A stretch of DNA of 60,197 nucleotides from Blastocatellia bacterium (GTDB lineage Bacteria; Acidobacteriota; Blastocatellia; Chloracidobacteriales; Chloracidobacteriaceae): positions 1-60,197 of the forward strand of contig JAIBAN010000046.1 in NCBI GenBank assembly GCA_019695185.1, read 5' to 3'. The notes under the pieces were generated by a model, which did no database searches, was not told the DNA's origin, and saw nothing but the letters and a program-made list of their open reading frames with translations. Below, one piece after another: positions 1 through 60,197 of this stretch (position 1 is its first letter; each line of letters starts with the position of its first letter). The translations under genes and the position numbers were made by a program.

Positions 1-138
1 CGCCAAATCGGTTTGGGGCGCGCTTTGATTTTTCAAACCGATACATCACAACCTCAAAAAAGAGGTACGGAGGAACAATTTCCTCGACTTGGCGTCCAAT
101 GCCTTATGGAGAAACCCGTCGAAAGGAACCTTCCTCTC

Positions 139-525
139 ATGAGCCCCCTGCTGCCCAATCGAAACCAGTGTTTTTTCCTGAGCGCATCTTTGTTTCTGCT
201 GATTTTTACCTTCTATTTTATGTTTATTTATCCGGGATGCCTGGGGATGCCGAATGTTGGAATCCTGCATGTGACGGCACGTGACCGGTTATCCCTGGTG
301 GTCGTGAGAATGGACCTGGCAGGAGCAGTTCAATTCAACGGACAGCCTGTCTCCTCAAATCAGCTTTCGCTCATGCTCAAACAGGAATTTGACCGGTTGC
401 CTCCTGAACTCCGGACCCTCACCATCGAAGCACCCAAAGGAATCAGCTACGGCCAGGTTGTCAAATGCCTTGACGGACTGCAAAACATCGGCGCGACGCA
501 GACAAAGCTGGTTTATTCTGAGTGA
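139..525 (+). CDS. ExbD/TolR-like biopolymer transport protein
   Basis: A 128-residue single-pass membrane protein. Residues about 10-35 form one hydrophobic segment and the rest would lie in the periplasm. The C-terminal half has the ExbD/TolR pattern: a strand with hydrophobic residues, then NGQPVS, a helix, and the ending TIEAPKGISYGQVVKCLDGL followed by GATQTKLVYSE, which matches the family's 'DK...YG.VV.VMD...AG' signature. Family members are the proton-motive-force coupling subunit of TonB/Tol systems. The usual acidic residue in the membrane segment is not obvious, so coupling activity is doubtful. ATG 139 was chosen because AGGAA lies just upstream; in-frame ATG 106 and TTG 13 are alternatives. 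No ExbB partner is in view; it could lie to the left. Confidence 0.6.
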   Translation: MSPLLPNRNQCFFLSASLFLLIFTFYFMFIYPGCLGMPNVGILHVTARDRLSLVVVRMDLAGAVQFNGQPVSSNQLSLMLKQEFDRLPPELRTLTIEAPKGISYGQVVKCLDGLQNIGATQTKLVYSE

Positions 526-904
526 ACTCGTTGGTGGTCCCATAAGATTGAGTTTGGACGGAATAAGAATGATGGTGTTTGACTTGCTGTTGAGCCTGTC
601 CTGAGCAAATAAGCTCAAAAAGTGGTGTTCCCATCCGATTCTCAGTTTGGAAAGTGGCGCACGTTGTTTAATCGTACTTGGATTGAGGTTGAAACAAGAA
701 GAATCTTAGCCGAAGATCATTCGCCCGGTTTGCCGACTGTTTGAAGATGCAGAAACTGCGCGATTCAACAAATCGCGCCACTTTTTTTGCCAAACCGGAA
801 ATAGCAGCATACACGTTGACAGCCAGTTTACTTGTTTGATTTCCTTCGAATGTCTTCGGATCCTTCACGGATCAAAATTCTGAATCCCATTCCCTGACAA
901 TTTC
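526..904. other. Intergenic stretch, no gene seen
   Basis: About 380 bases between the ExbD-like gene and the XPB helicase. No convincing coding sequence on either strand. The only clear structure is a perfect hairpin followed by a T tract at 758-788, listed separately. Confidence 0.5.
758..788 (+). terminator. Rho-independent terminator-like hairpin
   Basis: A perfect 8-bp stem (GCGCGATT at 758-765, AATCGCGC at 771-778) with a 5-base loop is followed by seven T residues at 782-788. It is oriented to end transcripts from the ExbD-like gene, although it lies more than 200 bases past the stop codon. Confidence 0.55.
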
Positions 905-2584
905 ATGCCTGTTCCTGCTGAAACCGGATTCAATCCGCAAAACCCCCTGATTGTGCAAAGCGACCGGAGCCTGTTGCTGGAAGTTCATAATCCCTGGTTT
1001 GAAGCTGCCCGCACTGCCATCAGTCCCTTTGCCGAGCTTGAAAAAAGCCCGGAGCATATTCACACCTACCGTATCACGCCGCTTTCACTCTGGAATGCCG
1101 CCGCCGCCGGACTTTCCGCCGAAGCCATGATTGGAGCACTGGTTTCGTTTGCCAAATATCCCGTGCCGCAAAACGTGCTGACCGATATGCGGGAACTCGC
1201 CAGCCGTTGGGGACGGGTCCGGCTCCGCCGACTGGGTGAAATCCTGGCCCTCGAATCAGAGGACAATGCCCTGCTCAAGGAACTGGCCCGCCATAAACAG
1301 GTGGCCCCCTACCTGAAACCTGAGGCCGCCACTGGAGCTTATCGCATCAACGAAGGCGCACGCGGTGTGCTCAAACAGGCGTTGACGGCAGCGGGCTGGC
1401 CGGTTGAGGATTTGGCCGGGTACGTGACCGGCACCCCACTCCAGATTGAACTCCGGCTGGACCGGTTCACCGTGCGGGACTATCAGTCAGAGGCAGCCGA
1501 ATCCTTCTATGTTTCAGGAACGGAGCGAGGCGGCAGCGGTGTGATTGTCCTGCCCTGCGGAGCCGGAAAAACCATTGTGGGATTGACCTCAATGGCCAAA
1601 GTCGGTCAATCCACACTGATTTTGACCACCAGCCGGACTTCAATTCATCAATGGCAACGGGAACTGCTGGAAAAAACCAGTCTCACTCCAGGCGAAGTGG
1701 TCGAGTATCGCGGCGACACGCAGCAACTGGGTCCGGTGACTTTGGCCACCTATCAAATGCTGACCCACCGTCCCGATAAAACCGAGGACTTCCCGCATTT
1801 GGCCCTTTTCAAAGCCCATAATTGGGGGTTGATTATTTACGACGAAGTTCACATGTTGCCGGCCCCGGTTTTTCGCATCACGGCAGAGGTTCAGGCCCGC
1901 CGCCGCCTGGGCTTGACGGCCACTCTGATTCGGGAAGACGGGCGTGAGGAGGATGTGTTCAGTCTGATTGGACCGAAAAAATACGACGTTCCCTGGCGTG
2001 ACCTGGAGGGCCGGGGCTGGATTGCCCAGGCGGTTTGCTCCGAAGTCCGCTGCCGTCTGCCACGGGAAGCCCGCATGAGCTATGCCGTCGCAACCAACCG
2101 GGAAAAATTCCGGATTGCAGCGGAGAACCCGGTTAAACTCAGCCTGACCGAAAAAATCCTAACCCTGCATCCGCAGGCCCCCACACTGGTCATCGGTCAG
2201 TATCTGGACCAGTTGAAAATCATTGCGGATGAATTGAAGGCACCGCTCATCACTGGAAAAACAGTCCAGGCTGAACGAGACCGGCTCTATCAGCAATTTC
2301 GCACCGGAGAGTTGCGACTGCTGGTTCTTTCCAAGGTGGGCAATTTTGCACTGGACCTGCCTGATGCCCAGGTGTTGGTTCAGGTTTCCGGCACGTTTGG
2401 TTCCCGCCAGGAGGAAGCCCAACGGCTGGGACGGGTGCTCCGTCCCAAATCTGATGGGCAGGTCGCCCATTTTTACACCCTGGTCACCCGTGAAACCGAA
2501 GAAGAATCCTTTGCCCATCACCGCCAACTTTTTCTGGCGGAACAAGGGTATTCCTACCGGATTCTGGATGAGGAGGAACTGTGA
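905..2584 (+). CDS. Bacterial XPB/Ssl2-type DNA helicase (superfamily 2)
   Basis: A 559-residue 3'-5' DNA helicase of the XPB family, the size of the mycobacterial enzyme. The N-terminal helicase-associated domain is followed by Walker A PCGAGKT at 217-223, the Walker B box DEVH at 313-316, motif III LTAT at 337-340, the XPB-specific RED motif (IREDGRE) at about 343-345, and motif VI QRLGR at 506-510. XPB unwinds DNA in nucleotide excision repair in archaea and eukaryotes; the bacterial role is less settled. The next gene starts inside this gene's stop codon (GTGA overlap), so the two are translationally coupled, as in mycobacteria where the same pair is adjacent. ATG 905 gives the expected N-terminus, but no strong ribosome-binding site is visible. 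Confidence 0.93.
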   Translation: MPVPAETGFNPQNPLIVQSDRSLLLEVHNPWFEAARTAISPFAELEKSPEHIHTYRITPLSLWNAAAAGLSAEAMIGALVSFAKYPVPQNVLTDMRELASRWGRVRLRRLGEILALESEDNALLKELARHKQVAPYLKPEAATGAYRINEGARGVLKQALTAAGWPVEDLAGYVTGTPLQIELRLDRFTVRDYQSEAAESFYVSGTERGGSGVIVLPCGAGKTIVGLTSMAKVGQSTLILTTSRTSIHQWQRELLEKTSLTPGEVVEYRGDTQQLGPVTLATYQMLTHRPDKTEDFPHLALFKAHNWGLIIYDEVHMLPAPVFRITAEVQARRRLGLTATLIREDGREEDVFSLIGPKKYDVPWRDLEGRGWIAQAVCSEVRCRLPREARMSYAVATNREKFRIAAENPVKLSLTEKILTLHPQAPTLVIGQYLDQLKIIADELKAPLITGKTVQAERDRLYQQFRTGELRLLVLSKVGNFALDLPDAQVLVQVSGTFGSRQEEAQRLGRVLRPKSDGQVAHFYTLVTRETEEESFAHHRQLFLAEQGYSYRILDEEEL

Positions 2585-4920
2585 GCCGATTCCGTACCGA
2601 CAAACCCAAACCGATTTCTGCCGCCCCTGCTTTTGAAACCGTGTTGCTGTCCTACAATGCAGATGCCGTCAAGCAGTTTGCCCGAACGTTTGCCGGTTCC
2701 GAAAAAGGCAGAACCACCAAAGATGCCTGTATCAGGGCTATCATCGAAGTGCTGGCCAACCCTGCCGCCATCCGGAACATGGTCAGCCAGCTTTCCGATT
2801 TTGAACGCAATGCCCTGGCGCTGCATAAACTGCGGGGAACAACCCAGGCCGCCAAAAACGAGGAATGGGCGGTCGAATGCCTGCTACTGGATTGGGAGAA
2901 AAACTCCCGCCGGGCTCCGGGGTATTACTATGGCTCACACCGTTCGGAATCTTACGAGGCCCTGAACCAGTTGCTTCGGGCGGGACTCGTGTTTCATACC
3001 GGCGGGTCATACCTGGGACTGGGCGGATATTACGGAGAAACCTTGGCTTGTTTCGTGGATGCGCGGATTCTGCGGGAAATCGGAACCGTGACCTTACCCG
3101 CCATCCGGCTCAAGCCCGTGGAAGGTCCAAGCTGGCCTGATTGGGTCAAACGCCCCAGCGAAATCACCTTGCGCATGGTCGCTTTTCACCAGGCATTGCA
3201 GAAAACCATGCCGCTGGCTCTGACTGCCAAAGCCCTGCCCGCCAAGCCAACACTGGCAAAACTGAACAAACTGCTCAACTGGGAAGAGGCAGGCAAAACA
3301 GCTCCGCCGGGGCAAACCTTGCCTGAACCGCTTGGTTTTATGATGGCGCTTTGGAAAGAAGCCGGGTTGTTGCGGTTTGATACGCTGAACCGGACCATCG
3401 AAGTCCAGGAAACCGCCGCCGGATTACTCGCCCGACCCTTTGCGGAGCAAGCCGCCGTCTGGCTGAGGGCTTACCGTTCGGTGACGGGCTGGTTTGAAGG
3501 GGACATTCGCAATATCTCCATGTACTTTGACTCCGACCGACCGGCAGCCCCCACCAAGGTCAACGGACTGCGGGCCGGACTCCTGCTGACTTTGGCAACA
3601 CTCAGCGACAAAACCGGCTGGTATCGGATCAAGGACCTTTCCGACGCTCTGTATCACGCCATCGGCTCCCGGTTTTCCCTGGGATACCTGCGAACTTTCC
3701 AGGGGCATTACTCACAGAAAGCCGCTGACATTGAGGAAGCCCGCAAAAAAGTGGAAACAGAACGGCACGAGGCATGGAACCATCAGGAACATTTCTTTCT
3801 TGCCTTCATGCTGGTGGGTCCGTTGCTTCATTTGGGCATTGTGGAACTGGCTTACGAAAAAGGAAAAAACACCGACATCCCAACCCTCTTCCGCCTGACG
3901 GAAGCCGGTCGCCAGGGACTGGCACGGCTGTATGGACAAACCGAGACCACGGCGACCCAAACCACCGCCCGCCCGGAAAAACAGCCGTGCTGGATGATTC
4001 AGCCGAATTTTGATGTGGTGGTCTATCTGGAGCAAGCACTGCCGGAACAGCTTGCGCTCATCGAACGAGTAGCCGAGCGCAGGCAGCTTGACGCGGCCAC
4101 CGCCACCTATCGGTTGACACGGGAAGCCACGTATCTGGCTCTCGAAGCCGGGCTCCAATTGGAACAGATGCTGGCCGACCTCCAAGCCAGCAGCCTGATG
4201 CCTGTGCCGGAAGCCGTCAGCCGCTCCATCCGCGACTGGGCCGAGCGGCGTGAACGGATTGCGGTTCACCTGTTGACCAATCTGCTTGAGTTTGATTCCG
4301 CAGGCGCACGCGATGACGCATTGACTGCGACCCCAAACCTTGGAAAAGCCATCGGCGACCGCTATGTCCTGGTCAACACGCTTCCCAAAGGGTTCCGCCT
4401 GCAAAGCACCATTGCCTATGAACCGGCTCCGCCCAGGTGCATCTCGGTCAGCGAAAGCGGCGGAGTCACGATTGACCCCGAACTCAAAGACCTGCTCATC
4501 AGCGGAGAACTGACGGAAATCTGCCTTCCTGACGCAAAAAACCCATTGCACTGGCGGATAACCGAAACCAGTGCAAAGGCCGCTCGGAAAAAAGGCTGGA
4601 TGACGGCGGACCTCCTCACCCGACTGGCAGGGCGGGCCAAACGCCCCCTGCCCAAAGTGCTGGAATTGGCCATCCGTTGCTGGACCGGAGAAAATCAGGC
4701 ACCACCAGCCGCCAGCCTGGAACGGGCCTATGTGCTGCGGGTTCCTTTCCTGGAAATGGCGGAGGCACTCGACAAAAGCCCGCTCTTCAAACCCTTTCTG
4801 GCCGAACGGCTGGGACCGCACGCCTTTCTGGCCCACAGCAAAACCATCACCCAATTGCAAGCCCGGCTGGATGAGTTTGGGTTTTCCCAGGCCGGAACCA
4901 GCCTGACCCAAATGGACTGA
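2581..4920 (+). CDS. Helicase-associated protein (XPB partner, helicase C-terminal domain 3 family)
   Basis: A 779-residue protein without its own Walker motifs. The region from about residue 465 (WMIQPNFDVVVYLE, then a run of helices with RLTREATYLALEAG) matches the helicase-conserved C-terminal domain found in the large protein next to XPB in actinobacteria and other phyla. The N-terminal two thirds is helical, with winged-helix-like stretches such as RIKDLSDALYHAIG. It starts with GTG overlapping the helicase stop by 4 bp, so a 1:1 partner role with XPB is likely (inference). A 500-codon open frame on the opposite strand at its 3' half is only a shadow of its codon usage. Biochemical function is not known to me. 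Confidence 0.85.
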   Translation: MSRFRTDKPKPISAAPAFETVLLSYNADAVKQFARTFAGSEKGRTTKDACIRAIIEVLANPAAIRNMVSQLSDFERNALALHKLRGTTQAAKNEEWAVECLLLDWEKNSRRAPGYYYGSHRSESYEALNQLLRAGLVFHTGGSYLGLGGYYGETLACFVDARILREIGTVTLPAIRLKPVEGPSWPDWVKRPSEITLRMVAFHQALQKTMPLALTAKALPAKPTLAKLNKLLNWEEAGKTAPPGQTLPEPLGFMMALWKEAGLLRFDTLNRTIEVQETAAGLLARPFAEQAAVWLRAYRSVTGWFEGDIRNISMYFDSDRPAAPTKVNGLRAGLLLTLATLSDKTGWYRIKDLSDALYHAIGSRFSLGYLRTFQGHYSQKAADIEEARKKVETERHEAWNHQEHFFLAFMLVGPLLHLGIVELAYEKGKNTDIPTLFRLTEAGRQGLARLYGQTETTATQTTARPEKQPCWMIQPNFDVVVYLEQALPEQLALIERVAERRQLDAATATYRLTREATYLALEAGLQLEQMLADLQASSLMPVPEAVSRSIRDWAERRERIAVHLLTNLLEFDSAGARDDALTATPNLGKAIGDRYVLVNTLPKGFRLQSTIAYEPAPPRCISVSESGGVTIDPELKDLLISGELTEICLPDAKNPLHWRITETSAKAARKKGWMTADLLTRLAGRAKRPLPKVLELAIRCWTGENQAPPAASLERAYVLRVPFLEMAEALDKSPLFKPFLAERLGPHAFLAHSKTITQLQARLDEFGFSQAGTSLTQMD

Positions 4921-4942
4921 CCACCGCCAACCACAGGAATAT

Positions 4943-5182
4943 ATGCCTCCGCAAAAAAACAAACCGACCAGTGCCGCGCCTCTCCTGCACAACCAGTTGA
5001 CCCTCATTGAGGTAGCTGAACCGGAAATCCTGGATGCCCTGAAAATGGACCGTAAAATCGGCCCGCTCCTGGCCACCCGGCTTTCCGACTGCGTAGTCGT
5101 TGTTACGCCGGGCAATGCGGATACGGTCATCAAACACCTGCGCAAAGCCGGACATACCCCCAAAATTCTGGAAGTCAGGTAA
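4943..5182 (+). CDS. Small conserved protein downstream of the XPB pair
   Basis: A 79-residue protein that begins 22 bases after the helicase-associated gene, behind an AGGA ribosome-binding site. After a polar, proline-containing N-terminus it has a strand-helix pattern (LTLIEVAEPEILDALK) and ends VIKHLRKAGHTPKILEVR, which resembles a C-terminal tail module of XPB-associated proteins. I do not recognise a named family. Its position as third cistron suggests a third component of the XPB complex, or a domain split off from the preceding protein (inference). Confidence 0.65.
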   Translation: MPPQKNKPTSAAPLLHNQLTLIEVAEPEILDALKMDRKIGPLLATRLSDCVVVVTPGNADTVIKHLRKAGHTPKILEVR

Positions 5183-5207
5183 TTGACTGCTGTGAACCAG
5201 AAAACGT

Positions 5208-5330
5208 ATGACAACCATTCAAATCATACCGGATTATCTGTGCGGTGTTTGTGAAGGCAAAACCGACACACGGACTCCCACAGCCAAACAATGCCGGTTT
5301 TGTCGGTTTGACTGGCATGAACAACCCTGA
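5208..5330 (+). CDS. 40-residue zinc-ribbon microprotein
   Basis: An open frame of 40 residues starting ATG 5208 and ending TGA 5328-5330, 25 bases after the 79-residue gene. It carries two CxxC knuckles, LCGVC (Cys12, Cys15) and QCRFC (Cys29, Cys32), with 13 residues between them, the spacing of a rubredoxin/zinc-ribbon fold, and ends FDWHEQP. Such a pattern is unlikely by chance in 40 codons. It could be the last member of the XPB operon, as a zinc-binding DNA or protein adaptor. The ribosome-binding site is weak, so expression is uncertain. Confidence 0.55.
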   Translation: MTTIQIIPDYLCGVCEGKTDTRTPTAKQCRFCRFDWHEQP

Positions 5331-5350
5331 ATCCCCGTTTTACTTTTGGA

Positions 5351-5402
5351 GTGCGGTGACTTGTCACCGCTTTGGTTGGCAGCGACTTGTAGCTGCCGTG
5401 CC
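5351..5402. repeat. Double palindrome (REP-like)
   Basis: Two adjacent hairpins share the core GACTTGT: GCGGTGAC-TT-GTCACCGC, a near-loopless 8-bp palindrome, then GGCAGC...GCTGCC. This looks like a REP-type intergenic repeat lying after the XPB operon. Only one copy of this exact type was seen here. Confidence 0.5.
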
Positions 5403-5514
5403 CAAGGCCATTTTCTGAAGTGGAAATAATCGAACAGACAAACCTTCAGCGCGTGGTGGCACATATCCGAAAAATCTGTGCGATGGATTTTTTTCTGCCC
5501 ACCAAATGCTTTCC

Positions 5515-5519
5515 GGAGG
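5515..5519 (+). promoter_or_regulatory. Shine-Dalgarno site deciding the DUF3592 start
   Basis: GGAGG six bases before GTG 5526. It makes this GTG a far better start than the upstream GTG at 5478. Confidence 0.7.
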
Positions 5520-5525
5520 CAGTCT

Positions 5526-6455
5526 GTGCATTTAACCGTTCGCCTGTCACGTTCCCATCGGTTTTGGCCGCATGTGGCGGAATGGATTCCCTTAGGACTC
5601 CATCTTGTTGGTGGATTTGTCCTTGTTTTCCTGCTGGCGGCTCTTTTTTCCCGCTGGTTTTTCCTGCTGGCAGTGGTGATGGCGTTACTGGTGAAAGGAC
5701 TCTTTTTAGGATTTCTTCAGCTTGTCCTGGTCAAGGAATTATGGCTGGAATTGCTCTTTGAGGAAGCCGCTTTGGAGGTTCGCAGCGGTGCAAGCACGAT
5801 TCCGGTCAGGGTGCCGTGGGACCAGCTTAAACGGATTTACCAGTTGCGGAGCCTGTGGGTCATGTCTTTCCGCAACGGCTGGGTAATCCCCATTCCTGAA
5901 GCACAAATGCCTCTGGAAGTTCGTATCTTCCTGCTCGAAAAACAGTCGTTCTGTTCCAGCCTGCCTAATAATTACCTGCGCCGGAGTGATTCCGCCGAAC
6001 CGGAACTGGCCAACCCGCACAATCATTCCTCGCTGGTTGCCCTGGGAGGGTTTCTGATTATTGTTCTCTCTGCCACAGTATCGTTTTTCCATGACCGGCA
6101 GGCAGTGCGGGAAGCCCGCCGGTTTTCGGCAACGGTGGTGGCAGTTGCACCTTCCACTGAACCAAGGTACAAAAATTATTTTGACGTAACTCTGACCTAT
6201 CAGGACCCAAAAGCAAACCGGCACACCATTCACAAACGCTTTGACCAGGCCGGGATGCGGAACGGGATGGCGGTGGGACACATTGTACCGCTTTTGTACA
6301 ATGAAAATTTTACCGGGGAAGCCTACAAAATTGACGATTGGCGGGACCCCTGGAGCTTGACGCTGGTACTCTTTATTGTTTCGGGTTTGTCGGGAGGAGT
6401 TCTGTGTTTTTTCCTGTTGGTCCGAAAATTGAACGGGTTAAAACTTTGGGGTTGA
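5526..6455 (+). CDS. DUF3592-domain membrane protein
   Basis: A 309-residue protein starting at GTG 5526, chosen for the GGAGG six bases upstream. There are two close hydrophobic segments near residues 22-70, a cytoplasmic middle part, another segment near 170-195, and a last one near 275-300. Between the last two lies the DUF3592 domain: RFSATVVAV, then YFDVTLTYQDPKANRHT and a VGHIVPLLYNENF stretch, i.e. an extracytoplasmic beta domain. Function of DUF3592 proteins is unknown. It stands alone, with repeats on both sides. Confidence 0.7.
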   Translation: MHLTVRLSRSHRFWPHVAEWIPLGLHLVGGFVLVFLLAALFSRWFFLLAVVMALLVKGLFLGFLQLVLVKELWLELLFEEAALEVRSGASTIPVRVPWDQLKRIYQLRSLWVMSFRNGWVIPIPEAQMPLEVRIFLLEKQSFCSSLPNNYLRRSDSAEPELANPHNHSSLVALGGFLIIVLSATVSFFHDRQAVREARRFSATVVAVAPSTEPRYKNYFDVTLTYQDPKANRHTIHKRFDQAGMRNGMAVGHIVPLLYNENFTGEAYKIDDWRDPWSLTLVLFIVSGLSGGVLCFFLLVRKLNGLKLWG

Positions 6456-6833
6456 TGAAAAAATTCAACCTGTAATTTTTTTTGTGCTGTTTTATTTTTC
6501 ACCGCAGAGGCGCAGAGGATGCGCAGAGGATGCGCAGAGAAAAACAAAGAAAAACTCTGCGAAAACTCCGCGAAAACTCTGCGCCTCTGCGGTGAAAAGA
6601 AAGTCGTTCGGCAAAACACCGAAACATTTACAGGACCAAAAAATTTTGCCACTTCTAAAAACCACCCACAAACGATCTGCTTTCGTGCTATGCTGCGGTT
6701 GTCAAAAAGCACCCCAGATGCTTGGCAGGTTATCACTAAAAATCAGTCTCCCTGATTTGCGTTTTTGTTTGAGCGGTACGGAATCCTCTTCAGTTGCCAG
6801 TTATTTTATTTTCCCCAGAGGATACCAGTCTGT
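6456..6833. other. Intergenic stretch with one inverted repeat
   Basis: About 380 bases between the DUF3592 gene and the TPR-CHAT gene. The first third holds the CACCGCAGAGG inverted repeat (listed separately). The rest is AT-rich and probably contains the promoter of the TPR-CHAT gene, but no clear -35/-10 pair could be fixed. Confidence 0.4.
6499..6599. repeat. Inverted repeat with CGCAGAGG tandem arms
   Basis: The left arm starts TTTTCACCGCAGAGGCGCAG and continues with GATGCGCAGAG units. The right arm is the reverse complement, with AACTCTGCGA units ending CCTCTGCGGTGAAAA. Together they form a long imperfect stem around an A-rich middle. Layout resembles the heptamer arrays farther right (tandem units in inverted arms), but with an 11-bp unit. 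Confidence 0.75.
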
Positions 6834-9800
6834 ATGCTCCAAGGTTTCCTTCGTTCCTGGCGATTATGGCTGCTTGGCTTGGTGCTGCTGAACAGTGCCA
6901 CCAGCTCTGTCACAGCAACCCCCTTGAATCAAATCAGCCAAGCTGTTCCACCGGCAGCAGGACAAAACCATCGCGAAGGCGGAATTGAGCAGTTGCTCGC
7001 ACAGGCGGAGAAACTTCGTCTGGAAGGGAAATATGATGCGGCCTTTCCGCTGGCCCAGGCGGCGGTTGAACAAAGTGAACAGACCTTTGGACCTGAATCC
7101 CAACGCCTGGCGGAAAGTCTTGACCTGCTGGCTTCCCTCGCTGAAGCCAAAGGCGACCGTTCACGCGCCGAAGTCCTCTATCAACGCAGCCTGACCATCC
7201 GCGAGAAAATCCTCGGTCCAACCCATCTGGAAACAGGAAGAAGTCTCAACCATCTGGCCCGGCTTGCCTGGGAAAAATTCGACTATGGCAAAGCAGAGAT
7301 ACTGTTCCAGCGGTCCCTGGCCATTACCGAGCAGGCACTTGGCCCAGACCATCCGGACCTCGCTGCCAGCCTTCTGGAGGTGGCAGAACGCTACTACACA
7401 ATTGCAGACTTTGTCCGGGCGGAGCCACTTTTCAATCGGGTTCTGGCAATTCGGGAGCGGTCACTTGGCCCGGAGCATGGGGAAACCGCCCAGGTTCTCA
7501 GTTCCCTGGCGTTTCTGTACAAAGCAAAAGGAGAGTTTCAACGGTCTGAGGCTTGTTTCCAACGGGCCATGGCCATCTGGGAAAAAACATCGGGCGACAC
7601 CTCTTTGGAAGATGCGGACCGCCTCTCCAGGCTGGCTGAACTCTGCTGGGAAAACTTCGACTACAATAAGGCCGAGGCCCTTTTCCAGCGGTCCCTCGCC
7701 ATCCGGGAGCAAGCACTTGGCCCCGACCATCCGGATTTGGCCACCTGTTTCCAGCAACGGGCCATTACGTACTATAACCAGGGGAATTTCGCCAAAGCCG
7801 AACTCTACTATCAACGTGCGCTGGCCATTCGCCAGAAAGCCTTTGGATTTGAACATCCCGATGTCGCCAGCAGCCTGCACGATTTGGCCAACCTCTATTT
7901 AACCAAAGGTGATGTGATTGATGCGGAACCGCTTTTGCAGCAGGCTCTGATTGCCACGGAGAAATCCCTTGGGCCGGACCATCCGGTGATGGCCTACGTG
8001 CTCAACCACCTGGGCCGGCTCTATGATGTCAAAGGCGAGCTGGACCGGGCTGAACCCTATTTCGAACGGGCGTTGGCCATCCGCGAGAAAGCCCTTCCTC
8101 CGGACCATGTGGATATGGCTGACAGCTATACCTTTTTGGGTTGTCACTACCGAACCAAAGGAGACTATGCGAAAGCCGAACCCTATTTCGAACGGGCGTT
8201 GGCCATCCGGGAAAAAGCAGTAGGCTCGGAAAATCTATGGATTGCCTTCAGCCTCCAGAATCTGGCAACCCTCTATCAGTTGAAAGGGGATTTCAGCAAA
8301 GCCGAACTGCTTTTCAAGCGTGCCTTGCAGGTTGGTGAGAAGGCACAGGGTCCCAACCACCCGTCACTGGCCCCGATGCTTTTTTGCCTTTCGGGTCACT
8401 ATCTGGCACGGGGTGAGGTGGAGCAGGCTGTAACCTGTCAGACCCGTGCCAATGAAATTAGTGAACAGGATGTGGTTCGCAACCTCGTTTCCGGGTCCGA
8501 ACGGCAAAAGCTGCTCTATCTCAAAAGGTCTGCCAAATATACCGACCAAACCGTTTCGCTCAATGTCCAGGCAGCCCCCAACAACCTGGCAGCCCGGCAG
8601 GCAGCCCTGAAAGTCCTGCTGCAACGCAAAGGACGCGCCCTGGACGCCCTCCCCTCCTCCATTGAAACGCTCCGCCGCCAGCAAACGGCTGAAACGCAAA
8701 AACTGTTGGAAAACTATGCCAGCCTTGCCAGCCAGATTTCGGCCTTGACCTTGCGCGGCCCTGGTGGAAGGAAGCTTGAAGACCATTTGGCACGATTGCG
8801 CTCATTGGGTGAACTCAAAGAAAAACTTGAGGGTGAAATCAGCCAGCGCAGCCAGGAATTTCAGGTTTACATCACTCCGGTTACGCTTGACCGGGTATGT
8901 CAGCAGATTCCGGGGGATGCCGTTCTTTTGGAATATGCCGTCTATCATCCTTACGATGCGGTTTCGGACACCTTCGGGCCTTCCCGTTACGTTGTCTATA
9001 CCCTTGACCGGAAAGGAATTATTGGATGTGTTGATTTGGGGGAGGCAACGCTGATTGAGGAAAGTGCCACGGCTCTGCGGCAGATTCTGAAAAACCCGGC
9101 GGCAAACTTTGAAAAGGAAGTCAAACCAGCCGCCCAAACCCTGGAACGGCTGATTTTCAAACCACTCCGAAATGAGATTGGAAAAGCCCGGCATTTGCTG
9201 ATTTCACCGGATGGCTCCCTGAACCTGATTCCTTTTGCCGCTTTGATGGACCGGGAAGGAACCTTTCTGACTGAACAGTTCCGTTTGACCTACCTGACCA
9301 GCGGACGGGATTTGCTGCGACTGGCTGTGAAAATTGAGAGCCGGAATCCGCCTTTGGTGCTGGCCGACCCGGATTATTCCACCGGCCTGGGACCGGTCCT
9401 GCTAGGCCGGCAGTTTGCTCCCTTGACCCGCCTCAAAGGAACGGAAGCCGAGGGGATAGCCCTGAAAACACTTTTCCCCCAGGCAAACCTTAAAATGAAG
9501 GCTGCCGCCCAGGCGGAAACAGTCAAAACCATCAGACGACCGGAACTGCTTCATATCGCAACCCATGGTTACTTTCTGAAAGACGACCCCCCAACCACTT
9601 CCCCAAACGGTGTCCGGATTTTGGTGCGGGAGGATTCTCCGGTTGACGAAGTTCAACTCAGAGTGGAAAACCCGCTGTTGCGGGCCTGGCTCTTTTTTGC
9701 CGGAGCCAATCGCACCGGGACAGGCAGCAAGAGCAGTGTCCTGACTGCCCTTGAAACCGCCCAACTGGATTTGTGGGGGACCAAACTGGTGGTACTCTCC

Positions 9801-10100
9801 GCATGTGAAACCGGTTTTGGGGAAACCACGGACGGGAACGGAGTCTATGGCCTGCGGCGGGCGCTGGTGCTGGCCGGCAGCGAAACTCAAATGATGAGTT
9901 TGTGGCCCGTTTCAGACCGGGGAACACAAGAACTGATGATGCGATATTACCAACGGCTCAAAGCGGGCGAAGGCCGCAGTGACGCACTCCGGAACGCCCA
10001 ACTCACTTTGCTCAGAAATCCGAAACGGAGACATCCCTTTTATTGGGCAGCATTTATTCAATCGGGTGAATGGGCCAGCCTGAGCGGCCAGCGAAAGTAG
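6834..10100 (+). CDS. Exported TPR-CHAT protein (caspase-like protease domain)
   Basis: A 1088-residue protein. The start at ATG 6834 gives a signal peptide (FLRSWRLWLLGLVLL then SSVTATP). Residues about 50-590 are ten or more kinesin-light-chain-type TPR units of 42 residues, each with a variant of LFQRSLAIREQALGPDHPDLA. A linker with a coiled-coil-like stretch follows, and the C-terminal third is a CHAT domain. His911 (in IATHGYF) and Cys991 (in LSACETGFGE) form the expected catalytic dyad. CHAT is a caspase/separase-fold cysteine peptidase; TPRs bind a partner or substrate. The signal peptide implies action in the periplasm or outside. The next gene also encodes an exported protein. Confidence 0.9.
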   Translation: MLQGFLRSWRLWLLGLVLLNSATSSVTATPLNQISQAVPPAAGQNHREGGIEQLLAQAEKLRLEGKYDAAFPLAQAAVEQSEQTFGPESQRLAESLDLLASLAEAKGDRSRAEVLYQRSLTIREKILGPTHLETGRSLNHLARLAWEKFDYGKAEILFQRSLAITEQALGPDHPDLAASLLEVAERYYTIADFVRAEPLFNRVLAIRERSLGPEHGETAQVLSSLAFLYKAKGEFQRSEACFQRAMAIWEKTSGDTSLEDADRLSRLAELCWENFDYNKAEALFQRSLAIREQALGPDHPDLATCFQQRAITYYNQGNFAKAELYYQRALAIRQKAFGFEHPDVASSLHDLANLYLTKGDVIDAEPLLQQALIATEKSLGPDHPVMAYVLNHLGRLYDVKGELDRAEPYFERALAIREKALPPDHVDMADSYTFLGCHYRTKGDYAKAEPYFERALAIREKAVGSENLWIAFSLQNLATLYQLKGDFSKAELLFKRALQVGEKAQGPNHPSLAPMLFCLSGHYLARGEVEQAVTCQTRANEISEQDVVRNLVSGSERQKLLYLKRSAKYTDQTVSLNVQAAPNNLAARQAALKVLLQRKGRALDALPSSIETLRRQQTAETQKLLENYASLASQISALTLRGPGGRKLEDHLARLRSLGELKEKLEGEISQRSQEFQVYITPVTLDRVCQQIPGDAVLLEYAVYHPYDAVSDTFGPSRYVVYTLDRKGIIGCVDLGEATLIEESATALRQILKNPAANFEKEVKPAAQTLERLIFKPLRNEIGKARHLLISPDGSLNLIPFAALMDREGTFLTEQFRLTYLTSGRDLLRLAVKIESRNPPLVLADPDYSTGLGPVLLGRQFAPLTRLKGTEAEGIALKTLFPQANLKMKAAAQAETVKTIRRPELLHIATHGYFLKDDPPTTSPNGVRILVREDSPVDEVQLRVENPLLRAWLFFAGANRTGTGSKSSVLTALETAQLDLWGTKLVVLSACETGFGETTDGNGVYGLRRALVLAGSETQMMSLWPVSDRGTQELMMRYYQRLKAGEGRSDALRNAQLTLLRNPKRRHPFYWAAFIQSGEWASLSGQRK

Positions 10101-10153
10101 TTACCCGACCCTGCTTCATAACAACGGGGGAGCCTGCATTTCAAAAAAAATTT

Positions 10154-11086
10154 ATGAAACGGTTCCTGCTTGCACAAATAACATTAGCCTTCGGACTTTT
10201 CCTCACGGTTCCCGGTCTGGCTCAGACCAAAGAGCAGGAAACACCAATCAAGGTCACTCCCTGTGAACTCCAAAACGCTCCCGCCACCTACAATCACAAA
10301 CTGATTGAAGTAACCGGTTTTTTTTCTCACGGGTTTGAAGATTTCTCACTGGTTGACCCAACGTGTCAGATGAGATTTGGGGTTTGGCTGGAATATGGTG
10401 GAGAGGTCAATTCGGGAACCGTCTTTTGCTGCGGGCCAAGTGCAGAGCGCAAACGCTCCAAACCGTTGACGGTGGAAGGAATTCCTGTTCCATTGAGAGC
10501 GGATGAAACGTTCATGGCATTTGACAGTCTGTTACAACATGCTTCCGAAGTAGTCCTCCATGGCACGGTGGTGGGGCGCTTTTTTTCCGGAAAAACCAGC
10601 CCAGACGGGGAAGCCAGGGGATTACCCGGATATGGGCATATGGGATGTTGCAGCCTGCTGATCATTCAACAGGTCAAATCGGTGGACCCACATAACCGCA
10701 CCAACCTTGATTACAGCCTGACAGCCGACCAGCCACAAATCAAACAGGGAGAGGTTTATCAATCCATATTACCGGCCTGGGGTTTGCCACAAATGCTGGA
10801 AGACCAGCACCAAGCCGAGCAATTCCAGCAGAACTGGAAATTTGAGAATCCATCACAAGTTGCCATCAAGGTGCTGGCCCATCATCTCAACCTCGACGAG
10901 AAAATCATCAAAGCCCTGAAGACTGTCCGTCAAACACCAGGAAGATTTGTCTATCAGTGGAAAGCCAAGGAAAAAAGGAAAACGTATCAGATTGTGGTCA
11001 GCCGTCCCTATTGGCTCTCCTTTTATGCACAAAAGCCGGAACGGGTCACCTGGGTCTTACTGAATGCCTACGAGATTTCAAAATGA
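10154..11086 (+). CDS. Secreted protein of unknown function
   Basis: A 310-residue protein starting at ATG 10154, with a clear signal peptide (RFLLAQITLAFGLFLTVPGLAQT, cleavage expected near AQT). The mature N-terminal half (CELQNAPATYNHKLIEVTGF, then FEDFSLVDPTC) has the look of an OB-like beta domain described in acidobacterial secreted proteins. It has several cysteines, including CC pairs. The C-terminal half is more helical (ALKTVRQTPG) and ends in a beta-rich part. It lies 53 bases after the TPR-CHAT gene on the same strand and may be co-transcribed. I do not recognise a named family. Confidence 0.7.
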   Translation: MKRFLLAQITLAFGLFLTVPGLAQTKEQETPIKVTPCELQNAPATYNHKLIEVTGFFSHGFEDFSLVDPTCQMRFGVWLEYGGEVNSGTVFCCGPSAERKRSKPLTVEGIPVPLRADETFMAFDSLLQHASEVVLHGTVVGRFFSGKTSPDGEARGLPGYGHMGCCSLLIIQQVKSVDPHNRTNLDYSLTADQPQIKQGEVYQSILPAWGLPQMLEDQHQAEQFQQNWKFENPSQVAIKVLAHHLNLDEKIIKALKTVRQTPGRFVYQWKAKEKRKTYQIVVSRPYWLSFYAQKPERVTWVLLNAYEISK

Positions 11087-11159
11087 ACCAACCACGAGAG
11101 AACAGGAAGGTCTGATCTGACTTCGGTTGACCAGCATACACCTGATGGCAACCAGTTCA

Positions 11160-11612
11160 TCAGTTATTTGAACCTTCGGTCTTTTCCGGAACCAGAAACA
11201 CAACGATGTCATGGCTGATGCGGTCATGGCGAAAGATTCGAGTCACTGGTTTATATCCCTTTTGACTGACACTAATTGCTGCGTTAAAAGGAGTTGGGCT
11301 GGTCGTTGTAAAAAGACGGAACTCTCCTGTCGTACCGCTTGTGGTGGAGGTGACCCACAAATTCCCACGAACCGCGTCCTCAGGCGTGTAATCTCCGGCA
11401 TGAAAGAGTTTTATTTTGACACCGCTGGCTGGAATAAAATTGGTCTGGACAGGTGGAGTTGGGGTATCACATAAAACCTGTGAATACCCTTTTGAATCCG
11501 GCAGGTAATAAACCCGGCCAGTAACTTGAATTCCTCCATCACAAGCAGAAAAACCTACGGCCAATGTCAGCACCAGCAGCACAGCAGGAAGATTTTGTTT
11601 TCTCATTCTCAT
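11160..11612 (-). CDS. Lipoprotein with carboxypeptidase-regulatory-like domain
   Basis: A 150-residue predicted lipoprotein. The lipobox VGFSAC places the lipidated Cys at residue 24. The mature part starts with IQVTGRVYY and has the beta-sandwich pattern of carboxypeptidase-regulatory-like domains: SGVKIKLF, then TTGEFRLF, then a strand ending FLVPEK. Such domains are carried by many surface proteins of this kind of bacterium. It faces the preceding secreted-protein gene tail to tail and follows the SUKH-like gene on the same strand with a 62-base gap. Confidence 0.7.
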   Translation of the reverse strand: MRMRKQNLPAVLLVLTLAVGFSACDGGIQVTGRVYYLPDSKGYSQVLCDTPTPPVQTNFIPASGVKIKLFHAGDYTPEDAVRGNLWVTSTTSGTTGEFRLFTTTSPTPFNAAISVSQKGYKPVTRIFRHDRISHDIVVFLVPEKTEGSNN

Positions 11613-11674
11613 GGGCTGTTTCCCGAATTCCCCAAACCACCTGCATTGTCAGGTACGCATAAGGTTTGTCTCCA

Positions 11675-12325
11675 TCACTCTTTTCCAGCGTACTGTGCCA
11701 AAAACATGTCACTGAGCAATTCCCGAAAAGATGAATACAAAGGACGGGCAAGAGGCTGAACCAGTTCACGTTTTGCCAAGTCTGTTTCGTCAGGGAAATT
11801 ATGGAGCACCTCATGGTCAAACCAGACGATGGCCTGGTCTCCGTCGGGCAGGCACTGCTCCGTATCAAAGCAAACCGGTCCCCAATCATCCTGATAACCG
11901 GTAAAGGGAATATAACCGGCTTCAAGTAACGGTTTCCATCCTTCCAAATACAGCCTGAGAGGTCCAAACGGGTTGTCCGAAGGCACACATGGCCACAGCA
12001 TAAACTCCTTGCCATTCCCAACCTGATCAATCAAATGAAACCGGGCCACCAGATACGCCCGCAGCAAGGGCGGAAACGGGACGGCAAATTCCTGTTCGAG
12101 TTGACGGACATCAGCTTCAGTCAAGGTCGAAGGCAGCATCTTCCATTGGCAATACCCTTCTCCATCGACCGGGCTGTCCATCATCTCAAACGGAACCCCG
12201 CCGTCTTCCGGATGGTACGGCGGCTCTTTGGCAGGGCTCATGACACCGTATTTATGTGTGGCAAGCTGGGTATAAAACGAATCTAAACAAAGGTTTACGA
12301 AATCAATATCTTCTGCTGAAATCAT
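11675..12325 (-). CDS. SMI1/KNR4 (SUKH)-like protein
   Basis: A 216-residue cytoplasmic protein. ATG 12325 follows AGGAAG on the minus strand; the open frame extends further upstream but without a ribosome-binding site. The core VRQLEQEFAVPFPPLLRAYL and the segment GWKPLLEAGYIPFTGYQDDW, followed by GPVCFD, are the SUKH superfamily pattern. SUKH proteins are often immunity proteins of polymorphic toxins or small adaptors. No toxin gene is next to it. It is divergent from rtcB across about 200 bases. Confidence 0.6.
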   Translation of the reverse strand: MISAEDIDFVNLCLDSFYTQLATHKYGVMSPAKEPPYHPEDGGVPFEMMDSPVDGEGYCQWKMLPSTLTEADVRQLEQEFAVPFPPLLRAYLVARFHLIDQVGNGKEFMLWPCVPSDNPFGPLRLYLEGWKPLLEAGYIPFTGYQDDWGPVCFDTEQCLPDGDQAIVWFDHEVLHNFPDETDLAKRELVQPLARPLYSSFRELLSDMFLAQYAGKE

Positions 12326-12460
12326 AAGGACTTCCTTTCGGCTTGCCCCATTCTGCTTTGAACAAATTCCGCTTTCAACCAAATAACCTCTTGCCACTTT
12401 CGGTTTTTCTCTGGTAAAAGGCTGACAACGGCTGCTGACCGTCTGAATTTGAAAAAATCC

Positions 12461-12491
12461 CCCGAAGCCTTTTCGGGCGTTTTTTCTTTTT
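12461..12491. terminator. Terminator/attenuator-like hairpin in the rtcB leader
   Basis: CCCGAA at 12461-12466 pairs with TTCGGG at 12472-12477, followed by CG and a run of six T at 12480-12485, then CTTTTTT. On the minus strand the hairpin is also followed by a T run. It lies only 33-63 bases before the rtcB ATG, between two divergent genes, so it has no obvious upstream gene to terminate. Confidence 0.55.
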
Positions 12492-12523
12492 TCCCACCGT
12501 TTTTCAGACACAGCAGGAACACA

Positions 12524-13963
12524 ATGCAGCCGAATCTGAAACGTCTCTTGCAGGCTTTGGCCCGGCAGGGACTGACCGTTACTTTCCACGACAACATTTA
12601 TCAGGTGCGTTTGACGGCAGAGCCGGAAGCTCCGGCGGCAGAGGTTTTACTGCCTGCCTACTTCCCTCTCGAAGCCAAGGCACTCAAACAATTGGCCCAG
12701 TTGGCGGCCATCCGCCATCCTTCCGGTGGACGGGTGGTTCGGGCCTGTGCCACACCTGATTTTCATCCCGGCGATGCGGGGATTGCCATTGGCTCGGTGA
12801 CCGAAACCGAAGGCATGGTGATTCCGGCTGCCGTCGGGACCGACATTAACTGCGGAATGCGGTTTCATGCGACCGACCTTCCGCTCGAACGCTTTTTGGC
12901 CGGAAAGATCGAGCTAACTGCTGCACTCAAAGGAGATTTGCTCCTGGGAACCCGTGACCTGCCGCTGACGGCTCCCATGTTTCAGGGACTCTTTTGCGGA
13001 GGCATTCCAGGCTGGCTGTTGGAAGTTCCGGACCAACCTCCGGGTCTCGCCGGACAGGCCGACCTCCGCCAGATTGAGCAGGAAATTGACCGGGTGCAAC
13101 TGGGCGGATCACTCGCCGGGCACGAACGCTGGGCTCCCGCTGCGCTGACCGATCACGGACGAACCCTGATTCGGGACGACGGACTGGGTACGGTGGGCGG
13201 CGGCAATCACTTTGTCGAGCTTCAGCTTGTCGAAGAAATCCGTGACCGCAGCCGGGCCTGGGAATGGGGCCTGCGCGAAAGCTGCGTGGCGTTTATGATT
13301 CATTCCGGTTCGCGCAACGTCGGCCTTCATATCGGAGGCATGTGGCAGGACCGGGCCCGCGCAGCCTGGCCGAAAGGTCTGAAGTTTCCGGAATCCGGTA
13401 TTTTTCCGCTCTCGCTCGTGGAAACGCCGGAACTGGTTGCGTCCTACCTGGAGGCTGAAGCCACAGCGGCCAATTACGGTTTTCTGAACCGTCTGTTTCT
13501 GGCCGAAATGGTGCGGCAACGGCTGCGCGAACAGTTTGGCGACCTCGAAGCCCCGCTGGTCCGCGACCTGCCGCACAACCTGACGTGGCCTTCCGGTTCC
13601 GGCTGGATTGCCCGTAAAGGGGCCTGTCCGGCTCCGGCAGGTGAAGCGGTGGTGATTCCCGGTTCAATGGGAACTGCCTCCTACCTGCTGGTTGGGCAGG
13701 GCCACGAACGGTTTCTGGCGTCAGCTTCGCACGGAGCCGGTCGGCAACGAAGCCGTTTTGAAATGGGCCGGGCCGGGGCCGACCACTCCACTGCGGCTCT
13801 CGGTCTGGAGGGAGTGGAGTGCATCACCCTGCGGGAGGAACGCCGTCTGGAGGAAGCTCCGGCAGCCTACAAACCGATTGACCCGGTGATTGATGCACAG
13901 GTTGCAGCGGGCTTGGTTTCGGTGGTCGCCCGGATGCGTCCGCTGGTCACCTTCAAGGCCTGA
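12524..13963 (+). CDS. rtcB: RtcB-family RNA ligase
   Basis: A 479-residue RtcB protein. ATG 12524 follows AGGA and gives the typical N-terminus. All hallmark motifs are present in order: DINCGMR (metal-binding Cys), GGGNHFVELQ, HSGSRNVG, HNLTW, RKGACPA, PGSMGTASYL and SHGAGR, in which His403 is the residue expected to be guanylylated. RtcB joins RNA ends bearing 2',3'-cyclic phosphate or 3'-phosphate to 5'-OH ends, using GTP and manganese, in tRNA and RNA repair. No archease or rtcA gene is adjacent. A hairpin with a T run in its leader may attenuate transcription. Confidence 0.93.
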   Translation: MQPNLKRLLQALARQGLTVTFHDNIYQVRLTAEPEAPAAEVLLPAYFPLEAKALKQLAQLAAIRHPSGGRVVRACATPDFHPGDAGIAIGSVTETEGMVIPAAVGTDINCGMRFHATDLPLERFLAGKIELTAALKGDLLLGTRDLPLTAPMFQGLFCGGIPGWLLEVPDQPPGLAGQADLRQIEQEIDRVQLGGSLAGHERWAPAALTDHGRTLIRDDGLGTVGGGNHFVELQLVEEIRDRSRAWEWGLRESCVAFMIHSGSRNVGLHIGGMWQDRARAAWPKGLKFPESGIFPLSLVETPELVASYLEAEATAANYGFLNRLFLAEMVRQRLREQFGDLEAPLVRDLPHNLTWPSGSGWIARKGACPAPAGEAVVIPGSMGTASYLLVGQGHERFLASASHGAGRQRSRFEMGRAGADHSTAALGLEGVECITLREERRLEEAPAAYKPIDPVIDAQVAAGLVSVVARMRPLVTFKA

Positions 13964-13985
13964 CCTGCCAACTCAGGCCACAGTT

Positions 13986-14158
13986 CGGAGTTCCGCGTTT
14001 ACGCGGCAGTTTTGAGTTCCGCGTTTACGCGGCGGTTTTGAGTTCCGCGTTTACGCGGCGGTTTTTTCATTTTTTACAAGAAAACAACCTGAAGATTGTT
14101 TTCAAACTGCCACCTGAAGGTGGAACTCAAAACTGCCACCTGAAGGTGGAACTCAAAC
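13986..14158. repeat. Compound inverted repeat built from 26-27 bp palindromic units
   Basis: Left side: three tandem units starting GAGTTCCGCGTTTACGCGGC. Right side: two units in the opposite orientation (ACTGCCACCTGAAGGTGGA then ACTC). All units share the outer frame GAGTTCC...GGCAGTT or GGCGGTT; only the inner palindrome differs (GCGTTTACGC or ACCTTCAGGT). The centre holds a small hairpin, AACAACCTGAAGATTGTT. A related element lies at 52702-52822. Confidence 0.85.
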
Positions 14159-14162
14159 AAAA

Positions 14163-14780
14163 CTACAGATTATTGGGATACCCCGGAAACCGGAGCGCCA
14201 ACCGCTGTTTCGTGGTATTTCCCTTCCGAACCTGATGGAACTGGCCGCTCAGATCAAAGTACCCAAGTTCCGCCTTCGTAAACCGTGAGACGGTTATTTT
14301 ATGGGCACCCTGGCAGGGAGCATCAAGGTACACAGTGGCAACCCCTTGCTCCACAATCAGAAAAAAACTGAGTCTGGAAAAGCCGCATTCATCATACTCA
14401 AATGGTTGTTTGAGTTTGATAGTTCCTTTTTTCGTTCGCAATGCAGCCATCGCTTTCATTTTCAGTCGATTATCGTCAGAAATCGTCTGACGCTGACTGT
14501 TAATTACCTGAAAAGATGGGTCACCCAAAAACCTGATTACCTTTTCCACGATTTGGGGGTCGGTCTCGACATACCTCAGGCTGGAAAAAATGGACCTTGA
14601 ACCATTGATTGCCACTGGGGGAAAACCTACGGGAATCACCGGAGGAGGTTCGGGCAAGACAAGGGCGGAACCTTGAGCGACAAGCGGAAGAACCGCTGGC
14701 CGTTCCTGCCCGCTGGATGGCAGTCCGCCCCATGTCATCAGCATGGTAAGTGCGGCGAAAATCGCTGGCTGGCTGAACAT
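14163..14780 (-). CDS. Secreted protein of unknown function
   Basis: A 205-residue protein with an N-terminal hydrophobic signal segment (AIFAALTMLMTWGGLPSSG). The mature part opens with a proline/valine-rich stretch (LVLPEPPPVIPVGFPPV) and continues with a mixed beta domain containing two cysteines (DECGF and DAPCQG). No family recognised. It is the last gene of a tight three-gene minus-strand operon, 9 bases after the SRPBCC gene. Its 3' end touches the compound inverted repeat. Confidence 0.6.
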   Translation of the reverse strand: MFSQPAIFAALTMLMTWGGLPSSGQERPAVLPLVAQGSALVLPEPPPVIPVGFPPVAINGSRSIFSSLRYVETDPQIVEKVIRFLGDPSFQVINSQRQTISDDNRLKMKAMAALRTKKGTIKLKQPFEYDECGFSRLSFFLIVEQGVATVYLDAPCQGAHKITVSRFTKAELGYFDLSGQFHQVRKGNTTKQRLALRFPGYPNNL

Positions 14781-14789
14781 ATCGGCTTG

Positions 14790-15356
14790 CTATTTCTCAC
14801 TTTCGGCACGTTTTTTTACCGCATTCAGCCATTCGCGGCGGATGAACGCGCTGCCCGGCTGAATCAGCCGCCAGTACCAGCCGAATTTCCGGCGCGTAGC
14901 CCCGTCGAGTGCCTGAATCCGTGTTTCAGTGCTTAGTCGCGTCTCGTTAGCTCCGGTTCCTTCACTGAGATAAAAATTGGTGGCGGCCTTGGCAAATCCC
15001 GCCTGCTGAAACGCCAGAAATTCCCCGATGCCGGGCGGAGTGGCAAGCAGACCGCCGGAAGCCTTCCAAAACTGGCCGATGATTCCAAACACCATCTCGT
15101 GCCCGGCATCTTCCGCCAATATCAATCCTGAATTGGCTGCCCAGGAAACCAAAGGCCGGTCAATCGCCAGAAACCGGCTCCGGTCACCGCTCAGCCGGGC
15201 CGGAAGCATCCGGATTCGCATGAGGGTGCGGGTCAATGGCAATTCTGTGATGGTGACGTTTTTGATGGATTGAAAAACCTTTTCCGCCGGTGAGTGAATC
15301 CGGATGGCGTGAAACTCCTGAAAATCAGCCTGAGGCAGAAAAGTATCCAGCAACAT
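14790..15356 (-). CDS. SRPBCC-fold protein (polyketide cyclase/START-like)
   Basis: A 188-residue protein. FHAIRIHSPAEKVFQSIKNV is the typical first strand and helix of the SRPBCC ligand-binding fold, and the C-terminal helix (YWRLIQPGSAFIRREWLNAV) fits too. Such proteins bind hydrophobic ligands; the ligand here cannot be told. It lies 12 bases downstream of the NTF2-like gene, which has a related cone fold, and upstream of a secreted protein. Confidence 0.65.
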   Translation of the reverse strand: MLLDTFLPQADFQEFHAIRIHSPAEKVFQSIKNVTITELPLTRTLMRIRMLPARLSGDRSRFLAIDRPLVSWAANSGLILAEDAGHEMVFGIIGQFWKASGGLLATPPGIGEFLAFQQAGFAKAATNFYLSEGTGANETRLSTETRIQALDGATRRKFGWYWRLIQPGSAFIRREWLNAVKKRAESEK

Positions 15357-15368
15357 ATCCTGATGTCT

Positions 15369-15755
15369 TCATGATTGCGGAACCAAAACCGCTGTATCCT
15401 CATAGACTTGATAGCGGGCAACTTTGCCATCCCGGAGCCGAATCACGGCCACCCAATCGAGTTCCACCACCCGATTGTCTGCCTGAAGCCGGTCACGGCT
15501 CCGACCAATCACCACTACCGTGTTGCCCTGGGAAATAAACTCCTGTGGTTCAAAAACTTCAAACGTCAGTGCGGCAGCCAGCTTCCCGAACATGTGCGCA
15601 ACTTCCTGCGGTCCGCGCCAAATTCCGGCAAAGGGGAGGACCGCACCGCCAGGCATAACCCATTCGACATCTTCGGTCAGTGCAGCAAGTACCGCCGGGA
15701 TGTCGCCAGTGGCAAATTTCAAATACAGGTTTTGAACGATTTCAAGGTTGGTCAT
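15369..15755 (-). CDS. NTF2/SnoaL-like protein
   Basis: A 128-residue alpha+beta cone protein. The start at ATG 15755 (MTNLEIVQNLYLKFATGD) is the usual beginning of the SnoaL/NTF2 fold; an in-frame TTG 33 bases upstream is less likely. The pattern IPAVLAALTEDVEWVMPG, later EVFEPQEFISQGNTVVVIG and VAVIRLRDGKVARYQVY is typical. Members are small-molecule isomerases, hydrolases or just binding proteins. First gene of the three-gene operon, with a REP-like palindrome upstream. Confidence 0.75.
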   Translation of the reverse strand: MTNLEIVQNLYLKFATGDIPAVLAALTEDVEWVMPGGAVLPFAGIWRGPQEVAHMFGKLAAALTFEVFEPQEFISQGNTVVVIGRSRDRLQADNRVVELDWVAVIRLRDGKVARYQVYEDTAVLVPQS

Positions 15756-15805
15756 TTCGATGTGCTCTGGCTTTTGGGGAATTGGCAATTGAACGGGTGG
15801 ACCGT

Positions 15806-15870
15806 TCTCCCCAGGGCTGACGCCCTGGGCTACATTCTGTCGCTGCTCCGCAGCTTTGCGGCAAGGCTCG
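15806..15870. repeat. REP-like palindromic element
   Basis: Contains CCCAGGGC-TGAC-GCCCTGGG, a perfect 8-bp stem with a 4-base loop, followed by a second imperfect palindrome (GCTGCTCCGCAGC). It sits between the large kinase gene and the NTF2-like gene. Confidence 0.6.
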
Positions 15871-15893
15871 GCCCTCAGTCCTCATGACTTCTC

Positions 15894-18800
15894 TCAAATA
15901 TCTTCGCCGAGTTCCACCGCGATTTCCGCCAGGTCGTTGTAAATCCGGTGCATGTCTTTCAAAAACCGGTTGCGGTCAGTGTAGGAAGTGAGCCCCGCCG
16001 CCAGGGCTTCGATGGAAGCGACCGTTTCGCGCAGGAGTTTCAAAGCCCGGCGGGAATCGCCGAGTTCACGGGAACACCGGGCCAGCCCATACAGCGCTTT
16101 CCATTGGTGGCGCTTGCTGCCAGTTTCCTGTCCATTTTCGACTGCCTTTTGATAGGCATCGCGGGCCGCAGCAAATTCCCTCAGGGCAAAGCGGCTGTCT
16201 CCGATGGAAATCATGGCTTCGAATTCGTGCGAGCGGGAGCTGACGGCAGCCACGTCCGCCAAACTGTGCTCGAAGAGTTCCAACGCCTGCCGATGCTGGC
16301 TGCGACCCTGCTGGACCAGTCCCATATTGAGCGACACCATAGCCAGCAGTTGGAAATCCTTGAGTTCGCGGGCGATTTCAAGGCTTTCCTGATAATAGAC
16401 CAATGCTTCGGTGTAGCGCCGCTGTTGCCGAAGGGCTTCGCCAATGTGGTTGAGCAGCATTCCCTCGCTGACGCGATACCCGATTTCCCGGACCACCCGC
16501 AAGGCGGCTTCAAAATGGTTGAGCGCTTCGTCCGTGTTGCCCAGGTCAAGCTGAATGGTGCCGAGCAGCGTCAACGCCCGTTCCTCTCCCAGGCGGTCGC
16601 CAATCTCGCGGGTGATTTCCAGCGCCCGTTCGCCGTGCTGGAGAGCCGCTTCAAACCGGCCAATCTGATAGACCGAGCGGCCAATCCCCCACAGCGCCCC
16701 GACTTCACCGGGCCGGTCGTTTAGCTGTCGGGCCAGATTGAGGGCTTTTTCATAGACTTCGAAGGCTTGCGAATAGCGTCCGTAATGGTCCAGAAAGTCG
16801 CCCATGACCATCAACGCCTTGATTTCGCCCAGAGTGTCGCCCACTCGTCCGAGCAGGTCGAGGGCTTCGCGGGTCACCTCCTGGCCGGCGGCGTAATCGC
16901 CCAAAACCTGGCTCAATTCTGCCTTGGCGGTCAGTGCCCGTCCCAGCAACATCTCTGATTTCAATTGTTTGGCAAATCCAAGCGCCTGCTCCAGCTCCAG
17001 GCGGGCCTTTTCCGCCTGCCCCTGCTGGATGCAGAGCAAGCCGTAGTTGAGATGAAATTCAGCCAGTTTTTCACTGTTGACATGCAGGCCCAGCACGGCC
17101 ATCTGCATCACCGGCGCGTCGCCATCAAGCGGTGCGCTGCCAAGTTTCTCGATGATGTGTTCGGCGCGGGTGTAATAGCGGGCGGCATCCGCAATGGCCA
17201 GACTGCGCCATGCCTGGTTTCCGGCTTCAATCATAAACAACAGCGCATGTTCCAAATCATCGGCAGCAAAATAATGATGGGCCAGTTCGGCGGCAATTAT
17301 GGGCGAGCGTTCGGCGTACATCTGCGCCATCACGTTGCCGATGTGGCTGTGCAACTGGCGGCGGCGGCGTTTTGTCAGCCGGTTATAGAGCACCTTGCGA
17401 AAGGTCGTATGAGCAAAGACATAGCGGTCTTCGCGGCGGCTCGGATGCTCTTGCAGGATGTTGTTTTTGAGCGCACGTTCCAGAATGGAAAGCAAAGCAG
17501 CTTCGGGCAGTGCGGTGACGGCTTCCAGCACGTCATAGGTAAATTCGTTGCCGATGGCCGCCGCCTGCACCAGAACGTCCTGAGTTTGTGAATCCAGGCA
17601 GCGCAGATGCGCTTCAACCAAATCCACCACGGTCTCCGGCAGCCGAATTTCGGTTATCTCGCGGCAGTCCCAACGACCCAGTTCGAAGACGAGGGTGCCT
17701 TCCTTAACGAGCAGTTCCAGAATTTCCCGCAGGTAAAACGGATTGCCCCGCGACTCACCCAACAACCGTTCCACCACTGGAGCGGGAATCGCGGCTTCGC
17801 CAAAGGTCTGATGAACCAATTGCCGCATCTCGGCGTCATCCAGCGGGCGCAGCGTCATCATGGTGTAACTGCCCGCCCGGTTCATCTGGCGCAGCCAGTT
17901 CATGAGCGGATAGTCGCGCGAGGCGGCTTCCCGTTCACGCATGACCACAACGAGCAAAAACCGCTGCCCAATTGTGTTGCGCATCAGGTAAGCCAGATAT
18001 TCCAGACTGAGCGCATCCGCCCAATGGAGGTCATCCACCAGCAGCACCACGGGCCGAAGCCGGGTCAGCCCCAAGTACAGCCGGGTCAGGTAATCGAAAA
18101 TCCGGAATTTCTCCTGTTCGCCAGCCAATGCACTGGTTTCGGTGCCAAAGGTGACGCCTTCACCTTCGGAAAAATCCTGTACTACCTGTTGCGCCACGGC
18201 ACCAAAGAGCGTGGGCAGCCGCTTTTCGGCCACTTCGAGCAGATAGCCCAAAATTCCCCGCAGGGATTCATAGTAAGCCCGGTACGGCAAAAGCCCGCTT
18301 GACTCATAGAATTTGGTCGCAAGCACCAGCACGTCCTGCCCCAGCAGGTTGCGCCGGAATTCCTGTACCAGCCGGCTTTTCCCCAAACCGGCCCCGCCAA
18401 TCAGAAAAACCGGATTGGTGCGCCCGGACTGCATTCGGCTGTATTCGTGCATGAGTTGTTCACACTCGGAAGCCCGCCCCACCAGATGCTCAAACCGGAC
18501 CGTCACCGCCGGGGCTTTTTCAGGGACAGCCTCACTGCGCTGAAGCGTTTGCCGCGCATTCTCCAGCAGTTCCACCGGATTGGCGGCTTGTTTTGGAAAC
18601 AAGGCGGTTCCAGTGACCAGTCCAATATCCGCACCGGTTTCCTCGATGGTGAACTCCTGGGTTTCGCACAGGGTCGTAAACCGGCTGGCCAGTTCGGCGG
18701 CACCGTCGGTTCCGCGTGGAATCAGCACAATCGAAAACTCATCAGTCGCGGTGCGGCCCACCACCGACGTGACCGGTAATTGCTGCCGCATCCATTCCGC

Positions 18801-20045
18801 CACCCGGCGCAACAGACTGTCCCCCACCACAAACCCCAGTTGCTCCGTGACAGACTGAAAACCCACCAATGAGAGTGTCACCAGTGCGACTTCCTCGCCG
18901 GCTTTGGTGGCATAAATCAATGTTTCGGCCAAGTGGTATTGAAAAAAGGCTCCAGTGTAAACACCTGTCAGCGGGTCGGTATTGACAGCCTTCATGGCCT
19001 GACTTGGCTGAGGTACCGGATAGCCGGTCAGCACAAACGAACCACTGGTGGTAAAGGTGCCGTGTTCGCCGATTTTCTGGAGGTCCCCCCCGCTATCTCC
19101 GGCCAGGACTGCGTGAAGGAGTTCAGCCCCCAGTTCAGCCGCGCTTTGCTGCCGGTCTTCCCGCCGCTTGGAAAGCGCCCGCAGGACGACATGTTCCAAG
19201 GCCCAACTGATTTCCGCCCGATGGTCCCGGATTGGGCGCGGGTCTTCAGTCACCTGTTGGATAATCACGGCCGAGAGCGTCCGGGAGGCAAAAGGCACCG
19301 TTCCCGTCAACATTTCATAAAGGATAATCCCTAAACTGTAGATGTCCGACCGGGCGTCCAGTTCCTGGGAACGGCATTGCTCCGGCGACATGTAATAGGG
19401 CGTACCGACCATCATGCCGGCTTCGGTCAGTTTGGTGAGCGCCTGCCCGACCGCCTGCTCGCGCAGTTCAGCGACGCCAAAATCAACCACCTTAAAGACT
19501 TCCGTCCCATCAGGCATGATTTGCGACATCACGTTTTCGGGTTTCAAATCCCGGTGAATGATGCCTGCGTCATGCGCCACCTGCATGGCGGGCAACACGC
19601 TATCCATGACATGCAGCATCCGGTCAGGCGACAATCGGCCACAGGTGGTGAGTTCGTCCCGGAGCGACTGCCCCCGCAGAAACTCCATCACCATAAAGGT
19701 ACGGCCATCATTCAACGTACTGAAATCGTAAACCGAAACCACGCCCGGATGCTTGATGCGTGACGCTGCCTGCGACTCGCGCTTGAAGCGGGCCACCGCC
19801 ATCGGGTTGCGGAGCGCGTCCGGGGTCAGGATTTTGACCGCCACCGTGTCGCCGATTTCCAGCCGTGTGGCGGCATAGATGCTGGCCATCCCACCCGAAG
19901 CGATATGCCGGTCGAGCCGATATTTTTCATTGAGGATTTGCCCCACCAACGCTTCCGCCGAAACGTCGTCCAGCCGTACGCCGTCCTTGGGACAGACCAG
20001 AAATTCCAGCGGAAAGGTTTCTTTACATTGGGGACAACGTTTCAT
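15894..20045 (-). CDS. Ser/Thr kinase with GGDEF-like, ATPase and TPR domains
   Basis: A 1383-residue cytoplasmic signalling protein. An N-terminal zinc ribbon (CPQC, CPKDG, residues 4-22) is followed by a complete Hanks-type kinase at about 42-305: Lys71, HRDLKPEN at 164-171, DFG at 188-190 and GTPYYMSPEQ. Residues about 355-500 resemble a diguanylate-cyclase domain, but the signature reads RTATDEF at 431-437 where GGDEF is expected, so it is probably catalytically dead or a binding domain. An AAA/STAND-type ATPase follows (Walker A GGAGLGKS at 550-557, Walker B LLVDDLHWAD). The last 400 residues are TPRs. This resembles ATPase/TPR adenylate-cyclase-like regulators with the sensor replaced by a kinase. 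Divergent from the ABC1 kinase gene. Confidence 0.92.
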   Translation of the reverse strand: MKRCPQCKETFPLEFLVCPKDGVRLDDVSAEALVGQILNEKYRLDRHIASGGMASIYAATRLEIGDTVAVKILTPDALRNPMAVARFKRESQAASRIKHPGVVSVYDFSTLNDGRTFMVMEFLRGQSLRDELTTCGRLSPDRMLHVMDSVLPAMQVAHDAGIIHRDLKPENVMSQIMPDGTEVFKVVDFGVAELREQAVGQALTKLTEAGMMVGTPYYMSPEQCRSQELDARSDIYSLGIILYEMLTGTVPFASRTLSAVIIQQVTEDPRPIRDHRAEISWALEHVVLRALSKRREDRQQSAAELGAELLHAVLAGDSGGDLQKIGEHGTFTTSGSFVLTGYPVPQPSQAMKAVNTDPLTGVYTGAFFQYHLAETLIYATKAGEEVALVTLSLVGFQSVTEQLGFVVGDSLLRRVAEWMRQQLPVTSVVGRTATDEFSIVLIPRGTDGAAELASRFTTLCETQEFTIEETGADIGLVTGTALFPKQAANPVELLENARQTLQRSEAVPEKAPAVTVRFEHLVGRASECEQLMHEYSRMQSGRTNPVFLIGGAGLGKSRLVQEFRRNLLGQDVLVLATKFYESSGLLPYRAYYESLRGILGYLLEVAEKRLPTLFGAVAQQVVQDFSEGEGVTFGTETSALAGEQEKFRIFDYLTRLYLGLTRLRPVVLLVDDLHWADALSLEYLAYLMRNTIGQRFLLVVVMREREAASRDYPLMNWLRQMNRAGSYTMMTLRPLDDAEMRQLVHQTFGEAAIPAPVVERLLGESRGNPFYLREILELLVKEGTLVFELGRWDCREITEIRLPETVVDLVEAHLRCLDSQTQDVLVQAAAIGNEFTYDVLEAVTALPEAALLSILERALKNNILQEHPSRREDRYVFAHTTFRKVLYNRLTKRRRRQLHSHIGNVMAQMYAERSPIIAAELAHHYFAADDLEHALLFMIEAGNQAWRSLAIADAARYYTRAEHIIEKLGSAPLDGDAPVMQMAVLGLHVNSEKLAEFHLNYGLLCIQQGQAEKARLELEQALGFAKQLKSEMLLGRALTAKAELSQVLGDYAAGQEVTREALDLLGRVGDTLGEIKALMVMGDFLDHYGRYSQAFEVYEKALNLARQLNDRPGEVGALWGIGRSVYQIGRFEAALQHGERALEITREIGDRLGEERALTLLGTIQLDLGNTDEALNHFEAALRVVREIGYRVSEGMLLNHIGEALRQQRRYTEALVYYQESLEIARELKDFQLLAMVSLNMGLVQQGRSQHRQALELFEHSLADVAAVSSRSHEFEAMISIGDSRFALREFAAARDAYQKAVENGQETGSKRHQWKALYGLARCSRELGDSRRALKLLRETVASIEALAAGLTSYTDRNRFLKDMHRIYNDLAEIAVELGEDI

Positions 20046-20354
20046 ATGACCGTTCTTAATCCAAATGAAAAAAACAGGCTGGTGCCATCCGCCTGGACAG
20101 GTGGCACTGACACTCCAGACTCAATTTGCTGGCGAGCAACAACTTCAAAACCTGCAAAACCTTTAAAGTGGAAAATCAGGATGCGGCAGGAGACGAAAAA
20201 TGAGCCTACCGTTCGGGTGGAAAGTGTGTCAAGAAAACTCCCAAAGGGAAACTGTCGAAGGTTAGGGCGGCAGCGGAACTTTGTCCCGTGGCAAGCTTTT
20301 GCTATAGTCGGTCGTTGCCCCAAGCGGAAATGATTCACCCTTTGGATACCATCC
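20046..20354. other. Divergent promoter region between the large kinase and the ABC1 kinase
   Basis: About 310 bases with no coding sequence I can support. It must hold promoters in both directions; a sigma-70-like pair is seen on the plus strand and is listed separately. Confidence 0.5.
20281..20308 (+). promoter_or_regulatory. Sigma-70-like promoter for the ABC1-kinase gene
   Basis: TTGTCC at 20281-20286, 16 bases, then TATAGT at 20303-20308, 46 bases before the ATG at 20355. Confidence 0.5.
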
Positions 20355-21854
20355 ATGTCAACTGATGTACCGGCGACTATCCCGCCCCGTCAACTGCCTG
20401 CCAACCGTGTTGAAGCATCGGTGGTAGCAGAAACCCCGATGCCCACGGATTGGCGTTCCCGGCTGAACCGTACCTTCCGGACCTTGTACGTTTTTTGGAC
20501 TCTGGGCATGTTTGCCCTCTATGTCTATCTGGACCATCGCGGCTGGCTGGGCGACAAAGAAGCCACCCGCGAGCGAAGGCTCCGGTTGAATGCCGAACGA
20601 TTGCGCGCCCGACTGGTCAAACTGGGGCCAACCTTTATCAAAATCGGGCAGGCGCTGGGAACCAGGGCCGATTTGCTGCCGATTCCCTATGTTGACGAAC
20701 TGGGCAAGCTGCAAAACAAGGTTCCGCCGTTTCCCAACGAAATTGCCCTGGCCATTATTGAACGCGAGTTGGGCGATAAGCCGCAAAAGGTCTTTGCCCG
20801 GTTTAACCCGGAGCCGATTGCGGCGGCCAGCCTGGGTCAGGTCTATCGTGCCCGTCTGCACAGCGGCCCCGAAGTTGTCATTAAAGTCCAACGTCCTGAC
20901 ATTGAGGAGAAAATCGCCCTCGATTTGTTTATTCTTCGGCGGCTGGGCCGGTTTTTGCTCCGGTATCCGCAATTTTTCAAAGGTTACGACTGGCTGGGGA
21001 TGCTTGACGAGTTCGACCGGGTGATTCATGAGGAACTTGATTACCGCCAGGAAGGCCGCAACGCCGAAACCTTCAAAAAGAATTTCAGCGACTGGCCGCA
21101 GGTTCATGTACCGACCATTTACTGGGAATTCTCCACCGCACGGGTGCTGACCATGGAGTTTATCAACGGCATCCGGGTGACCGACCTCAAGTCACTGGCA
21201 GCCGCCCAGCTCAATGCCCGTTCCCTCAACGAGTTGATGACCCGGACCTATTTCAAACAACTGCTGGAGGACGGTTTTTTCCACGCCGACCCACATCCGG
21301 GCAATATCCTCATTTTGCGCGACGGACGACTGGCCTTTTTCGACTTCGGGATGGTCGGGCATGTCACGCCCAAGCTGCAAAGCCAGATGGTAAGCGCCTT
21401 TTTTCACATTCTGGACCGGGATTTTGACGGTATCGTGCAGGACCTGATTGACCTTCAGTTTCTGGCTTCGTCGGTGAATTTGAAGGAATTCCGGGCCGTG
21501 GTGGTGGACCTTTTCAAACGCAAGGTGGATGTCAAACTGTCGGAAGTGCGGTTTAAGGATTTGACCTACGAACTGGGCGAAATCATTTACAAGTATCCGT
21601 TTTCGACCCCTTCGGCCTTCACCTTCATTATGCGGGCCTTGATGACGCTGGAAGGCATCAGCATTCGGATGAACCCGGAATTCAATTTCCTGGAAGTGGC
21701 CAAACCCTACGCCCGCGATTTTCTGTTCCGCCGCGAATCGAAACAGCTCAGGTCAATGGTCTGGGACAGTCTGCATGACGTGCGCTCCGGTAAATTTGAC
21801 TGGAACCGGTTGTTCAGTCTCGCCAAAAGCGCCTTTTCGCTCTATTTCCCCTAA
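20355..21854 (+). CDS. ABC1/UbiB-AarF family atypical kinase
   Basis: A 499-residue protein. A hydrophobic segment near residues 44-60 is followed by the family's KxGQ motif (FIKIGQALGTRADLLP), the AAASLGQVY nucleotide loop, the catalytic HADPHPGNI, and DFGMVG. ABC1 proteins are protein-kinase-like ATPases that support ubiquinone or other isoprenoid-quinone metabolism. As the window also encodes MqnD, a link with menaquinone is possible (inference). A sigma-70-like promoter lies just upstream. The downstream gene is convergent, and an inverted heptamer array fills the gap starting 6 bases after this stop codon. Confidence 0.9.
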   Translation: MSTDVPATIPPRQLPANRVEASVVAETPMPTDWRSRLNRTFRTLYVFWTLGMFALYVYLDHRGWLGDKEATRERRLRLNAERLRARLVKLGPTFIKIGQALGTRADLLPIPYVDELGKLQNKVPPFPNEIALAIIERELGDKPQKVFARFNPEPIAAASLGQVYRARLHSGPEVVIKVQRPDIEEKIALDLFILRRLGRFLLRYPQFFKGYDWLGMLDEFDRVIHEELDYRQEGRNAETFKKNFSDWPQVHVPTIYWEFSTARVLTMEFINGIRVTDLKSLAAAQLNARSLNELMTRTYFKQLLEDGFFHADPHPGNILILRDGRLAFFDFGMVGHVTPKLQSQMVSAFFHILDRDFDGIVQDLIDLQFLASSVNLKEFRAVVVDLFKRKVDVKLSEVRFKDLTYELGEIIYKYPFSTPSAFTFIMRALMTLEGISIRMNPEFNFLEVAKPYARDFLFRRESKQLRSMVWDSLHDVRSGKFDWNRLFSLAKSAFSLYFP

Positions 21855-21859
21855 AATAA

Positions 21860-22010
21860 CATTTGCGATTTGCGATTTGCCATTTGCGATTGCCTTTCTC
21901 TCAGGACGTTTGCCGAGTCCAAGTCGGACCGCTCGTCAAGGAATCCACATCAATGTGGTGGCACCGCAAAAGGGGAAAAATCGCAAATCGCAAATCGCAA
22001 ATCGCAAATG
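21860..22010. repeat. Inverted heptamer arrays, unit TTTGCGA
   Basis: Left arm 21860-21892, right arm 21979-22010 (reverse complement), with an 86-base unique spacer. It fills the gap between two convergent genes (ABC1 kinase and POT transporter), so it could act as a two-way transcription end. Confidence 0.9.
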
Positions 22011-22014
22011 CAGC

Positions 22015-23526
22015 TTACTTCACACCGCCCATCAGTTTGCGCATGATCGGAATCAGGGCAAACATCACCACTGCGCCGATGATACCGGCAAACCCAAGCT
22101 GATAGAACAAACCCACCACCGTTTCCGGATGGGTTTCGTCAAAGTGACCAGCCAGAATTCCACCAACATAGTTCCCCAGCGTTGGACCCAGGAACCAGAT
22201 TCCCATCACAAGTCCCACCAATTGGGCCGGGGCCAGCTTCGTCATGGTTGAGAGGCCAACCGGGCTGAGGCACAACTCGCCAATCGTGTGGATGAAATAA
22301 ATCAGCAGCAGCCAATGGCCGCTGGCTTTGGCTCCGCCAACTCCGGAACCGGCGGCAAAGGCCGCAACAATGAAGCCAATTCCGGCAAAAAGCAGTCCAA
22401 TCGTGAATTTCATCGGACTGGAGGGCTGTTTTTCACCCCATTTCACCCACAGAATCGAAAAGACCGGAGCCAGCAGGATGATGAACACCGGATTGATGGC
22501 CTGGAAGAAACTGGACGGGAAGGCAATTCCCAACAGAGAACTATCGGTCATTTTGTCGGTGAACAGCGTCAGGCTGGAACCGGCCTGTTCAAAAATGGCC
22601 CAGAAGAGTGCTGCCGAAGCCACAAAAATCACGACGGAAATCATCCGTTTCCGTTCTTCCCCACTCAAGGGCTTGAGAATGGACCACACCAGTCCAATCA
22701 CAATCAACCCGACCACGGCTCCAAATGCACCTTTGGCTACGTTGCCGGCCTGGTTAATCACGTAGGTCATGCCGGCAAAGAAGGCAAACAGCGCGCCTCC
22801 AATTCCCAGATAAGCCAGAATTCCGGTAATCGGTGAGCCTTTCGGATTTTCCGGCGGGCGTCCAACCGCTGCCAGATTTTCCCGGCCCCAATAATACTGG
22901 CCCAACCCAAGTGCCATTCCGGCTCCTGCGGCGGCAAAGGCAAAATGCCAGCTATGGGCTGGATTCATCCCAGCGGATTTTAACATCCCTTTGAAGGTTT
23001 CGCTTTGCGCCAGGAACCCACAAACAAACGGAGCCAGGAAGGCCCCCATGTTGATGCCCATATAAAAAATGGAGAACCCTGCATCGCGCCGCACGTCGGT
23101 GGGGGCATACAGCGCCCCGACCATCGCGCTGATGTTTGGTTTGAGCAATCCCGTTCCGAGCACAATCAAAACCAAGCCGGTGTAAAAAGCCCCCATCGTG
23201 GGCCCTGCCAGGGCAAACTCACCCAGCGCAATCACCGCACCGCCAATCATCACCGCCGCCCGTGCGCCAATAAAATTGTCAGCCGCCCAGCCTCCCGGCA
23301 GGGACAGCAGATACACCAGCGAAGTGTAGGCTCCGTAAATCGCAGCCGCCTGCTTGTTGGTAAATCCAAGGCCGCCGTTTTCCAGGGTTGCCACCATATA
23401 GAGCACCAGGATGGCTCGCATCCCGTAATAGCTCAGGCGTTCCCATAGCTCCGTTCCAAACAGGGTGGCTAACCCCCTCGGATGCCCGAAAAATTCTTTC
23501 TTGGTTGATTGTGTATCGGCTGACAT
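22015..23526 (-). CDS. Proton-dependent oligopeptide transporter (POT family)
   Basis: A 503-residue integral membrane protein of the major facilitator superfamily. The N-terminal signature GTELWERLSYYGMRAILVLYM contains the ExxER-type proton/peptide-coupling motif, and the family's second signature region (ISAMVGALY...RRDAGFSIFYMGINMGAF) is present. About 12-14 membrane segments. It imports di- and tripeptides with protons. It lies 26 bases downstream of the DPP-IV gene, which would produce the dipeptides it takes up, so the pair is probably one operon. Confidence 0.93.
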   Translation of the reverse strand: MSADTQSTKKEFFGHPRGLATLFGTELWERLSYYGMRAILVLYMVATLENGGLGFTNKQAAAIYGAYTSLVYLLSLPGGWAADNFIGARAAVMIGGAVIALGEFALAGPTMGAFYTGLVLIVLGTGLLKPNISAMVGALYAPTDVRRDAGFSIFYMGINMGAFLAPFVCGFLAQSETFKGMLKSAGMNPAHSWHFAFAAAGAGMALGLGQYYWGRENLAAVGRPPENPKGSPITGILAYLGIGGALFAFFAGMTYVINQAGNVAKGAFGAVVGLIVIGLVWSILKPLSGEERKRMISVVIFVASAALFWAIFEQAGSSLTLFTDKMTDSSLLGIAFPSSFFQAINPVFIILLAPVFSILWVKWGEKQPSSPMKFTIGLLFAGIGFIVAAFAAGSGVGGAKASGHWLLLIYFIHTIGELCLSPVGLSTMTKLAPAQLVGLVMGIWFLGPTLGNYVGGILAGHFDETHPETVVGLFYQLGFAGIIGAVVMFALIPIMRKLMGGVK

Positions 23527-23552
23527 GGCGCTCGCTCCTTTATCTCAGCAAA

Positions 23553-25760
23553 TTAGAGGTTATCGGTGATGAATTTGGTCATCATCTTGTACATGTGTTT
23601 GACCCGTTGGGGCTGTGCCACTCCGTGCCGGGATTGCGGGTAAAACATCACATCAAACTGTTTCCCGGCTTTTTGCAGGGCGTCTATAAATTGCACGGAA
23701 TTCTGGATATGCACGTTGTCATCCATCAAACCGTGAATCAGCAACAGTTTCCCGTTCAGGTTGCCGGCGGCCAGTGTGACTGAGCTTTTCTTGTACCCTT
23801 CCGGGTTGTTTTGCGGCAGCCCCATGTAGCGCTCCGTATAAATCGAATCGTAGTTGTGCCAGTCGGTGACAGGGGCTCCGGAAATGCCGATTTTGAAACT
23901 CGTGCTGTGAGTCAGCGTGTAGGCCGTCATATAGCCGCCGTAGCTCCAGCCCCAAATGCCAATCCGGGTGCTATCCACAAAGGGTTGTTGCTTCAGGTAG
24001 GCAACACCGTCTTCCAGGTCGCGCAGTTCCAGTTCGCCCAGATTGCGATAAACCGGATAGGCTGACTGCGGTCCCTTGTTGCTGGCCGAACGGTTGTCAC
24101 AAATCCAGATAAGGTAACCCTTTTGGGCCAGCATCTGGTGCCAGAGGAAATTCCGGCTGCTCCAGGCATTGCGGACCATCGGAGTGCCGGGGCCGGAATA
24201 GGTATGTGACATGACCGGATATTTCTTGTTCGGGTCAAAATCGGGCGGCTTAATCATCATGGCTTCCATCTGGAAACCGTCGCGGGTTTTGACTTGCAGA
24301 AATTCAGGAGCACTCAGTTTGAATTCATCCAGTGCCGCCACCTTGTTTTCCTCAATGACCCGGACGAGCGGGCCGTCACTTTGATGGAGGCCAACCTTGG
24401 GCGGCGTCATGATGTTGCTCCAGTTGTCAATATAATGCGTCAGGGAAGCATTGAAACTGGGCTGATGAGTGCCTTCGCGTTTGCTAAGGCGGGTCATTTC
24501 ACTCCCGTCCAGCTTGATGCGATACACATCCTGACCAATGTAGCTCCGTTCCGTCGCCGTAAAATAGACCCAGCCATCGGTTGCCACACCTGCAATATCG
24601 CGCACGTCCCAGTTGCCTTTGGTGACAGGGCGGACGGCTTTGCCGTCAGCGCTGCATTTGTAAATATGCCGCCAGCCGGTGCGGTCGCTTTGCCAGAGGA
24701 ACGAGCCATCTGGCAGCCACGTCGGCAGGTCCACCACATCCACCCAGGCTTTGCCCTGGCTTTCCTCCCGGAGCAGGTTTTGGGATTTTCCGCTTTGCAA
24801 CTCGGCCAGATTCAGGTCGAGCCAGTTCTGTTCGCGGTTCTGGACCTGAAAACAAATGTGCTTGCTGTCCGGATTCCAGCCCACTCGCGTAATCAAAAAC
24901 TCACTGTCTTTATATTTGGTCAAATCAACCCAGCGATTGTGAGCAGTACCGGTGGCGACCACGCCCAAACGGGCTCGCGGATTCACATCGCCGGATTTGG
25001 GATAGTTGGTGATTTCCAGGTTTTGATTTTGGGGAATGTCATCGGAAACGGTAAATTCGGGCACTCCGGCTTCGTCAATTTGCAAGTAGGCGATATTTTG
25101 CGAATCGGGACTCCACCAGTAACTGCGTTTGGTGCCGCGCCCATAGACTTCCTCTTCGTAAACCCAATCCAGCACGCCGTTCAAAATCGTTTTGCTGCCG
25201 TCAGTCGTCAACTGGCTGACTTTTTTCCCCTGCACATCCACCACATAGAGATTGTTCTCAGCGACAAAGCCAATCCATTTCCCGTCAGGGCTGAATGAAG
25301 GTTCGCGCTCGCTCAACTTGGGCGTATTGGTCAGGCGCACGGCCCGACCGCTTTCCATGTCATAGCAGTAAAGGTCATTTTCATGTTCCAGGACGACAGC
25401 CGTGTAGTTTCCATTGAAAGACGCTCCCAACAACAGAGCGTACTGTTTGGCGACTTCGGCCTTGATGCCGACATTGGCCAGGGCGTCTTCCATTTTGGCT
25501 GCTGTGTGAAATGGTATCGTGGTGCCGCTCACGGCTTCGACTTTGGAAAGCCCGACGGGGCCGTTTTGGGGATTGAAATTGGTCAGGAGGTAGTGTTTCC
25601 CATCCGGCAGCCATTGCACAAACGGGACCGACCCGGAAAAGTTGACCCGTTTTTGCGGGTCGAACAAATCGTCAATCGTGAGGTTCTTTTTTTCCTGGGC
25701 AAATACCGAAACGGCACAAAACAGCAGGCAACAGGCGAGCGTGGTCAAACGGCGAATCAT
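23553..25760 (-). CDS. Dipeptidyl peptidase IV (S9B family)
   Basis: A 735-residue exported serine peptidase. Signal peptide LTTLACCLLFCAVSVFAQ; beta-propeller domain up to about residue 480 (including LDWVYEEEVYGRG, which holds the EE pair that binds the substrate N-terminus in DPP-IV); alpha/beta hydrolase domain with nucleophile Ser606 in GWSYGGYM and the late DDNVH and SRHGV segments that carry Asp and His. It releases N-terminal dipeptides, preferably after proline, in the periplasm. First gene of an apparent operon with the POT transporter. The GAATTGA arrays end 4 bases before its ATG. Confidence 0.93.
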   Translation of the reverse strand: MIRRLTTLACCLLFCAVSVFAQEKKNLTIDDLFDPQKRVNFSGSVPFVQWLPDGKHYLLTNFNPQNGPVGLSKVEAVSGTTIPFHTAAKMEDALANVGIKAEVAKQYALLLGASFNGNYTAVVLEHENDLYCYDMESGRAVRLTNTPKLSEREPSFSPDGKWIGFVAENNLYVVDVQGKKVSQLTTDGSKTILNGVLDWVYEEEVYGRGTKRSYWWSPDSQNIAYLQIDEAGVPEFTVSDDIPQNQNLEITNYPKSGDVNPRARLGVVATGTAHNRWVDLTKYKDSEFLITRVGWNPDSKHICFQVQNREQNWLDLNLAELQSGKSQNLLREESQGKAWVDVVDLPTWLPDGSFLWQSDRTGWRHIYKCSADGKAVRPVTKGNWDVRDIAGVATDGWVYFTATERSYIGQDVYRIKLDGSEMTRLSKREGTHQPSFNASLTHYIDNWSNIMTPPKVGLHQSDGPLVRVIEENKVAALDEFKLSAPEFLQVKTRDGFQMEAMMIKPPDFDPNKKYPVMSHTYSGPGTPMVRNAWSSRNFLWHQMLAQKGYLIWICDNRSASNKGPQSAYPVYRNLGELELRDLEDGVAYLKQQPFVDSTRIGIWGWSYGGYMTAYTLTHSTSFKIGISGAPVTDWHNYDSIYTERYMGLPQNNPEGYKKSSVTLAAGNLNGKLLLIHGLMDDNVHIQNSVQFIDALQKAGKQFDVMFYPQSRHGVAQPQRVKHMYKMMTKFITDNL

Positions 25761-25764
25761 AAAA

Positions 25765-25912
25765 TAATTGAGAATTGAGAATTGAGAATTGAGAATTGAG
25801 AATTGAGCAGCAAAAATGAGAACGGAATCAGTTTGGAAAACGTGTCCTTGTCACAACACACGGCAAAGAAGTCGCACTGGTTCCTAATTCTCAATTCTCA
25901 ATTCTCAATTCT
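25765..25912. repeat. Inverted heptamer arrays, unit GAATTGA
   Basis: Left arm 25765-25807 (six units), right arm 25885-25912, spacer about 77 bases. It lies between livF and the DPP-IV gene on the minus strand; the livF stop TGA abuts the right arm and the left arm reaches the DPP-IV start. Confidence 0.92.
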
Positions 25913-26623
25913 TCATTCCCCAAGATAGGCTTCACGGATGCGCGGGTCTTGCGCAAGTTCTTTGGACGGGCCGGACAAGACGATGGAACCGGTTTCCAGC
26001 ACGTAGGCCCGATTGGAATGGTTGAGCGCGGCGTTGGCATTCTGCTCGACCAGCAAAATGGTCGCGCCGTCCTTGTTGATGGCGTCAATCGCCTCAAAGA
26101 TGGTTTTCACCACCAGCGGGGCCAGTCCGAGTGACGGTTCATCCAACAGCAGCAGTCGAGGGCGTGCCATCAGGGCGCGGCCCATTGCCACCATTTGTTG
26201 TTCCCCGCCGGACAGGGTACCAGCCACCTGTTTGATACGTTCTTTGACCCTGGGAAAGAAATGAAAGACTTTTTCCAGGTCGGCTTTGATTTTCTGTTTG
26301 TCTTTTTGGCGGAAAGCACCGAGTTCGAGATTTTCAAGTACAGTCAGATTGGCAAAAATCCCGCGTCCTTCAGGCGACATGCAGATGCCCAAATCAACCG
26401 TATGGTGGGTTGGGATGCCGGAAATATCCTTGCCTTCATAAAGGACTTTGCCTGTTTTGGGCTTCAAAAGGCCGGTAATGGTCCGCAGGGTGGTGCTTTT
26501 TCCGGCTCCGTTGGCTCCCACCAGGGTCACCACTTCTCCGGCTTCAACTTCAATGGAAATCCCTTTGAGTGCTTCGATGGCACCGTAGGAAACCGTCAGG
26601 TTTTCAAGTTTGAGAAGAGCCAT
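25913..26623 (-). CDS. livF: Branched-chain amino-acid ABC transporter ATP-binding protein LivF
   Basis: A 236-residue ABC ATPase with Walker A GANGAGKST, signature LSGGEQQMVAMGRAL and Walker B LLLDEPSLGLAP. The sequence LKLENLTVSYGAIEALKGIS is typical of LivF. ATG 26623 is taken as the start; an in-frame ATG 18 bases upstream would add MANRKC, but those codons come from the neighbouring TTTGCGA repeat. Last gene of the liv operon. The pair LivF/LivG powers import of leucine, isoleucine and valine or related compounds. Confidence 0.93.
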   Translation of the reverse strand: MALLKLENLTVSYGAIEALKGISIEVEAGEVVTLVGANGAGKSTTLRTITGLLKPKTGKVLYEGKDISGIPTHHTVDLGICMSPEGRGIFANLTVLENLELGAFRQKDKQKIKADLEKVFHFFPRVKERIKQVAGTLSGGEQQMVAMGRALMARPRLLLLDEPSLGLAPLVVKTIFEAIDAINKDGATILLVEQNANAALNHSNRAYVLETGSIVLSGPSKELAQDPRIREAYLGE

Positions 26624-26624
26624 A

Positions 26625-26743
26625 CATTTGCGATTTGCCATTTGCGATTTGCCATTTGAAGTGATTCGCCTTTATTCAAGTTCCAACTTTTGATTGGTTT
26701 CCAGACTTGAAAATGGCAAATCGCAAATGGTAAATCGCAAATG
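26625..26743. repeat. Inverted heptamer arrays, unit TTTGCGA with TTTGCCA variants
   Basis: Left arm 26625-26658, right arm 26712-26743, spacer about 53 bases, between livG and livF. The left arm touches the livF start codon and the right arm ends 3 bases from the livG stop. Confidence 0.9.
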
Positions 26744-26745
26744 AA

Positions 26746-27513
26746 TCAGGCCGAGCCAAGATATGCTTCGATGACACGTTTATCGGTTTTGATTTCGTGA
26801 GGCGTGCCCACGGCGATGGTTTGGCCGTATTCGACCACCTGAATCCGTTCGCAAATCCCCATTACAACCTTCATGTTGTGTTCCACCAGCAGGATGGTCA
26901 GTTCAAAGCGGTCCCGAATCCAGCCGATGAGCTTCATCAGGTCAACTGATTCCTGCGGATTCATTCCGGCGGCAGGTTCGTCCAGTAACAGCAGTTTGGG
27001 CCGCGTTGCCAAGGCCCGTGCGATTTCCAGCCGGCGCTGACTGCCGTAGGGCAGGCTGGTTGATTTTTCATGTTTCAGGTGGTCGAGTTTGAAAATCTCC
27101 AGCAGTTCCAGAGCAAAAGTTTCCTGTTCCTGTTCGTCCTGCTGGTGTTTCTTGGTTCGAAAAACCGCATCCAGAATTGATTGTTTGCTACGCAGGTGAC
27201 AGGCGGTTTTGACATTTTCCAAAACCGTCATATCCGCAAAAAGGCGGATGTTCTGAAAGGTCCGTGAAACGCCCAAAGCCGAGATTTCACAGGGCAATTT
27301 GCCCCTGATGTCAACTCCGTCCACCGAAATATCACCCGAAGTTGGCTGGTAAACCCCGGTCAGCAGATTGAAAATGGTCGTCTTCCCCGCCCCGTTCGGC
27401 CCAATCAGGCCGAAAAGTTGCCCGCGCTGCACGTCAAGGTTCATCTCATTAACGGCAACCAATCCGCCAAAGCGAATCGTGGCCTTGTTGGTTTTAAGTA
27501 ATGAATCAGCCAT
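26746..27513 (-). CDS. livG: Branched-chain amino-acid ABC transporter ATP-binding protein LivG
   Basis: A 255-residue ABC ATPase: Walker A GPNGAGKTT, the LivG-type signature LPYGSQRRLEIARAL and Walker B LLLDEPAAGMNP. Followed 122 bases later by livF, preceded by livM. Its start codon is preceded by CCCTGTTTTT, the same leader as seen in front of asnB. Confidence 0.94.
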   Translation of the reverse strand: MADSLLKTNKATIRFGGLVAVNEMNLDVQRGQLFGLIGPNGAGKTTIFNLLTGVYQPTSGDISVDGVDIRGKLPCEISALGVSRTFQNIRLFADMTVLENVKTACHLRSKQSILDAVFRTKKHQQDEQEQETFALELLEIFKLDHLKHEKSTSLPYGSQRRLEIARALATRPKLLLLDEPAAGMNPQESVDLMKLIGWIRDRFELTILLVEHNMKVVMGICERIQVVEYGQTIAVGTPHEIKTDKRVIEAYLGSA

Positions 27514-27519
27514 AAAAAC

Positions 27520-27653
27520 AGGGTTCAGGGTCTAGGGTCTGGGGTTTGAGGTCTAGGGTTCAGGGTTCAGGGTTCAGGGTCTTCTTTTTTCGACTCTCAA
27601 GACTCCCAAGACTCCCAAGACTCCCAAGACTGAAAAAGCCCTGAACCCTAGAC
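27520..27653. repeat. Inverted TTCAGGG arrays plus a 9-bp ACTCCCAAG array
   Basis: Left arm 27520-27581 mixes TTCAGGG with GGTCTGG and CTAGGGT variants. The right arm is short, 27639-27653. Between them, 27594-27631 is a separate tandem array of the 9-mer ACTCCCAAG. The livM stop codon TAG is part of a CTAGGGT unit in the right arm. Confidence 0.88.
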
Positions 27654-28697
27654 AGTTTTCTTTTTCCCGAACAATCCACTCAGGGAAAGCTCCCGACGTC
27701 CCAGGATTCCCTGCGGACGCACAATCATAATGACAATCAACAACAGCGAATAAATCACCATCCGGTATTGCTGCAAATCCCGCAGGAGTTCCGGCAGAAT
27801 CGTCAACACGGTCGCCCCCAGGATGGCACCGGTGATACTGCCCATTCCACCGAGCACAATCATAATGATGACTTCGACCGATTTGACGAAGGTAAACGAG
27901 TTGGTGTTGAGATAATTGTCGTAATGGGCAAACAACCCGCCGGCCAATCCTGCCAACCCGGCGCTGATGACAAAAGCAATCACTTTGTAGCGGGTGGTAT
28001 TGATACCCATCGCCTCGGCAGCGATTTCGTTTTCCCGAATCGAAGTTAGTGCTCGCCCAAAGGTGGAATTGACCAGGTTTTTGACAATCACCACGGTAAT
28101 GACGGCAAACAGAAACACCCAAAAGAAAATGGACTCTTTGAGAAATTCAAACATCCGCTGGTCGGGCGGCTCGGTTGCCCCCTGGACAATACTGGAAAAG
28201 CCACGGGCACCGCCGACTGAATCAATGCTCAGGATAATGATGCGGATGATTTCACCAAATCCCAGGGTGACAATTGCCAGATAATCTCCCTTGAGCCGGA
28301 GCGATGGCATCCCAACCACAAAACCAGCCAGGGCACTGAACACGACTCCGATCAAAAGCGAGATAAAAAGCCGAATTGTCAAGGCAACCGGCAAGGGCAA
28401 ACCTTGGAGCGTATTCAGGATGCCAGCGCCATAGTAAAAACTGATGTAAGCTGCCGTGTATCCGCCCACCGCCATAAAACCGGCATGCCCGATGGAAAAC
28501 TGCCCGGTATACCCGTTAATCAGGTTCAGGCTGACGGCGGCAATGATACTGATTCCAACCAGCGTCAAGACCCGCACATAGTAATCCTGGGCTGGAATCC
28601 CGTACCCGCCAATGCCGTTGACCATGACTTGGTTGACAACCAGCAGAATTCCGACGGTTCCAAGCGACCACAATAATTTTTTGACAAGAGGTGGCAT
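27648..28697 (-). CDS. livM: Branched-chain amino-acid ABC transporter permease LivM
   Basis: A 349-residue permease with about ten membrane segments. VSLNLINGYTGQFSIGHAGF and YLAIVTLGFGEIIRI are hallmarks of LivM. Partner permease livH precedes it. The last codons and the stop are within the flanking TTCAGGG-type repeat. Confidence 0.94.
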   Translation of the reverse strand: MPPLVKKLLWSLGTVGILLVVNQVMVNGIGGYGIPAQDYYVRVLTLVGISIIAAVSLNLINGYTGQFSIGHAGFMAVGGYTAAYISFYYGAGILNTLQGLPLPVALTIRLFISLLIGVVFSALAGFVVGMPSLRLKGDYLAIVTLGFGEIIRIIILSIDSVGGARGFSSIVQGATEPPDQRMFEFLKESIFFWVFLFAVITVVIVKNLVNSTFGRALTSIRENEIAAEAMGINTTRYKVIAFVISAGLAGLAGGLFAHYDNYLNTNSFTFVKSVEVIIMIVLGGMGSITGAILGATVLTILPELLRDLQQYRMVIYSLLLIVIMIVRPQGILGRRELSLSGLFGKKKTV

Positions 28698-28708
28698 TTT
28701 TTTAGCGA

Positions 28709-28830
28709 TGAGGACTGAGGACTGAGGACTGAGCTTTTCAAATCCCAGTCATTTTGAAAAACCAAATTCTTCTGCTCGCTTATTAAGGACAAGCAAGCAC
28801 TCAGTCCTCAGTCCTCAGTCCTCAGTCCTA
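28709..28830. repeat. Inverted heptamer arrays, unit GGACTGA
   Basis: Left arm 28709-28733, right arm 28799-28830, spacer about 65 bases, between livH and livM. It begins 12 bases from the livM start codon and ends next to the livH stop. Confidence 0.92.
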
Positions 28831-28832
28831 GG

Positions 28833-29753
28833 TTATACTTTTTCCGGTGCCACCGACCCCATCAAACCAGCCGGTTTGAAGAGCAGCACCAAAATCAAAA
28901 TGGCGAACGCCACAGCGTCCTTGTATGAATTGAGCGACTGCGGCAGGTAACCGGCAGCCATCGTCTCGGCAATCCCAATCAGGAATCCGCCCAGGACTGC
29001 GCCCGTGATATTGCCAATACCGCCCAAAACGGCAGCCACAAAGGCCTTCAGCCCGGTTAAAACACCAATCAGAGGGTCAATCTTGGGAAAACTCAGTGAA
29101 ACCAGAATTCCGGCAGCGGCGGCCAGGGCTGAACCGAGAGCAAAAGTAAAGGCAATAATAAAATCGGTATTGATGCCCATCAATTTGGCGGCGTCGAGAT
29201 TGTAGGAAACCGCCCGCATGGCCTTGCCCAATTTCGTCTTGAGCACAATCGTTTGAAGTAAAACCATGAGTGAAACCGAAACCACCACAATAATGATGTC
29301 GGTGAGCCGGACGGTCACGCTCCCAAATGTATAGGTCACGGCAGAGTTAAGGATTGGAAAGAATTTCGGGTCGGCTCCGAAAAGGACCTGCCCCCCATTT
29401 TCAAGCAGTAACGAAACCCCAATCGCCGTGATGAGCGAGGTCAACCGGGGGTATTTGCGGACCGGGCGATAGGCAAATCGTTCAATCACAACCCCAAGTG
29501 ACGCACTGGCCATCATGGCCGTCATCATCAGAATGAGGGCTCCGCCAAAAGAGATTTGCCCGCTTGCGCTCGCAATCCCAAATTTTTGGGCCGCGTAATA
29601 GCCGACAAACGCGCCAATCATGTACACATCGCCGTGGGCAAAGTTGATGAGGCGCAACACCCCGTACACCATCGTGTACCCAAGCGCAATCAGTGCATAG
29701 ATACTGCCGAGCGCCAGCCCGTTGATGATTTGCTGAATAAAGGTTTGCAACAT
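28833..29753 (-). CDS. livH: Branched-chain amino-acid ABC transporter permease LivH
   Basis: A 306-residue permease with about eight membrane segments. IINGLALGSIYALIALGYTM and GVLRLINFAHGD are the LivH signature. The ATG at 29753 has no Shine-Dalgarno space: a TTCAGGG array begins 4 bases upstream. Confidence 0.94.
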   Translation of the reverse strand: MLQTFIQQIINGLALGSIYALIALGYTMVYGVLRLINFAHGDVYMIGAFVGYYAAQKFGIASASGQISFGGALILMMTAMMASASLGVVIERFAYRPVRKYPRLTSLITAIGVSLLLENGGQVLFGADPKFFPILNSAVTYTFGSVTVRLTDIIIVVVSVSLMVLLQTIVLKTKLGKAMRAVSYNLDAAKLMGINTDFIIAFTFALGSALAAAAGILVSLSFPKIDPLIGVLTGLKAFVAAVLGGIGNITGAVLGGFLIGIAETMAAGYLPQSLNSYKDAVAFAILILVLLFKPAGLMGSVAPEKV

Positions 29754-29756
29754 ATG

Positions 29757-29905
29757 CAGGGTTCAGGGTTCAGGGTTCAGGGTTCAGGGTTCAGGGTTCT
29801 TGATTGTTAAAAAATTGAAACCTGAAATCGGGGTTTCCCCTGATTTTCAAGTCTCAATTTACATTTCAAAAGACCCTGAACCCTGAACCCTGAACCCTGA
29901 ATCCT
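29757..29905. repeat. Inverted heptamer arrays, unit TTCAGGG
   Basis: Left arm 29757-29799 (six GGG runs), right arm 29872-29905, spacer about 72 bases, which itself contains a GAAACC...GGTTTC-like stem. It lies between livK and livH. The livK stop TAG directly precedes the right arm in transcript direction. Confidence 0.92.
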
Positions 29906-31190
29906 ATTTTGCAGCAGCTTCTTTCTTGGGTTCTTCAGCGGTTTTGGGAGCTTCGGCAGCAGCCGGTTTTTCAGCCGTCATGCCTGGAGGAGCAATCGTG
30001 TCTTTGTACACATATTTGCCGTCGCGGACTTCCAGAATAACGGCGGATTTGACGGCGTTGCGGTCTTTGTTGATGGAAATCAGGCCGGTGACGCCTTTGT
30101 AGCTCTGGGTTTTGGCCAGTTCATCCCGAACTTTGTCACCTTTCACGGAATTGGCCCGTTTCATGGCATCAAACAGGACCTTGGCTCCGTCGTAGGCCAG
30201 GGCGGCCAAAGCATCCGGAGTTTCGCCTTTGTATTTTTCCTGGAAGGATTTGATGAATTTCTGTACGTGCTCGCTGGGGTCACTAATCGAATAGTGATTC
30301 GAGAAGAAGCAGCCATTGAGTGCCTCTTTTCCACCTTCCCACAGTTTGGGTGAATCCCAGCCGTCGCCACCAATCAGCGGCACTTCGTTTTTGATTCCCA
30401 GTTCCCGTGCCTGTTTGGCAATCTGACCAATGTCAGTGTAATAGCCAGGTGCATAAATGAATTCCGGGTTTGCCGCCCGAATTCCGGTCAATTGGGCGTT
30501 GAAGTTGGTGTCCCCTTCCTGATAGGTCTGCTCGACGACGATTTGCCCCCCCATTTTGGTAAAGGCTTCCTTGAAGGTTTTTGACAGCCCAACGCTGTAG
30601 TCGTTTTTGATGTCGGTCAAAATGGCGGCCTTCTTGAACTTCAAGGTTTCAAAGGCAAACCGGGCCCCGACTTCGCCCTGAAACGGGTCGATGTAGCAAA
30701 CCCGGAAGATATAATCGCCTTTTTTGGTAACCTCTTCATTGGTTGAGGAAGGCGTCAGCATGGGAACCTTGTTTTGCTGGCAAATGGGTGCCGCTGCAAT
30801 ACTGCGCGAGGAACCGACTTCACCAAGCACGGCCACCACCTGATCCTTGCTGATGAGCTTGGTTACCACGGTTTTGGCCTCATCAGGTTTCCCTTGGTCG
30901 TCTTCAACAATCAGTTTGACCATTGATCCATTGATGCCTCCAGCAGCGTTGAGTTCATCCGCTGCCATCTGGAACCCATGCACGGAGGATGTTCCAAACG
31001 TAGCCGTTGGCCCAGTCATCGGCATATAGATACCGACTTTGATTTCCTTGGGAAGCCCGGCATCAGATTGCCCGGTTGGTCCGCCTTGCGTATCACGCTT
31101 TTCGCAAGCCGTGTTTAAGAGAGCGGCACACACAAGCACCGCTGACGTGGCTATTGCTACAAATAGCCGTCCGAATCTTTCAAATTTCAT
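29904..31190 (-). CDS. livK: Branched-chain amino-acid ABC transporter substrate-binding lipoprotein
   Basis: A 428-residue periplasmic binding protein. A lipobox LNTAC makes Cys29 the lipidated residue. The mature start IKVGIYMPMTGPTATFG is the typical type I periplasmic-binding fold opening of Leu/Ile/Val-binding proteins. The C-terminus is a low-complexity Ala/Glu/Lys tail. First gene of the five-gene operon; the hairpin-forming repeat after it could favour the high binding-protein to permease ratio usual in such systems (inference). Confidence 0.93.
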   Translation of the reverse strand: MKFERFGRLFVAIATSAVLVCAALLNTACEKRDTQGGPTGQSDAGLPKEIKVGIYMPMTGPTATFGTSSVHGFQMAADELNAAGGINGSMVKLIVEDDQGKPDEAKTVVTKLISKDQVVAVLGEVGSSRSIAAAPICQQNKVPMLTPSSTNEEVTKKGDYIFRVCYIDPFQGEVGARFAFETLKFKKAAILTDIKNDYSVGLSKTFKEAFTKMGGQIVVEQTYQEGDTNFNAQLTGIRAANPEFIYAPGYYTDIGQIAKQARELGIKNEVPLIGGDGWDSPKLWEGGKEALNGCFFSNHYSISDPSEHVQKFIKSFQEKYKGETPDALAALAYDGAKVLFDAMKRANSVKGDKVRDELAKTQSYKGVTGLISINKDRNAVKSAVILEVRDGKYVYKDTIAPPGMTAEKPAAAEAPKTAEEPKKEAAAK

Positions 31191-31307
31191 GATTCACCTG
31201 AAGAAGTGCTAAGAATATTTCGTGGAATAGATATAGTGAGGGGCGATACTTACCTGACACTGCCCAGGATTGTCAAATGGTTAGGGACAAAATGCACTTT
31301 AGCCAGG

Positions 31308-31417
31308 ACGACTGAGAATTGAGAAAATGGGATTTTAAGGTTTCATCCAAATTAAGCTGAGACTCGACAAAATTGTCACTCCTTGGATTCTCAATTCTCA
31401 ATTCTCAATTCTCAATT
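31308..31417. repeat. Inverted heptamer arrays, unit GAATTGA
   Basis: Short left arm 31308-31325, right arm 31385-31417, spacer about 60 bases, between the peroxiredoxin gene and the livK promoter region. The peroxiredoxin stop TAA overlaps the first bases of the right arm. Confidence 0.88.
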
Positions 31418-31898
31418 ATGGCTGGGCGAGCGCCGCCAGCACCTTTTCAACATGTCCGTCAACTTTGACCCGGCGGAAGATGTGACTGATGGTTCCATTT
31501 TCATCAATGATGAAGGTGGACCGCACAATGCCAAAATACTTTTTGCCGTAGTTGTTTTTTTCCTGCCAGACACCGTAAGCCTGTGAGATGGCAGTGTCGG
31601 TATCGGCAATCAACGGGAAAGTCAGTTGGTATTTTTGCGTGAATTTCTCATGAGAGCGGGCATCATCTGCACTGACTCCGATGACGCAGGCCCGCAGAGA
31701 TTGCATTTTGCCCAAATCATCCCGAAAAGCGCAGGCTTCTTTGGTACAACCGGGAGTATCGTCTTTCGGATAGAAATACAATACAACCCGCTGGCCTTTC
31801 AAATCCGCCAGAGTCAGATTTTTTCCTTCATGATTGGTGAAACTGAACGCAGGGGCAGAGTCCCCGACTTTTAAGACTGCAATGGCTTCGGATGACAT
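31416..31898 (-). CDS. bcp: Thioredoxin-dependent peroxiredoxin (BCP/PrxQ type)
   Basis: A 160-residue peroxidase. ATG 31898 follows AAGGAGA; an upstream in-frame extension to 31955 is unlikely. The motif DDTPGCTKEACAFRD has the peroxidatic Cys and, five residues on, the resolving Cys of the PrxQ/BCP class. It reduces hydrogen peroxide and organic hydroperoxides at the expense of thioredoxin. Divergent from the DUF971 gene. Confidence 0.92.
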   Translation of the reverse strand: MSSEAIAVLKVGDSAPAFSFTNHEGKNLTLADLKGQRVVLYFYPKDDTPGCTKEACAFRDDLGKMQSLRACVIGVSADDARSHEKFTQKYQLTFPLIADTDTAISQAYGVWQEKNNYGKKYFGIVRSTFIIDENGTISHIFRRVKVDGHVEKVLAALAQP

Positions 31899-32047
31899 GC
31901 AGCAGGATTCTCCTTGAATTTGTTTGGTTTTACGTTTGAAGTGAGGCACAGCCACGGGTCAAAATCCCGGCTGTGAGAATTGCGCCTTTGACCAGGGCTG
32001 CGTATCGTACCATTCGAATTTGTAACCGCAAAGGAATCCATCCATCT

Positions 32048-32389
32048 ATGTTTCCCGAATCCGTCAATGTCAAACAACAGGCTGGAATCATTGAAATTGT
32101 CTGGAATACCGGTCAGACAAGCACTATTCCGCTGATGCGCCTGCGCCAGGACTGCCCCTGCGCCACTTGCGCCCAGGAGCGCGGGGAAAATCCGCATCCC
32201 GGACTGCTGGATGCCCCGCCGCCGCCCAAAGAAGCGAAAAAACGCTCCCTTTCCTTACCCTTGTTGGGTGACATCCGCAAATTTGCCATTGATTCCCTGC
32301 ATCATGTGGGGCACTACGCGTTGGGTGTGGTCTGGGCAGACAATCACAAAAGCATTTATACCTGGGAGTTTCTCAAAGACTCAGAGTGA
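32048..32389 (+). CDS. DUF971-domain protein
   Basis: A 113-residue protein. ATG 32048 is chosen since it starts the conserved domain. IVWNTGQTSTIPLMRLRQDCPCATC and, at the end, ALGVVWADNHKSIYTWEFL are typical of DUF971, the small domain also found at the N-terminus of gamma-butyrobetaine hydroxylases and next to iron-sulfur (Mrp/ApbC) proteins. The CPCATC cysteines may bind metal. Divergent from the peroxiredoxin gene. Confidence 0.85.
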   Translation: MFPESVNVKQQAGIIEIVWNTGQTSTIPLMRLRQDCPCATCAQERGENPHPGLLDAPPPPKEAKKRSLSLPLLGDIRKFAIDSLHHVGHYALGVVWADNHKSIYTWEFLKDSE

Positions 32390-32840
32390 AGCCTCTTTTC
32401 AGAAAAGTCCTGGGAGTTTTGGAAGTCTGAAGAAGTGAACTGTGACAGGTAAACCGTGACAAGGGTGTTTCTTGTCACCTGTCAGTTGTCACTCATCGCC
32501 TGGCTTTGACTCCCAAGACTCCCAAGACTCCCAAGACTCCCAAGACTCATTTCCCAGACTTTTCTTGAAATACGCTGGATTGTCTGGTAGCTTTTTCCGC
32601 ACACTTAAACTGAAATTCAGTGACCCTGCACCGTGTTGACGCCACGGCTTTCCAAGGTGGTTTCGTAGTTTTCAAAAAAGAAGGGCCCCAGCCCTCGCCA
32701 GTGTCTCAACGGACATGGATTCCCAAGCTACAGCACTGACACAGTTCTTAACTGTCCCGCACGCTTCATTTCGCAGACTGCTTGTCTTAATGGGAACCAA
32801 ACATTTTTTGTGAACCCAAAGCAATGAGGGGGGCATTCAG
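32390..32840. other. Intergenic stretch with repeat arrays
   Basis: About 450 bases. The first third holds a GTGACAG inverted array and an ACTCCCAAG 9-mer array (listed separately). From 32560 to 32820 there is nothing I can name; it presumably contains the promoter of the DnaJ-domain gene. GGGGGG lies 12 bases before that gene's ATG. Confidence 0.4.
32441..32548. repeat. Inverted GTGACAG arrays with tandem 9-mer ACTCCCAAG
   Basis: Short GTGACAG arm 32441-32465 and its inverse 32471-32492 form a close hairpin. A direct array of the 9-mer ACTCCCAAG follows at 32508-32548. A diverged opposite copy (CTGGGAGTTTTGGAAGTC) lies before both at 32409-32427, so the 9-mer arms may enclose the heptamer pair. 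Confidence 0.8.
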
Positions 32841-34901
32841 ATGTCGTACCGCCTCGAACAGACGTCTTTTCCCAAACTCCTGTGCGGTTGCCATAAGCAG
32901 CGTCTCAGCGGCACACTCACCATTAAATTCAATGGTGTCACCAAAAGTGTCTATCTTGAAGACGGTGCCATCATTTACGCCAGCAGTGACATTATCAGTG
33001 AACGGTTTGGCGAACGGTTACGGACTTCGGGACGGATTTCCCCGGAACAGTTTGAAAAAGCCATGGTCCGGATGAAAACCGACAATCAGCAGCTTGGCAC
33101 CTGTCTGACGGAACTCGGGTTTCTCAGCGAAGCTGAACTGCAGGCACTGTTACTGGAACAAGTTTGCCATATTATTTATTCGCTCTTTCCCTGGCAGGAA
33201 GGGCAATACGAATTCTCAAACGAACGGGTCAACATTCAGGGATTTCACCTTCCTTTTCCCACGGCTGACATTATTTTCCGTGGTATCCGGCAGATGTCGG
33301 ATATGACGCTGGTCCGCCGCTGGCTGGGTGACTTCAAACGGCGCTTGGTTCCCAACCCGGACCCGTTCATGTTATTTCAGACTGTCAACCTGCAACCCCA
33401 GGAAGGCTATATTGTCTCGCGCCTGGATGGACCGCTTAGTCTCAATGACCTGCTGGCAGTCTGTGGAGTTCCTGAGGAACAGGTTTTGCGCACAGCCTGT
33501 GCCTTGCAATTGGCCGGCATTGTCGAGTTTGTGGATGGCGAAACCCTGCCACCACTGGTGAACCAATCCGTAGCTGAATCCCTTCATGTGCATGATGCGA
33601 CGCTGCAGATTGATGCTGCTGTCGCAGCGCAATTGTGTTTCGATTTGGCAGATGTCCTGCACAATATTGAAACCGGAGCCGACCATTATCAGGTTTTGGG
33701 TATCAGTCGGCGAGCCACCTCCGAAGAAATCAAACGGGCCTTTCGGGAAATGGCCAAAAAATACCACCCGGACCGCCATTCACAATTGGCGGCTTTTGAT
33801 TTTCAGGTTAAAAGTGAACTGGAAAGGGCTTTCATTCGGTTTCAACAGGCGTATGAAGTTCTAGGTGATGAAGCCAAGCGCCGGAAATACGACGGGCAAC
33901 TCCGGTTCCCCACCACCAGTACCGGACAGCCCACCCCTCCTTCATCCAGCAACGGACAGGCACTGGGCTCACGTTCCACCCCGGTGTCTTCGCCCACCTA
34001 TTCAACTCCACGTCCATTTCCGAACCCAACACAGCCCACACCACCTGTTGCACAACCGCCGTCGCGTTCGTTTGCGCCGCCAACCACACCACAGTCACCA
34101 CAGTCGCCGCCGTCGCGTTCGTTTGCACCGCCAAACACGCCACAGTCACCGCCGCCGTCGCGTCCGTTTGCACCACCAACAACGCCACCGCCAACGGTTC
34201 CCCGGCCAACAGCGTCTTCAACTCCATCTCCTTACAACACACCGCCCCGTCCGTTTGCCCCGGCTCCTCCGGCACAACCTGCTCCTCCTGCGGCAGCACC
34301 GCCCTCACCCTATGTGACGCCACGGTCAACCCAATATCCGCCACCGTCAGCTTCCGGAACAGCCAATCCGTGGAATAATCAGCCGACCACCCCCTACCCC
34401 AGGCCAGCGGCTCCGTCCAAGCCAGTTGACAGCTTGGGAACCAATCTTTCAGCATCAGAATATTACATGCGGTGCATTGAATTCCTGGGGCAAAACGACC
34501 TGGAGCGGGCTTTTCAGGCAATTCGCCGAGCGGTTGAAATGAAGCCAAAAAACTGTGATTACCATGCACAGATGGCCCGCGTGCTGACCAAAATGCAAGG
34601 CCATAACAAACAGGCCGAAAAAGAGTATTTGATCGCCATTGAACTCGACCCGGAAAATCCTGAATTGGTTGACCTGTTCCTGGAATTGGCAGACCTGTAT
34701 TGCAAGTTTGGCATGACGGGAAAGGCTGTCGAGATTTTGCAACGGGCGCTGGAAAAAGACCCGAACCACCTTGAAGCCCAACGCCGCTTTGAGAAAATTG
34801 CACCGCCCCAGCAGGTTTCCGGTTGGAAGAAAGCCACGGGCAGATTTACCTCCCTGATGGGGAAAGTTCTCAATAAAGAAAACAAGGACCAGTGCGGATA
34901 A
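32841..34901 (+). CDS. PATAN/DUF4388-DnaJ-TPR signalling adaptor
   Basis: A 686-residue cytoplasmic protein. Residues 1-120 match the DUF4388/PATAN domain (LSGTLTIKFNGVTKSVYLED, then ISPEQFEKAM), found in two-component and gliding-related adaptors. Residues about 280-350 are a J domain with the HPD tripeptide (KKYHPDRH) needed to stimulate Hsp70 ATPase. Then comes a Pro/Ser/Thr-rich linker of about 180 residues with repeats of PSRSFAPP, and a TPR domain at about 540-660. J domain plus TPR suggests recruitment of DnaK to a particular complex (inference). It stands directly before tRNA-His. Confidence 0.88.
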   Translation: MSYRLEQTSFPKLLCGCHKQRLSGTLTIKFNGVTKSVYLEDGAIIYASSDIISERFGERLRTSGRISPEQFEKAMVRMKTDNQQLGTCLTELGFLSEAELQALLLEQVCHIIYSLFPWQEGQYEFSNERVNIQGFHLPFPTADIIFRGIRQMSDMTLVRRWLGDFKRRLVPNPDPFMLFQTVNLQPQEGYIVSRLDGPLSLNDLLAVCGVPEEQVLRTACALQLAGIVEFVDGETLPPLVNQSVAESLHVHDATLQIDAAVAAQLCFDLADVLHNIETGADHYQVLGISRRATSEEIKRAFREMAKKYHPDRHSQLAAFDFQVKSELERAFIRFQQAYEVLGDEAKRRKYDGQLRFPTTSTGQPTPPSSSNGQALGSRSTPVSSPTYSTPRPFPNPTQPTPPVAQPPSRSFAPPTTPQSPQSPPSRSFAPPNTPQSPPPSRPFAPPTTPPPTVPRPTASSTPSPYNTPPRPFAPAPPAQPAPPAAAPPSPYVTPRSTQYPPPSASGTANPWNNQPTTPYPRPAAPSKPVDSLGTNLSASEYYMRCIEFLGQNDLERAFQAIRRAVEMKPKNCDYHAQMARVLTKMQGHNKQAEKEYLIAIELDPENPELVDLFLELADLYCKFGMTGKAVEILQRALEKDPNHLEAQRRFEKIAPPQQVSGWKKATGRFTSLMGKVLNKENKDQCG

Positions 34902-34969
34902 AAGTTTGGCCGTGAATTTTCATTGCGTTTCGCAGATTTTTGCGCTACCGTAGCCCTCTTCAAAATTAC

Positions 34970-35047
34970 GGCGATAGTAGCTCAGTCGGTTAGAGCGCCT
35001 GGTTGTGGCCCAGGAGGTCGTGGGTTCGAGTCCCATCTTTCGCCCCA
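34970..35047 (+). tRNA. tRNA-His (anticodon GTG), CCA encoded
   Basis: Complete cloverleaf: G-1 at 34970 opposite C73 at 35044 (the histidine identity pair), D stem GCTC/GAGC, anticodon stem CCTGG/CCAGG with loop TTGTGGC (anticodon GTG at 35005-35007), variable loop AGGTC, T arm GTGGG-TTCGAGT-CCCAT and encoded CCA at 35045-35047. The acceptor stem has one T-T mismatch (position 5, 34975, with position 68, 35039). Confidence 0.95.
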
Positions 35048-35057
35048 GTTACTACAG

Positions 35058-35092
35058 AACGGCTGCTGTCACAGGCAGCCGTTTTGTTTTTT
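35058..35092 (+). terminator. Rho-independent terminator of tRNA-His
   Basis: A 9-bp stem AACGGCTGC / GCAGCCGTT (35058-35066, 35075-35083) with an 8-base loop, then TTGTTTTTT. It lies 11 bases after the tRNA. Confidence 0.9.
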
Positions 35093-35410
35093 CCAAAGGA
35101 AGTGAATCATCATGGCCCGCACGCTGGGGGTTGGCGGTATCGTTGTTACTTCTTCCAATTCACAAAGATTAAGCGTACCTCCTCAGCCTTGAAACTGTCC
35201 TCCATTCCTTGCCATTTCATCAGTTTTAGTTATAATCACCCACATAATTTCTTATTCACTGATGTGCTTCACACGCGTCAGGCTCTTGTCATAACAGTCG
35301 CCTTGCACTGTGCAACATGCGGCATTTCTTACAGTTACCAATTTTTAACGGTGCGGGCCGCTTCCGCTAAGTCGTCCGTAACGCTGTCTGAAGAGTTGAG
35401 GATTGTTCTT
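35093..35410. other. Leader region before acyl-CoA dehydrogenase
   Basis: About 320 bases between the tRNA terminator and the dehydrogenase ATG. One strong promoter is seen (35209-35236), which would leave a 5' leader of roughly 170 bases. No coding sequence supported. Confidence 0.45.
35209..35236 (+). promoter_or_regulatory. Sigma-70-type promoter
   Basis: TTGCCA at 35209-35214, 16-base spacer, and consensus TATAAT at 35231-35236. It would drive the acyl-CoA dehydrogenase gene. Confidence 0.7.
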
Positions 35411-36565
35411 ATGTCGATGATGAACTTTGACCTCACCGAAGAGCAGTTGCAGATCAAATATTCGATCCGCGAATTTGCTGAAGGTGAAATTGCGCCCCAT
35501 GTCATGAAATGGGACGAGGCCCAACACTTTCCACTTGACCTGCTGCCCAAGTTTGGTGAACTTGGCTTGATGGGCATCATTTTTCCCGAAGAATACGGTG
35601 GTTCCGGGCTGGGTTATGTGGAATATGCCACCATTCTGGAGGAACTGGCACGGGTTGACCCCTCCATCTGCCTCAGCATTGCCGCACATAACTCCTTGGG
35701 AACCAATCATATCTATCAGATGGGAACCAAACAGCAGCGAGAGGAGTTCCTGCCGCCGCTGGTGCAGGGTAAACAACTGGCAGCCTGGGCCCTGACCGAA
35801 CCCGGTTCCGGCAGTGATGCGGCTGGAATGCGGACGACCGCCGTCCGTGAAAATGGAAACTGGGTCATTAATGGCAGCAAAAACTTCATCACCAATGCCT
35901 CCTACGCCGGGGTCACGGTGACCATTGCCATTACCGACAAAAGCAAAGGAAACCATGGGTGCTCGGCTTTCATAATGAAAAATGATACAGCCGGATTTTC
36001 CGTGGCCAAAAAAGAAAACAAGCTTGGCATGCGTGCCTCCGACACCGCCGGCCTGAGTTTCGAGGACTGCCGAATTCCGGCGGACAACCAACTGGGTGAG
36101 CTGAATCACGGTTTTGTGGACAGCCTTAAAATTCTGGATGGAGGCCGGATTTCCATCGCCGCTTTGTCCTTGGGAATTGCCCAGGGTGCTTATGAATCAG
36201 CCCTCAAATATGCCCGTCAACGGCAGGCTTTTGGCCGGGTGATTGCTGAATATCAGGCCATTCAATGGAAATTGGCGGACATGGCCACCCAAATCGAAGC
36301 TGCCCGATTGCTGACCTTGCGGGCTGCCGTGTTGAAAGACAGGGGCAAAATCACCACGAAGGAATCAGCCATGGCCAAACTGTATGCTTCGGAAGTGGCT
36401 GTCCGGGTTTCGGAAGAAGCCGTGCAGATTCACGGTGGTTACGGCTATACCAAAGACTATCCGCCGGAAAAATTCTGGCGCGATTCGAAACTTTGCACGA
36501 TTGGCGAAGGTACCTCCGAAATTCAACGCCTGGTCATCGCCCGGGAGATTTTGCGGGCAACCTAA
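35411..36565 (+). CDS. Acyl-CoA dehydrogenase
   Basis: A 384-residue FAD enzyme of the short/medium-chain class. ATG 35411 lies eight bases after GAGGA. FAD/substrate signatures are present: [17 protein letters not shown], and near the C-terminus [15 protein letters not shown] followed by [10 protein letters not shown], where the Glu is the family's catalytic base. It oxidises acyl-CoA to enoyl-CoA, passing electrons to ETF, in fatty-acid or branched-chain amino-acid breakdown; the latter would fit the liv operon (inference). Confidence 0.93.
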
Positions 36566-36571
36566 ATAAGA

Positions 36572-36708
36572 CAGGGTTCAGGGTTCAGGGTTCAGGGTCT
36601 TTTGAATGGGCAATTGACAATGAAAGCCTGTTCAAAATCCCGATTTTTCTGGTATATGAAAATCCTGAACCCTGAACCCTGAACCCTGAACCCTGAACCC
36701 TGAACCCA
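36572..36708. repeat. Inverted heptamer arrays, unit TTCAGGG
   Basis: Left arm 36572-36599, right arm 36663-36708 (six units), spacer about 63 bases, between the acyl-CoA dehydrogenase stop and the VanZ gene. Confidence 0.92.
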
Positions 36709-36714
36709 AGCCCC

Positions 36715-37179
36715 TTGTCATCACCATCCCCATCCCGCCGTTACCTGTATTTCCTTCTGCCGGTTGCCTGGATGGCTTGCCAGTTTCTGTTTTCGACTGA
36801 TTTGCTGGCTGCCAAAAACACCCGTGGCGTCATTGAGCCGGTGGCAGGGGGAATCCTCCGGAAAATTTTTCCTTTTATCAGCGATTACACCATCTGGATG
36901 GTCCATGTTGCGATTCGCAAACTTGGTCATGTGACTGAGTTTGCAGTTTTGACTGGATTGTGGCTGATTGCCTTTGATAAAAGCAAAAGCATTGCCTGGC
37001 GCGGAGCACTGGCCACTGCCGGATTGCTCTCCATTCTCTATGCCGGGCTGGATGAGTGGCACCAGACCTTCACCCGCGAACGAACCGGTCGGCTTGCAGA
37101 TGTGGTTGTGGATGGAATCGGTGTGGCCGCCGGGCTGGTTTGTGCCCTGCTCTGGTACTCCAAACGAAATCAAAAATGA
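36715..37179 (+). CDS. VanZ-family membrane protein
   Basis: A 154-residue protein with about four membrane segments. Family motifs are all present: FSTDLL, RKLGHVTEF, and DEWHQTFTRERTGRLADVVVDGIG. VanZ-like proteins are linked to resistance to lipoglycopeptides and envelope homeostasis; the mechanism is not settled. The start is uncertain: TTG 36715 lies six bases after the TTCAGGG array, with no ribosome-binding site, but no later start keeps the first membrane segment. Confidence 0.85.
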   Translation: MSSPSPSRRYLYFLLPVAWMACQFLFSTDLLAAKNTRGVIEPVAGGILRKIFPFISDYTIWMVHVAIRKLGHVTEFAVLTGLWLIAFDKSKSIAWRGALATAGLLSILYAGLDEWHQTFTRERTGRLADVVVDGIGVAAGLVCALLWYSKRNQK

Positions 37180-37185
37180 ATCATC

Positions 37186-37890
37186 ATGCGTATCAAAATT
37201 TGGCTCCCCCTGTTCGGTTTGCCCCTCATTTTCTTTTTGGGAGGCTGGTTGACTTCCCCACTGGTCGCCCAGACCGCCCCACCGCCGCCGGAAGAGGATG
37301 TGCAGAATTGGGCTGAAGTCCATGTTTCGGTTGGGCTTAACAAGCGTTTTAACTTGCTTTGGCAGGAGAGCTTACGAGTTGGTGACAACGTTTCCCGCGC
37401 AACGGACCGGCGTTCCAGTTTTGGGCTTGAATTCCGAATCAACAAATACCTGAGTGTGACGCCCATTTACCGTTCGATTGCCAATTCACCTGTGGCAGGG
37501 CAGAAGGTCCAGGAAAACCGCCTTACGATTGACATCAGCAGTCGCTTTCCGCTCCCGAAGAAATGGACCCTCAGTTACCGAACTCAAGCCGATTTTCGTT
37601 ATCGTCAGCCGCGTGATTTCATCCACTTTCGGCAACGATTGCAGTTTGAGCGTCCGATTCAAATCGGTCCGGTCAAATTCCAAGGTTTTTTCGGTGACGA
37701 GGTTTTTTATGACACCCGTTTTGACGCCTGGGTGAGAAACCGTTTCAGCGTTGGATTCAAAAAAGACTTTACCAGAAGACTGGGGATTGAAATGGCCTAC
37801 ACCCGGCAAAATGACGGGCGGACCAGCCGTGGGGATTTGAACATTCTTCATGCCATTTTCAAAGTCCGGCTGGGCCGGCTGCCAAGCTGA
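37186..37890 (+). CDS. DUF2490 outer-membrane-like protein
   Basis: A 234-residue exported protein. Signal peptide WLPLFGLPLIFFLGGWLTSPLVAQT; mature part of alternating beta strands (WAEVHVSVGLNKRFNLLWQE, FIHFRQRLQFERP, then FFGDEVFYDTRF), the pattern of DUF2490 beta-barrels. Starts 6 bases after the VanZ gene, so the two are probably co-transcribed. Confidence 0.83.
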   Translation: MRIKIWLPLFGLPLIFFLGGWLTSPLVAQTAPPPPEEDVQNWAEVHVSVGLNKRFNLLWQESLRVGDNVSRATDRRSSFGLEFRINKYLSVTPIYRSIANSPVAGQKVQENRLTIDISSRFPLPKKWTLSYRTQADFRYRQPRDFIHFRQRLQFERPIQIGPVKFQGFFGDEVFYDTRFDAWVRNRFSVGFKKDFTRRLGIEMAYTRQNDGRTSRGDLNILHAIFKVRLGRLPS

Positions 37891-38311
37891 CGGCACGCCC
37901 TGCCGAAAGTCCGGTGGAAAGTCGCTGGTTTGGCTCGCAAAACAGCAATTCTGAAAAAAAATTCATCAGAAATTTATCTGATTTTCATCATTTGCTGGTA
38001 ATTGTAAGCACAGAGAAAACAACGGATGGAACTGCCGATTTGGAATGTAATGTTTCCACAGTGCAATGGAAACCAAAGGGGCTACCCAGATTTGCAGTGT
38101 TTACTCCTCTCTCTTTGTACGGGCGGCTGGATGAGGTGCCGCCCTCTTTTTTTGCCTGGGCTCAAATCCCGCCTTGTCGCGGTTTGGCCAAACCGGAGGA
38201 ATAATTGCCGGAAAACGGTTTTTCTGAACCAATGTTACTTGGTAATTGATTGAATTTTCAGGGTTGTTTGTGACCAGTGCCGTCCGAACCCACTCCTTTG
38301 GCGGAATGAAT
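37891..38311. other. Intergenic stretch with possible structured RNA
   Basis: About 420 bases. It has a hairpin GTTTCCA/TGGAAAC (38052-38073), then a small GGG-GCTA-CCC hairpin, then a strong terminator (38119-38154). Past the terminator, the leader of the response-regulator gene follows. No coding sequence supported. Confidence 0.4.
38119..38154 (+). terminator. Rho-independent terminator
   Basis: GGGCGGC at 38121-38127 pairs with GCCGCCC at 38138-38144, followed by TCTTTTTTTT. It lies 230 bases after the DUF2490 gene, so it may end that transcript or a small RNA starting in between. Confidence 0.8.
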
Positions 38312-38992
38312 ATGCGTCTGCTGGTGATTGAGGATGAAGAAAAGGTATCCCGCTTTCTGGTGCGCGGCCTGGCTTCGGCCTCCTTTAGCGTTGATACGGC
38401 TTTTGATGGGGAAAGCGGGCTGGCTCTGGTCAGTGCCTACTCTTATGACCTGATTATCCTGGACCTGATGCTGCCCGGACTGAGCGGAAATGAAGTATTG
38501 CGCCGGATTCGCGGGTTTAATCGTAACGTGCCGATTTTGATTTTGACTGCCCGTGATTCAATTGGCGACAAAGTTGCCAATTTTGAAGCCGGGGCCGATG
38601 ATTATCTGACTAAACCGTTTGCCTTTGCCGAATTGCTGGTACGGGTCAAAGCCCTGTTGCGGCGCGGCGCGGTCAACCGGACCAGCGTTCTCACCATTGC
38701 CGATTTGGAACTGGACCGGTTGTCACAGCAGGTCAAACGGGGCGGCAAAACCATCGAACTGACTTCCAAGGAATATTCCCTGCTTGAATATCTGATGGCG
38801 AATGCCGGACGGGTGCTTTCCCGAACCATGATTTTGGACCATGTCTGGGACCAAAGTTTTGACGGTGCGACCAATATCGTTGATGTGTATGTGCGGCACC
38901 TCCGCAACAAAGTTGATGATGCGCATGAACGCAAACTTATCCGTACCATCCGGGGCGTTGGCTATGCCATTGGCGACGAAGAACCGTTATGA
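38312..38992 (+). CDS. OmpR-family response regulator
   Basis: A 226-residue regulator. The start at ATG 38312 gives the usual MRLLVIEDEEKV; GCGGA lies six bases upstream, while ATG 38306 is too close to it. Receiver domain with phospho-acceptor Asp51 (in ILDLMLPG) and KPF; C-terminal winged helix ending RTIRGVGYAI. Overlaps the sensor kinase gene by 4 bp. Confidence 0.93.
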   Translation: MRLLVIEDEEKVSRFLVRGLASASFSVDTAFDGESGLALVSAYSYDLIILDLMLPGLSGNEVLRRIRGFNRNVPILILTARDSIGDKVANFEAGADDYLTKPFAFAELLVRVKALLRRGAVNRTSVLTIADLELDRLSQQVKRGGKTIELTSKEYSLLEYLMANAGRVLSRTMILDHVWDQSFDGATNIVDVYVRHLRNKVDDAHERKLIRTIRGVGYAIGDEEPL

Positions 38993-40425
38993 ACGTCCGT
39001 TCCATCCGGTTTCAACTGATTGTCTGGTATGCCGGGTTGCTGGCAGCCGTTTTTACCATCTTCTGTACAACCACCTATTTGGGGGTACGGCATTATCTGA
39101 AATGGACACTCAGTCAATTGCTGGTTAAACGGGCCAATCAGGTTGGGGAGAGCCTGCTGGTCAATATTGGGCAAACCGGCGACCTTTATGTCGCCAATGA
39201 AATCAGCAAGCGTTATGCCCCTGAAATCAACGACCGGTTTATGCGAGTGACACAGGCCAATGGCAGCGTGCTTTATGTGTCGGGGCCACCCAGGGAAGGA
39301 AGCTTTGACCCAACGGAAATCCCGGCCAGTCTTCACATTCCGGACCAGGCTGTCACACAGGAAACCCAGGATCAGGCCGGGCGACGCCTCCTGGTTGCCA
39401 GGCTGCCGGTTACCTCCCGTGACGGCCATCGGTTTTTGGTTGAAGTCGGAGCCCCGGCCAGTTCCATGCAAAGTGTTTTGCAGGGGCTTTTACTGGTTTT
39501 TGCCGTCAGCCTGCCTGTGGTGGTGGTCCTGGCCGGTGGGGGTGGGTACCTCCTAATTCGACGGGCGCTTTCGCCAGTGGATGAAATCACCCGGAGTGCC
39601 GAACAGATTACCCTCCACAACCTGAGCGGACGGCTTCCGGTGGCGCGGACCGGCGATGAATTGGAACGGTTGTCCGAGGCGCTGAACCGGATGATTTCGC
39701 GGCTGGAAGAAGCATTCAGCCATGTCAGCCGGTTCACGGCTGATGCTTCGCACGAATTGCGGACTCCGCTGACGGTACTGGGAGGTGAACTTGAACAAAT
39801 CATCGAGATTCCCCGACTCAACCCCGAAGTCCGTGAAATCGCAGGCTCGGCGCTGGAAGAAACTCAACGTCTGACCAAAATCGTTGAAAATCTGCTGACC
39901 ATTTCCCGCCTTGATGCAGGTGAAGCACATATCGAGCAGGTTCCCTTGAATCTGGCCCGGCTGGCCAGTGAAACTGCCGAGCAGATGAGCCTGCTGGCTG
40001 AGGACAAACACATCCGCCTGACTTGCGAAACCAGACAACCGGTGACAGTACTCGGAGACCGGGCCCGGCTGAAACAGGTAGTGGTCAACCTGTTGGATAA
40101 TTCAATCAAATTTACACCCGACGGCGGCACCGTCGAGGTCAAGGTCAAGGCCGAAGGGCAAAGCGCCGTTCTTGAAATTCAGGATAGTGGAATTGGCATC
40201 CCGGTGGCGTCGTTGCCTCATATCTTTGAGCGTTTTTACCGGGCGGACAAAGCCCGTTCCCGCCTGTTGGGCGGGTCGGGGTTGGGTCTTTCCATCGTCA
40301 AATCCATTTGTACGGCGCATGGCGGTACGGTGACCGTCCAAAGTACCGAAGGACAGGGCAGCTCATTTCGGGTTGCGTTACCGCTGGCTGCTGACGGGTC
40401 CGAGGTCCTGACAAACCGGACTTAA
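38989..40425 (+). CDS. Sensor histidine kinase (CusS/heavy-metal type layout)
   Basis: A 478-residue membrane kinase. Membrane segments at about 10-32 and 164-190 flank a periplasmic sensor domain; a HAMP domain follows, then HisKA with His255 in DASHELRTPL, and the ATPase domain with LLDNSIKFTP, DSGIGI and GGSGLGLSIV. Translationally coupled to the response regulator (ATGA overlap). The layout resembles CusS-type sensors, but the signal cannot be deduced here. Confidence 0.93.
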   Translation: MNVRSIRFQLIVWYAGLLAAVFTIFCTTTYLGVRHYLKWTLSQLLVKRANQVGESLLVNIGQTGDLYVANEISKRYAPEINDRFMRVTQANGSVLYVSGPPREGSFDPTEIPASLHIPDQAVTQETQDQAGRRLLVARLPVTSRDGHRFLVEVGAPASSMQSVLQGLLLVFAVSLPVVVVLAGGGGYLLIRRALSPVDEITRSAEQITLHNLSGRLPVARTGDELERLSEALNRMISRLEEAFSHVSRFTADASHELRTPLTVLGGELEQIIEIPRLNPEVREIAGSALEETQRLTKIVENLLTISRLDAGEAHIEQVPLNLARLASETAEQMSLLAEDKHIRLTCETRQPVTVLGDRARLKQVVVNLLDNSIKFTPDGGTVEVKVKAEGQSAVLEIQDSGIGIPVASLPHIFERFYRADKARSRLLGGSGLGLSIVKSICTAHGGTVTVQSTEGQGSSFRVALPLAADGSEVLTNRT

Positions 40426-40523
40426 CTCCGCTTCATTATTGTCTTGGTCAACAACCTGCCAGACCTGACCTTCCGGTTGAGTCTGGAGGCTGTCATGTGC
40501 CTGCGTCGTTCCGGCAGCAACGA

Positions 40524-41327
40524 TTACCCCGTCAGTTGAACCGACCCCAGCGAGAAAAACTCCCGTGTCGTGGCAGTGGTGGAGGTGGCGACGGCTGCCT
40601 CCGGTTTTCCGATGGCCTGGGCTACCGCCCGCAAGACATGCGGGAGCAATCCCGGTTCATTGCGTCCGTCTTTGGGTTTGGGCTGGATGGTGCGGGGCGT
40701 CAGAAACGGCGCATCGGTTTCGAGCATGAGCCGATTGAGGGGAATCTGCCGGACCACTTCGCGGAGGTGCTGGCCGCGCCGCTCGTCGCAGATCCAGCCG
40801 GTAATGCCCAGGTGCAAATCCAAATCCAGGTATACTTTGGCCTCAGCCACCGTGCCGGTGAAACAATGCACCACCACTTTGTCAAACCGGCTGCGGTGCT
40901 GTTTGAGAATCCCGACGAAACGGCTGTGGGCGTCCCGTTCGTGCAGAAAAAGCGGGAGCTTGCACTCGGCAGCCAATTCGATTTGGGCTTCGAACCATTT
41001 GTCCTGCACCGGACGCGGTGAAAAATCACGATTGTAATCCAGCCCGCATTCGCCAATGGCCACCACTTCGGGTTCGGCAGCCAGCTTGCCCAAGAGTTTC
41101 AGGGTTTCTTCGGTACAGGTTTTGGCGTTGTGCGGATGCACGCCCGCCGTCGCAAAGAGCGCACCGGCACGGGTTCGTGCCAGATGGAGCGCATCCTGGC
41201 TGTTGCGGATGGTCGTTCCGGTAATCACCATCTGCCCGACTCCGGCAGCCAGCGCCCGGTCAATCACGGCGGCCCGGTCTTTCTGAAACGAGGCGTGGGT
41301 CAGGTTGACGCCAATGTCAATCAACAA
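40524..41327 (-). CDS. tatD: TatD-family metal-dependent deoxyribonuclease
   Basis: A 267-residue TIM-barrel hydrolase. TTG 41327 is chosen because a perfect AAGGAGG lies nine bases upstream and the protein then starts LLIDIGVNLTH, normal for TatD. Metal ligands: Glu in AIGECGLDY, His in LFLHER, His in VVHCFTG and Asp in LETDAPFL. The first His pair, usually DxHxH, is replaced by DIGVNLTH, the variant seen in many TatD proteins. 3'-5' exonuclease for DNA repair or turnover. Tail to tail with the histidine kinase gene. Confidence 0.9.
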   Translation of the reverse strand: MLIDIGVNLTHASFQKDRAAVIDRALAAGVGQMVITGTTIRNSQDALHLARTRAGALFATAGVHPHNAKTCTEETLKLLGKLAAEPEVVAIGECGLDYNRDFSPRPVQDKWFEAQIELAAECKLPLFLHERDAHSRFVGILKQHRSRFDKVVVHCFTGTVAEAKVYLDLDLHLGITGWICDERRGQHLREVVRQIPLNRLMLETDAPFLTPRTIQPKPKDGRNEPGLLPHVLRAVAQAIGKPEAAVATSTTATTREFFSLGSVQLTG

Positions 41328-41336
41328 AGCTTGTTT

Positions 41337-41343
41337 CCTCCTT
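41337..41343 (-). promoter_or_regulatory. Shine-Dalgarno site deciding the tatD start
   Basis: AAGGAGG on the minus strand, nine bases before TTG 41327. It excludes the longer frame that would begin at 41387. Confidence 0.75.
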
Positions 41344-41450
41344 GGGTTGGTTAGGGAAAGGTGTAGAATCTCAATGATTTCTGGCATTCGGGGTTGAGAG
41401 AAAAACCTATCCGGATTTTTATACCCAGAAATACCTCAACAAATAGGACA

Positions 41451-41479
41451 TTGACAGCAAATCAAAAAATGAATACTAT
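41451..41479 (+). promoter_or_regulatory. Sigma-70 promoter of the methyltransferase gene
   Basis: Consensus TTGACA at 41451-41456, 17-base spacer, TACTAT at 41474-41479. An 11-bp inverted repeat covers the -10 box (listed separately). Confidence 0.8.
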
Positions 41480-41498
41480 AAGTAGCATTATAGTATTC
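41471..41498. promoter_or_regulatory. Operator-like perfect inverted repeat over the -10 box
   Basis: GAATACTATAA (41471-41481), six bases, TTATAGTATTC (41488-41498). A protein bound here would block RNA polymerase. Candidates are the C protein of the same system or the methyltransferase itself. Confidence 0.75.
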
Positions 41499-41547
41499 CA
41501 CCCAGAAAAATTTGCCCTACTCAATGCCTTTTAACGGGATATTGAAT

Positions 41548-42441
41548 ATGCACGAAACAACACAACAACTTGAAATGTTTGATGCAGAAAAGGTACCAAC
41601 AAGTACTCAATCAGTTACCAAAGTTACCAATCGTTGTGAATTGCTCGTTGGCGATGCTCGCCGACTTCTTTCCCAGATGCCAGACAAATATTTTAATTGT
41701 ATCATAACCTCTCCTCCCTATTGGGGACTGCGAGACTACGGTGTCACAGGGCAAATTGGTTCAGAATCCACTGTCGAAGAATATATTGCCGACCTTGTCC
41801 TTTTATTTCGTGAGGCACGAAGGACACTCGCCGACGATGGTACTTTTTGGCTGAATATCGGGGATAGCTACACTTCAGGCGGTCGCACTTGGCGAGATGC
41901 TGACGCCAAAAATAAAGGACGGGCAATGGAATATAGAGCACCAACTCCAGAAGGATTGAAGCCTAAAGATTTAATTGGTGTCCCCTGGAAACTAGCTTTT
42001 GCATTGCAAGCTGATGGTTGGTATCTTCGAACAGACATTATATGGAATAAGCCAAACTGTCAGCCGGAGAGTGTTAAAGACCGTCCAACCCGTTCTCACG
42101 AATACTTGTTTCTTTTTTCCAAATCGGAAAAATATTACTACGACTGGCAAGCAATAATGGAGCCAGCCGCTGACCGAAAGCAAAAATCGAAAAACCGGCG
42201 CAGTGTTTGGAATATTGCAACCGAACCTTATCCAGGCAGCCACTTTGCTGTTTACCCTCGTGCCCTCGTGCGCCTTTGTGTCGCGGCAGGGACTCGTGAA
42301 AATGGTCGAGTTCTCGACCCTTTCTTCGGGTCTGGAACAACTGGGGTGATTTGTAATGAACTTGGCAGACTTTGCGTTGGAATCGAACTCAAAGCTGAAT
42401 ACGCTCAATTGGCACGGGAACGCCTTTTACGAGGTCGGTAA
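41548..42441 (+). CDS. Type II DNA methyltransferase, beta class (SmaI-like system)
   Basis: A 297-residue methyltransferase. Catalytic motif IV is TSPPYWG near the N-terminus, and the AdoMet-binding motif I is DPFFGSGTTG near the C-terminus, i.e. the beta-class order. SPPY is usual for N4-cytosine enzymes. The start could be ATG 41548 or ATG 41524. It is convergent with the endonuclease gene, the two overlapping by 15 bp (42427-42441). The region is AT-rich compared with its surroundings. The likely target is CCCGGG, by the resemblance of its partner to SmaI (inference). Confidence 0.88.
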   Translation: MHETTQQLEMFDAEKVPTSTQSVTKVTNRCELLVGDARRLLSQMPDKYFNCIITSPPYWGLRDYGVTGQIGSESTVEEYIADLVLLFREARRTLADDGTFWLNIGDSYTSGGRTWRDADAKNKGRAMEYRAPTPEGLKPKDLIGVPWKLAFALQADGWYLRTDIIWNKPNCQPESVKDRPTRSHEYLFLFSKSEKYYYDWQAIMEPAADRKQKSKNRRSVWNIATEPYPGSHFAVYPRALVRLCVAAGTRENGRVLDPFFGSGTTGVICNELGRLCVGIELKAEYAQLARERLLRGR

Positions 42442-43185
42442 ATCAAAGGACCACACCGCATGAACCTTACAAAGGGTTTTCTGTAGATTTTTGATCTGGA
42501 GCTTGCGTTCAGTCCCGCCATCGAAATAAAGAGCATATTTTAATTGTCCGGCAGGATCCTTGACATAACCATAACCGGGCTTGGGGTCTTGCTTACTGTC
42601 TTCACAAAGTTCGAACTGACAAAGAGAAGATTCCAGCATTAAAGCCTTTGGAATCTCCACAAGTTCGTAACGAACCTGAATTGGGCCACTTGCAAGGCAG
42701 CGCATGGTAAAAATTCGTTCATAGTGGCTCAAGTGCTCAAGAAACCGATCTCTCAGCAAAGGAAATTTCCAATCGCCCTTGCCAAGTTCCATCCATTTGC
42801 TGATATGGATGATGTCTTCTTTGATATTGGCAGCAGCTTCAGTTTTGAGGCTGACTGGAATTCCTTCTATAGTGAGGTCATGCCCTCGGTTTGTTCGGCT
42901 TTTCACAAGCGCGGCAGTTTTTTTTGAATCATTCAGAGCAGCTTCAAAGGCAAACTCGAATCGGTCTTTGGTAAGAGCCTGACGGCTAATGGCATGGTGA
43001 CTCAGAAGCCGGTTGCCCAAATGGTCAAGAACATTTGGGGTGACAGTATCTGAATCTGGGGCACACCAAAATTCCCGTCGAGTTTCAAATGCTAAAATTG
43101 TAGTTTTGATCAACTGCAGTTGATGAAGGGTGAGAAGACGTAATGATTGAATAATATTCTCAATTTCGATATCTACCGGATTCAC
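42427..43185 (-). CDS. Type II restriction endonuclease, SmaI-like
   Basis: A 252-residue endonuclease. From memory of the SmaI protein, many segments match closely: LTKDRFEFAF, RTNRGHDLTIEGIPVSLKTE, HISKWMELGKGDW, FLEHLSHYERIFT, PKPGYGYV and LYFDGGTERKLQIKNL. The Asp of GHDLTIEG and SLKTE make a PD-(D/E)xK-type active site. It starts with GTG overlapping the stop of the C regulator by 4 bp. SmaI cuts CCC^GGG leaving blunt ends; specificity here should be tested. Confidence 0.85.
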   Translation of the reverse strand: MNPVDIEIENIIQSLRLLTLHQLQLIKTTILAFETRREFWCAPDSDTVTPNVLDHLGNRLLSHHAISRQALTKDRFEFAFEAALNDSKKTAALVKSRTNRGHDLTIEGIPVSLKTEAAANIKEDIIHISKWMELGKGDWKFPLLRDRFLEHLSHYERIFTMRCLASGPIQVRYELVEIPKALMLESSLCQFELCEDSKQDPKPGYGYVKDPAGQLKYALYFDGGTERKLQIKNLQKTLCKVHAVWSFDLPTS

Positions 43186-43448
43186 TCAATTTCTCCCATC
43201 TGGACATCACTTGATAGACTTTCACGTTTGGTAATTAATTCAGGGACAGTAACCCCCAGACTTTCTGATAATACCTCAAGTGTGCTGAGTGTTACATTTC
43301 GTTCCTGACGCTCGACTGAGCCGATATATGTTCGGTGCAAACCACATCTCTCAGCCAATTCCTCTTGGGAAATACCTTTTTCTTTCCTGAATGCCTTGAT
43401 GTTCTCTGCCAGAGTTGCTCGCAATGACTCGCTGGATTTTCTAACCAT
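43182..43448 (-). CDS. Controller (C) protein of the restriction-modification system, Xre-type HTH
   Basis: An 88-residue regulator with the classic C-protein helix-turn-helix: ISQEELAERCGLHRTYIGSV followed by ERQERNVTLSTL. C proteins delay endonuclease expression until the host DNA is methylated by activating their own promoter with a positive feedback. It is co-transcribed with the endonuclease gene (4-bp overlap). No textbook C-box could be recognised upstream; a weak pair TTGAAG-17-TTTAAC may be its promoter. Confidence 0.9.
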   Translation of the reverse strand: MVRKSSESLRATLAENIKAFRKEKGISQEELAERCGLHRTYIGSVERQERNVTLSTLEVLSESLGVTVPELITKRESLSSDVQMGEIE

Positions 43449-43577
43449 GATGAAATCCTAACCTGTTAAAAGTCTTATTTCCATTTACTTCAATAAAAAC
43501 AACTCTCCCCAACAGCAATTCACAAAGTACGATACCAAATCATCACTCTCCAAATATCAAACACCTCAAACTCGATT

Positions 43578-45224
43578 CTACGGGTTAATCTTCACAAACA
43601 GCGAGCTTTTGGCCCAACCCTCGGTGACATCCGGCGATTTGCGGTCAGACCATTGATTGGCTCGAATCCGATACCATCCGGACTGTTCCTCCAGCACTTC
43701 CACCCGGACGTTCCCGCTCAACGTGCCCACCACATTATCGTCGGCAATTTTGGGCTCATTGCGGACTTTCACCCCGGTGCGGGTGACAGCGGAAAACATG
43801 GGCGCAACGGAAGTGGCCCCTCCCACAGAACGCCCGCCCATAAAATACTTTTTGGTGCCCTGGTAAAGCCCAACCATTGACCCAATGAAAATCAGGGCAA
43901 CGCCCACTGTGATGAGAAACCCAATGACTGAAGGGGTAAACACCCGCTGCACCCAACCGGGCGGGGCTGCCACCGGCGTGGCGGGGTTCACCGGTTCGAC
44001 CGGAACGGCAACCGGTTCTGGCTTTGGCGCTGGCGGCGGGGCAAGCGGAGCGGCAATTTCAACCGGTGCAAACAGGCTCTGGGTGGCTGCATGAACGACC
44101 GGAGGGGCGGTCACAGGAATCACCGGAGGCGGGGCCGGACGCGGGGCCGGTTCCGGCAGCGGAATGACAATCCGGGCAGGGGGTCTGGGGTCTGGGGTCT
44201 GGGGTCTGGGGTCTGAAGAAAGAATGGCTTTAACTGGTGTTGGATCCTCAATCCTGGTTCTGGAACTCGGAACCCCAAAATTCACTTCCGGTGCAGCCTG
44301 GGGAATTTTGAGTGGCGCACTGTCCGCCGGGCGAATCCGGACGCGGGTTTCTTCGTCAGACTGCCAGTCGCCAAACCTGGAAAAATCCGCCCACAAAGCA
44401 GCCACGTCCGGATAACGGTCCGGGGCCTCATCAGCCGTGGCTTTGCGGAAAAACTGCAAAAGCTCGTCAGCGTAAGGCAGGTGGGCCAGCGGGCCGGGCA
44501 GGCTGGTAATGGGTTTTCCGCTAAAGCCCAGCGGAGCCTGACCGCTCATGACCGTGTACATGGTTTTGGCCAGTGCGTAGGTGTCTGCCGCTGCCGTCAG
44601 TCGGCGGTTGGCCGTTATCGTCCCGTTCAGTTCCGGATGATGCTCCGGCGGGGCATAGACATTTGTGCCAACCCTGGTAATGTCGTCATCTTCGTGGAGA
44701 TTGAGTTTGGCCACTCCGAAATCAGCGATTTTGATGGTGTGCCGGTCCGCTGTCAGAATCAGGTTTGAAGGCTTCAAATCCCGGTGAATGACCTTGGCCT
44801 GATGGGCGTGATGAAGGCCGTCCGCCACCTGCTGGAAAAAGTCCAGGGTTTGCTCCAGGGAAAGCGGGCCGTGAGCGCGGCAAAATTCAAGCAGGTTGCC
44901 TCCGGCCAGATATTCCAGCACCAGATAATGGAAAACCCGTCCATCCTGCTCCAGGGCCGTGCCGTGCCCCAACCGCCGAACAATATTCGGATGCCGCACG
45001 GCATCAAGCACCCGTGCCTCGTTCTCAAAATTTTCAATCAGGGTCCGTTCCAGTTCCGGTTCGACGCTTCCCTGCAAAACCGTATTGAGCGCCTTGATAA
45101 TGACGTGTTCCCCCGTTGCCCGGTCCTTGGCCACAAAGATTTCAGCGTAGCTCCCTTGGGCAAGCCCGTGAAAAACCTCGTAGCGGTCGTCCAGCAATGT
45201 CTGTTCCAGGCGTAATCGGCTCAT
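43578..45224 (-). CDS. Transmembrane Ser/Thr kinase with SH3-like sensor domain
   Basis: A 548-residue kinase. Kinase domain at about 14-290 (glycine loop GLAQGSYAEIF, VIIKAL with the ATP-binding Lys, HRDLKPSN, DFG, and APPE in place of the usual APE). A Pro/Ala-rich linker of about 130 residues, part of which is encoded by a GGTCTGG heptamer array, leads to one membrane segment near 430-452 (VIGFLITVGVALIFIGSMVG), then an extracytoplasmic bacterial SH3 domain (VKVRNEPKIADDNVVGTL...GWYRIRA). SH3b domains often bind cell wall. ATG 45224 chosen as the start; ribosome-binding site weak. Next to another kinase gene. Confidence 0.9.
   Translation of the reverse strand: MSRLRLEQTLLDDRYEVFHGLAQGSYAEIFVAKDRATGEHVIIKALNTVLQGSVEPELERTLIENFENEARVLDAVRHPNIVRRLGHGTALEQDGRVFHYLVLEYLAGGNLLEFCRAHGPLSLEQTLDFFQQVADGLHHAHQAKVIHRDLKPSNLILTADRHTIKIADFGVAKLNLHEDDDITRVGTNVYAPPEHHPELNGTITANRRLTAAADTYALAKTMYTVMSGQAPLGFSGKPITSLPGPLAHLPYADELLQFFRKATADEAPDRYPDVAALWADFSRFGDWQSDEETRVRIRPADSAPLKIPQAAPEVNFGVPSSRTRIEDPTPVKAILSSDPRPQTPDPRPPARIVIPLPEPAPRPAPPPVIPVTAPPVVHAATQSLFAPVEIAAPLAPPPAPKPEPVAVPVEPVNPATPVAAPPGWVQRVFTPSVIGFLITVGVALIFIGSMVGLYQGTKKYFMGGRSVGGATSVAPMFSAVTRTGVKVRNEPKIADDNVVGTLSGNVRVEVLEEQSGWYRIRANQWSDRKSPDVTEGWAKSSLFVKINP
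44180..44215. repeat. Heptamer array GGTCTGG inside a kinase gene
   Basis: Five units of GGTCTGG on the plus strand; on the coding (minus) strand they read CCAGACC units and give the in-frame peptide DPRPQTPDPRP in the proline-rich linker. No opposite arm nearby. Confidence 0.92.
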
Positions 45225-45333
45225 GGAAACCAATCAACAAGTCAGAGTATCGCCTTTAGGCGAAAAACGTTTACTTCCGTGTTTTTATAACTTTACTTCT
45301 GAAAGCGTAACTCTGGCCTTATTTTGTAAGGCG

Positions 45334-47361
45334 TTACACGGAAATCCGTTCCAAAGCGGTGGCAACATCCAACGCAGTGGCAAACCGTGCTTCGGGAGTT
45401 TTGGCCAGTGCGCGGTTGATAACGGCGATCAACGCCGGCGGCGTTCCGGGCCGGATTCGTTCAATCGGAGTCGGTTCGGCGCGGGTGATGGCATCAATGA
45501 TTTGAAAATAGGTTGACCCGTCAAACGGAAGTTTACCGGTGACGATTTCATAAAGCACGATACCCAGCGAAAAAATGTCGCTCGCCGGCCCGATTTCACC
45601 CTGCCCGGTGGCCTGTTCGGGTGACATGTAGGTCACGGTTCCCACCAGAATGCCCGGCTCTGTGATGTCCGGAATCGAAACCGCCAGGCTTTCGTCCTGC
45701 GAATCGTTTTTGCGCAGATTAAACAGCCCGTGCTTGGCCAGGCCAAAATCAAGCACCTTCAAAATGCCTGATTTATTGACCAGCAGGTTCGACGATTTGA
45801 TGTCACGGTGAACAATTCCATTGGCGTGCGCTTCATAAAGCGCCCGTGCCGCCTGTGCTCCGATATGTATGATGTCGGCAAAGGGGAGCGGCCCTGACTC
45901 CTTAATCCATTGTATCAGCGTCCGGCCCCGGACGTATTCCATGACCAGATAGGGAACTTCACGGAGTTCGCCGATTTCATAAATTGTGGCGATATTCGGG
46001 TGATTAAGGCTGGAGGCCGTGCGGGCTTCGCGGACAAAACGGCGGCGGATTTCCTGGTCGCTGGCATATTTGGCCTTGAGGATTTTAATGGCAACGTGGC
46101 GGCCCAGTTCGGTGTCGCGGGCCAGAAAAACATCGCCCATGCCCCCTCCGCCAATGCGCTCCCGAACTAAAAACCGCCCGATTTGTTGTGGAACGGCAGC
46201 CTGCGCCTGCTGGGCCATCATCGTGTCAAGTCGCCGGGTAATATCTCCTGAAAGACGGCTGCGGTCGATGGCGGGGTCGGTGGCAGGCAGGTCGAGGGTC
46301 GGAATTTCCTGACTGGGGACAGGTGCATAGCCTCCGGTCGGCGTGGTTGAAAATCGGGGTGCGCGATTGGCCAAATCCACAAACCGTTTGGAAAAAAGCC
46401 GGACCCGGCCTTGTTCTTCAATCACATAACCAGCCCGGCGCATATCCTCAAACAGATGGGTTTGCTCTTTGGGAACCGGGCGATTTTCCGCAATCGCCTT
46501 GCAGACTTCGCGTTTTTCCTCGTCAAAATGATCCCATAAATAGCGGAAATGAGCGCGGGCTTCGTCGTGAAAGGTGTCATCCACCGCCTGCCGGTCAAGG
46601 GTTCCGTCCTGGAGATGTTCAAAATAGCTTGAACAGGCAATCTGCAAAAAAAACGGGAACTGGCCGCCGAGCAGTTTGATCTCATCCGCGTAGGGTTCCA
46701 GCGGAATTCCTGCCGCTGCCGAGGGTTTGACAATCAGTTCGTTGGTTTCATCCTGCGTAAAAGGCCGCAGATAGATATTGGTGAAAATATTGAAAAATGG
46801 TGAATCGGCAATCTGGTCGGCGTGGCAGAGTTCCTGGAGGTCACGGCCCGACGACGTAATGTAGGCCACCTCGTAATTGTTGGCGAGCGACCGCAAAAAG
46901 GCGAAAAAGTCCGCCGAAAAGGCCCGGTTTGAAGTCAGTACGTCAAACTCGTCAAAAACCGCGATGAGCTTCAGTTTTCGCTGCTGCAGGATGTCGAGCG
47001 CATCCCGCACCCCGTCAAAGCTGCCTTCCACATGCAGGCTGCCGGTTTCCAAAACCCGCCGCAACTGTTGCAGCCATTCTTCCAGAAAATCCTGCAACGA
47101 AAGATTTCGTCGTTGTTGCAGGTCCATAAAAAGGAAAATGTAGGCTTCGGGACGGTCCAAGAACTGCCGTTGCACCGTCGGAGTACATAAATAATTCAGC
47201 AATGAGGATTTACCGATACGCCGGTCACCGACAATCGAAATGGATTGCGGGCGCGAAGCCCCAATCCGCGAGAAAATCCGCGAGACTTCCCGGCGGCGTC
47301 CGAAAAACTGTGTGTAATCCTTGATGGAAACGCGATTGAGATAGGGGTTGGGGTTTGGCAT
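45334..47361 (-). CDS. AAA/STAND ATPase fused to a C-terminal Ser/Thr kinase
   Basis: A 675-residue protein. Residues about 15-345 are an archaeal-type ATPase_2-like STAND domain: FFGRRREVSRIF, Walker A GDRRIGKS at 45-52, Walker B LIAVFDEFDVL, sensor ITSSGRDL, and a winged-helix part (MRRAGYVIEEQGRVRLFS). After a short linker, residues about 395-675 are a full kinase: GGGGMGDVF, HVAIKIL, HRDIKSSN, DFG, TVTYMSPEQ. ATPase in front of the kinase is the reverse of common STAND kinases. ATG 47361 is preferred to GTG 47364. The GGACTGA repeat begins 9 bases upstream. Confidence 0.9.
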   Translation of the reverse strand: MPNPNPYLNRVSIKDYTQFFGRRREVSRIFSRIGASRPQSISIVGDRRIGKSSLLNYLCTPTVQRQFLDRPEAYIFLFMDLQQRRNLSLQDFLEEWLQQLRRVLETGSLHVEGSFDGVRDALDILQQRKLKLIAVFDEFDVLTSNRAFSADFFAFLRSLANNYEVAYITSSGRDLQELCHADQIADSPFFNIFTNIYLRPFTQDETNELIVKPSAAAGIPLEPYADEIKLLGGQFPFFLQIACSSYFEHLQDGTLDRQAVDDTFHDEARAHFRYLWDHFDEEKREVCKAIAENRPVPKEQTHLFEDMRRAGYVIEEQGRVRLFSKRFVDLANRAPRFSTTPTGGYAPVPSQEIPTLDLPATDPAIDRSRLSGDITRRLDTMMAQQAQAAVPQQIGRFLVRERIGGGGMGDVFLARDTELGRHVAIKILKAKYASDQEIRRRFVREARTASSLNHPNIATIYEIGELREVPYLVMEYVRGRTLIQWIKESGPLPFADIIHIGAQAARALYEAHANGIVHRDIKSSNLLVNKSGILKVLDFGLAKHGLFNLRKNDSQDESLAVSIPDITEPGILVGTVTYMSPEQATGQGEIGPASDIFSLGIVLYEIVTGKLPFDGSTYFQIIDAITRAEPTPIERIRPGTPPALIAVINRALAKTPEARFATALDVATALERISV

Positions 47362-47370
47362 CACAAAAAC

Positions 47371-47522
47371 CAGGACTGAGGACCAATCAGGACTGAGGAC
47401 TATTCAGGACTGAGGACTGAGGACTGAGGACTGAGTTCCTTCCTTCGAGAAGTCATTATCTTTGAACCACGAAGAATTTAATTAATTGTTCCTCAGTCCT
47501 CAGTCCTCAGTCCTCAGTCCTG
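47371..47522. repeat. Inverted heptamer arrays, unit GGACTGA
   Basis: Left arm 47371-47436 is long and interrupted (blocks separated by CAATCA and TATTCA). The right arm 47490-47522 is uninterrupted. Spacer about 53 bases, between the parvulin and ATPase-kinase genes. Confidence 0.92.
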
Positions 47523-47532
47523 TTTTGGTTCT

Positions 47533-48051
47533 TTATTTCTTTCGCAGCATAACGTGGTATCCGTATTGGGATTCCACCAAATCAATATTTCCCGGACTCA
47601 TTCCAATCGCACAGGCCACAAAGTCCTTGTTGAATCCTTTGCGGGCCTTGCCCGGAATTTCATAAAAGCCGGGAAACATATTGTACTTGCTGTCATTCAT
47701 TTTGTTTGGGTCGTCACTGTATTTGGTGACCAATTTATTGAAGTCTTCACAGTTACGGGTCCGTTCAAGCAGTTCTTTAGCCAGCTTTTCGGCCTCTTCT
47801 TTGGTTCGAGGAGTGGCCAGTTTCACATTCCCTTTGTTACCGACAAAGGAAATCAGAATGTGCTGGATTTCGACCGTACCGGGGTCTTCGGCAGGTTTCA
47901 CCGGTTTGGTTTTGGCCGGGTCACAGTCCTTGACCTCTTTCTTGGTGACTTTCTTTTCTTCTTCGGGTTTTTCCACAAAAGAACTTTTGGGTTCGCCGCA
48001 GGCAGCGACAAACGTCAAGCACGCCAACACAACCAGGGTCAGTTTCCGCAT
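47533..48051 (-). CDS. Parvulin-type peptidyl-prolyl isomerase lipoprotein
   Basis: A 172-residue lipoprotein: lipobox FVAAC (Cys18), a charged Lys/Glu linker, then a single PpiC rotamase domain: VEIQHILISF, EEAEKLAKELL, DFNKLVTKYSDDP and YGYHVMLRKK. Likely a periplasmic, membrane-anchored folding factor for exported proteins. Confidence 0.88.
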   Translation of the reverse strand: MRKLTLVVLACLTFVAACGEPKSSFVEKPEEEKKVTKKEVKDCDPAKTKPVKPAEDPGTVEIQHILISFVGNKGNVKLATPRTKEEAEKLAKELLERTRNCEDFNKLVTKYSDDPNKMNDSKYNMFPGFYEIPGKARKGFNKDFVACAIGMSPGNIDLVESQYGYHVMLRKK

Positions 48052-48195
48052 AAATTTTTCCTCAAGTTGAAGTTTCAGGGCGGAGTCTTGAGTTTTTGAA
48101 CCGAGTTTCGAGTAAAAAATGACTTTGCAAAGGACAACTGCACCAAATTTGAAAACCCAAAACCCTCACGGGAAAACTAGCCCAGCAGGGTAACG

Positions 48196-48266
48196 GGTGA
48201 CAAGTGACAGGTGACAGGAAAAACCTCTTTAGTTTTACTTGTTATCTGTCACCTGTCACTTGTCAC
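48196..48266. repeat. Inverted heptamer arrays, unit GTGACAG
   Basis: Left arm 48196-48218, right arm 48242-48266, spacer 23 bases, the closest pair. The right arm supplies the last codons and the TGA stop of mqnD. Confidence 0.9.
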
Positions 48267-49062
48267 GCTCAAGGGCTTTGGCGCGTGTCAGCAGTTCATT
48301 GACGGCAGCCCAGCCTTCCGGCCCCAAATCCAAACTGAACTCATTGACATAGAGGCCAATATGCTGGGCCTGTACCTGCAGACTCATTTCCTGAGCGTGT
48401 TGGGAAATATAGGGCTGGACCAGTTCCGGATGGGTCCGGGCAAAGGTGAGGCTTTCGGCAATGCCGTGCTCAAGGGCGGAAATGGTTTCGGCTCCCAGTG
48501 ACCGCTTGGCCAGAATCCCCCCCAGCGGAATGGGTTTGCCGGTGGTGTGTTCCCACCAGTCGCCCAGGTCAACCACCTGATGCAATCCATACTGGGAAAA
48601 TGTGAAGCGGCTTTCGTGGATGATAACCCCGGCGTCAAACTCACCTGCCGCCACTGCCGGCATGATGTGGTCAAAGGGAAGCGATTGAATATCAGTCAAT
48701 TGAGGCGCAAACAGACGGGTCAGCAAATGGGCTGTGGTCCGTTTTCCAGGCGTTACGACCCGTTTGGTTGCCAGTTCCACCGGGGTGAGCGGAGTTCGGG
48801 AAACAATCAGCGGCCCGCACCCACGGCCCAAAGCACCTCCGCTGGAAAGAATCTGATACTGGGTTTCCAATCCGGCAGCAATCACCGCATAGGAGACCTT
48901 GGTCACATCCAGGGTTTCCCGAAGGGCCAGTTGGTTGAGCGTCTCGACATCCTCCAGCCTGATTTCAAACTCAAGTCCGGGAATGCGAACCAGGCCGAGC
49001 GCCAATGCGCCGAAAATATAGGTGTCGTTGGGACAGGGCGAGTAACCAAGGGTGAGCTTCAT
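48256..49062 (-). CDS. mqnD: 1,4-dihydroxy-6-naphthoate synthase (futalosine pathway)
   Basis: A 268-residue MqnD protein, with the typical start LTLGYSPCPNDTYIFGAL and later SSGGALGRGCGPLIV, PGKRTTAHLL and GVIIHESRFTF. MqnD makes 1,4-dihydroxy-6-naphthoate from cyclic dehypoxanthine futalosine in menaquinone synthesis. The C-terminus ALERDK and the stop TGA are read from the GTGACAG repeat. No other mqn gene is next to it. Confidence 0.92.
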   Translation of the reverse strand: MKLTLGYSPCPNDTYIFGALALGLVRIPGLEFEIRLEDVETLNQLALRETLDVTKVSYAVIAAGLETQYQILSSGGALGRGCGPLIVSRTPLTPVELATKRVVTPGKRTTAHLLTRLFAPQLTDIQSLPFDHIMPAVAAGEFDAGVIIHESRFTFSQYGLHQVVDLGDWWEHTTGKPIPLGGILAKRSLGAETISALEHGIAESLTFARTHPELVQPYISQHAQEMSLQVQAQHIGLYVNEFSLDLGPEGWAAVNELLTRAKALERDK

Positions 49063-49068
49063 ATTTTT

Positions 49069-49188
49069 AGGACTGAGGGTTGAGGACTGAGGACTGAGTA
49101 TTCATTTGTTACAGTTTTAATAATTCCAAGGATGTGCCTTGGATGTGCCTTAAAAAACTCAGTCCTCGGTCCTCAGTCCTCAGTCCTT
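49069..49188. repeat. Inverted heptamer arrays, unit GGACTGA
   Basis: Left arm 49069-49098, right arm 49157-49188. The 58-base spacer contains a tandem duplication of GGATGTGCCTT (49130-49151). Lies between scpB and mqnD. Confidence 0.92.
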
Positions 49189-49192
49189 GATT

Positions 49193-49732
49193 TTAGGTGG
49201 ATGCCACCAAATCTTCCAAATCCTCGATATTGGGCAGGCCGTTCAGGTCTTTAAGCCCGAACTGGAGCAGAAAATCTTTTGATGTGCCATAGAGCATGGG
49301 TCTTCCGACACATTCCTTGCGTCCTTTTGGCACAATCAATTTCCGGTCCAACAGGGTTTTGATGGCTGAGGAGGAGTTGACGCCACGAATTTCCAGAATC
49401 TCCGGAATCGTAATGGGCTGCTTGTAAGCAATCACCGCCAGCGTTTCCAGTGCCGCCAACGAAAGTTTCGCCGAGGGACGGGATTTGGCATAACGGCGCA
49501 GGTATTCGTGAAATTCCGGTTTGGTGGAAATCCGCCAGCCTCCGGCGATTTCACGCAGTTCAAGACCGGTTGCCCGCTCCCGATAATCCATTTCCAAATG
49601 CTGCAAGGCAATTTCAACATCCGCCACCGAGGCTTCCACATCCAGCAACTCACACAAATGGCGGGTTGTAATAGGTTCCTCGGCAATAAAGATAATGGAT
49701 TCAATGATGGCTTTCAGTTCTTCAAGTTTCAT
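49193..49732 (-). CDS. scpB: Segregation and condensation protein ScpB
   Basis: A 179-residue ScpB with two winged-helix domains (LKAIIESIIFIAEEPIT at the start, later LETLAVIAYKQPITIPEI and RGVNS). It binds ScpA and SMC in the condensin complex that organises the chromosome. ATG 49732 lies 10 bases after the stop of the S66 peptidase gene, so they form an operon. scpA is not in view. Confidence 0.93.
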   Translation of the reverse strand: MKLEELKAIIESIIFIAEEPITTRHLCELLDVEASVADVEIALQHLEMDYRERATGLELREIAGGWRISTKPEFHEYLRRYAKSRPSAKLSLAALETLAVIAYKQPITIPEILEIRGVNSSSAIKTLLDRKLIVPKGRKECVGRPMLYGTSKDFLLQFGLKDLNGLPNIEDLEDLVAST

Positions 49733-49742
49733 ACCAAACGAA

Positions 49743-50663
49743 TTACAGACAGGCAGCTTCCAAAACCTCAATCGTCCCGGCATTGGCATTCATCACCACC
49801 GAAACCCCCAGCGGAAGAGTTCGGTTGTGATGTTCGCTGTGACCGGAACGCCAGCCGGATAAAATCGGAATGGAATATTCCTGCAAGGCGTCAAACAAAA
49901 TGTCATCCAGTTCATATCCCTGGTCTCTGTGTTGCTGGCAATCAGACATTTCACCAAAAACCACGCCTCGCACCTGGTCAAACATCCCGGCCAGTTTCAG
50001 TTGTTGCAACAAGCGGTCAATCTGATAGGGCTTGGTTCCGGTATCTTCCAGAAATAGAATTGAATCCGTGGTGTCAAGCTGCCAGGGTGTGCCAATCAGG
50101 GAAGCAACCAGGGTCAGACACCCGCCCACCAGCCGTCCGCCGACCCCGCCACCCACCAGAGTTCGGGTTTCGGGTGAGGAAAGCAATCCAGCCGGATGCT
50201 GGCTGCCGACGACGCGGGTGAATGAGTTGAGGTCGTAATGGTCAGCGCCTCCGGCAAAATCCTTGGCGACCATCGGACCATGAAACGTAACCAGTTCACA
50301 GGTTTTCCACAGGTAACAATGAAGCACGGTTATATCGCTGTATCCCAAAAAAACTTTGGGATGATTGCGAAAAACCGTCGGGTCCAGATGGGGCAACAAA
50401 GGCAGGCAGCCATAACCGCCTCTGGCAGCAAAAATGGCATCAACCTCCGGGTTGGCCCACATTTCGTGCAATTCATTCACCCGGCGCTCGATGGAGCCGG
50501 CGGTAAATCGTTCTTTGGAGACAATATCGGGCCGATACCGCACTTTGTAGCCCAGTCGCTCAAGTTCGGCGATGCCAGCGTGCAGCAAGTCCGGCTTGAG
50601 ATTGCTGGCTGGGGCAACCAGACCGATGGTGTCTCCGGGTTTAAGTCGCGTAGGTTTCATCAT
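49743..50663 (-). CDS. Muramoyltetrapeptide LD-carboxypeptidase (S66)
   Basis: A 306-residue peptidase: LKPGDTIGLVAPAS start, AARGGYGCLPLLPHLD, nucleophile Ser in LGYSDITVL, Glu in ILFLEDTG, and His in SGHSEHHN, the Ser-Glu-His triad of S66. It removes the terminal D-Ala from murein tetrapeptides in peptidoglycan recycling. The TTCAGGG array begins 2 bases before its ATG, so there is no room for a ribosome-binding site. Confidence 0.9.
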   Translation of the reverse strand: MMKPTRLKPGDTIGLVAPASNLKPDLLHAGIAELERLGYKVRYRPDIVSKERFTAGSIERRVNELHEMWANPEVDAIFAARGGYGCLPLLPHLDPTVFRNHPKVFLGYSDITVLHCYLWKTCELVTFHGPMVAKDFAGGADHYDLNSFTRVVGSQHPAGLLSSPETRTLVGGGVGGRLVGGCLTLVASLIGTPWQLDTTDSILFLEDTGTKPYQIDRLLQQLKLAGMFDQVRGVVFGEMSDCQQHRDQGYELDDILFDALQEYSIPILSGWRSGHSEHHNRTLPLGVSVVMNANAGTIEVLEAACL

Positions 50664-50664
50664 T

Positions 50665-50806
50665 CGGGTTCAGGGTTCAGGGTTCAGGGTTCAGGGTTCA
50701 GGGTTCAGGGTTCAGGGGTTTCGAATACCAGGAGAGTTAAAGCTCTGCATGGAACTTTCATTGTCCATTGTCCATTTAATAGCCCAAGACCCTGAACCCT
50801 GAACCT
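50665..50806. repeat. Inverted heptamer arrays, unit TTCAGGG
   Basis: Left arm 50665-50720 (eight GGG runs, longest TTCAGGG array here), right arm 50788-50806, spacer about 67 bases. It lies between the divergent S66 and AidB-like genes. Confidence 0.92.
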
Positions 50807-50991
50807 CTCAGTCCTTATTCCGGCAGAAACTTTCAAAAGGGTTTTGTTGGCACAGTTTTCATTGTTCACCGGGTCCTTTCAAGCAAAAAAACCGAAAACC
50901 ACCTGCTTTACCTTGCGGAAAGGGTGTGCCGATGGATAAAAAACAGGTTTGAACCCTACACTTTGAACTTCCAACAGCCTTCCGAAGAACC

Positions 50992-52698
50992 ATGGCGCAC
51001 TTAAAAGATTTTCGCGGAATTGAAAACACCAATTTTTTCACGCTGAACAGCGGGTTGCAGACCCTGCTCGCGGATTTACTGAAACCTGATGACCGGGCAG
51101 AGGTTTTTGCCTCCTTGCAGGAATGCGGAGAACTGGCCGGAGGGCGCTGGAACGAGCTGGCTCGTTTAGGCAGTCAAACCGAGCAGTTGCCCAAAATCCT
51201 CAAACTGGACCGGGTGGGAAATCCAATTGAGCGGATTGAATTCAGTCCCTACACCAGCCAGTTGCGCCGTGAGGTGGCCGAATTCGGACTGTTGACCCAA
51301 ACCAAAAACGAACTGCACAAATTTGCCTTCATTTATCTACTGGCTCACAACGGCGAAGCCTCTTTGACCTGCCCGATTAGCTGTACTGACGGCCTGGTGC
51401 GGGTTCTCGAAGCCAAAGGCACGGAAACGTTGCAAGCCACCTATCTGCCACATCTGCGTTCGACTGAAACACCTTTTGCCGGGGCCCAGTTTGTCACCGA
51501 GCGAACCGGTGGGTCGGATGTCGGATCCATCGAAATGCAGGCTCGCCACAATGGTGACGGTTCCTGGCTGCTGACCGGGGAAAAATGGTTCTGTTCCAAT
51601 CCGGATGAATTCTTTGCCGTGGCAGCCCGCCCCGTCGGCGCACAGCCCGGCACGACCGGTTTGGCCCTCTTCTTTGTCCCCCGTCGGTTGCCCGACGGCA
51701 GACTGAACCGAATTTCCTTCCGGCGCTTGAAAAACAAACTTGGCACCCAATCACTGCCAACGGCGGAACTGGCTTTTGAGGGAGCCACCGGATATTTGAT
51801 TGGCGAGGCTGACGAAGGATTCAAAACCCTGATGAATTACGTCCTCAATGCCTCGCGCATTCACAATGCCGTCAATGCCTGCGGCATTTTGCACCGGGCC
51901 TTTTTGGAAGCCCGCAACTATACCCGGCAACGAGAAGCCTTTGGCCAGCCCATCGGAGCCTTTCCGCTGGTTCAGGAATCACTTGTCACCCTGCTGGCGC
52001 GCTCCTGGCGCACCCGCACCTTGACCTTCCGGTTGATTGCTTTGGTGGACCACTACGGACTGGTTCCCGAAGCACCGGAGCAGGCCCTCTGGCAACGATT
52101 TTTGGTGAATCTGGCCAAATATCGGACGGCTGTCATTCTGGCTGAATCCGTCAAGGATGCCATTTTGCATTTCGGCGGCAACGGAATTGTCGAGGATTTC
52201 AGCATTCTGCCCCGCCTGCTGCGCGATGCCATGATTATCGAAACCTGGGAAGGTCCACATAACACCCTGTGCCTGCAAATTTTACGCGATGGGGCGCGGT
52301 CCGGCCTGTTTGACCGCTGGCGCAGTGAGGTGGGTCACGTTTTGGCACTTTGGCCAAGCGATTTTCTGAGTGTCACCCGTCAACGCTATGCCACTGCTTT
52401 TGAACAGGTCTGCACCATGCTCACCCGCAAGGATTTTGCCAAACCTGCCTGGGCAGAACGGAACGCCCGCCGGTTTACCGACTACCTGGGCGGGTTGCTG
52501 GAACTGGGCTGGATGGTTGAAATTGCGGTCAAACGCCACAACACGGATGCCACTGCGGCTGTGCTGGCGGCGGTTGCCTGCACTGAGCTCTTCCCGGACG
52601 AAAATGCCTTTGCTCACCCGCTTTTTGATATGGTGGGCGAACATGCCCAGGCGTTGATTGACAAAACACCGTTCCAGCTTGATGTGACAAATTTCTAA
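50992..52698 (+). CDS. AidB/DcaA-type acyl-CoA dehydrogenase
   Basis: A 568-residue flavoprotein, longer than standard acyl-CoA dehydrogenases. Signatures: FVTERTGGSDVGSIEMQA, LLTGEKWFCSN, GIVEDFSILPRLLRDA followed by ETWEGPHN. The EGPHN in place of EGTSE is typical of the AidB branch. AidB-type enzymes are associated with protection from alkylation damage or with unusual acyl-CoAs. The C-terminal helical extension (about 150 residues) is normal for the branch. Starts 327 bases from the S66 gene in the opposite direction. Confidence 0.88.
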   Translation: MAHLKDFRGIENTNFFTLNSGLQTLLADLLKPDDRAEVFASLQECGELAGGRWNELARLGSQTEQLPKILKLDRVGNPIERIEFSPYTSQLRREVAEFGLLTQTKNELHKFAFIYLLAHNGEASLTCPISCTDGLVRVLEAKGTETLQATYLPHLRSTETPFAGAQFVTERTGGSDVGSIEMQARHNGDGSWLLTGEKWFCSNPDEFFAVAARPVGAQPGTTGLALFFVPRRLPDGRLNRISFRRLKNKLGTQSLPTAELAFEGATGYLIGEADEGFKTLMNYVLNASRIHNAVNACGILHRAFLEARNYTRQREAFGQPIGAFPLVQESLVTLLARSWRTRTLTFRLIALVDHYGLVPEAPEQALWQRFLVNLAKYRTAVILAESVKDAILHFGGNGIVEDFSILPRLLRDAMIIETWEGPHNTLCLQILRDGARSGLFDRWRSEVGHVLALWPSDFLSVTRQRYATAFEQVCTMLTRKDFAKPAWAERNARRFTDYLGGLLELGWMVEIAVKRHNTDATAAVLAAVACTELFPDENAFAHPLFDMVGEHAQALIDKTPFQLDVTNF

Positions 52699-52701
52699 AG
52701 T

Positions 52702-52822
52702 TTTGAGTTCCGCCTTCAGGCGGCAGTTCTGAGTTCCGCGTTTACGCGGCAGTTGGATAACAACCTTCAGGTTGTTTTTCTGAAAAAGGAAGAAAAATCA
52801 GCCGCCTGAAGGCGGAACTCAA
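52702..52822. repeat. Compound inverted repeat built from 26-27 bp palindromic units (second copy)
   Basis: Two left units (GAGTTCCGCCTTCAGGCGGC and GAGTTCCGCGTTTACGCGGC, each followed by AGTT) and one right unit in opposite orientation (GCCGCCTGAAGGCGGAACTC). Central hairpin AACAACCTTCAGGTTGTT. Clearly related to the element at 13986-14158. Confidence 0.85.
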
Positions 52823-52830
52823 TACGCAGC

Positions 52831-52860
52831 ACTTAAAACTTAAAACTTAAAACTTAAACT
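52831..52860. repeat. Heptamer array, unit CTTAAAA
   Basis: Four units just before folD. AT-rich member of the 7-bp repeats; no opposite arm seen. Confidence 0.85.
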
Positions 52861-52877
52861 GCAACAGGAGACTCTAA

Positions 52878-53801
52878 GTGACGGCTCGATTGCTTGACGG
52901 GAAACTGGTTGGACAGAAAATCAAATCCGAAGCGGCTGAAATTGCCGCCCACCTGGCTGAAAAAGGGTTTCGCCCCGGACTCGCCGCCGTGCTCGTGGGT
53001 GATGACCCGGCTTCACGCACCTATGTTGGCAGCAAGGTGAAAACCTGTGCCGAACTGGGGCTGCATTCGGAAAAAATTGTCCTGCCTCAGACCACGACAA
53101 CGGCTGAACTGCTGGCTGTCGTGCGCGATTTGAATACACGGGCTGACATCCATGGCATTCTGGTCCAGATGCCGCTGCCGAAACAGATTGACGCGCAAAC
53201 CATCATCGAGGCCATTGACCCGGCCAAGGATGTGGACGGCTTTCATCCGATTAGCGCCGGCAAGTTGATGCTCAAACAGGACGGGTTTGTGCCCTGCACG
53301 CCGGCGGGAATCATTGAAATGCTCAAGTTTTACGACATCCCGTTGCGTGGGTGCCGGGCGGTGGTCCTCGGACGCAGCCACATTGTCGGCCTTCCGATGT
53401 CACTGTTGCTGTTGCACCGCGATGTCACTCTGACCGTGTGCCATTCCCGGACAGCCAACCCGGCCAAAATCGCCCATGAAGCCGATTTGGTTGTGGCCGC
53501 CATCGGGAAAACAGCTTTTGTCACCGGGGATTTTATCCGCGCCGATGCCACCGTGATTGATGTGGGCATCAACCGGGTGACGACTCCGGCAGAAGTCAAC
53601 GAATACTTCGGAGACGATACGGCTCGTCACGCTGATATTGAAAAGAAAGGCTACACACTCATCGGCGATGTGCATCCGCGCCATGCGCTGGAACGTGCAG
53701 CTTACTTTACCCCGGTTCCCGGCGGAGTCGGACCGCTCACGATTGCCATGCTGATGCGCAATACGGTTCGTTCAGCCGAAAACTTTGCCCGAAAGTCCTA
53801 G
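52878..53801 (+). CDS. folD: Bifunctional methylene-THF dehydrogenase/methenyl-THF cyclohydrolase FolD
   Basis: A 307-residue FolD; start GTG 52878 behind CAGGAG. Catalytic features: SRTYVGSKVKTC (the family's YxxxK), GILVQMPLP, DGFHP, PCTPAGIIEML, and the dinucleotide-binding GRSHIVGLPMS; the signature PGGVGPLTIAML is near the end. Interconverts 5,10-methylene- and 10-formyl-tetrahydrofolate. The next gene starts one base after its stop. Confidence 0.95.
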   Translation: MTARLLDGKLVGQKIKSEAAEIAAHLAEKGFRPGLAAVLVGDDPASRTYVGSKVKTCAELGLHSEKIVLPQTTTTAELLAVVRDLNTRADIHGILVQMPLPKQIDAQTIIEAIDPAKDVDGFHPISAGKLMLKQDGFVPCTPAGIIEMLKFYDIPLRGCRAVVLGRSHIVGLPMSLLLLHRDVTLTVCHSRTANPAKIAHEADLVVAAIGKTAFVTGDFIRADATVIDVGINRVTTPAEVNEYFGDDTARHADIEKKGYTLIGDVHPRHALERAAYFTPVPGGVGPLTIAMLMRNTVRSAENFARKS

Positions 53802-53802
53802 C

Positions 53803-56139
53803 ATGAAATTAGCTGTTGTTCGTTTTTTATGGTTGGCGCTTGCTCTGTTGGTGCTCGGTAGTCAGGGGACAGCCCAGACAACTTCCCCACCCCCTCCACA
53901 ACCTTTGGCTGAAACCTCCCTGGCACGGGCTTTTTTTCCCAATATCAACAATGTGCTGGCATTAAGTGCCGACGGGAGTTTTGCTCTGGCCGGTTCTTTT
54001 GAAACGGACAGCGTGTTTGCTTTCAAGCCTGGCACTGGAGAAAAACTGGGCGAAGTAACGGTCGGTGATGGCCCCACCCAGATTATCGTCCAGGGAAATC
54101 AGGCAGCCGTTTTCAATACGGCAACCCTGGCCCTGCCGCGACCAACCATTTCCCTGCTCGACATCAGCCAACCACAAAAACTGCGGGTTACGGCTACCTG
54201 CGTGCTGCCCGAAAATCTGACCGTCACGTTCTCACGGGAAACCCTGGCTCTCAGCCGGGATGGGCGGGTGGTTTTCGGTTGTGCCGTGGACAAAAAAAAT
54301 CGCGGAACGCTGTTTGCGTTTGATACCCAAACCGGAACCCAACTGGGGGCACTCCCGGTCGGAAATTTCCCTCTCAATGCCCAGGTAATTGAACGCAACG
54401 GCGGGCGGACCGTTGTCCTTGCCCTTACCGCTGAATCCAGCAGTCAATTGGTTTTTGTCACTGCCACCAATCCGGCAGCCATGAAAGTCAGCGGAACGCT
54501 GCCATTTCCCGGAAAATCACAACTGACATCAAGCAACAGTTTCCTGGTGAATGAAGCCGAAAACCTGGGCTTCATGGCCTTGCCCAAAGCCCAGCAACTG
54601 GTGACTTTTCGGCTTGACCCGCCGGTTGTACTGGACCAAGCCCCGATTGGTCCAATCGCCACCCGCCTGGTCCGGCGGAATAACCGATTGCTGGTGCAGG
54701 AGGAAGGCGGGGCCAACGTGGCGGTTTTTGACCTGAGTCAGCCCGAAAAACCGAAATTTCTTTCCCGGTTTGAAAGCAGCGGCACGTCACTTTTTGGAGT
54801 GCCTGCGTTCAGTAGTGATGGCAAGCTGGCCTATGCACTTTCCCCACTGGACCAGACGCTCTATATTTTTGACGTGGAAACCGGCATGCTGCGGGCAACC
54901 TTCATCACCCAAGGCGAAATACCGGTTCATTTTGTTTTCACGGACGGCAGTTGTGCCATTTTGGTTCCATCGGCACGTGCGGTGGAGTGTCTGAATCTGA
55001 CTGCGCTTCCGCCCCAACGGGCAGGCATTTTTTTTACCCCAGGCGGCGTAACATTTGACATTAAACAGGCTCCGCTGGTGACAGGTGACGGGAAACGGGC
55101 CTACGTGGCCTCACCGCTGACCCATGAAATTCTGGAAATTGACCCGGAAACAACGGCAGTGACAGGTCGGATTGCCACCAATCCCGGCCCCAACAATCTG
55201 ACCTTGTTTGAAGCACCGGGCATCCGCCGACTGGCAGTGACCACCACCATTGGAGCCACCGTTGACCTTTTTTCCGAACAGACGGACGGCACCTGGAAAA
55301 AAACCGGGGTTTTTGCCTTGCCCGGAGACAATTCCTATTTGTTTGATTTTGCCAATGTCGTGTTCAGCCGGGACGGCAAAACCGGTTTTGTGGCGGATGT
55401 CCAAAACAAGGTCTATGCGTTTGATGGCGACAACGGAACCCTGTTGGGCAGCCGGGAGGTTGGAGATTTTCCTGCCGGGCTTTCCCTGTTTGAATCAGCC
55501 ACCGGCGAGCGCCGAATTGCCGTGAGTGCCGGGTCCCTGGGACAAAAAACGACAGTGACCGTGCTTGATGGGTCCAACCCCCGCGAACTGAAACCGCTTT
55601 CAACCATCGTGGTGGATAAAGACATCATGTTTGCGCTCGACAATCTTCCTCTTTTCAGTGCCGATGGTGAAACTCTCTACCTGGGTGCCAGTTTTTCCAA
55701 TGAACTGCTCACCATCAACATCAAAAAAGCAGCAATCGTCGGACGGGTGGGTGGTATCACGGCTGCCCAAATCGTTCCGTTTGAACAAAAAGGAAAACCT
55801 GCTTTTCTGGCAGCCAACCTGGAAAACGGAAAAATCACAGTCCTCACCAAAGACTCGGAAAACGGTCTTGCCAAAGGGTTAAAAGTTTTTCCGCCTAAGG
55901 ATAACTTCTTTTTGGTAAGCAATTTACCAGTTGTCTTGCCGGGCGGTCAGCAAGGCGTCATCGGATCCTACGGGCTGAAATCAGTTTTTCTGTTCAGCAC
56001 GGTGGAAAATAAAATCAACCGCCAAATCACGATCCCTGGTGCCGTGGGTCGCCTGACGTTGTTACCTAACCGCCAAGCTGTGCTGGGCGTGGAAATCAAC
56101 GGCGCAGCCAATCGGATTTTCCGGGTAAACCTCAACTGA
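53803..56139 (+). CDS. Secreted beta-propeller (YVTN-like) repeat protein
   Basis: A 778-residue exported protein. Signal peptide FLWLALALLVLGSQGTAQT, then a proline stretch, then repeats of the type ALSADGSFALAGSFETDSVF, SRDGRVVFGCAV and FSSDGKLAYALSPLDQTLYI, typical of YVTN/Lactonase-like propeller blades; two propellers are likely. Function unknown; such proteins often bind surface partners. ATG 53803 is one base past the folD stop, suggesting translational coupling. Confidence 0.82.
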   Translation: MKLAVVRFLWLALALLVLGSQGTAQTTSPPPPQPLAETSLARAFFPNINNVLALSADGSFALAGSFETDSVFAFKPGTGEKLGEVTVGDGPTQIIVQGNQAAVFNTATLALPRPTISLLDISQPQKLRVTATCVLPENLTVTFSRETLALSRDGRVVFGCAVDKKNRGTLFAFDTQTGTQLGALPVGNFPLNAQVIERNGGRTVVLALTAESSSQLVFVTATNPAAMKVSGTLPFPGKSQLTSSNSFLVNEAENLGFMALPKAQQLVTFRLDPPVVLDQAPIGPIATRLVRRNNRLLVQEEGGANVAVFDLSQPEKPKFLSRFESSGTSLFGVPAFSSDGKLAYALSPLDQTLYIFDVETGMLRATFITQGEIPVHFVFTDGSCAILVPSARAVECLNLTALPPQRAGIFFTPGGVTFDIKQAPLVTGDGKRAYVASPLTHEILEIDPETTAVTGRIATNPGPNNLTLFEAPGIRRLAVTTTIGATVDLFSEQTDGTWKKTGVFALPGDNSYLFDFANVVFSRDGKTGFVADVQNKVYAFDGDNGTLLGSREVGDFPAGLSLFESATGERRIAVSAGSLGQKTTVTVLDGSNPRELKPLSTIVVDKDIMFALDNLPLFSADGETLYLGASFSNELLTINIKKAAIVGRVGGITAAQIVPFEQKGKPAFLAANLENGKITVLTKDSENGLAKGLKVFPPKDNFFLVSNLPVVLPGGQQGVIGSYGLKSVFLFSTVENKINRQITIPGAVGRLTLLPNRQAVLGVEINGAANRIFRVNLN

Positions 56140-56146
56140 ACCACAT

Positions 56147-56284
56147 TCAGGACTGAGGACTGAGGACTGAGGACTGAGATGGAAAACAGCCATTGGAACA
56201 GTTTACCCTGGTTTTCCGGAAAGTCTCCCTTAGATGAGGAAAATACCTCAGTCCTCAGTCCTCAATCCTCAGTCCTCAATCCTG
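56147..56284. repeat. Inverted heptamer arrays, unit GGACTGA, entering a gene
   Basis: Left arm 56147-56180, right arm 56246-56284, with degenerate CCTCA units to about 56325. The left arm gives the ribosome-binding site and the first base of the start codon region of the next gene; the right arm is in its coding sequence. Confidence 0.92.
56169..56173 (+). promoter_or_regulatory. Repeat-derived Shine-Dalgarno site
   Basis: GAGGA formed where two GGACTGA units meet, five bases before ATG 56179. Confidence 0.55.
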
Positions 56285-57405
56285 AAGTTACCCTCATTCC
56301 TCAACCCTCAGCCCTCTGTCCTTCAGTCGCCCGCCATTTGGATGCTCCTTTTATTGGTATTTTGCTGGGCACGGCAGTGGGTGATTCCCTGGGATTGCCA
56401 GCCGAAGGGTTGAGTCGTCGCCGGGTAGCCCGGCTATTCCCCGGCCCGTGGCGGCAGCGATTCTTTTTCGGTTCCGGCATGGTGAGCGATGACACGGAGC
56501 ACACTGTCTTCGTCGCCGAAAGCCTGCTGGAGGAACCGAACTCGCCCCAACAGTTTCAAACCCGATTTGCCGGCAGACTCAGATGGTGGCTGGCGGCACT
56601 TCCAGCCGGAGTCGGGTGGGCCACCCTCAGAGCCATGCTTAAACTGTGGCTAGGGGTTTCCCCACGGCACAGCGGCGTCTATTCCGCTGGAAATGGGGCA
56701 GCCATGCGGGCAGCCATTTTCGGAGCCTGTTTTGCCAGTCAAACTGAACGACTCTTTCAGTTTGTCCAGGCCGCAACCAAAGTCACTCATACCGATACAA
56801 AGGCCCAAACCGGCGCGCTGGCCATCGCCCGGCTGGTTGAACTCACCATCCTCACCCAGCCTGTCACCTGTCCGGCTGCAATAATTTTCCAGCTTCTTGC
56901 CAGCCTGACTGATGCTGAAGATGACCCCGAATGGCATAAAATCCTGGGGAAACTACGGCTTTCCTATGAGCAAGAGGCGACAGTCGCCCATTTTGCCGAC
57001 ACGTTGAAATTAAACCGGGGTGTGACCGGCTATGTCTATCATACGGTTCCAGTCGCAGTGTATGCCTGGATGCACCATTTCCGGGATTTTCGGGCCACCC
57101 TTGAAGCCGTCTTGAATTGTGGCGGGGATACGGATACGGTGGCAGCAATTGCGGGAGCACTTACCGGAGCCACCGTCGGACCACAAGGAATTCCCCCGGA
57201 GTGGCTTTCCCGTTTACGGGATTGGCCGCTTTCAATTGCGTTTTTACAAGGGTTGGGAAAAGCTCTGGCCTGCCAAAAACGCGGGGAACCGCTCCCGTTT
57301 TCTGTGCGACCGGCATGGATGACCGTTGTGGCTCTGCCGCGCAATCTCTTTTTTCTTCTGGTCGTTGTGTTTCACGGAATCCGGCGGCTTTTTCCACCCT
57401 TCTGA
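56179..57405 (+). CDS. ADP-ribosylglycohydrolase family protein
   Basis: A 408-residue protein. The catalytic domain starts near residue 54: FIGILLGTAVGDSLGLPAEG, DDTEHTVF (metal-binding), GNGAAMRAAIFG, THTDTKAQTGALA and GGDTDTVAAIAGALTGA, the full set of ADP-ribosyl-hydrolase motifs with two magnesium ions. It removes ADP-ribose from proteins or related molecules. The first 50 residues are encoded largely by the GGACTGA inverted array (VLSPQSSVLNPE) and have no family match. A non-ATG start nearer the domain (TTG at about 56338) is possible. The C-terminus is hydrophobic (NLFFLLVVVFHGI) and may anchor to the membrane. Confidence 0.85.
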   Translation: MENSHWNSLPWFSGKSPLDEENTSVLSPQSSVLNPEVTLIPQPSALCPSVARHLDAPFIGILLGTAVGDSLGLPAEGLSRRRVARLFPGPWRQRFFFGSGMVSDDTEHTVFVAESLLEEPNSPQQFQTRFAGRLRWWLAALPAGVGWATLRAMLKLWLGVSPRHSGVYSAGNGAAMRAAIFGACFASQTERLFQFVQAATKVTHTDTKAQTGALAIARLVELTILTQPVTCPAAIIFQLLASLTDAEDDPEWHKILGKLRLSYEQEATVAHFADTLKLNRGVTGYVYHTVPVAVYAWMHHFRDFRATLEAVLNCGGDTDTVAAIAGALTGATVGPQGIPPEWLSRLRDWPLSIAFLQGLGKALACQKRGEPLPFSVRPAWMTVVALPRNLFFLLVVVFHGIRRLFPPF

Positions 57406-57407
57406 AC

Positions 57408-57496
57408 AAGTCTTGGGAGTTTTGGGGGTCTTGGGACGTAAAAAGCATTTATAATTCTCAATTCAAAAGCCCCTGAACCCTGAACCCTGAACCCTG
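57408..57496. repeat. Mixed repeat arrays before asnB
   Basis: Left: 57408-57436, degenerate opposite-strand copies of the 9-mer ACTCCCAAG (reads AGTCTTGGGAGT). Then a single TCTCAATTC unit, then TTCAGGG units in reverse orientation (CCCTGAA) at 57470-57496, whose left partner is missing. Confidence 0.8.
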
Positions 57497-57501
57497 TTTT
57501 T

Positions 57502-59430
57502 ATGTGCGGCATAGCTGGTTTTATTGGAAACAGAACGGAAGCGGATTTGAACCGGATGCTGGATGCCGTGCGGCATCGCGGCCCGGATGACCGGGGAACC
57601 TACGTCAAGCGTGAGCGGCATGGAGCGCTGGTGGGGTTGGGACAGCAACGACTGTCCATTCTGGACTTGTCCTCCGCCGGTCACAACCCGATGCCCAATT
57701 CTGCCCGCAACCGGTGGCTTGTCTATAACGGAGAAACCTATAATTTTCGGGAAATCCGTCAGGAACTAGCCACCAAGGGCCACCGGTTTCATTCCGAATG
57801 CGACACCGAAGTCATTCTGGCTGCCAATGATGAATGGGGCATCCGGCATCTTGACCGGTTGAATGGAATGTTTGCCTATGCGGTCTGGGATGAGACCACC
57901 GACACCCTGCTGCTGGTGCGGGACCGGTTGGGCATCAAACCCTTGTACTATGTCGAAACAGCCGACGGAATTGCCTTTGGTTCGGAAATCAAATCGCTCT
58001 TGACCTTGCCGGGTGTTAAGGCCGAACTGGACCAGGAGGCGCTTCACGAATATCTGACCTTCTTGTGGGTACCCGACCCGAAAACCGCCTTTCGCGGCAT
58101 TCGCAAATTGCCACCCGGCCATTATCTGACCTGGAACAACGGAACGCTCACCATCAAACAATATTGGGACATCCACTTTCAGGAGGACTTTTCACGCAGC
58201 CAAACCTATTGGGAGGCCACACTCCGGGAACAGTTGCGATTGGCGGTCGAACGGCAACTGGTGAGTGACGTACCGTTGGGGGCATTTCTCAGCGGCGGAG
58301 TGGATTCCTCCAGTATTGTGGGGCTGATGACCCGTCGTTTTGAACGGGACGGAGCCGGGCGCACGGTGCAGACCTACACCATGGGCAGTTCGGCGGAGGA
58401 TTTGGCCTACGATGTCAATGACGATGACACGGAATATGCCCGGCAGGTCGGCAAGCTCTTTCATACCGACTATCACGAAAGCCTGCTCCAGCCGGATGTG
58501 ATCAACCTGCTTCCGAAAATGGTCTGGCACATGGACGAACCTGTGGCCGACCCGGCGATTTTGACCAGCTATCTGATTTGCCGGGCCGCCCGCGAAACGC
58601 TCACGGTGATGCTTTCGGGTATGGGTGCAGACGAAGTGTTCGCCGGTTACCCGCGCCATCTGGCGGCAGTCCGCTTGGCCAAACTCTTTAACCTGGTGCC
58701 CCAACGCATGAGCGAGCCCCTGGTGGCGCTTCTGCCCGGAGCCGGAACCGGCACCTTTGGCAAAGTTTCGCGCAATGTCAAAAAACTGGCCAAATCCGCC
58801 GGATTGCCGTTTGACGAGCGGTATCTGGGTTATGGAACCTATTTCACCGATGCGGAAAAAATGGCGCTCTACGCTCCGGAATTGCAAGCAGCAACTGTCC
58901 GCATGGATGCTTACCACGCCCATCGGACCTATCTGGAACGGGTCAAAGGGGAACATCCGGTCAATCAAATGCTTTATCTGGATTTCAAAACCTTTTTACC
59001 CTGCCTGAACCTGACTTATTCGGACAAAACCAGCATGGCAGCTTCGGTCGAAGTCCGGGTTCCTTTCCTGGACCACACCCTGGTGGAGCTTTCCGCCCAA
59101 ATGCCCGCCGATTTGAAACTACACGGCACGACCCGGAAATACATTCTCAAAAAATGCCTGCAAGACCTGCTTCCAAAAAATATTCTTTATCGTAAAAAAG
59201 CCGGGTTCAGCGCTCCGGTCCGGGCATGGCTGCGGCGGGATTTGCGCGAAATGGTGGACGACCTGCTTTCCGAAACGACGTTGAAACGGCGCGGTCTGTT
59301 TAATCCAACCGAAGTCCGCCGTTTGATTGAAGCCCAGCGGCAAGGCCGTGAAGACAACGCCCTCAAGATTTACCAGTTGCTGACACTGGAATTGTGGCTG
59401 CAAACCTTTGTGGATAAAAAACAGAACTAA
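57502..59430 (+). CDS. asnB: Asparagine synthetase (glutamine-hydrolysing)
   Basis: A 642-residue AsnB. N-terminal amidotransferase domain with nucleophile Cys2 (MCGIAGF), later RLSILDLS and the YNGETYNF loop; C-terminal synthetase domain with PP-loop SGGVDSSS, and SVEVRVPFLD. It turns aspartate, glutamine and ATP into asparagine and glutamate; members of this length also amidate cell-surface sugars. The ATG lies directly after CCCTGTTTTT at the end of a TTCAGGG array, as in livG. Confidence 0.94.
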   Translation: MCGIAGFIGNRTEADLNRMLDAVRHRGPDDRGTYVKRERHGALVGLGQQRLSILDLSSAGHNPMPNSARNRWLVYNGETYNFREIRQELATKGHRFHSECDTEVILAANDEWGIRHLDRLNGMFAYAVWDETTDTLLLVRDRLGIKPLYYVETADGIAFGSEIKSLLTLPGVKAELDQEALHEYLTFLWVPDPKTAFRGIRKLPPGHYLTWNNGTLTIKQYWDIHFQEDFSRSQTYWEATLREQLRLAVERQLVSDVPLGAFLSGGVDSSSIVGLMTRRFERDGAGRTVQTYTMGSSAEDLAYDVNDDDTEYARQVGKLFHTDYHESLLQPDVINLLPKMVWHMDEPVADPAILTSYLICRAARETLTVMLSGMGADEVFAGYPRHLAAVRLAKLFNLVPQRMSEPLVALLPGAGTGTFGKVSRNVKKLAKSAGLPFDERYLGYGTYFTDAEKMALYAPELQAATVRMDAYHAHRTYLERVKGEHPVNQMLYLDFKTFLPCLNLTYSDKTSMAASVEVRVPFLDHTLVELSAQMPADLKLHGTTRKYILKKCLQDLLPKNILYRKKAGFSAPVRAWLRRDLREMVDDLLSETTLKRRGLFNPTEVRRLIEAQRQGREDNALKIYQLLTLELWLQTFVDKKQN

Positions 59431-59435
59431 AAAAC

Positions 59436-59535
59436 AGTGACAGGTGACAGGTGACAAGTGACAGGTAAAAGCAGCGTCCTTGTTCCCAGGTTTTTGCTCC
59501 TGTCACCTGTCACCTGTCACCTGTCACCTGTCACT
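59436..59535. repeat. Inverted heptamer arrays, unit GTGACAG
   Basis: Left arm 59436-59466, right arm 59499-59535, spacer 32 bases, between two convergent genes (asnB and the crotonase-like gene). The right arm overlaps the end of the crotonase-like gene and provides its stop codon. Confidence 0.92.
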
Positions 59536-60029
59536 GATTCGGAACGAAAATTTGGTTTGCGTTTTTCGAGGAAAGCACGAATGCCTTCTGCCGCATCGGG
59601 CAACGCAAAGGAAAGGGCAAACCCGTAACGTTCGGCAGCTTCCGCCGTGACCGAATCCGTGACCGCCTGAAGGGCAATCATTTCGGAGGCCAGTTCCTGT
59701 GAAACCGGGCTGAATTGTTCAACCTGATGTTTCCAGGCAGTAAACCCGGCCTGTTCCATCACGCCATCCACCAAGCCGGCCTGTAAAGCCTCGGCAGCAG
59801 TCATTGCGAAACCATTCAGCAAAAAGTCGAGTGCCCGTTGGGGGCCCACCCGCGCAACCAGCGAAAAAACCAGTGGTTGATGAGGAGCGCCGGTCAGCGG
59901 AGCCAGTTTGAGGCACAAGGCAGGGCCGCCAATGATAATCGAATCCGGAAAAGCCTCTGCCTGTGCGGCAAAATCAAGCACTCCGTCAAACCACAGGATG
60001 CGCGTGGCAATGTTCCAATCGGTACTCAT
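59517..60029 (-). CDS. Short enoyl-CoA hydratase/isomerase-like protein
   Basis: A 170-residue crotonase-fold protein, against about 260 residues usual. The helix-rich part after QPLVFSLVARVGPQRALDFLLNG, and MTAAEALQAGLVDGVMEQ, fits the second half of the family; the N-terminal part is reduced, and the oxyanion-hole region (GGPALCLKL) is degenerate. So it is either a divergent or a decaying member. The C-terminus SVTGDR and the TGA stop come from the GTGACAG repeat. ATG 60029 chosen; an open frame upstream overlaps the CHAT gene's end. Confidence 0.6.
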   Translation of the reverse strand: MSTDWNIATRILWFDGVLDFAAQAEAFPDSIIIGGPALCLKLAPLTGAPHQPLVFSLVARVGPQRALDFLLNGFAMTAAEALQAGLVDGVMEQAGFTAWKHQVEQFSPVSQELASEMIALQAVTDSVTAEAAERYGFALSFALPDAAEGIRAFLEKRKPNFRSESVTGDR

Positions 60030-60061
60030 GCAAAACAGCACTTTCTTTGGTACGTTTTCCT

Positions 60062-60197
60062 TCAGTAGCTTCCATTCACGGTAAAAGCCGCCCAATAGTA
60101 AGGGGATTTCCACGGGGTTTGTTCCACCATTTCCAGTTGCGCTGCCCGCAAAGCCGCCGCCGGACGTTGCTTTTGTTGGAAGAGGTGTTTGTAGAAC
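60062..60197 (-). CDS. C-terminal end of a second CHAT-domain protein (partial)
   Basis: Entering from the right edge on the minus strand, 44 codons are seen: LFQQKQRPAAALRAAQLEM, then SPYYWAAFTVNGSY and TGA at 60062-60064. This matches the end of the TPR-CHAT protein at 6.8-10.1 kb (DALRNAQLTLLRNP, then HPFYWAAFIQSGEW). The active site lies outside the window. Confidence 0.85.
   Translation of the reverse strand, partial: FYKHLFQQKQRPAAALRAAQLEMVEQTPWKSPYYWAAFTVNGSY

What the first reader, a model, noticed from the sequence alone, without database searches (positions are those of the whole stretch)
21860..59535. Dispersed inverted heptamer arrays of many sequences but one architecture
At least thirteen gene junctions hold an inverted pair of short arrays whose unit is exactly 7 bp. 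Units by locus: TTTGCGA (21.9, 26.6 kb), GAATTGA (25.8, 31.3), TTCAGGG (27.5, 29.8, 36.6, 50.7), GGACTGA (28.7, 47.4, 49.1, 56.2), GTGACAG (32.4, 48.2, 59.4). Within a locus both arms use the same heptamer; between loci heptamer and spacer differ. So the arms evolve together but the loci do not, as if one arm is copied from the other (fold-back synthesis, template switching or gene conversion). Heptanucleotide repeats (STRRs) are known in cyanobacteria; I know of no described system of matched inverted pairs with changing units. It could be a new class of element or a gene-end device.
Basis: partly seen in the sequence, partly recalled or inferred. Interest (0 to 1): 0.93.

Follow-up and report, generated by a model that had tools for sequence, protein, structure and literature searches.

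The report
Mirror-image heptamer repeats at gene ends
In this acidobacterial genome, runs of seven-letter DNA repeats sit beside gene ends, many as mirror-image pairs and nearly all in one fixed orientation, and they are likely to act as borders that stop the reading of one gene from running into the next.

Summary
All 15 listed loci carry inverted, matched heptamer arms. In 858,197 bp of the 8.33 Mb genome there are 214 perfect period-7 arrays of at least 3 copies and 77 inverted pair rows at 74 loci. All 77 share one polarity: the outer (5') arm has G>C. 56 of 77 use units without GGG. On the stop side, 85 of 94 arm edges lie between -22 and +27 bp of a stop codon. Unpaired arrays near gene ends obey the same polarity, 45 to 2. 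Arm lengths are uncorrelated. In congeners G021 and G029, one orthologous junction carries pairs of different units, so both arms differ together.

The claim that nothing like it is described fails. Xanthomonas GGGAATC heptamers form convergent inverted pairs with the same gene-end polarity (PMC4692102). Nostoc trnL P6b stems swap between two 7-nt motifs (PMC4476775). New here are several unit classes in one genome, polarity without GGG units, tight stop-codon anchoring, and unit turnover at one junction.

Most likely reading: dispersed gene-border elements, spread as pairs and resized by slippage, probably acting as two-way transcription borders. The function is untested.

The parts
21861..22009 (.). 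Pair 1, ATTTGCG arms (21861-21891 / 21978-22009), convergent stops
25766..25912 (.). Pair 2, AATTGAG arms (25766-25807 / 25886-25912); right arm touches the stop of 25913-26623, left arm 5 bp from a start
   Evidence: RNA fold z -5.7
26625..26743 (.). Pair 3, alternating ATTTGCG/ATTTGCC 14-mer arms (26625-26658 / 26711-26743)
27519..27653 (.). Pair 4, CAGGGTT left arm (27519-27580), short right arm (27639-27653), 9-mer GACTCCCAA array inside (27592-27631)
28709..28829 (.). Pair 5, GGACTGA arms (28709-28733 / 28800-28829)
   Evidence: RNA fold z -9.8
29757..29905 (.). Pair 6, CAGGGTT arms (29757-29799 / 29873-29905), 2-3 bp from stop and start
   Evidence: RNA fold z -13.1
31313..31417 (.). Pair 7, GAATTGA: short left arm (31313-31325), right arm 31387-31417 at a stop
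32410..32548 (.). Pair 8, nested: inner degenerate GTGACAG pair (32441-32463 / 32471-32492) inside an outer 9-mer pair (32410-32429 degenerate / 32508-32548)
   Evidence: read from the sequence
36572..36707 (.). Pair 9, CAGGGTT arms (36572-36598 / 36664-36707) with the dispersed family spacer
   Evidence: RNA fold z -9.0
47372..47521 (.). Pair 10, GGACTGA arms (47372-47435 / 47490-47521)
48196..48266 (.). Pair 11, GTGACAG arms (48196-48218 / 48246-48266)
49069..49187 (.). Pair 12, GGACTGA arms (49069-49098 / 49158-49187)
50666..50805 (.). Pair 13, CAGGGTT arms (50666-50717 / 50789-50805, right arm 2.4 copies), divergent junction
56149..56328 (.). Pair 14, GGACTGA arms (56149-56178 / 56246-56328)
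57409..57496 (.). Mismatched junction: 9-mer AGTCTTGGG (57409-57436) facing CCCTGAA (57471-57496); polarity kept
59437..59534 (.). Pair 15, GTGACAG arms (59437-59466 / 59499-59534), convergent
   Evidence: RNA fold z -10.5

Best explanation
The paired arrays are inverted heptamer-repeat elements at gene ends, most pairs having an arm within about 30 bp of a stop codon and the G-richer strand reading away from the gene; they likely spread as matched pairs and are predicted to act as two-way transcription borders. Shown: pairing, fixed polarity, stop anchoring, independent arm lengths, dispersal of the CAGGGTT spacer as a unit, presence or absence at some conserved junctions, and different units in both arms at an orthologous junction. 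Inferred, step by step: (1) An arm-spacer-arm unit is copied next to a stop codon. (2) Each arm then grows or shrinks by 7-bp slippage. (3) At some junctions the pair is replaced by a pair with another unit. (4) Because the G-rich strand reads outward at both starts and stops, RNA made on the way into a gene from either side is C-rich and G-poor, a likely Rho loading tract. It would end untranslated read-through and antisense transcripts, while translated mRNA is shielded by ribosomes. (5) RNA crossing the whole junction folds into a long hairpin (predicted).
For: Polarity: 77 of 77 pair rows (74 loci), 56 of them without GGG. 22 of 22 pair rows in G003, G014 and G021 (at least two G021 rows share a right arm with another row). 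19 of 19 unit classes have G>C in the outer arm, while A against T is 7 to 7 with 5 ties; several classes are near relatives, so they are not 19 independent cases. Unpaired arrays (7- and 9-mers) within 30 bp of a gene end: 45 to 2. Arrays in 80 named loci, 77 of them outside Acidobacteriota: 13 to 1 with 1 tie within 30 bp of gene ends (9 of the 15 come from two Ignavibacteria contigs). Anchoring: 85 of 94 stop-side edges within -22..+27 bp, against 23 of 54 start-side edges within 30 bp; 65 of 74 pairs have an arm within 30 bp of a stop. In 19 tandem junctions with at least 30 bp of free DNA, the median share of it on the stop side is 7%. Junction types with arrays: convergent 47 of 100, tandem 106 of 399, divergent 10 of 77. 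Dispersal. Fixed array phases: 38 of 58 GGACTGA-family arms start AGGACTG and 35 of 58 end GACTGAG. Turnover. RNA folds: z -5.7 to -13.1 in 5 of 5 junctions folded.
Against: No transcript data. Whether this genome encodes Rho was not checked. The placement may reflect tolerance rather than function. Spacers of the GGACTGA and GAATTGA families are almost all unrelated (first 42 pairs). In convergent junctions the non-arm DNA matches array-free junction length (KS 0.15), whereas removing the spacer too does not (9e-9); that fits arms added at both ends of native DNA better than insertion of whole units. The CAGGGTT family shows the same pattern in 4 convergent cases, so the test does not separate the two. 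In tandem junctions neither residual fits (0.001 and 0.0003). At least one other-phylum unit (TAATACT) has no YC dinucleotide on its C strand, which weakens the Rho step. Arrays more than 30 bp from any gene end show no clean polarity, 31 G-outward to 24; in the named loci such arrays are 1 to 3. Array-free stops in this genome show a weak skew in the same direction. No transposase was linked to the elements.
Confidence: 0.4

Rival explanations
1. Neutral repeats only: dispersed palindromic elements that slip in 7-bp steps and are simply tolerated between genes, with no function.
For: Turnover between congeners is fast: of 23 conserved junctions, 6 carry arrays in at least one species; 2 of these keep the unit family, 2 differ in unit, 2 have a pair in one species only. 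Copy numbers are uncorrelated. Arrays are avoided inside genes (11 of 214) and rare in divergent junctions (10 of 77).
Against: Tolerance does not predict a strand polarity shared by all 19 unit classes, its presence in unpaired arrays, or anchoring to stops when free DNA is available.
Confidence: 0.35
2. Arm-to-arm copying: replication template switching at a hairpin rewrites one arm from the other, so units stay matched and change in concert.
For: Different units in both arms at an orthologous junction. A nested GGTTTCT-type pair in both arms of one G021 junction, with no such pair in its likely G029 counterpart. Template switching at quasipalindromes is known in E. coli (PMC7202029, passages) and can create stems (PMC8794818, abstract and passages), where it is offered as the cause of 5' G enrichment.
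Against: Arm lengths uncorrelated. Irregular-motif test P=0.10 with 8 loci. 10 of 56 two-ended junctions are mismatched, though some of these differ by one base. The published asymmetry predicts U enrichment on the 5' side too; A and T are level here.
Confidence: 0.3
3. G-quadruplex elements: the G-rich arm folds as a G4 in DNA or RNA, as considered for Xanthomonas and Nostoc heptamers.
For: CAGGGTT arrays have G3 tracts; same gene-end polarity as in PMC4692102.
Against: 56 of 77 pairs use units without GGG and keep the polarity.
Confidence: 0.07
4. REPIN-type elements moved by a RAYT transposase.
For: Inverted doublets with variable spacer. The spacer median is 72 bp; in REPINs 71 bp separates the two 16-mer starts (PMC3116915, passages), which is a different measure. 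11 Y1_Tnp matches in G000.
Against: In the 4 of 11 RAYT loci of G000 looked at, none is directly flanked by heptamer arms; one has a CAGGGTT array about 1.5 kb away, and another has its own unrelated palindromic repeats.
Confidence: 0.05

Closest known systems
G-rich heptamer repeats of Xanthomonas and Nostoc (Rehm 2015, PMC4692102; abstract, two sections and passages read)
   Same: 7-bp unit, mainly intergenic, convergent inverted pairs (70 and 75 cases in two Xanthomonas genomes, few in Nostoc), G-rich strand downstream of stops on the sense strand and upstream of starts on the antisense strand, under-represented between divergent genes
   Different: One unit type studied per genome, picked for G4 potential; here 10 unit classes occur in pairs in the part of one genome read (three make up 69 of 77), most pairs without GGG, matched within each pair, closer to stops
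Nostoc trnL intron P6b stem (Kaasalainen 2015, PMC4476775; passages read)
   Same: A stem built from one of two 7-nt motifs, with whole-region replacement between them
   Different: A single locus inside an intron, not dispersed at gene ends
TAACTGA repeats of Beggiatoaceae (MacGregor 2015, PMC4679880; abstract and three sections read)
   Same: Heptamer arrays abutting start codons, length changes mostly in 7-nt steps, patchy across phyla
   Different: Direct arrays of one unit; one indirect repeat reported in the main genome
Geobacter metallireducens heptanucleotide elements (PMC2700814; passages read)
   Same: Dispersed elements of four or five tandem heptamers, between genes
   Different: Also inside genes; described as predicted regulatory elements; no stop anchoring or polarity stated in the passages seen
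REPINs (Bertels and Rainey, PMC3116915; passages read)
   Same: Inverted doublets with spacer, extragenic, hairpin forming
   Different: Conserved 16-mers rather than tandem heptamers, linked to RAYT genes
Long simple sequence repeats with 7-nt excess (Mrazek 2007, known only through PMC4679880) and cyanobacterial STRRs (recalled)
   Same: Excess of heptamer tandem repeats
   Different: No matched inverted pairing described in what I read

Membership tests
Rehm-type gene-end heptamer repeats | Tandem 7-bp unit, mainly intergenic | tested here: met
   214 period-7 arrays, 11 inside genes
Rehm-type gene-end heptamer repeats | Convergent inverted pairs with G-rich strand outward from genes | tested here: met
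   77 of 77 pair rows
Rehm-type gene-end heptamer repeats | G-tracts able to form G4 | tested here: not met
   56 of 77 pairs lack GGG (a proxy for G4 potential); so the group as a whole resembles these but is not filed as G4 repeats
REPIN | Same repeat flanks a RAYT gene | tested here: not met
   4 of 11 Y1_Tnp loci of G000 examined, about 1.5 kb each side for three of them
MITE | Shared internal sequence between copies | tested here: inconclusive
   Met for CAGGGTT, not for GGACTGA or GAATTGA
MITE | Target-site duplication and a matching transposase | not tested
   No strain-level empty site available; transposase ends not surveyed
Cyanobacterial STRR | Host is a cyanobacterium | tested here: not met

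The most novel reading that the evidence does not exclude
Bacterial heptamer arrays obey a general strand law: whatever the unit, paired or single, the G-richer strand reads outward from gene ends. Matched inverted pairs are the form this takes when both borders of a junction are marked, making a widespread, fast-evolving set of two-way gene-border signals whose sequence is free but whose period, place and polarity are fixed.
Probability: 0.3. Interest if true: 0.87.

Novelty: new variant of a known kind. Interest (0 to 1): 0.62.

Why it matters
Heptamer arrays have been noted in scattered bacteria without an agreed role (PMC4692102 says the role remains to be elucidated). A polarity that holds in all 19 unit classes seen here, most pairs lacking G tracts, weakens the G-quadruplex explanation and points to transcription or replication at gene borders. 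The excess of 7-bp units and the different units found at one conserved junction make the mechanism testable with sister genomes and simple reporters.

Tried and rejected
Mobile element for all families: rejected as the sole answer because GGACTGA and GAATTGA spacers show almost no homology (first 42 pairs). Insertion against bracketing of native DNA by junction lengths: not decisive, because the clearly dispersed CAGGGTT family gives the same pattern in convergent junctions and neither model fits tandem ones. General skew of gene ends: array-free stops of this genome show a weak skew in the same direction (+0.03 to +0.05 in the first 40 nt, falling to -0.12), against +0.39 falling to -0.27 with arrays; G002 shows -0.06 to +0.03. 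Native stems of 7 bp or more are about as common with arrays (22 of 111 tandem stops) as without (50 of 188). Within-locus similarity of the 40 bp outside the arms: no signal, as expected inside genes. Alignments of L166 and L164 with G029 were swamped by paralogues. G4 as general cause and RAYT/REPIN: see rivals. Ongoing arm copying by irregular motifs: P=0.10.

Counts and drops: gene calls are my own hexamer ORF caller, and simple ORFs. 3 of 77 pair rows near segment ends lack a flanking gene and were dropped from distances. One junction in L171 gives 3 rows and one in L181 gives 2, so the 77 rows are 74 loci. 8 of 236 arrays were dropped (zero skew or too near a segment end). In one search one array lies at its contig end and could not be tested for a partner. 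Own-genome counts cover 858,197 of 8,329,599 bp; apart from the window, all of it comes from contigs listed with CAGGGTT arrays, so densities may be biased upward. The first G003 and G021 stretches and the G029 loci were also chosen for carrying arrays. Junctions rest on best hits of at least 50% identity, not on reciprocal ones.
Full report
Observation. The window is contig 212 of an 8.33 Mb genome in 222 contigs. Its family includes G002, whose contig of 1,000,103 bp has the length of a contig attributed to Chloracidobacterium in a protein search (P0095), so the host is most likely an acidobacterium of class Blastocatellia. Three-copy CAGGGTT arrays occur in 4 of 98 genomes searched, the own one included.

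Frequency. I read 858,197 bp of this genome. Perfect arrays of at least three copies number 214 for period 7, 22 for period 9, 19 for period 4 and 9 for period 6, with one of period 8 and none of period 5 or 10 to 13. In the first 460,197 bp, order-2 Markov sequences gave none for periods 6 to 10. There are 77 inverted pair rows within 300 bp, at 74 loci, against 2 same-strand pairs of one unit. With a tolerant test, 144 of 228 arrays have an inward reverse-complement partner, 1 has an outward one, and 0 match a reversed-unit decoy. So 84 are unpaired, which the finding did not foresee. Three units (GGACTGA 29, GAATTGA 21, CAGGGTT 19) make up 69 of the 77.

Polarity. All 77 pair rows run G-rich arm, spacer, C-rich arm. 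56 of them use units without GGG. Genomes G003, G014 and G021, with partly different units such as AGTAGTC, AGGCAGT, AGCGAGT and ATGCGTG, add 22 of 22 rows (at least two G021 rows share a right arm with another row). Over 19 unit classes, some of them near relatives, G exceeds C in the outer arm in all 19, while A and T are level at 7 to 7 with 5 ties. Polarity does not depend on pairing: unpaired arrays within 30 bp of a gene end are 45 to 2 G-outward, and 9 of 10 junctions with mismatched units keep it. Among all period-7 arrays within 30 bp of a gene end, 95 of 99 at stops and 46 of 49 at starts are G-outward; further away there is no clean rule, 31 to 24. In 80 named loci, 77 from outside Acidobacteriota, 15 arrays lie within 30 bp of gene ends: 13 are G-outward, 1 is opposite and 1 is even; none has a partner in sight, though one lies at a contig end. 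Nine of the 15 come from two Ignavibacteria contigs, and 4 arrays further from genes are 1 to 3 (simple ORFs).

Position. 85 of 94 stop-side arm edges lie between -22 and +27 bp of a stop codon (median 4), against 23 of 54 start-side edges within 30 bp (median 23); 65 of 74 pairs have an arm within 30 bp of a stop, and in 22 of 25 convergent junctions both arms lie within 32 bp of a stop. CAGGGTT, whose G strand has no stop codon, is anchored too, so this is not only ORFs ending inside arrays. In 19 tandem junctions with at least 30 bp of free DNA, the median share on the stop side is 7% and none exceeds 80%. Arrays occur in 47 of 100 convergent, 106 of 399 tandem and 10 of 77 divergent junctions. 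Genes with an array within 12 bp upstream have SD-like motifs in 3 of 26 cases, against 188 of 576 others.

Dispersal and turnover. CAGGGTT spacers are related to each other in both orientations (42 pairs). One spacer finds 42 matches in the genome at 74 to 100% identity (one of them a 23-bp piece; 40 of 178 candidates scored) but only pieces of 21 to 31 bp in G003 and none in G002, G014, G021 or G029. GGACTGA and GAATTGA spacers are unrelated within their families apart from one neighbouring pair, yet GGACTGA arms share fixed end phases: 38 of 58 start AGGACTG and 35 of 58 end GACTGAG. Arm lengths in a pair are uncorrelated, rho -0.01. Between congeners G021 and G029, 23 conserved junctions could be compared and 6 have arrays in at least one species. 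Two keep the same unit family. Two differ in unit: C79:4494, with GTGATGC-type arms in G021 and AGAAGTC-type in G029, both paired; and C501:3305, paired only in G021. Two have a pair in only one species. A seventh junction, between paralogous genes and so less surely orthologous, shares GGTTCAG arms but has a nested GGTTTCT-type pair only in G021.

Mechanism. RNA across five of five window junctions folds into long hairpins, z -5.7 to -13.1. A hairpin alone does not explain polarity, since the reverse order would pair as well. G-quadruplexes do not, since most pairs lack GGG. A rule that holds at starts and stops alike is simply stated as follows: RNA made while entering a gene, from either side, is C-rich and G-poor. 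That is the known signature of Rho loading (recalled, not tested), and it suggests borders against antisense and read-through transcription. This step is inference, and some units fit it poorly. Origin of matched arms: spread as pairs plus separate slippage fits the uncorrelated lengths. Template switching (PMC7202029, PMC8794818) remains possible for the different units at one junction, but a direct test of mirrored irregularities gave P=0.10 with 8 loci. Junction lengths do not decide between whole-unit insertion and arms added around native DNA.

Known systems. PMC4692102 describes heptamer arrays in Xanthomonas with 70 and 75 convergent inverted pairs and the same gene-end polarity; its authors found few pairs in Nostoc. 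PMC4476775 describes a Nostoc stem that switches between two 7-nt motifs. PMC4679880 describes TAACTGA arrays at start codons, and PMC2700814 heptamer elements in Geobacter. The architecture is therefore known. I found no description of several matched unit classes in one genome, of this polarity in units without G tracts, or of heptamer arrays in Acidobacteriota, in the listings of searches. Most subscription papers are not in that library.

Noticed in passing
window 13981-14157 and 52699-52826; L112 4157-4361: Inverted arrays of about 26-bp units that contain their own small palindromes, between genes like the heptamers.
   Followed up: no
L120 5560-6640 (G000 C11): A Y1 transposase (RAYT-like) gene with its own GCTGCTTCGCAGC-type repeats, tandem on one side and scattered on the other.
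   Followed up: partly
G000 contigs C10, C15, C22, first 120 bp: Contigs begin with CAGGGTT arrays, so arrays probably break the assembly and long ones may be under-counted.
   Followed up: no
window 45334-47364: nSTAND2 NTPase fused to a protein kinase domain.
   Followed up: no
window 53785-56139: 784-aa open frame without a Pfam match at E 0.001.
   Followed up: no
window 44180-44215: GGGGTCT array inside a predicted gene on the minus strand.
   Followed up: no
L270 4836-4905 (G014): Heptamer arms directly flank a hairpin that looks like a native terminator stem.
   Followed up: no
L037 and L040 (Ignavibacteria): Several single heptamer arrays at stop codons, mostly G-outward and without partners.
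   Followed up: partly
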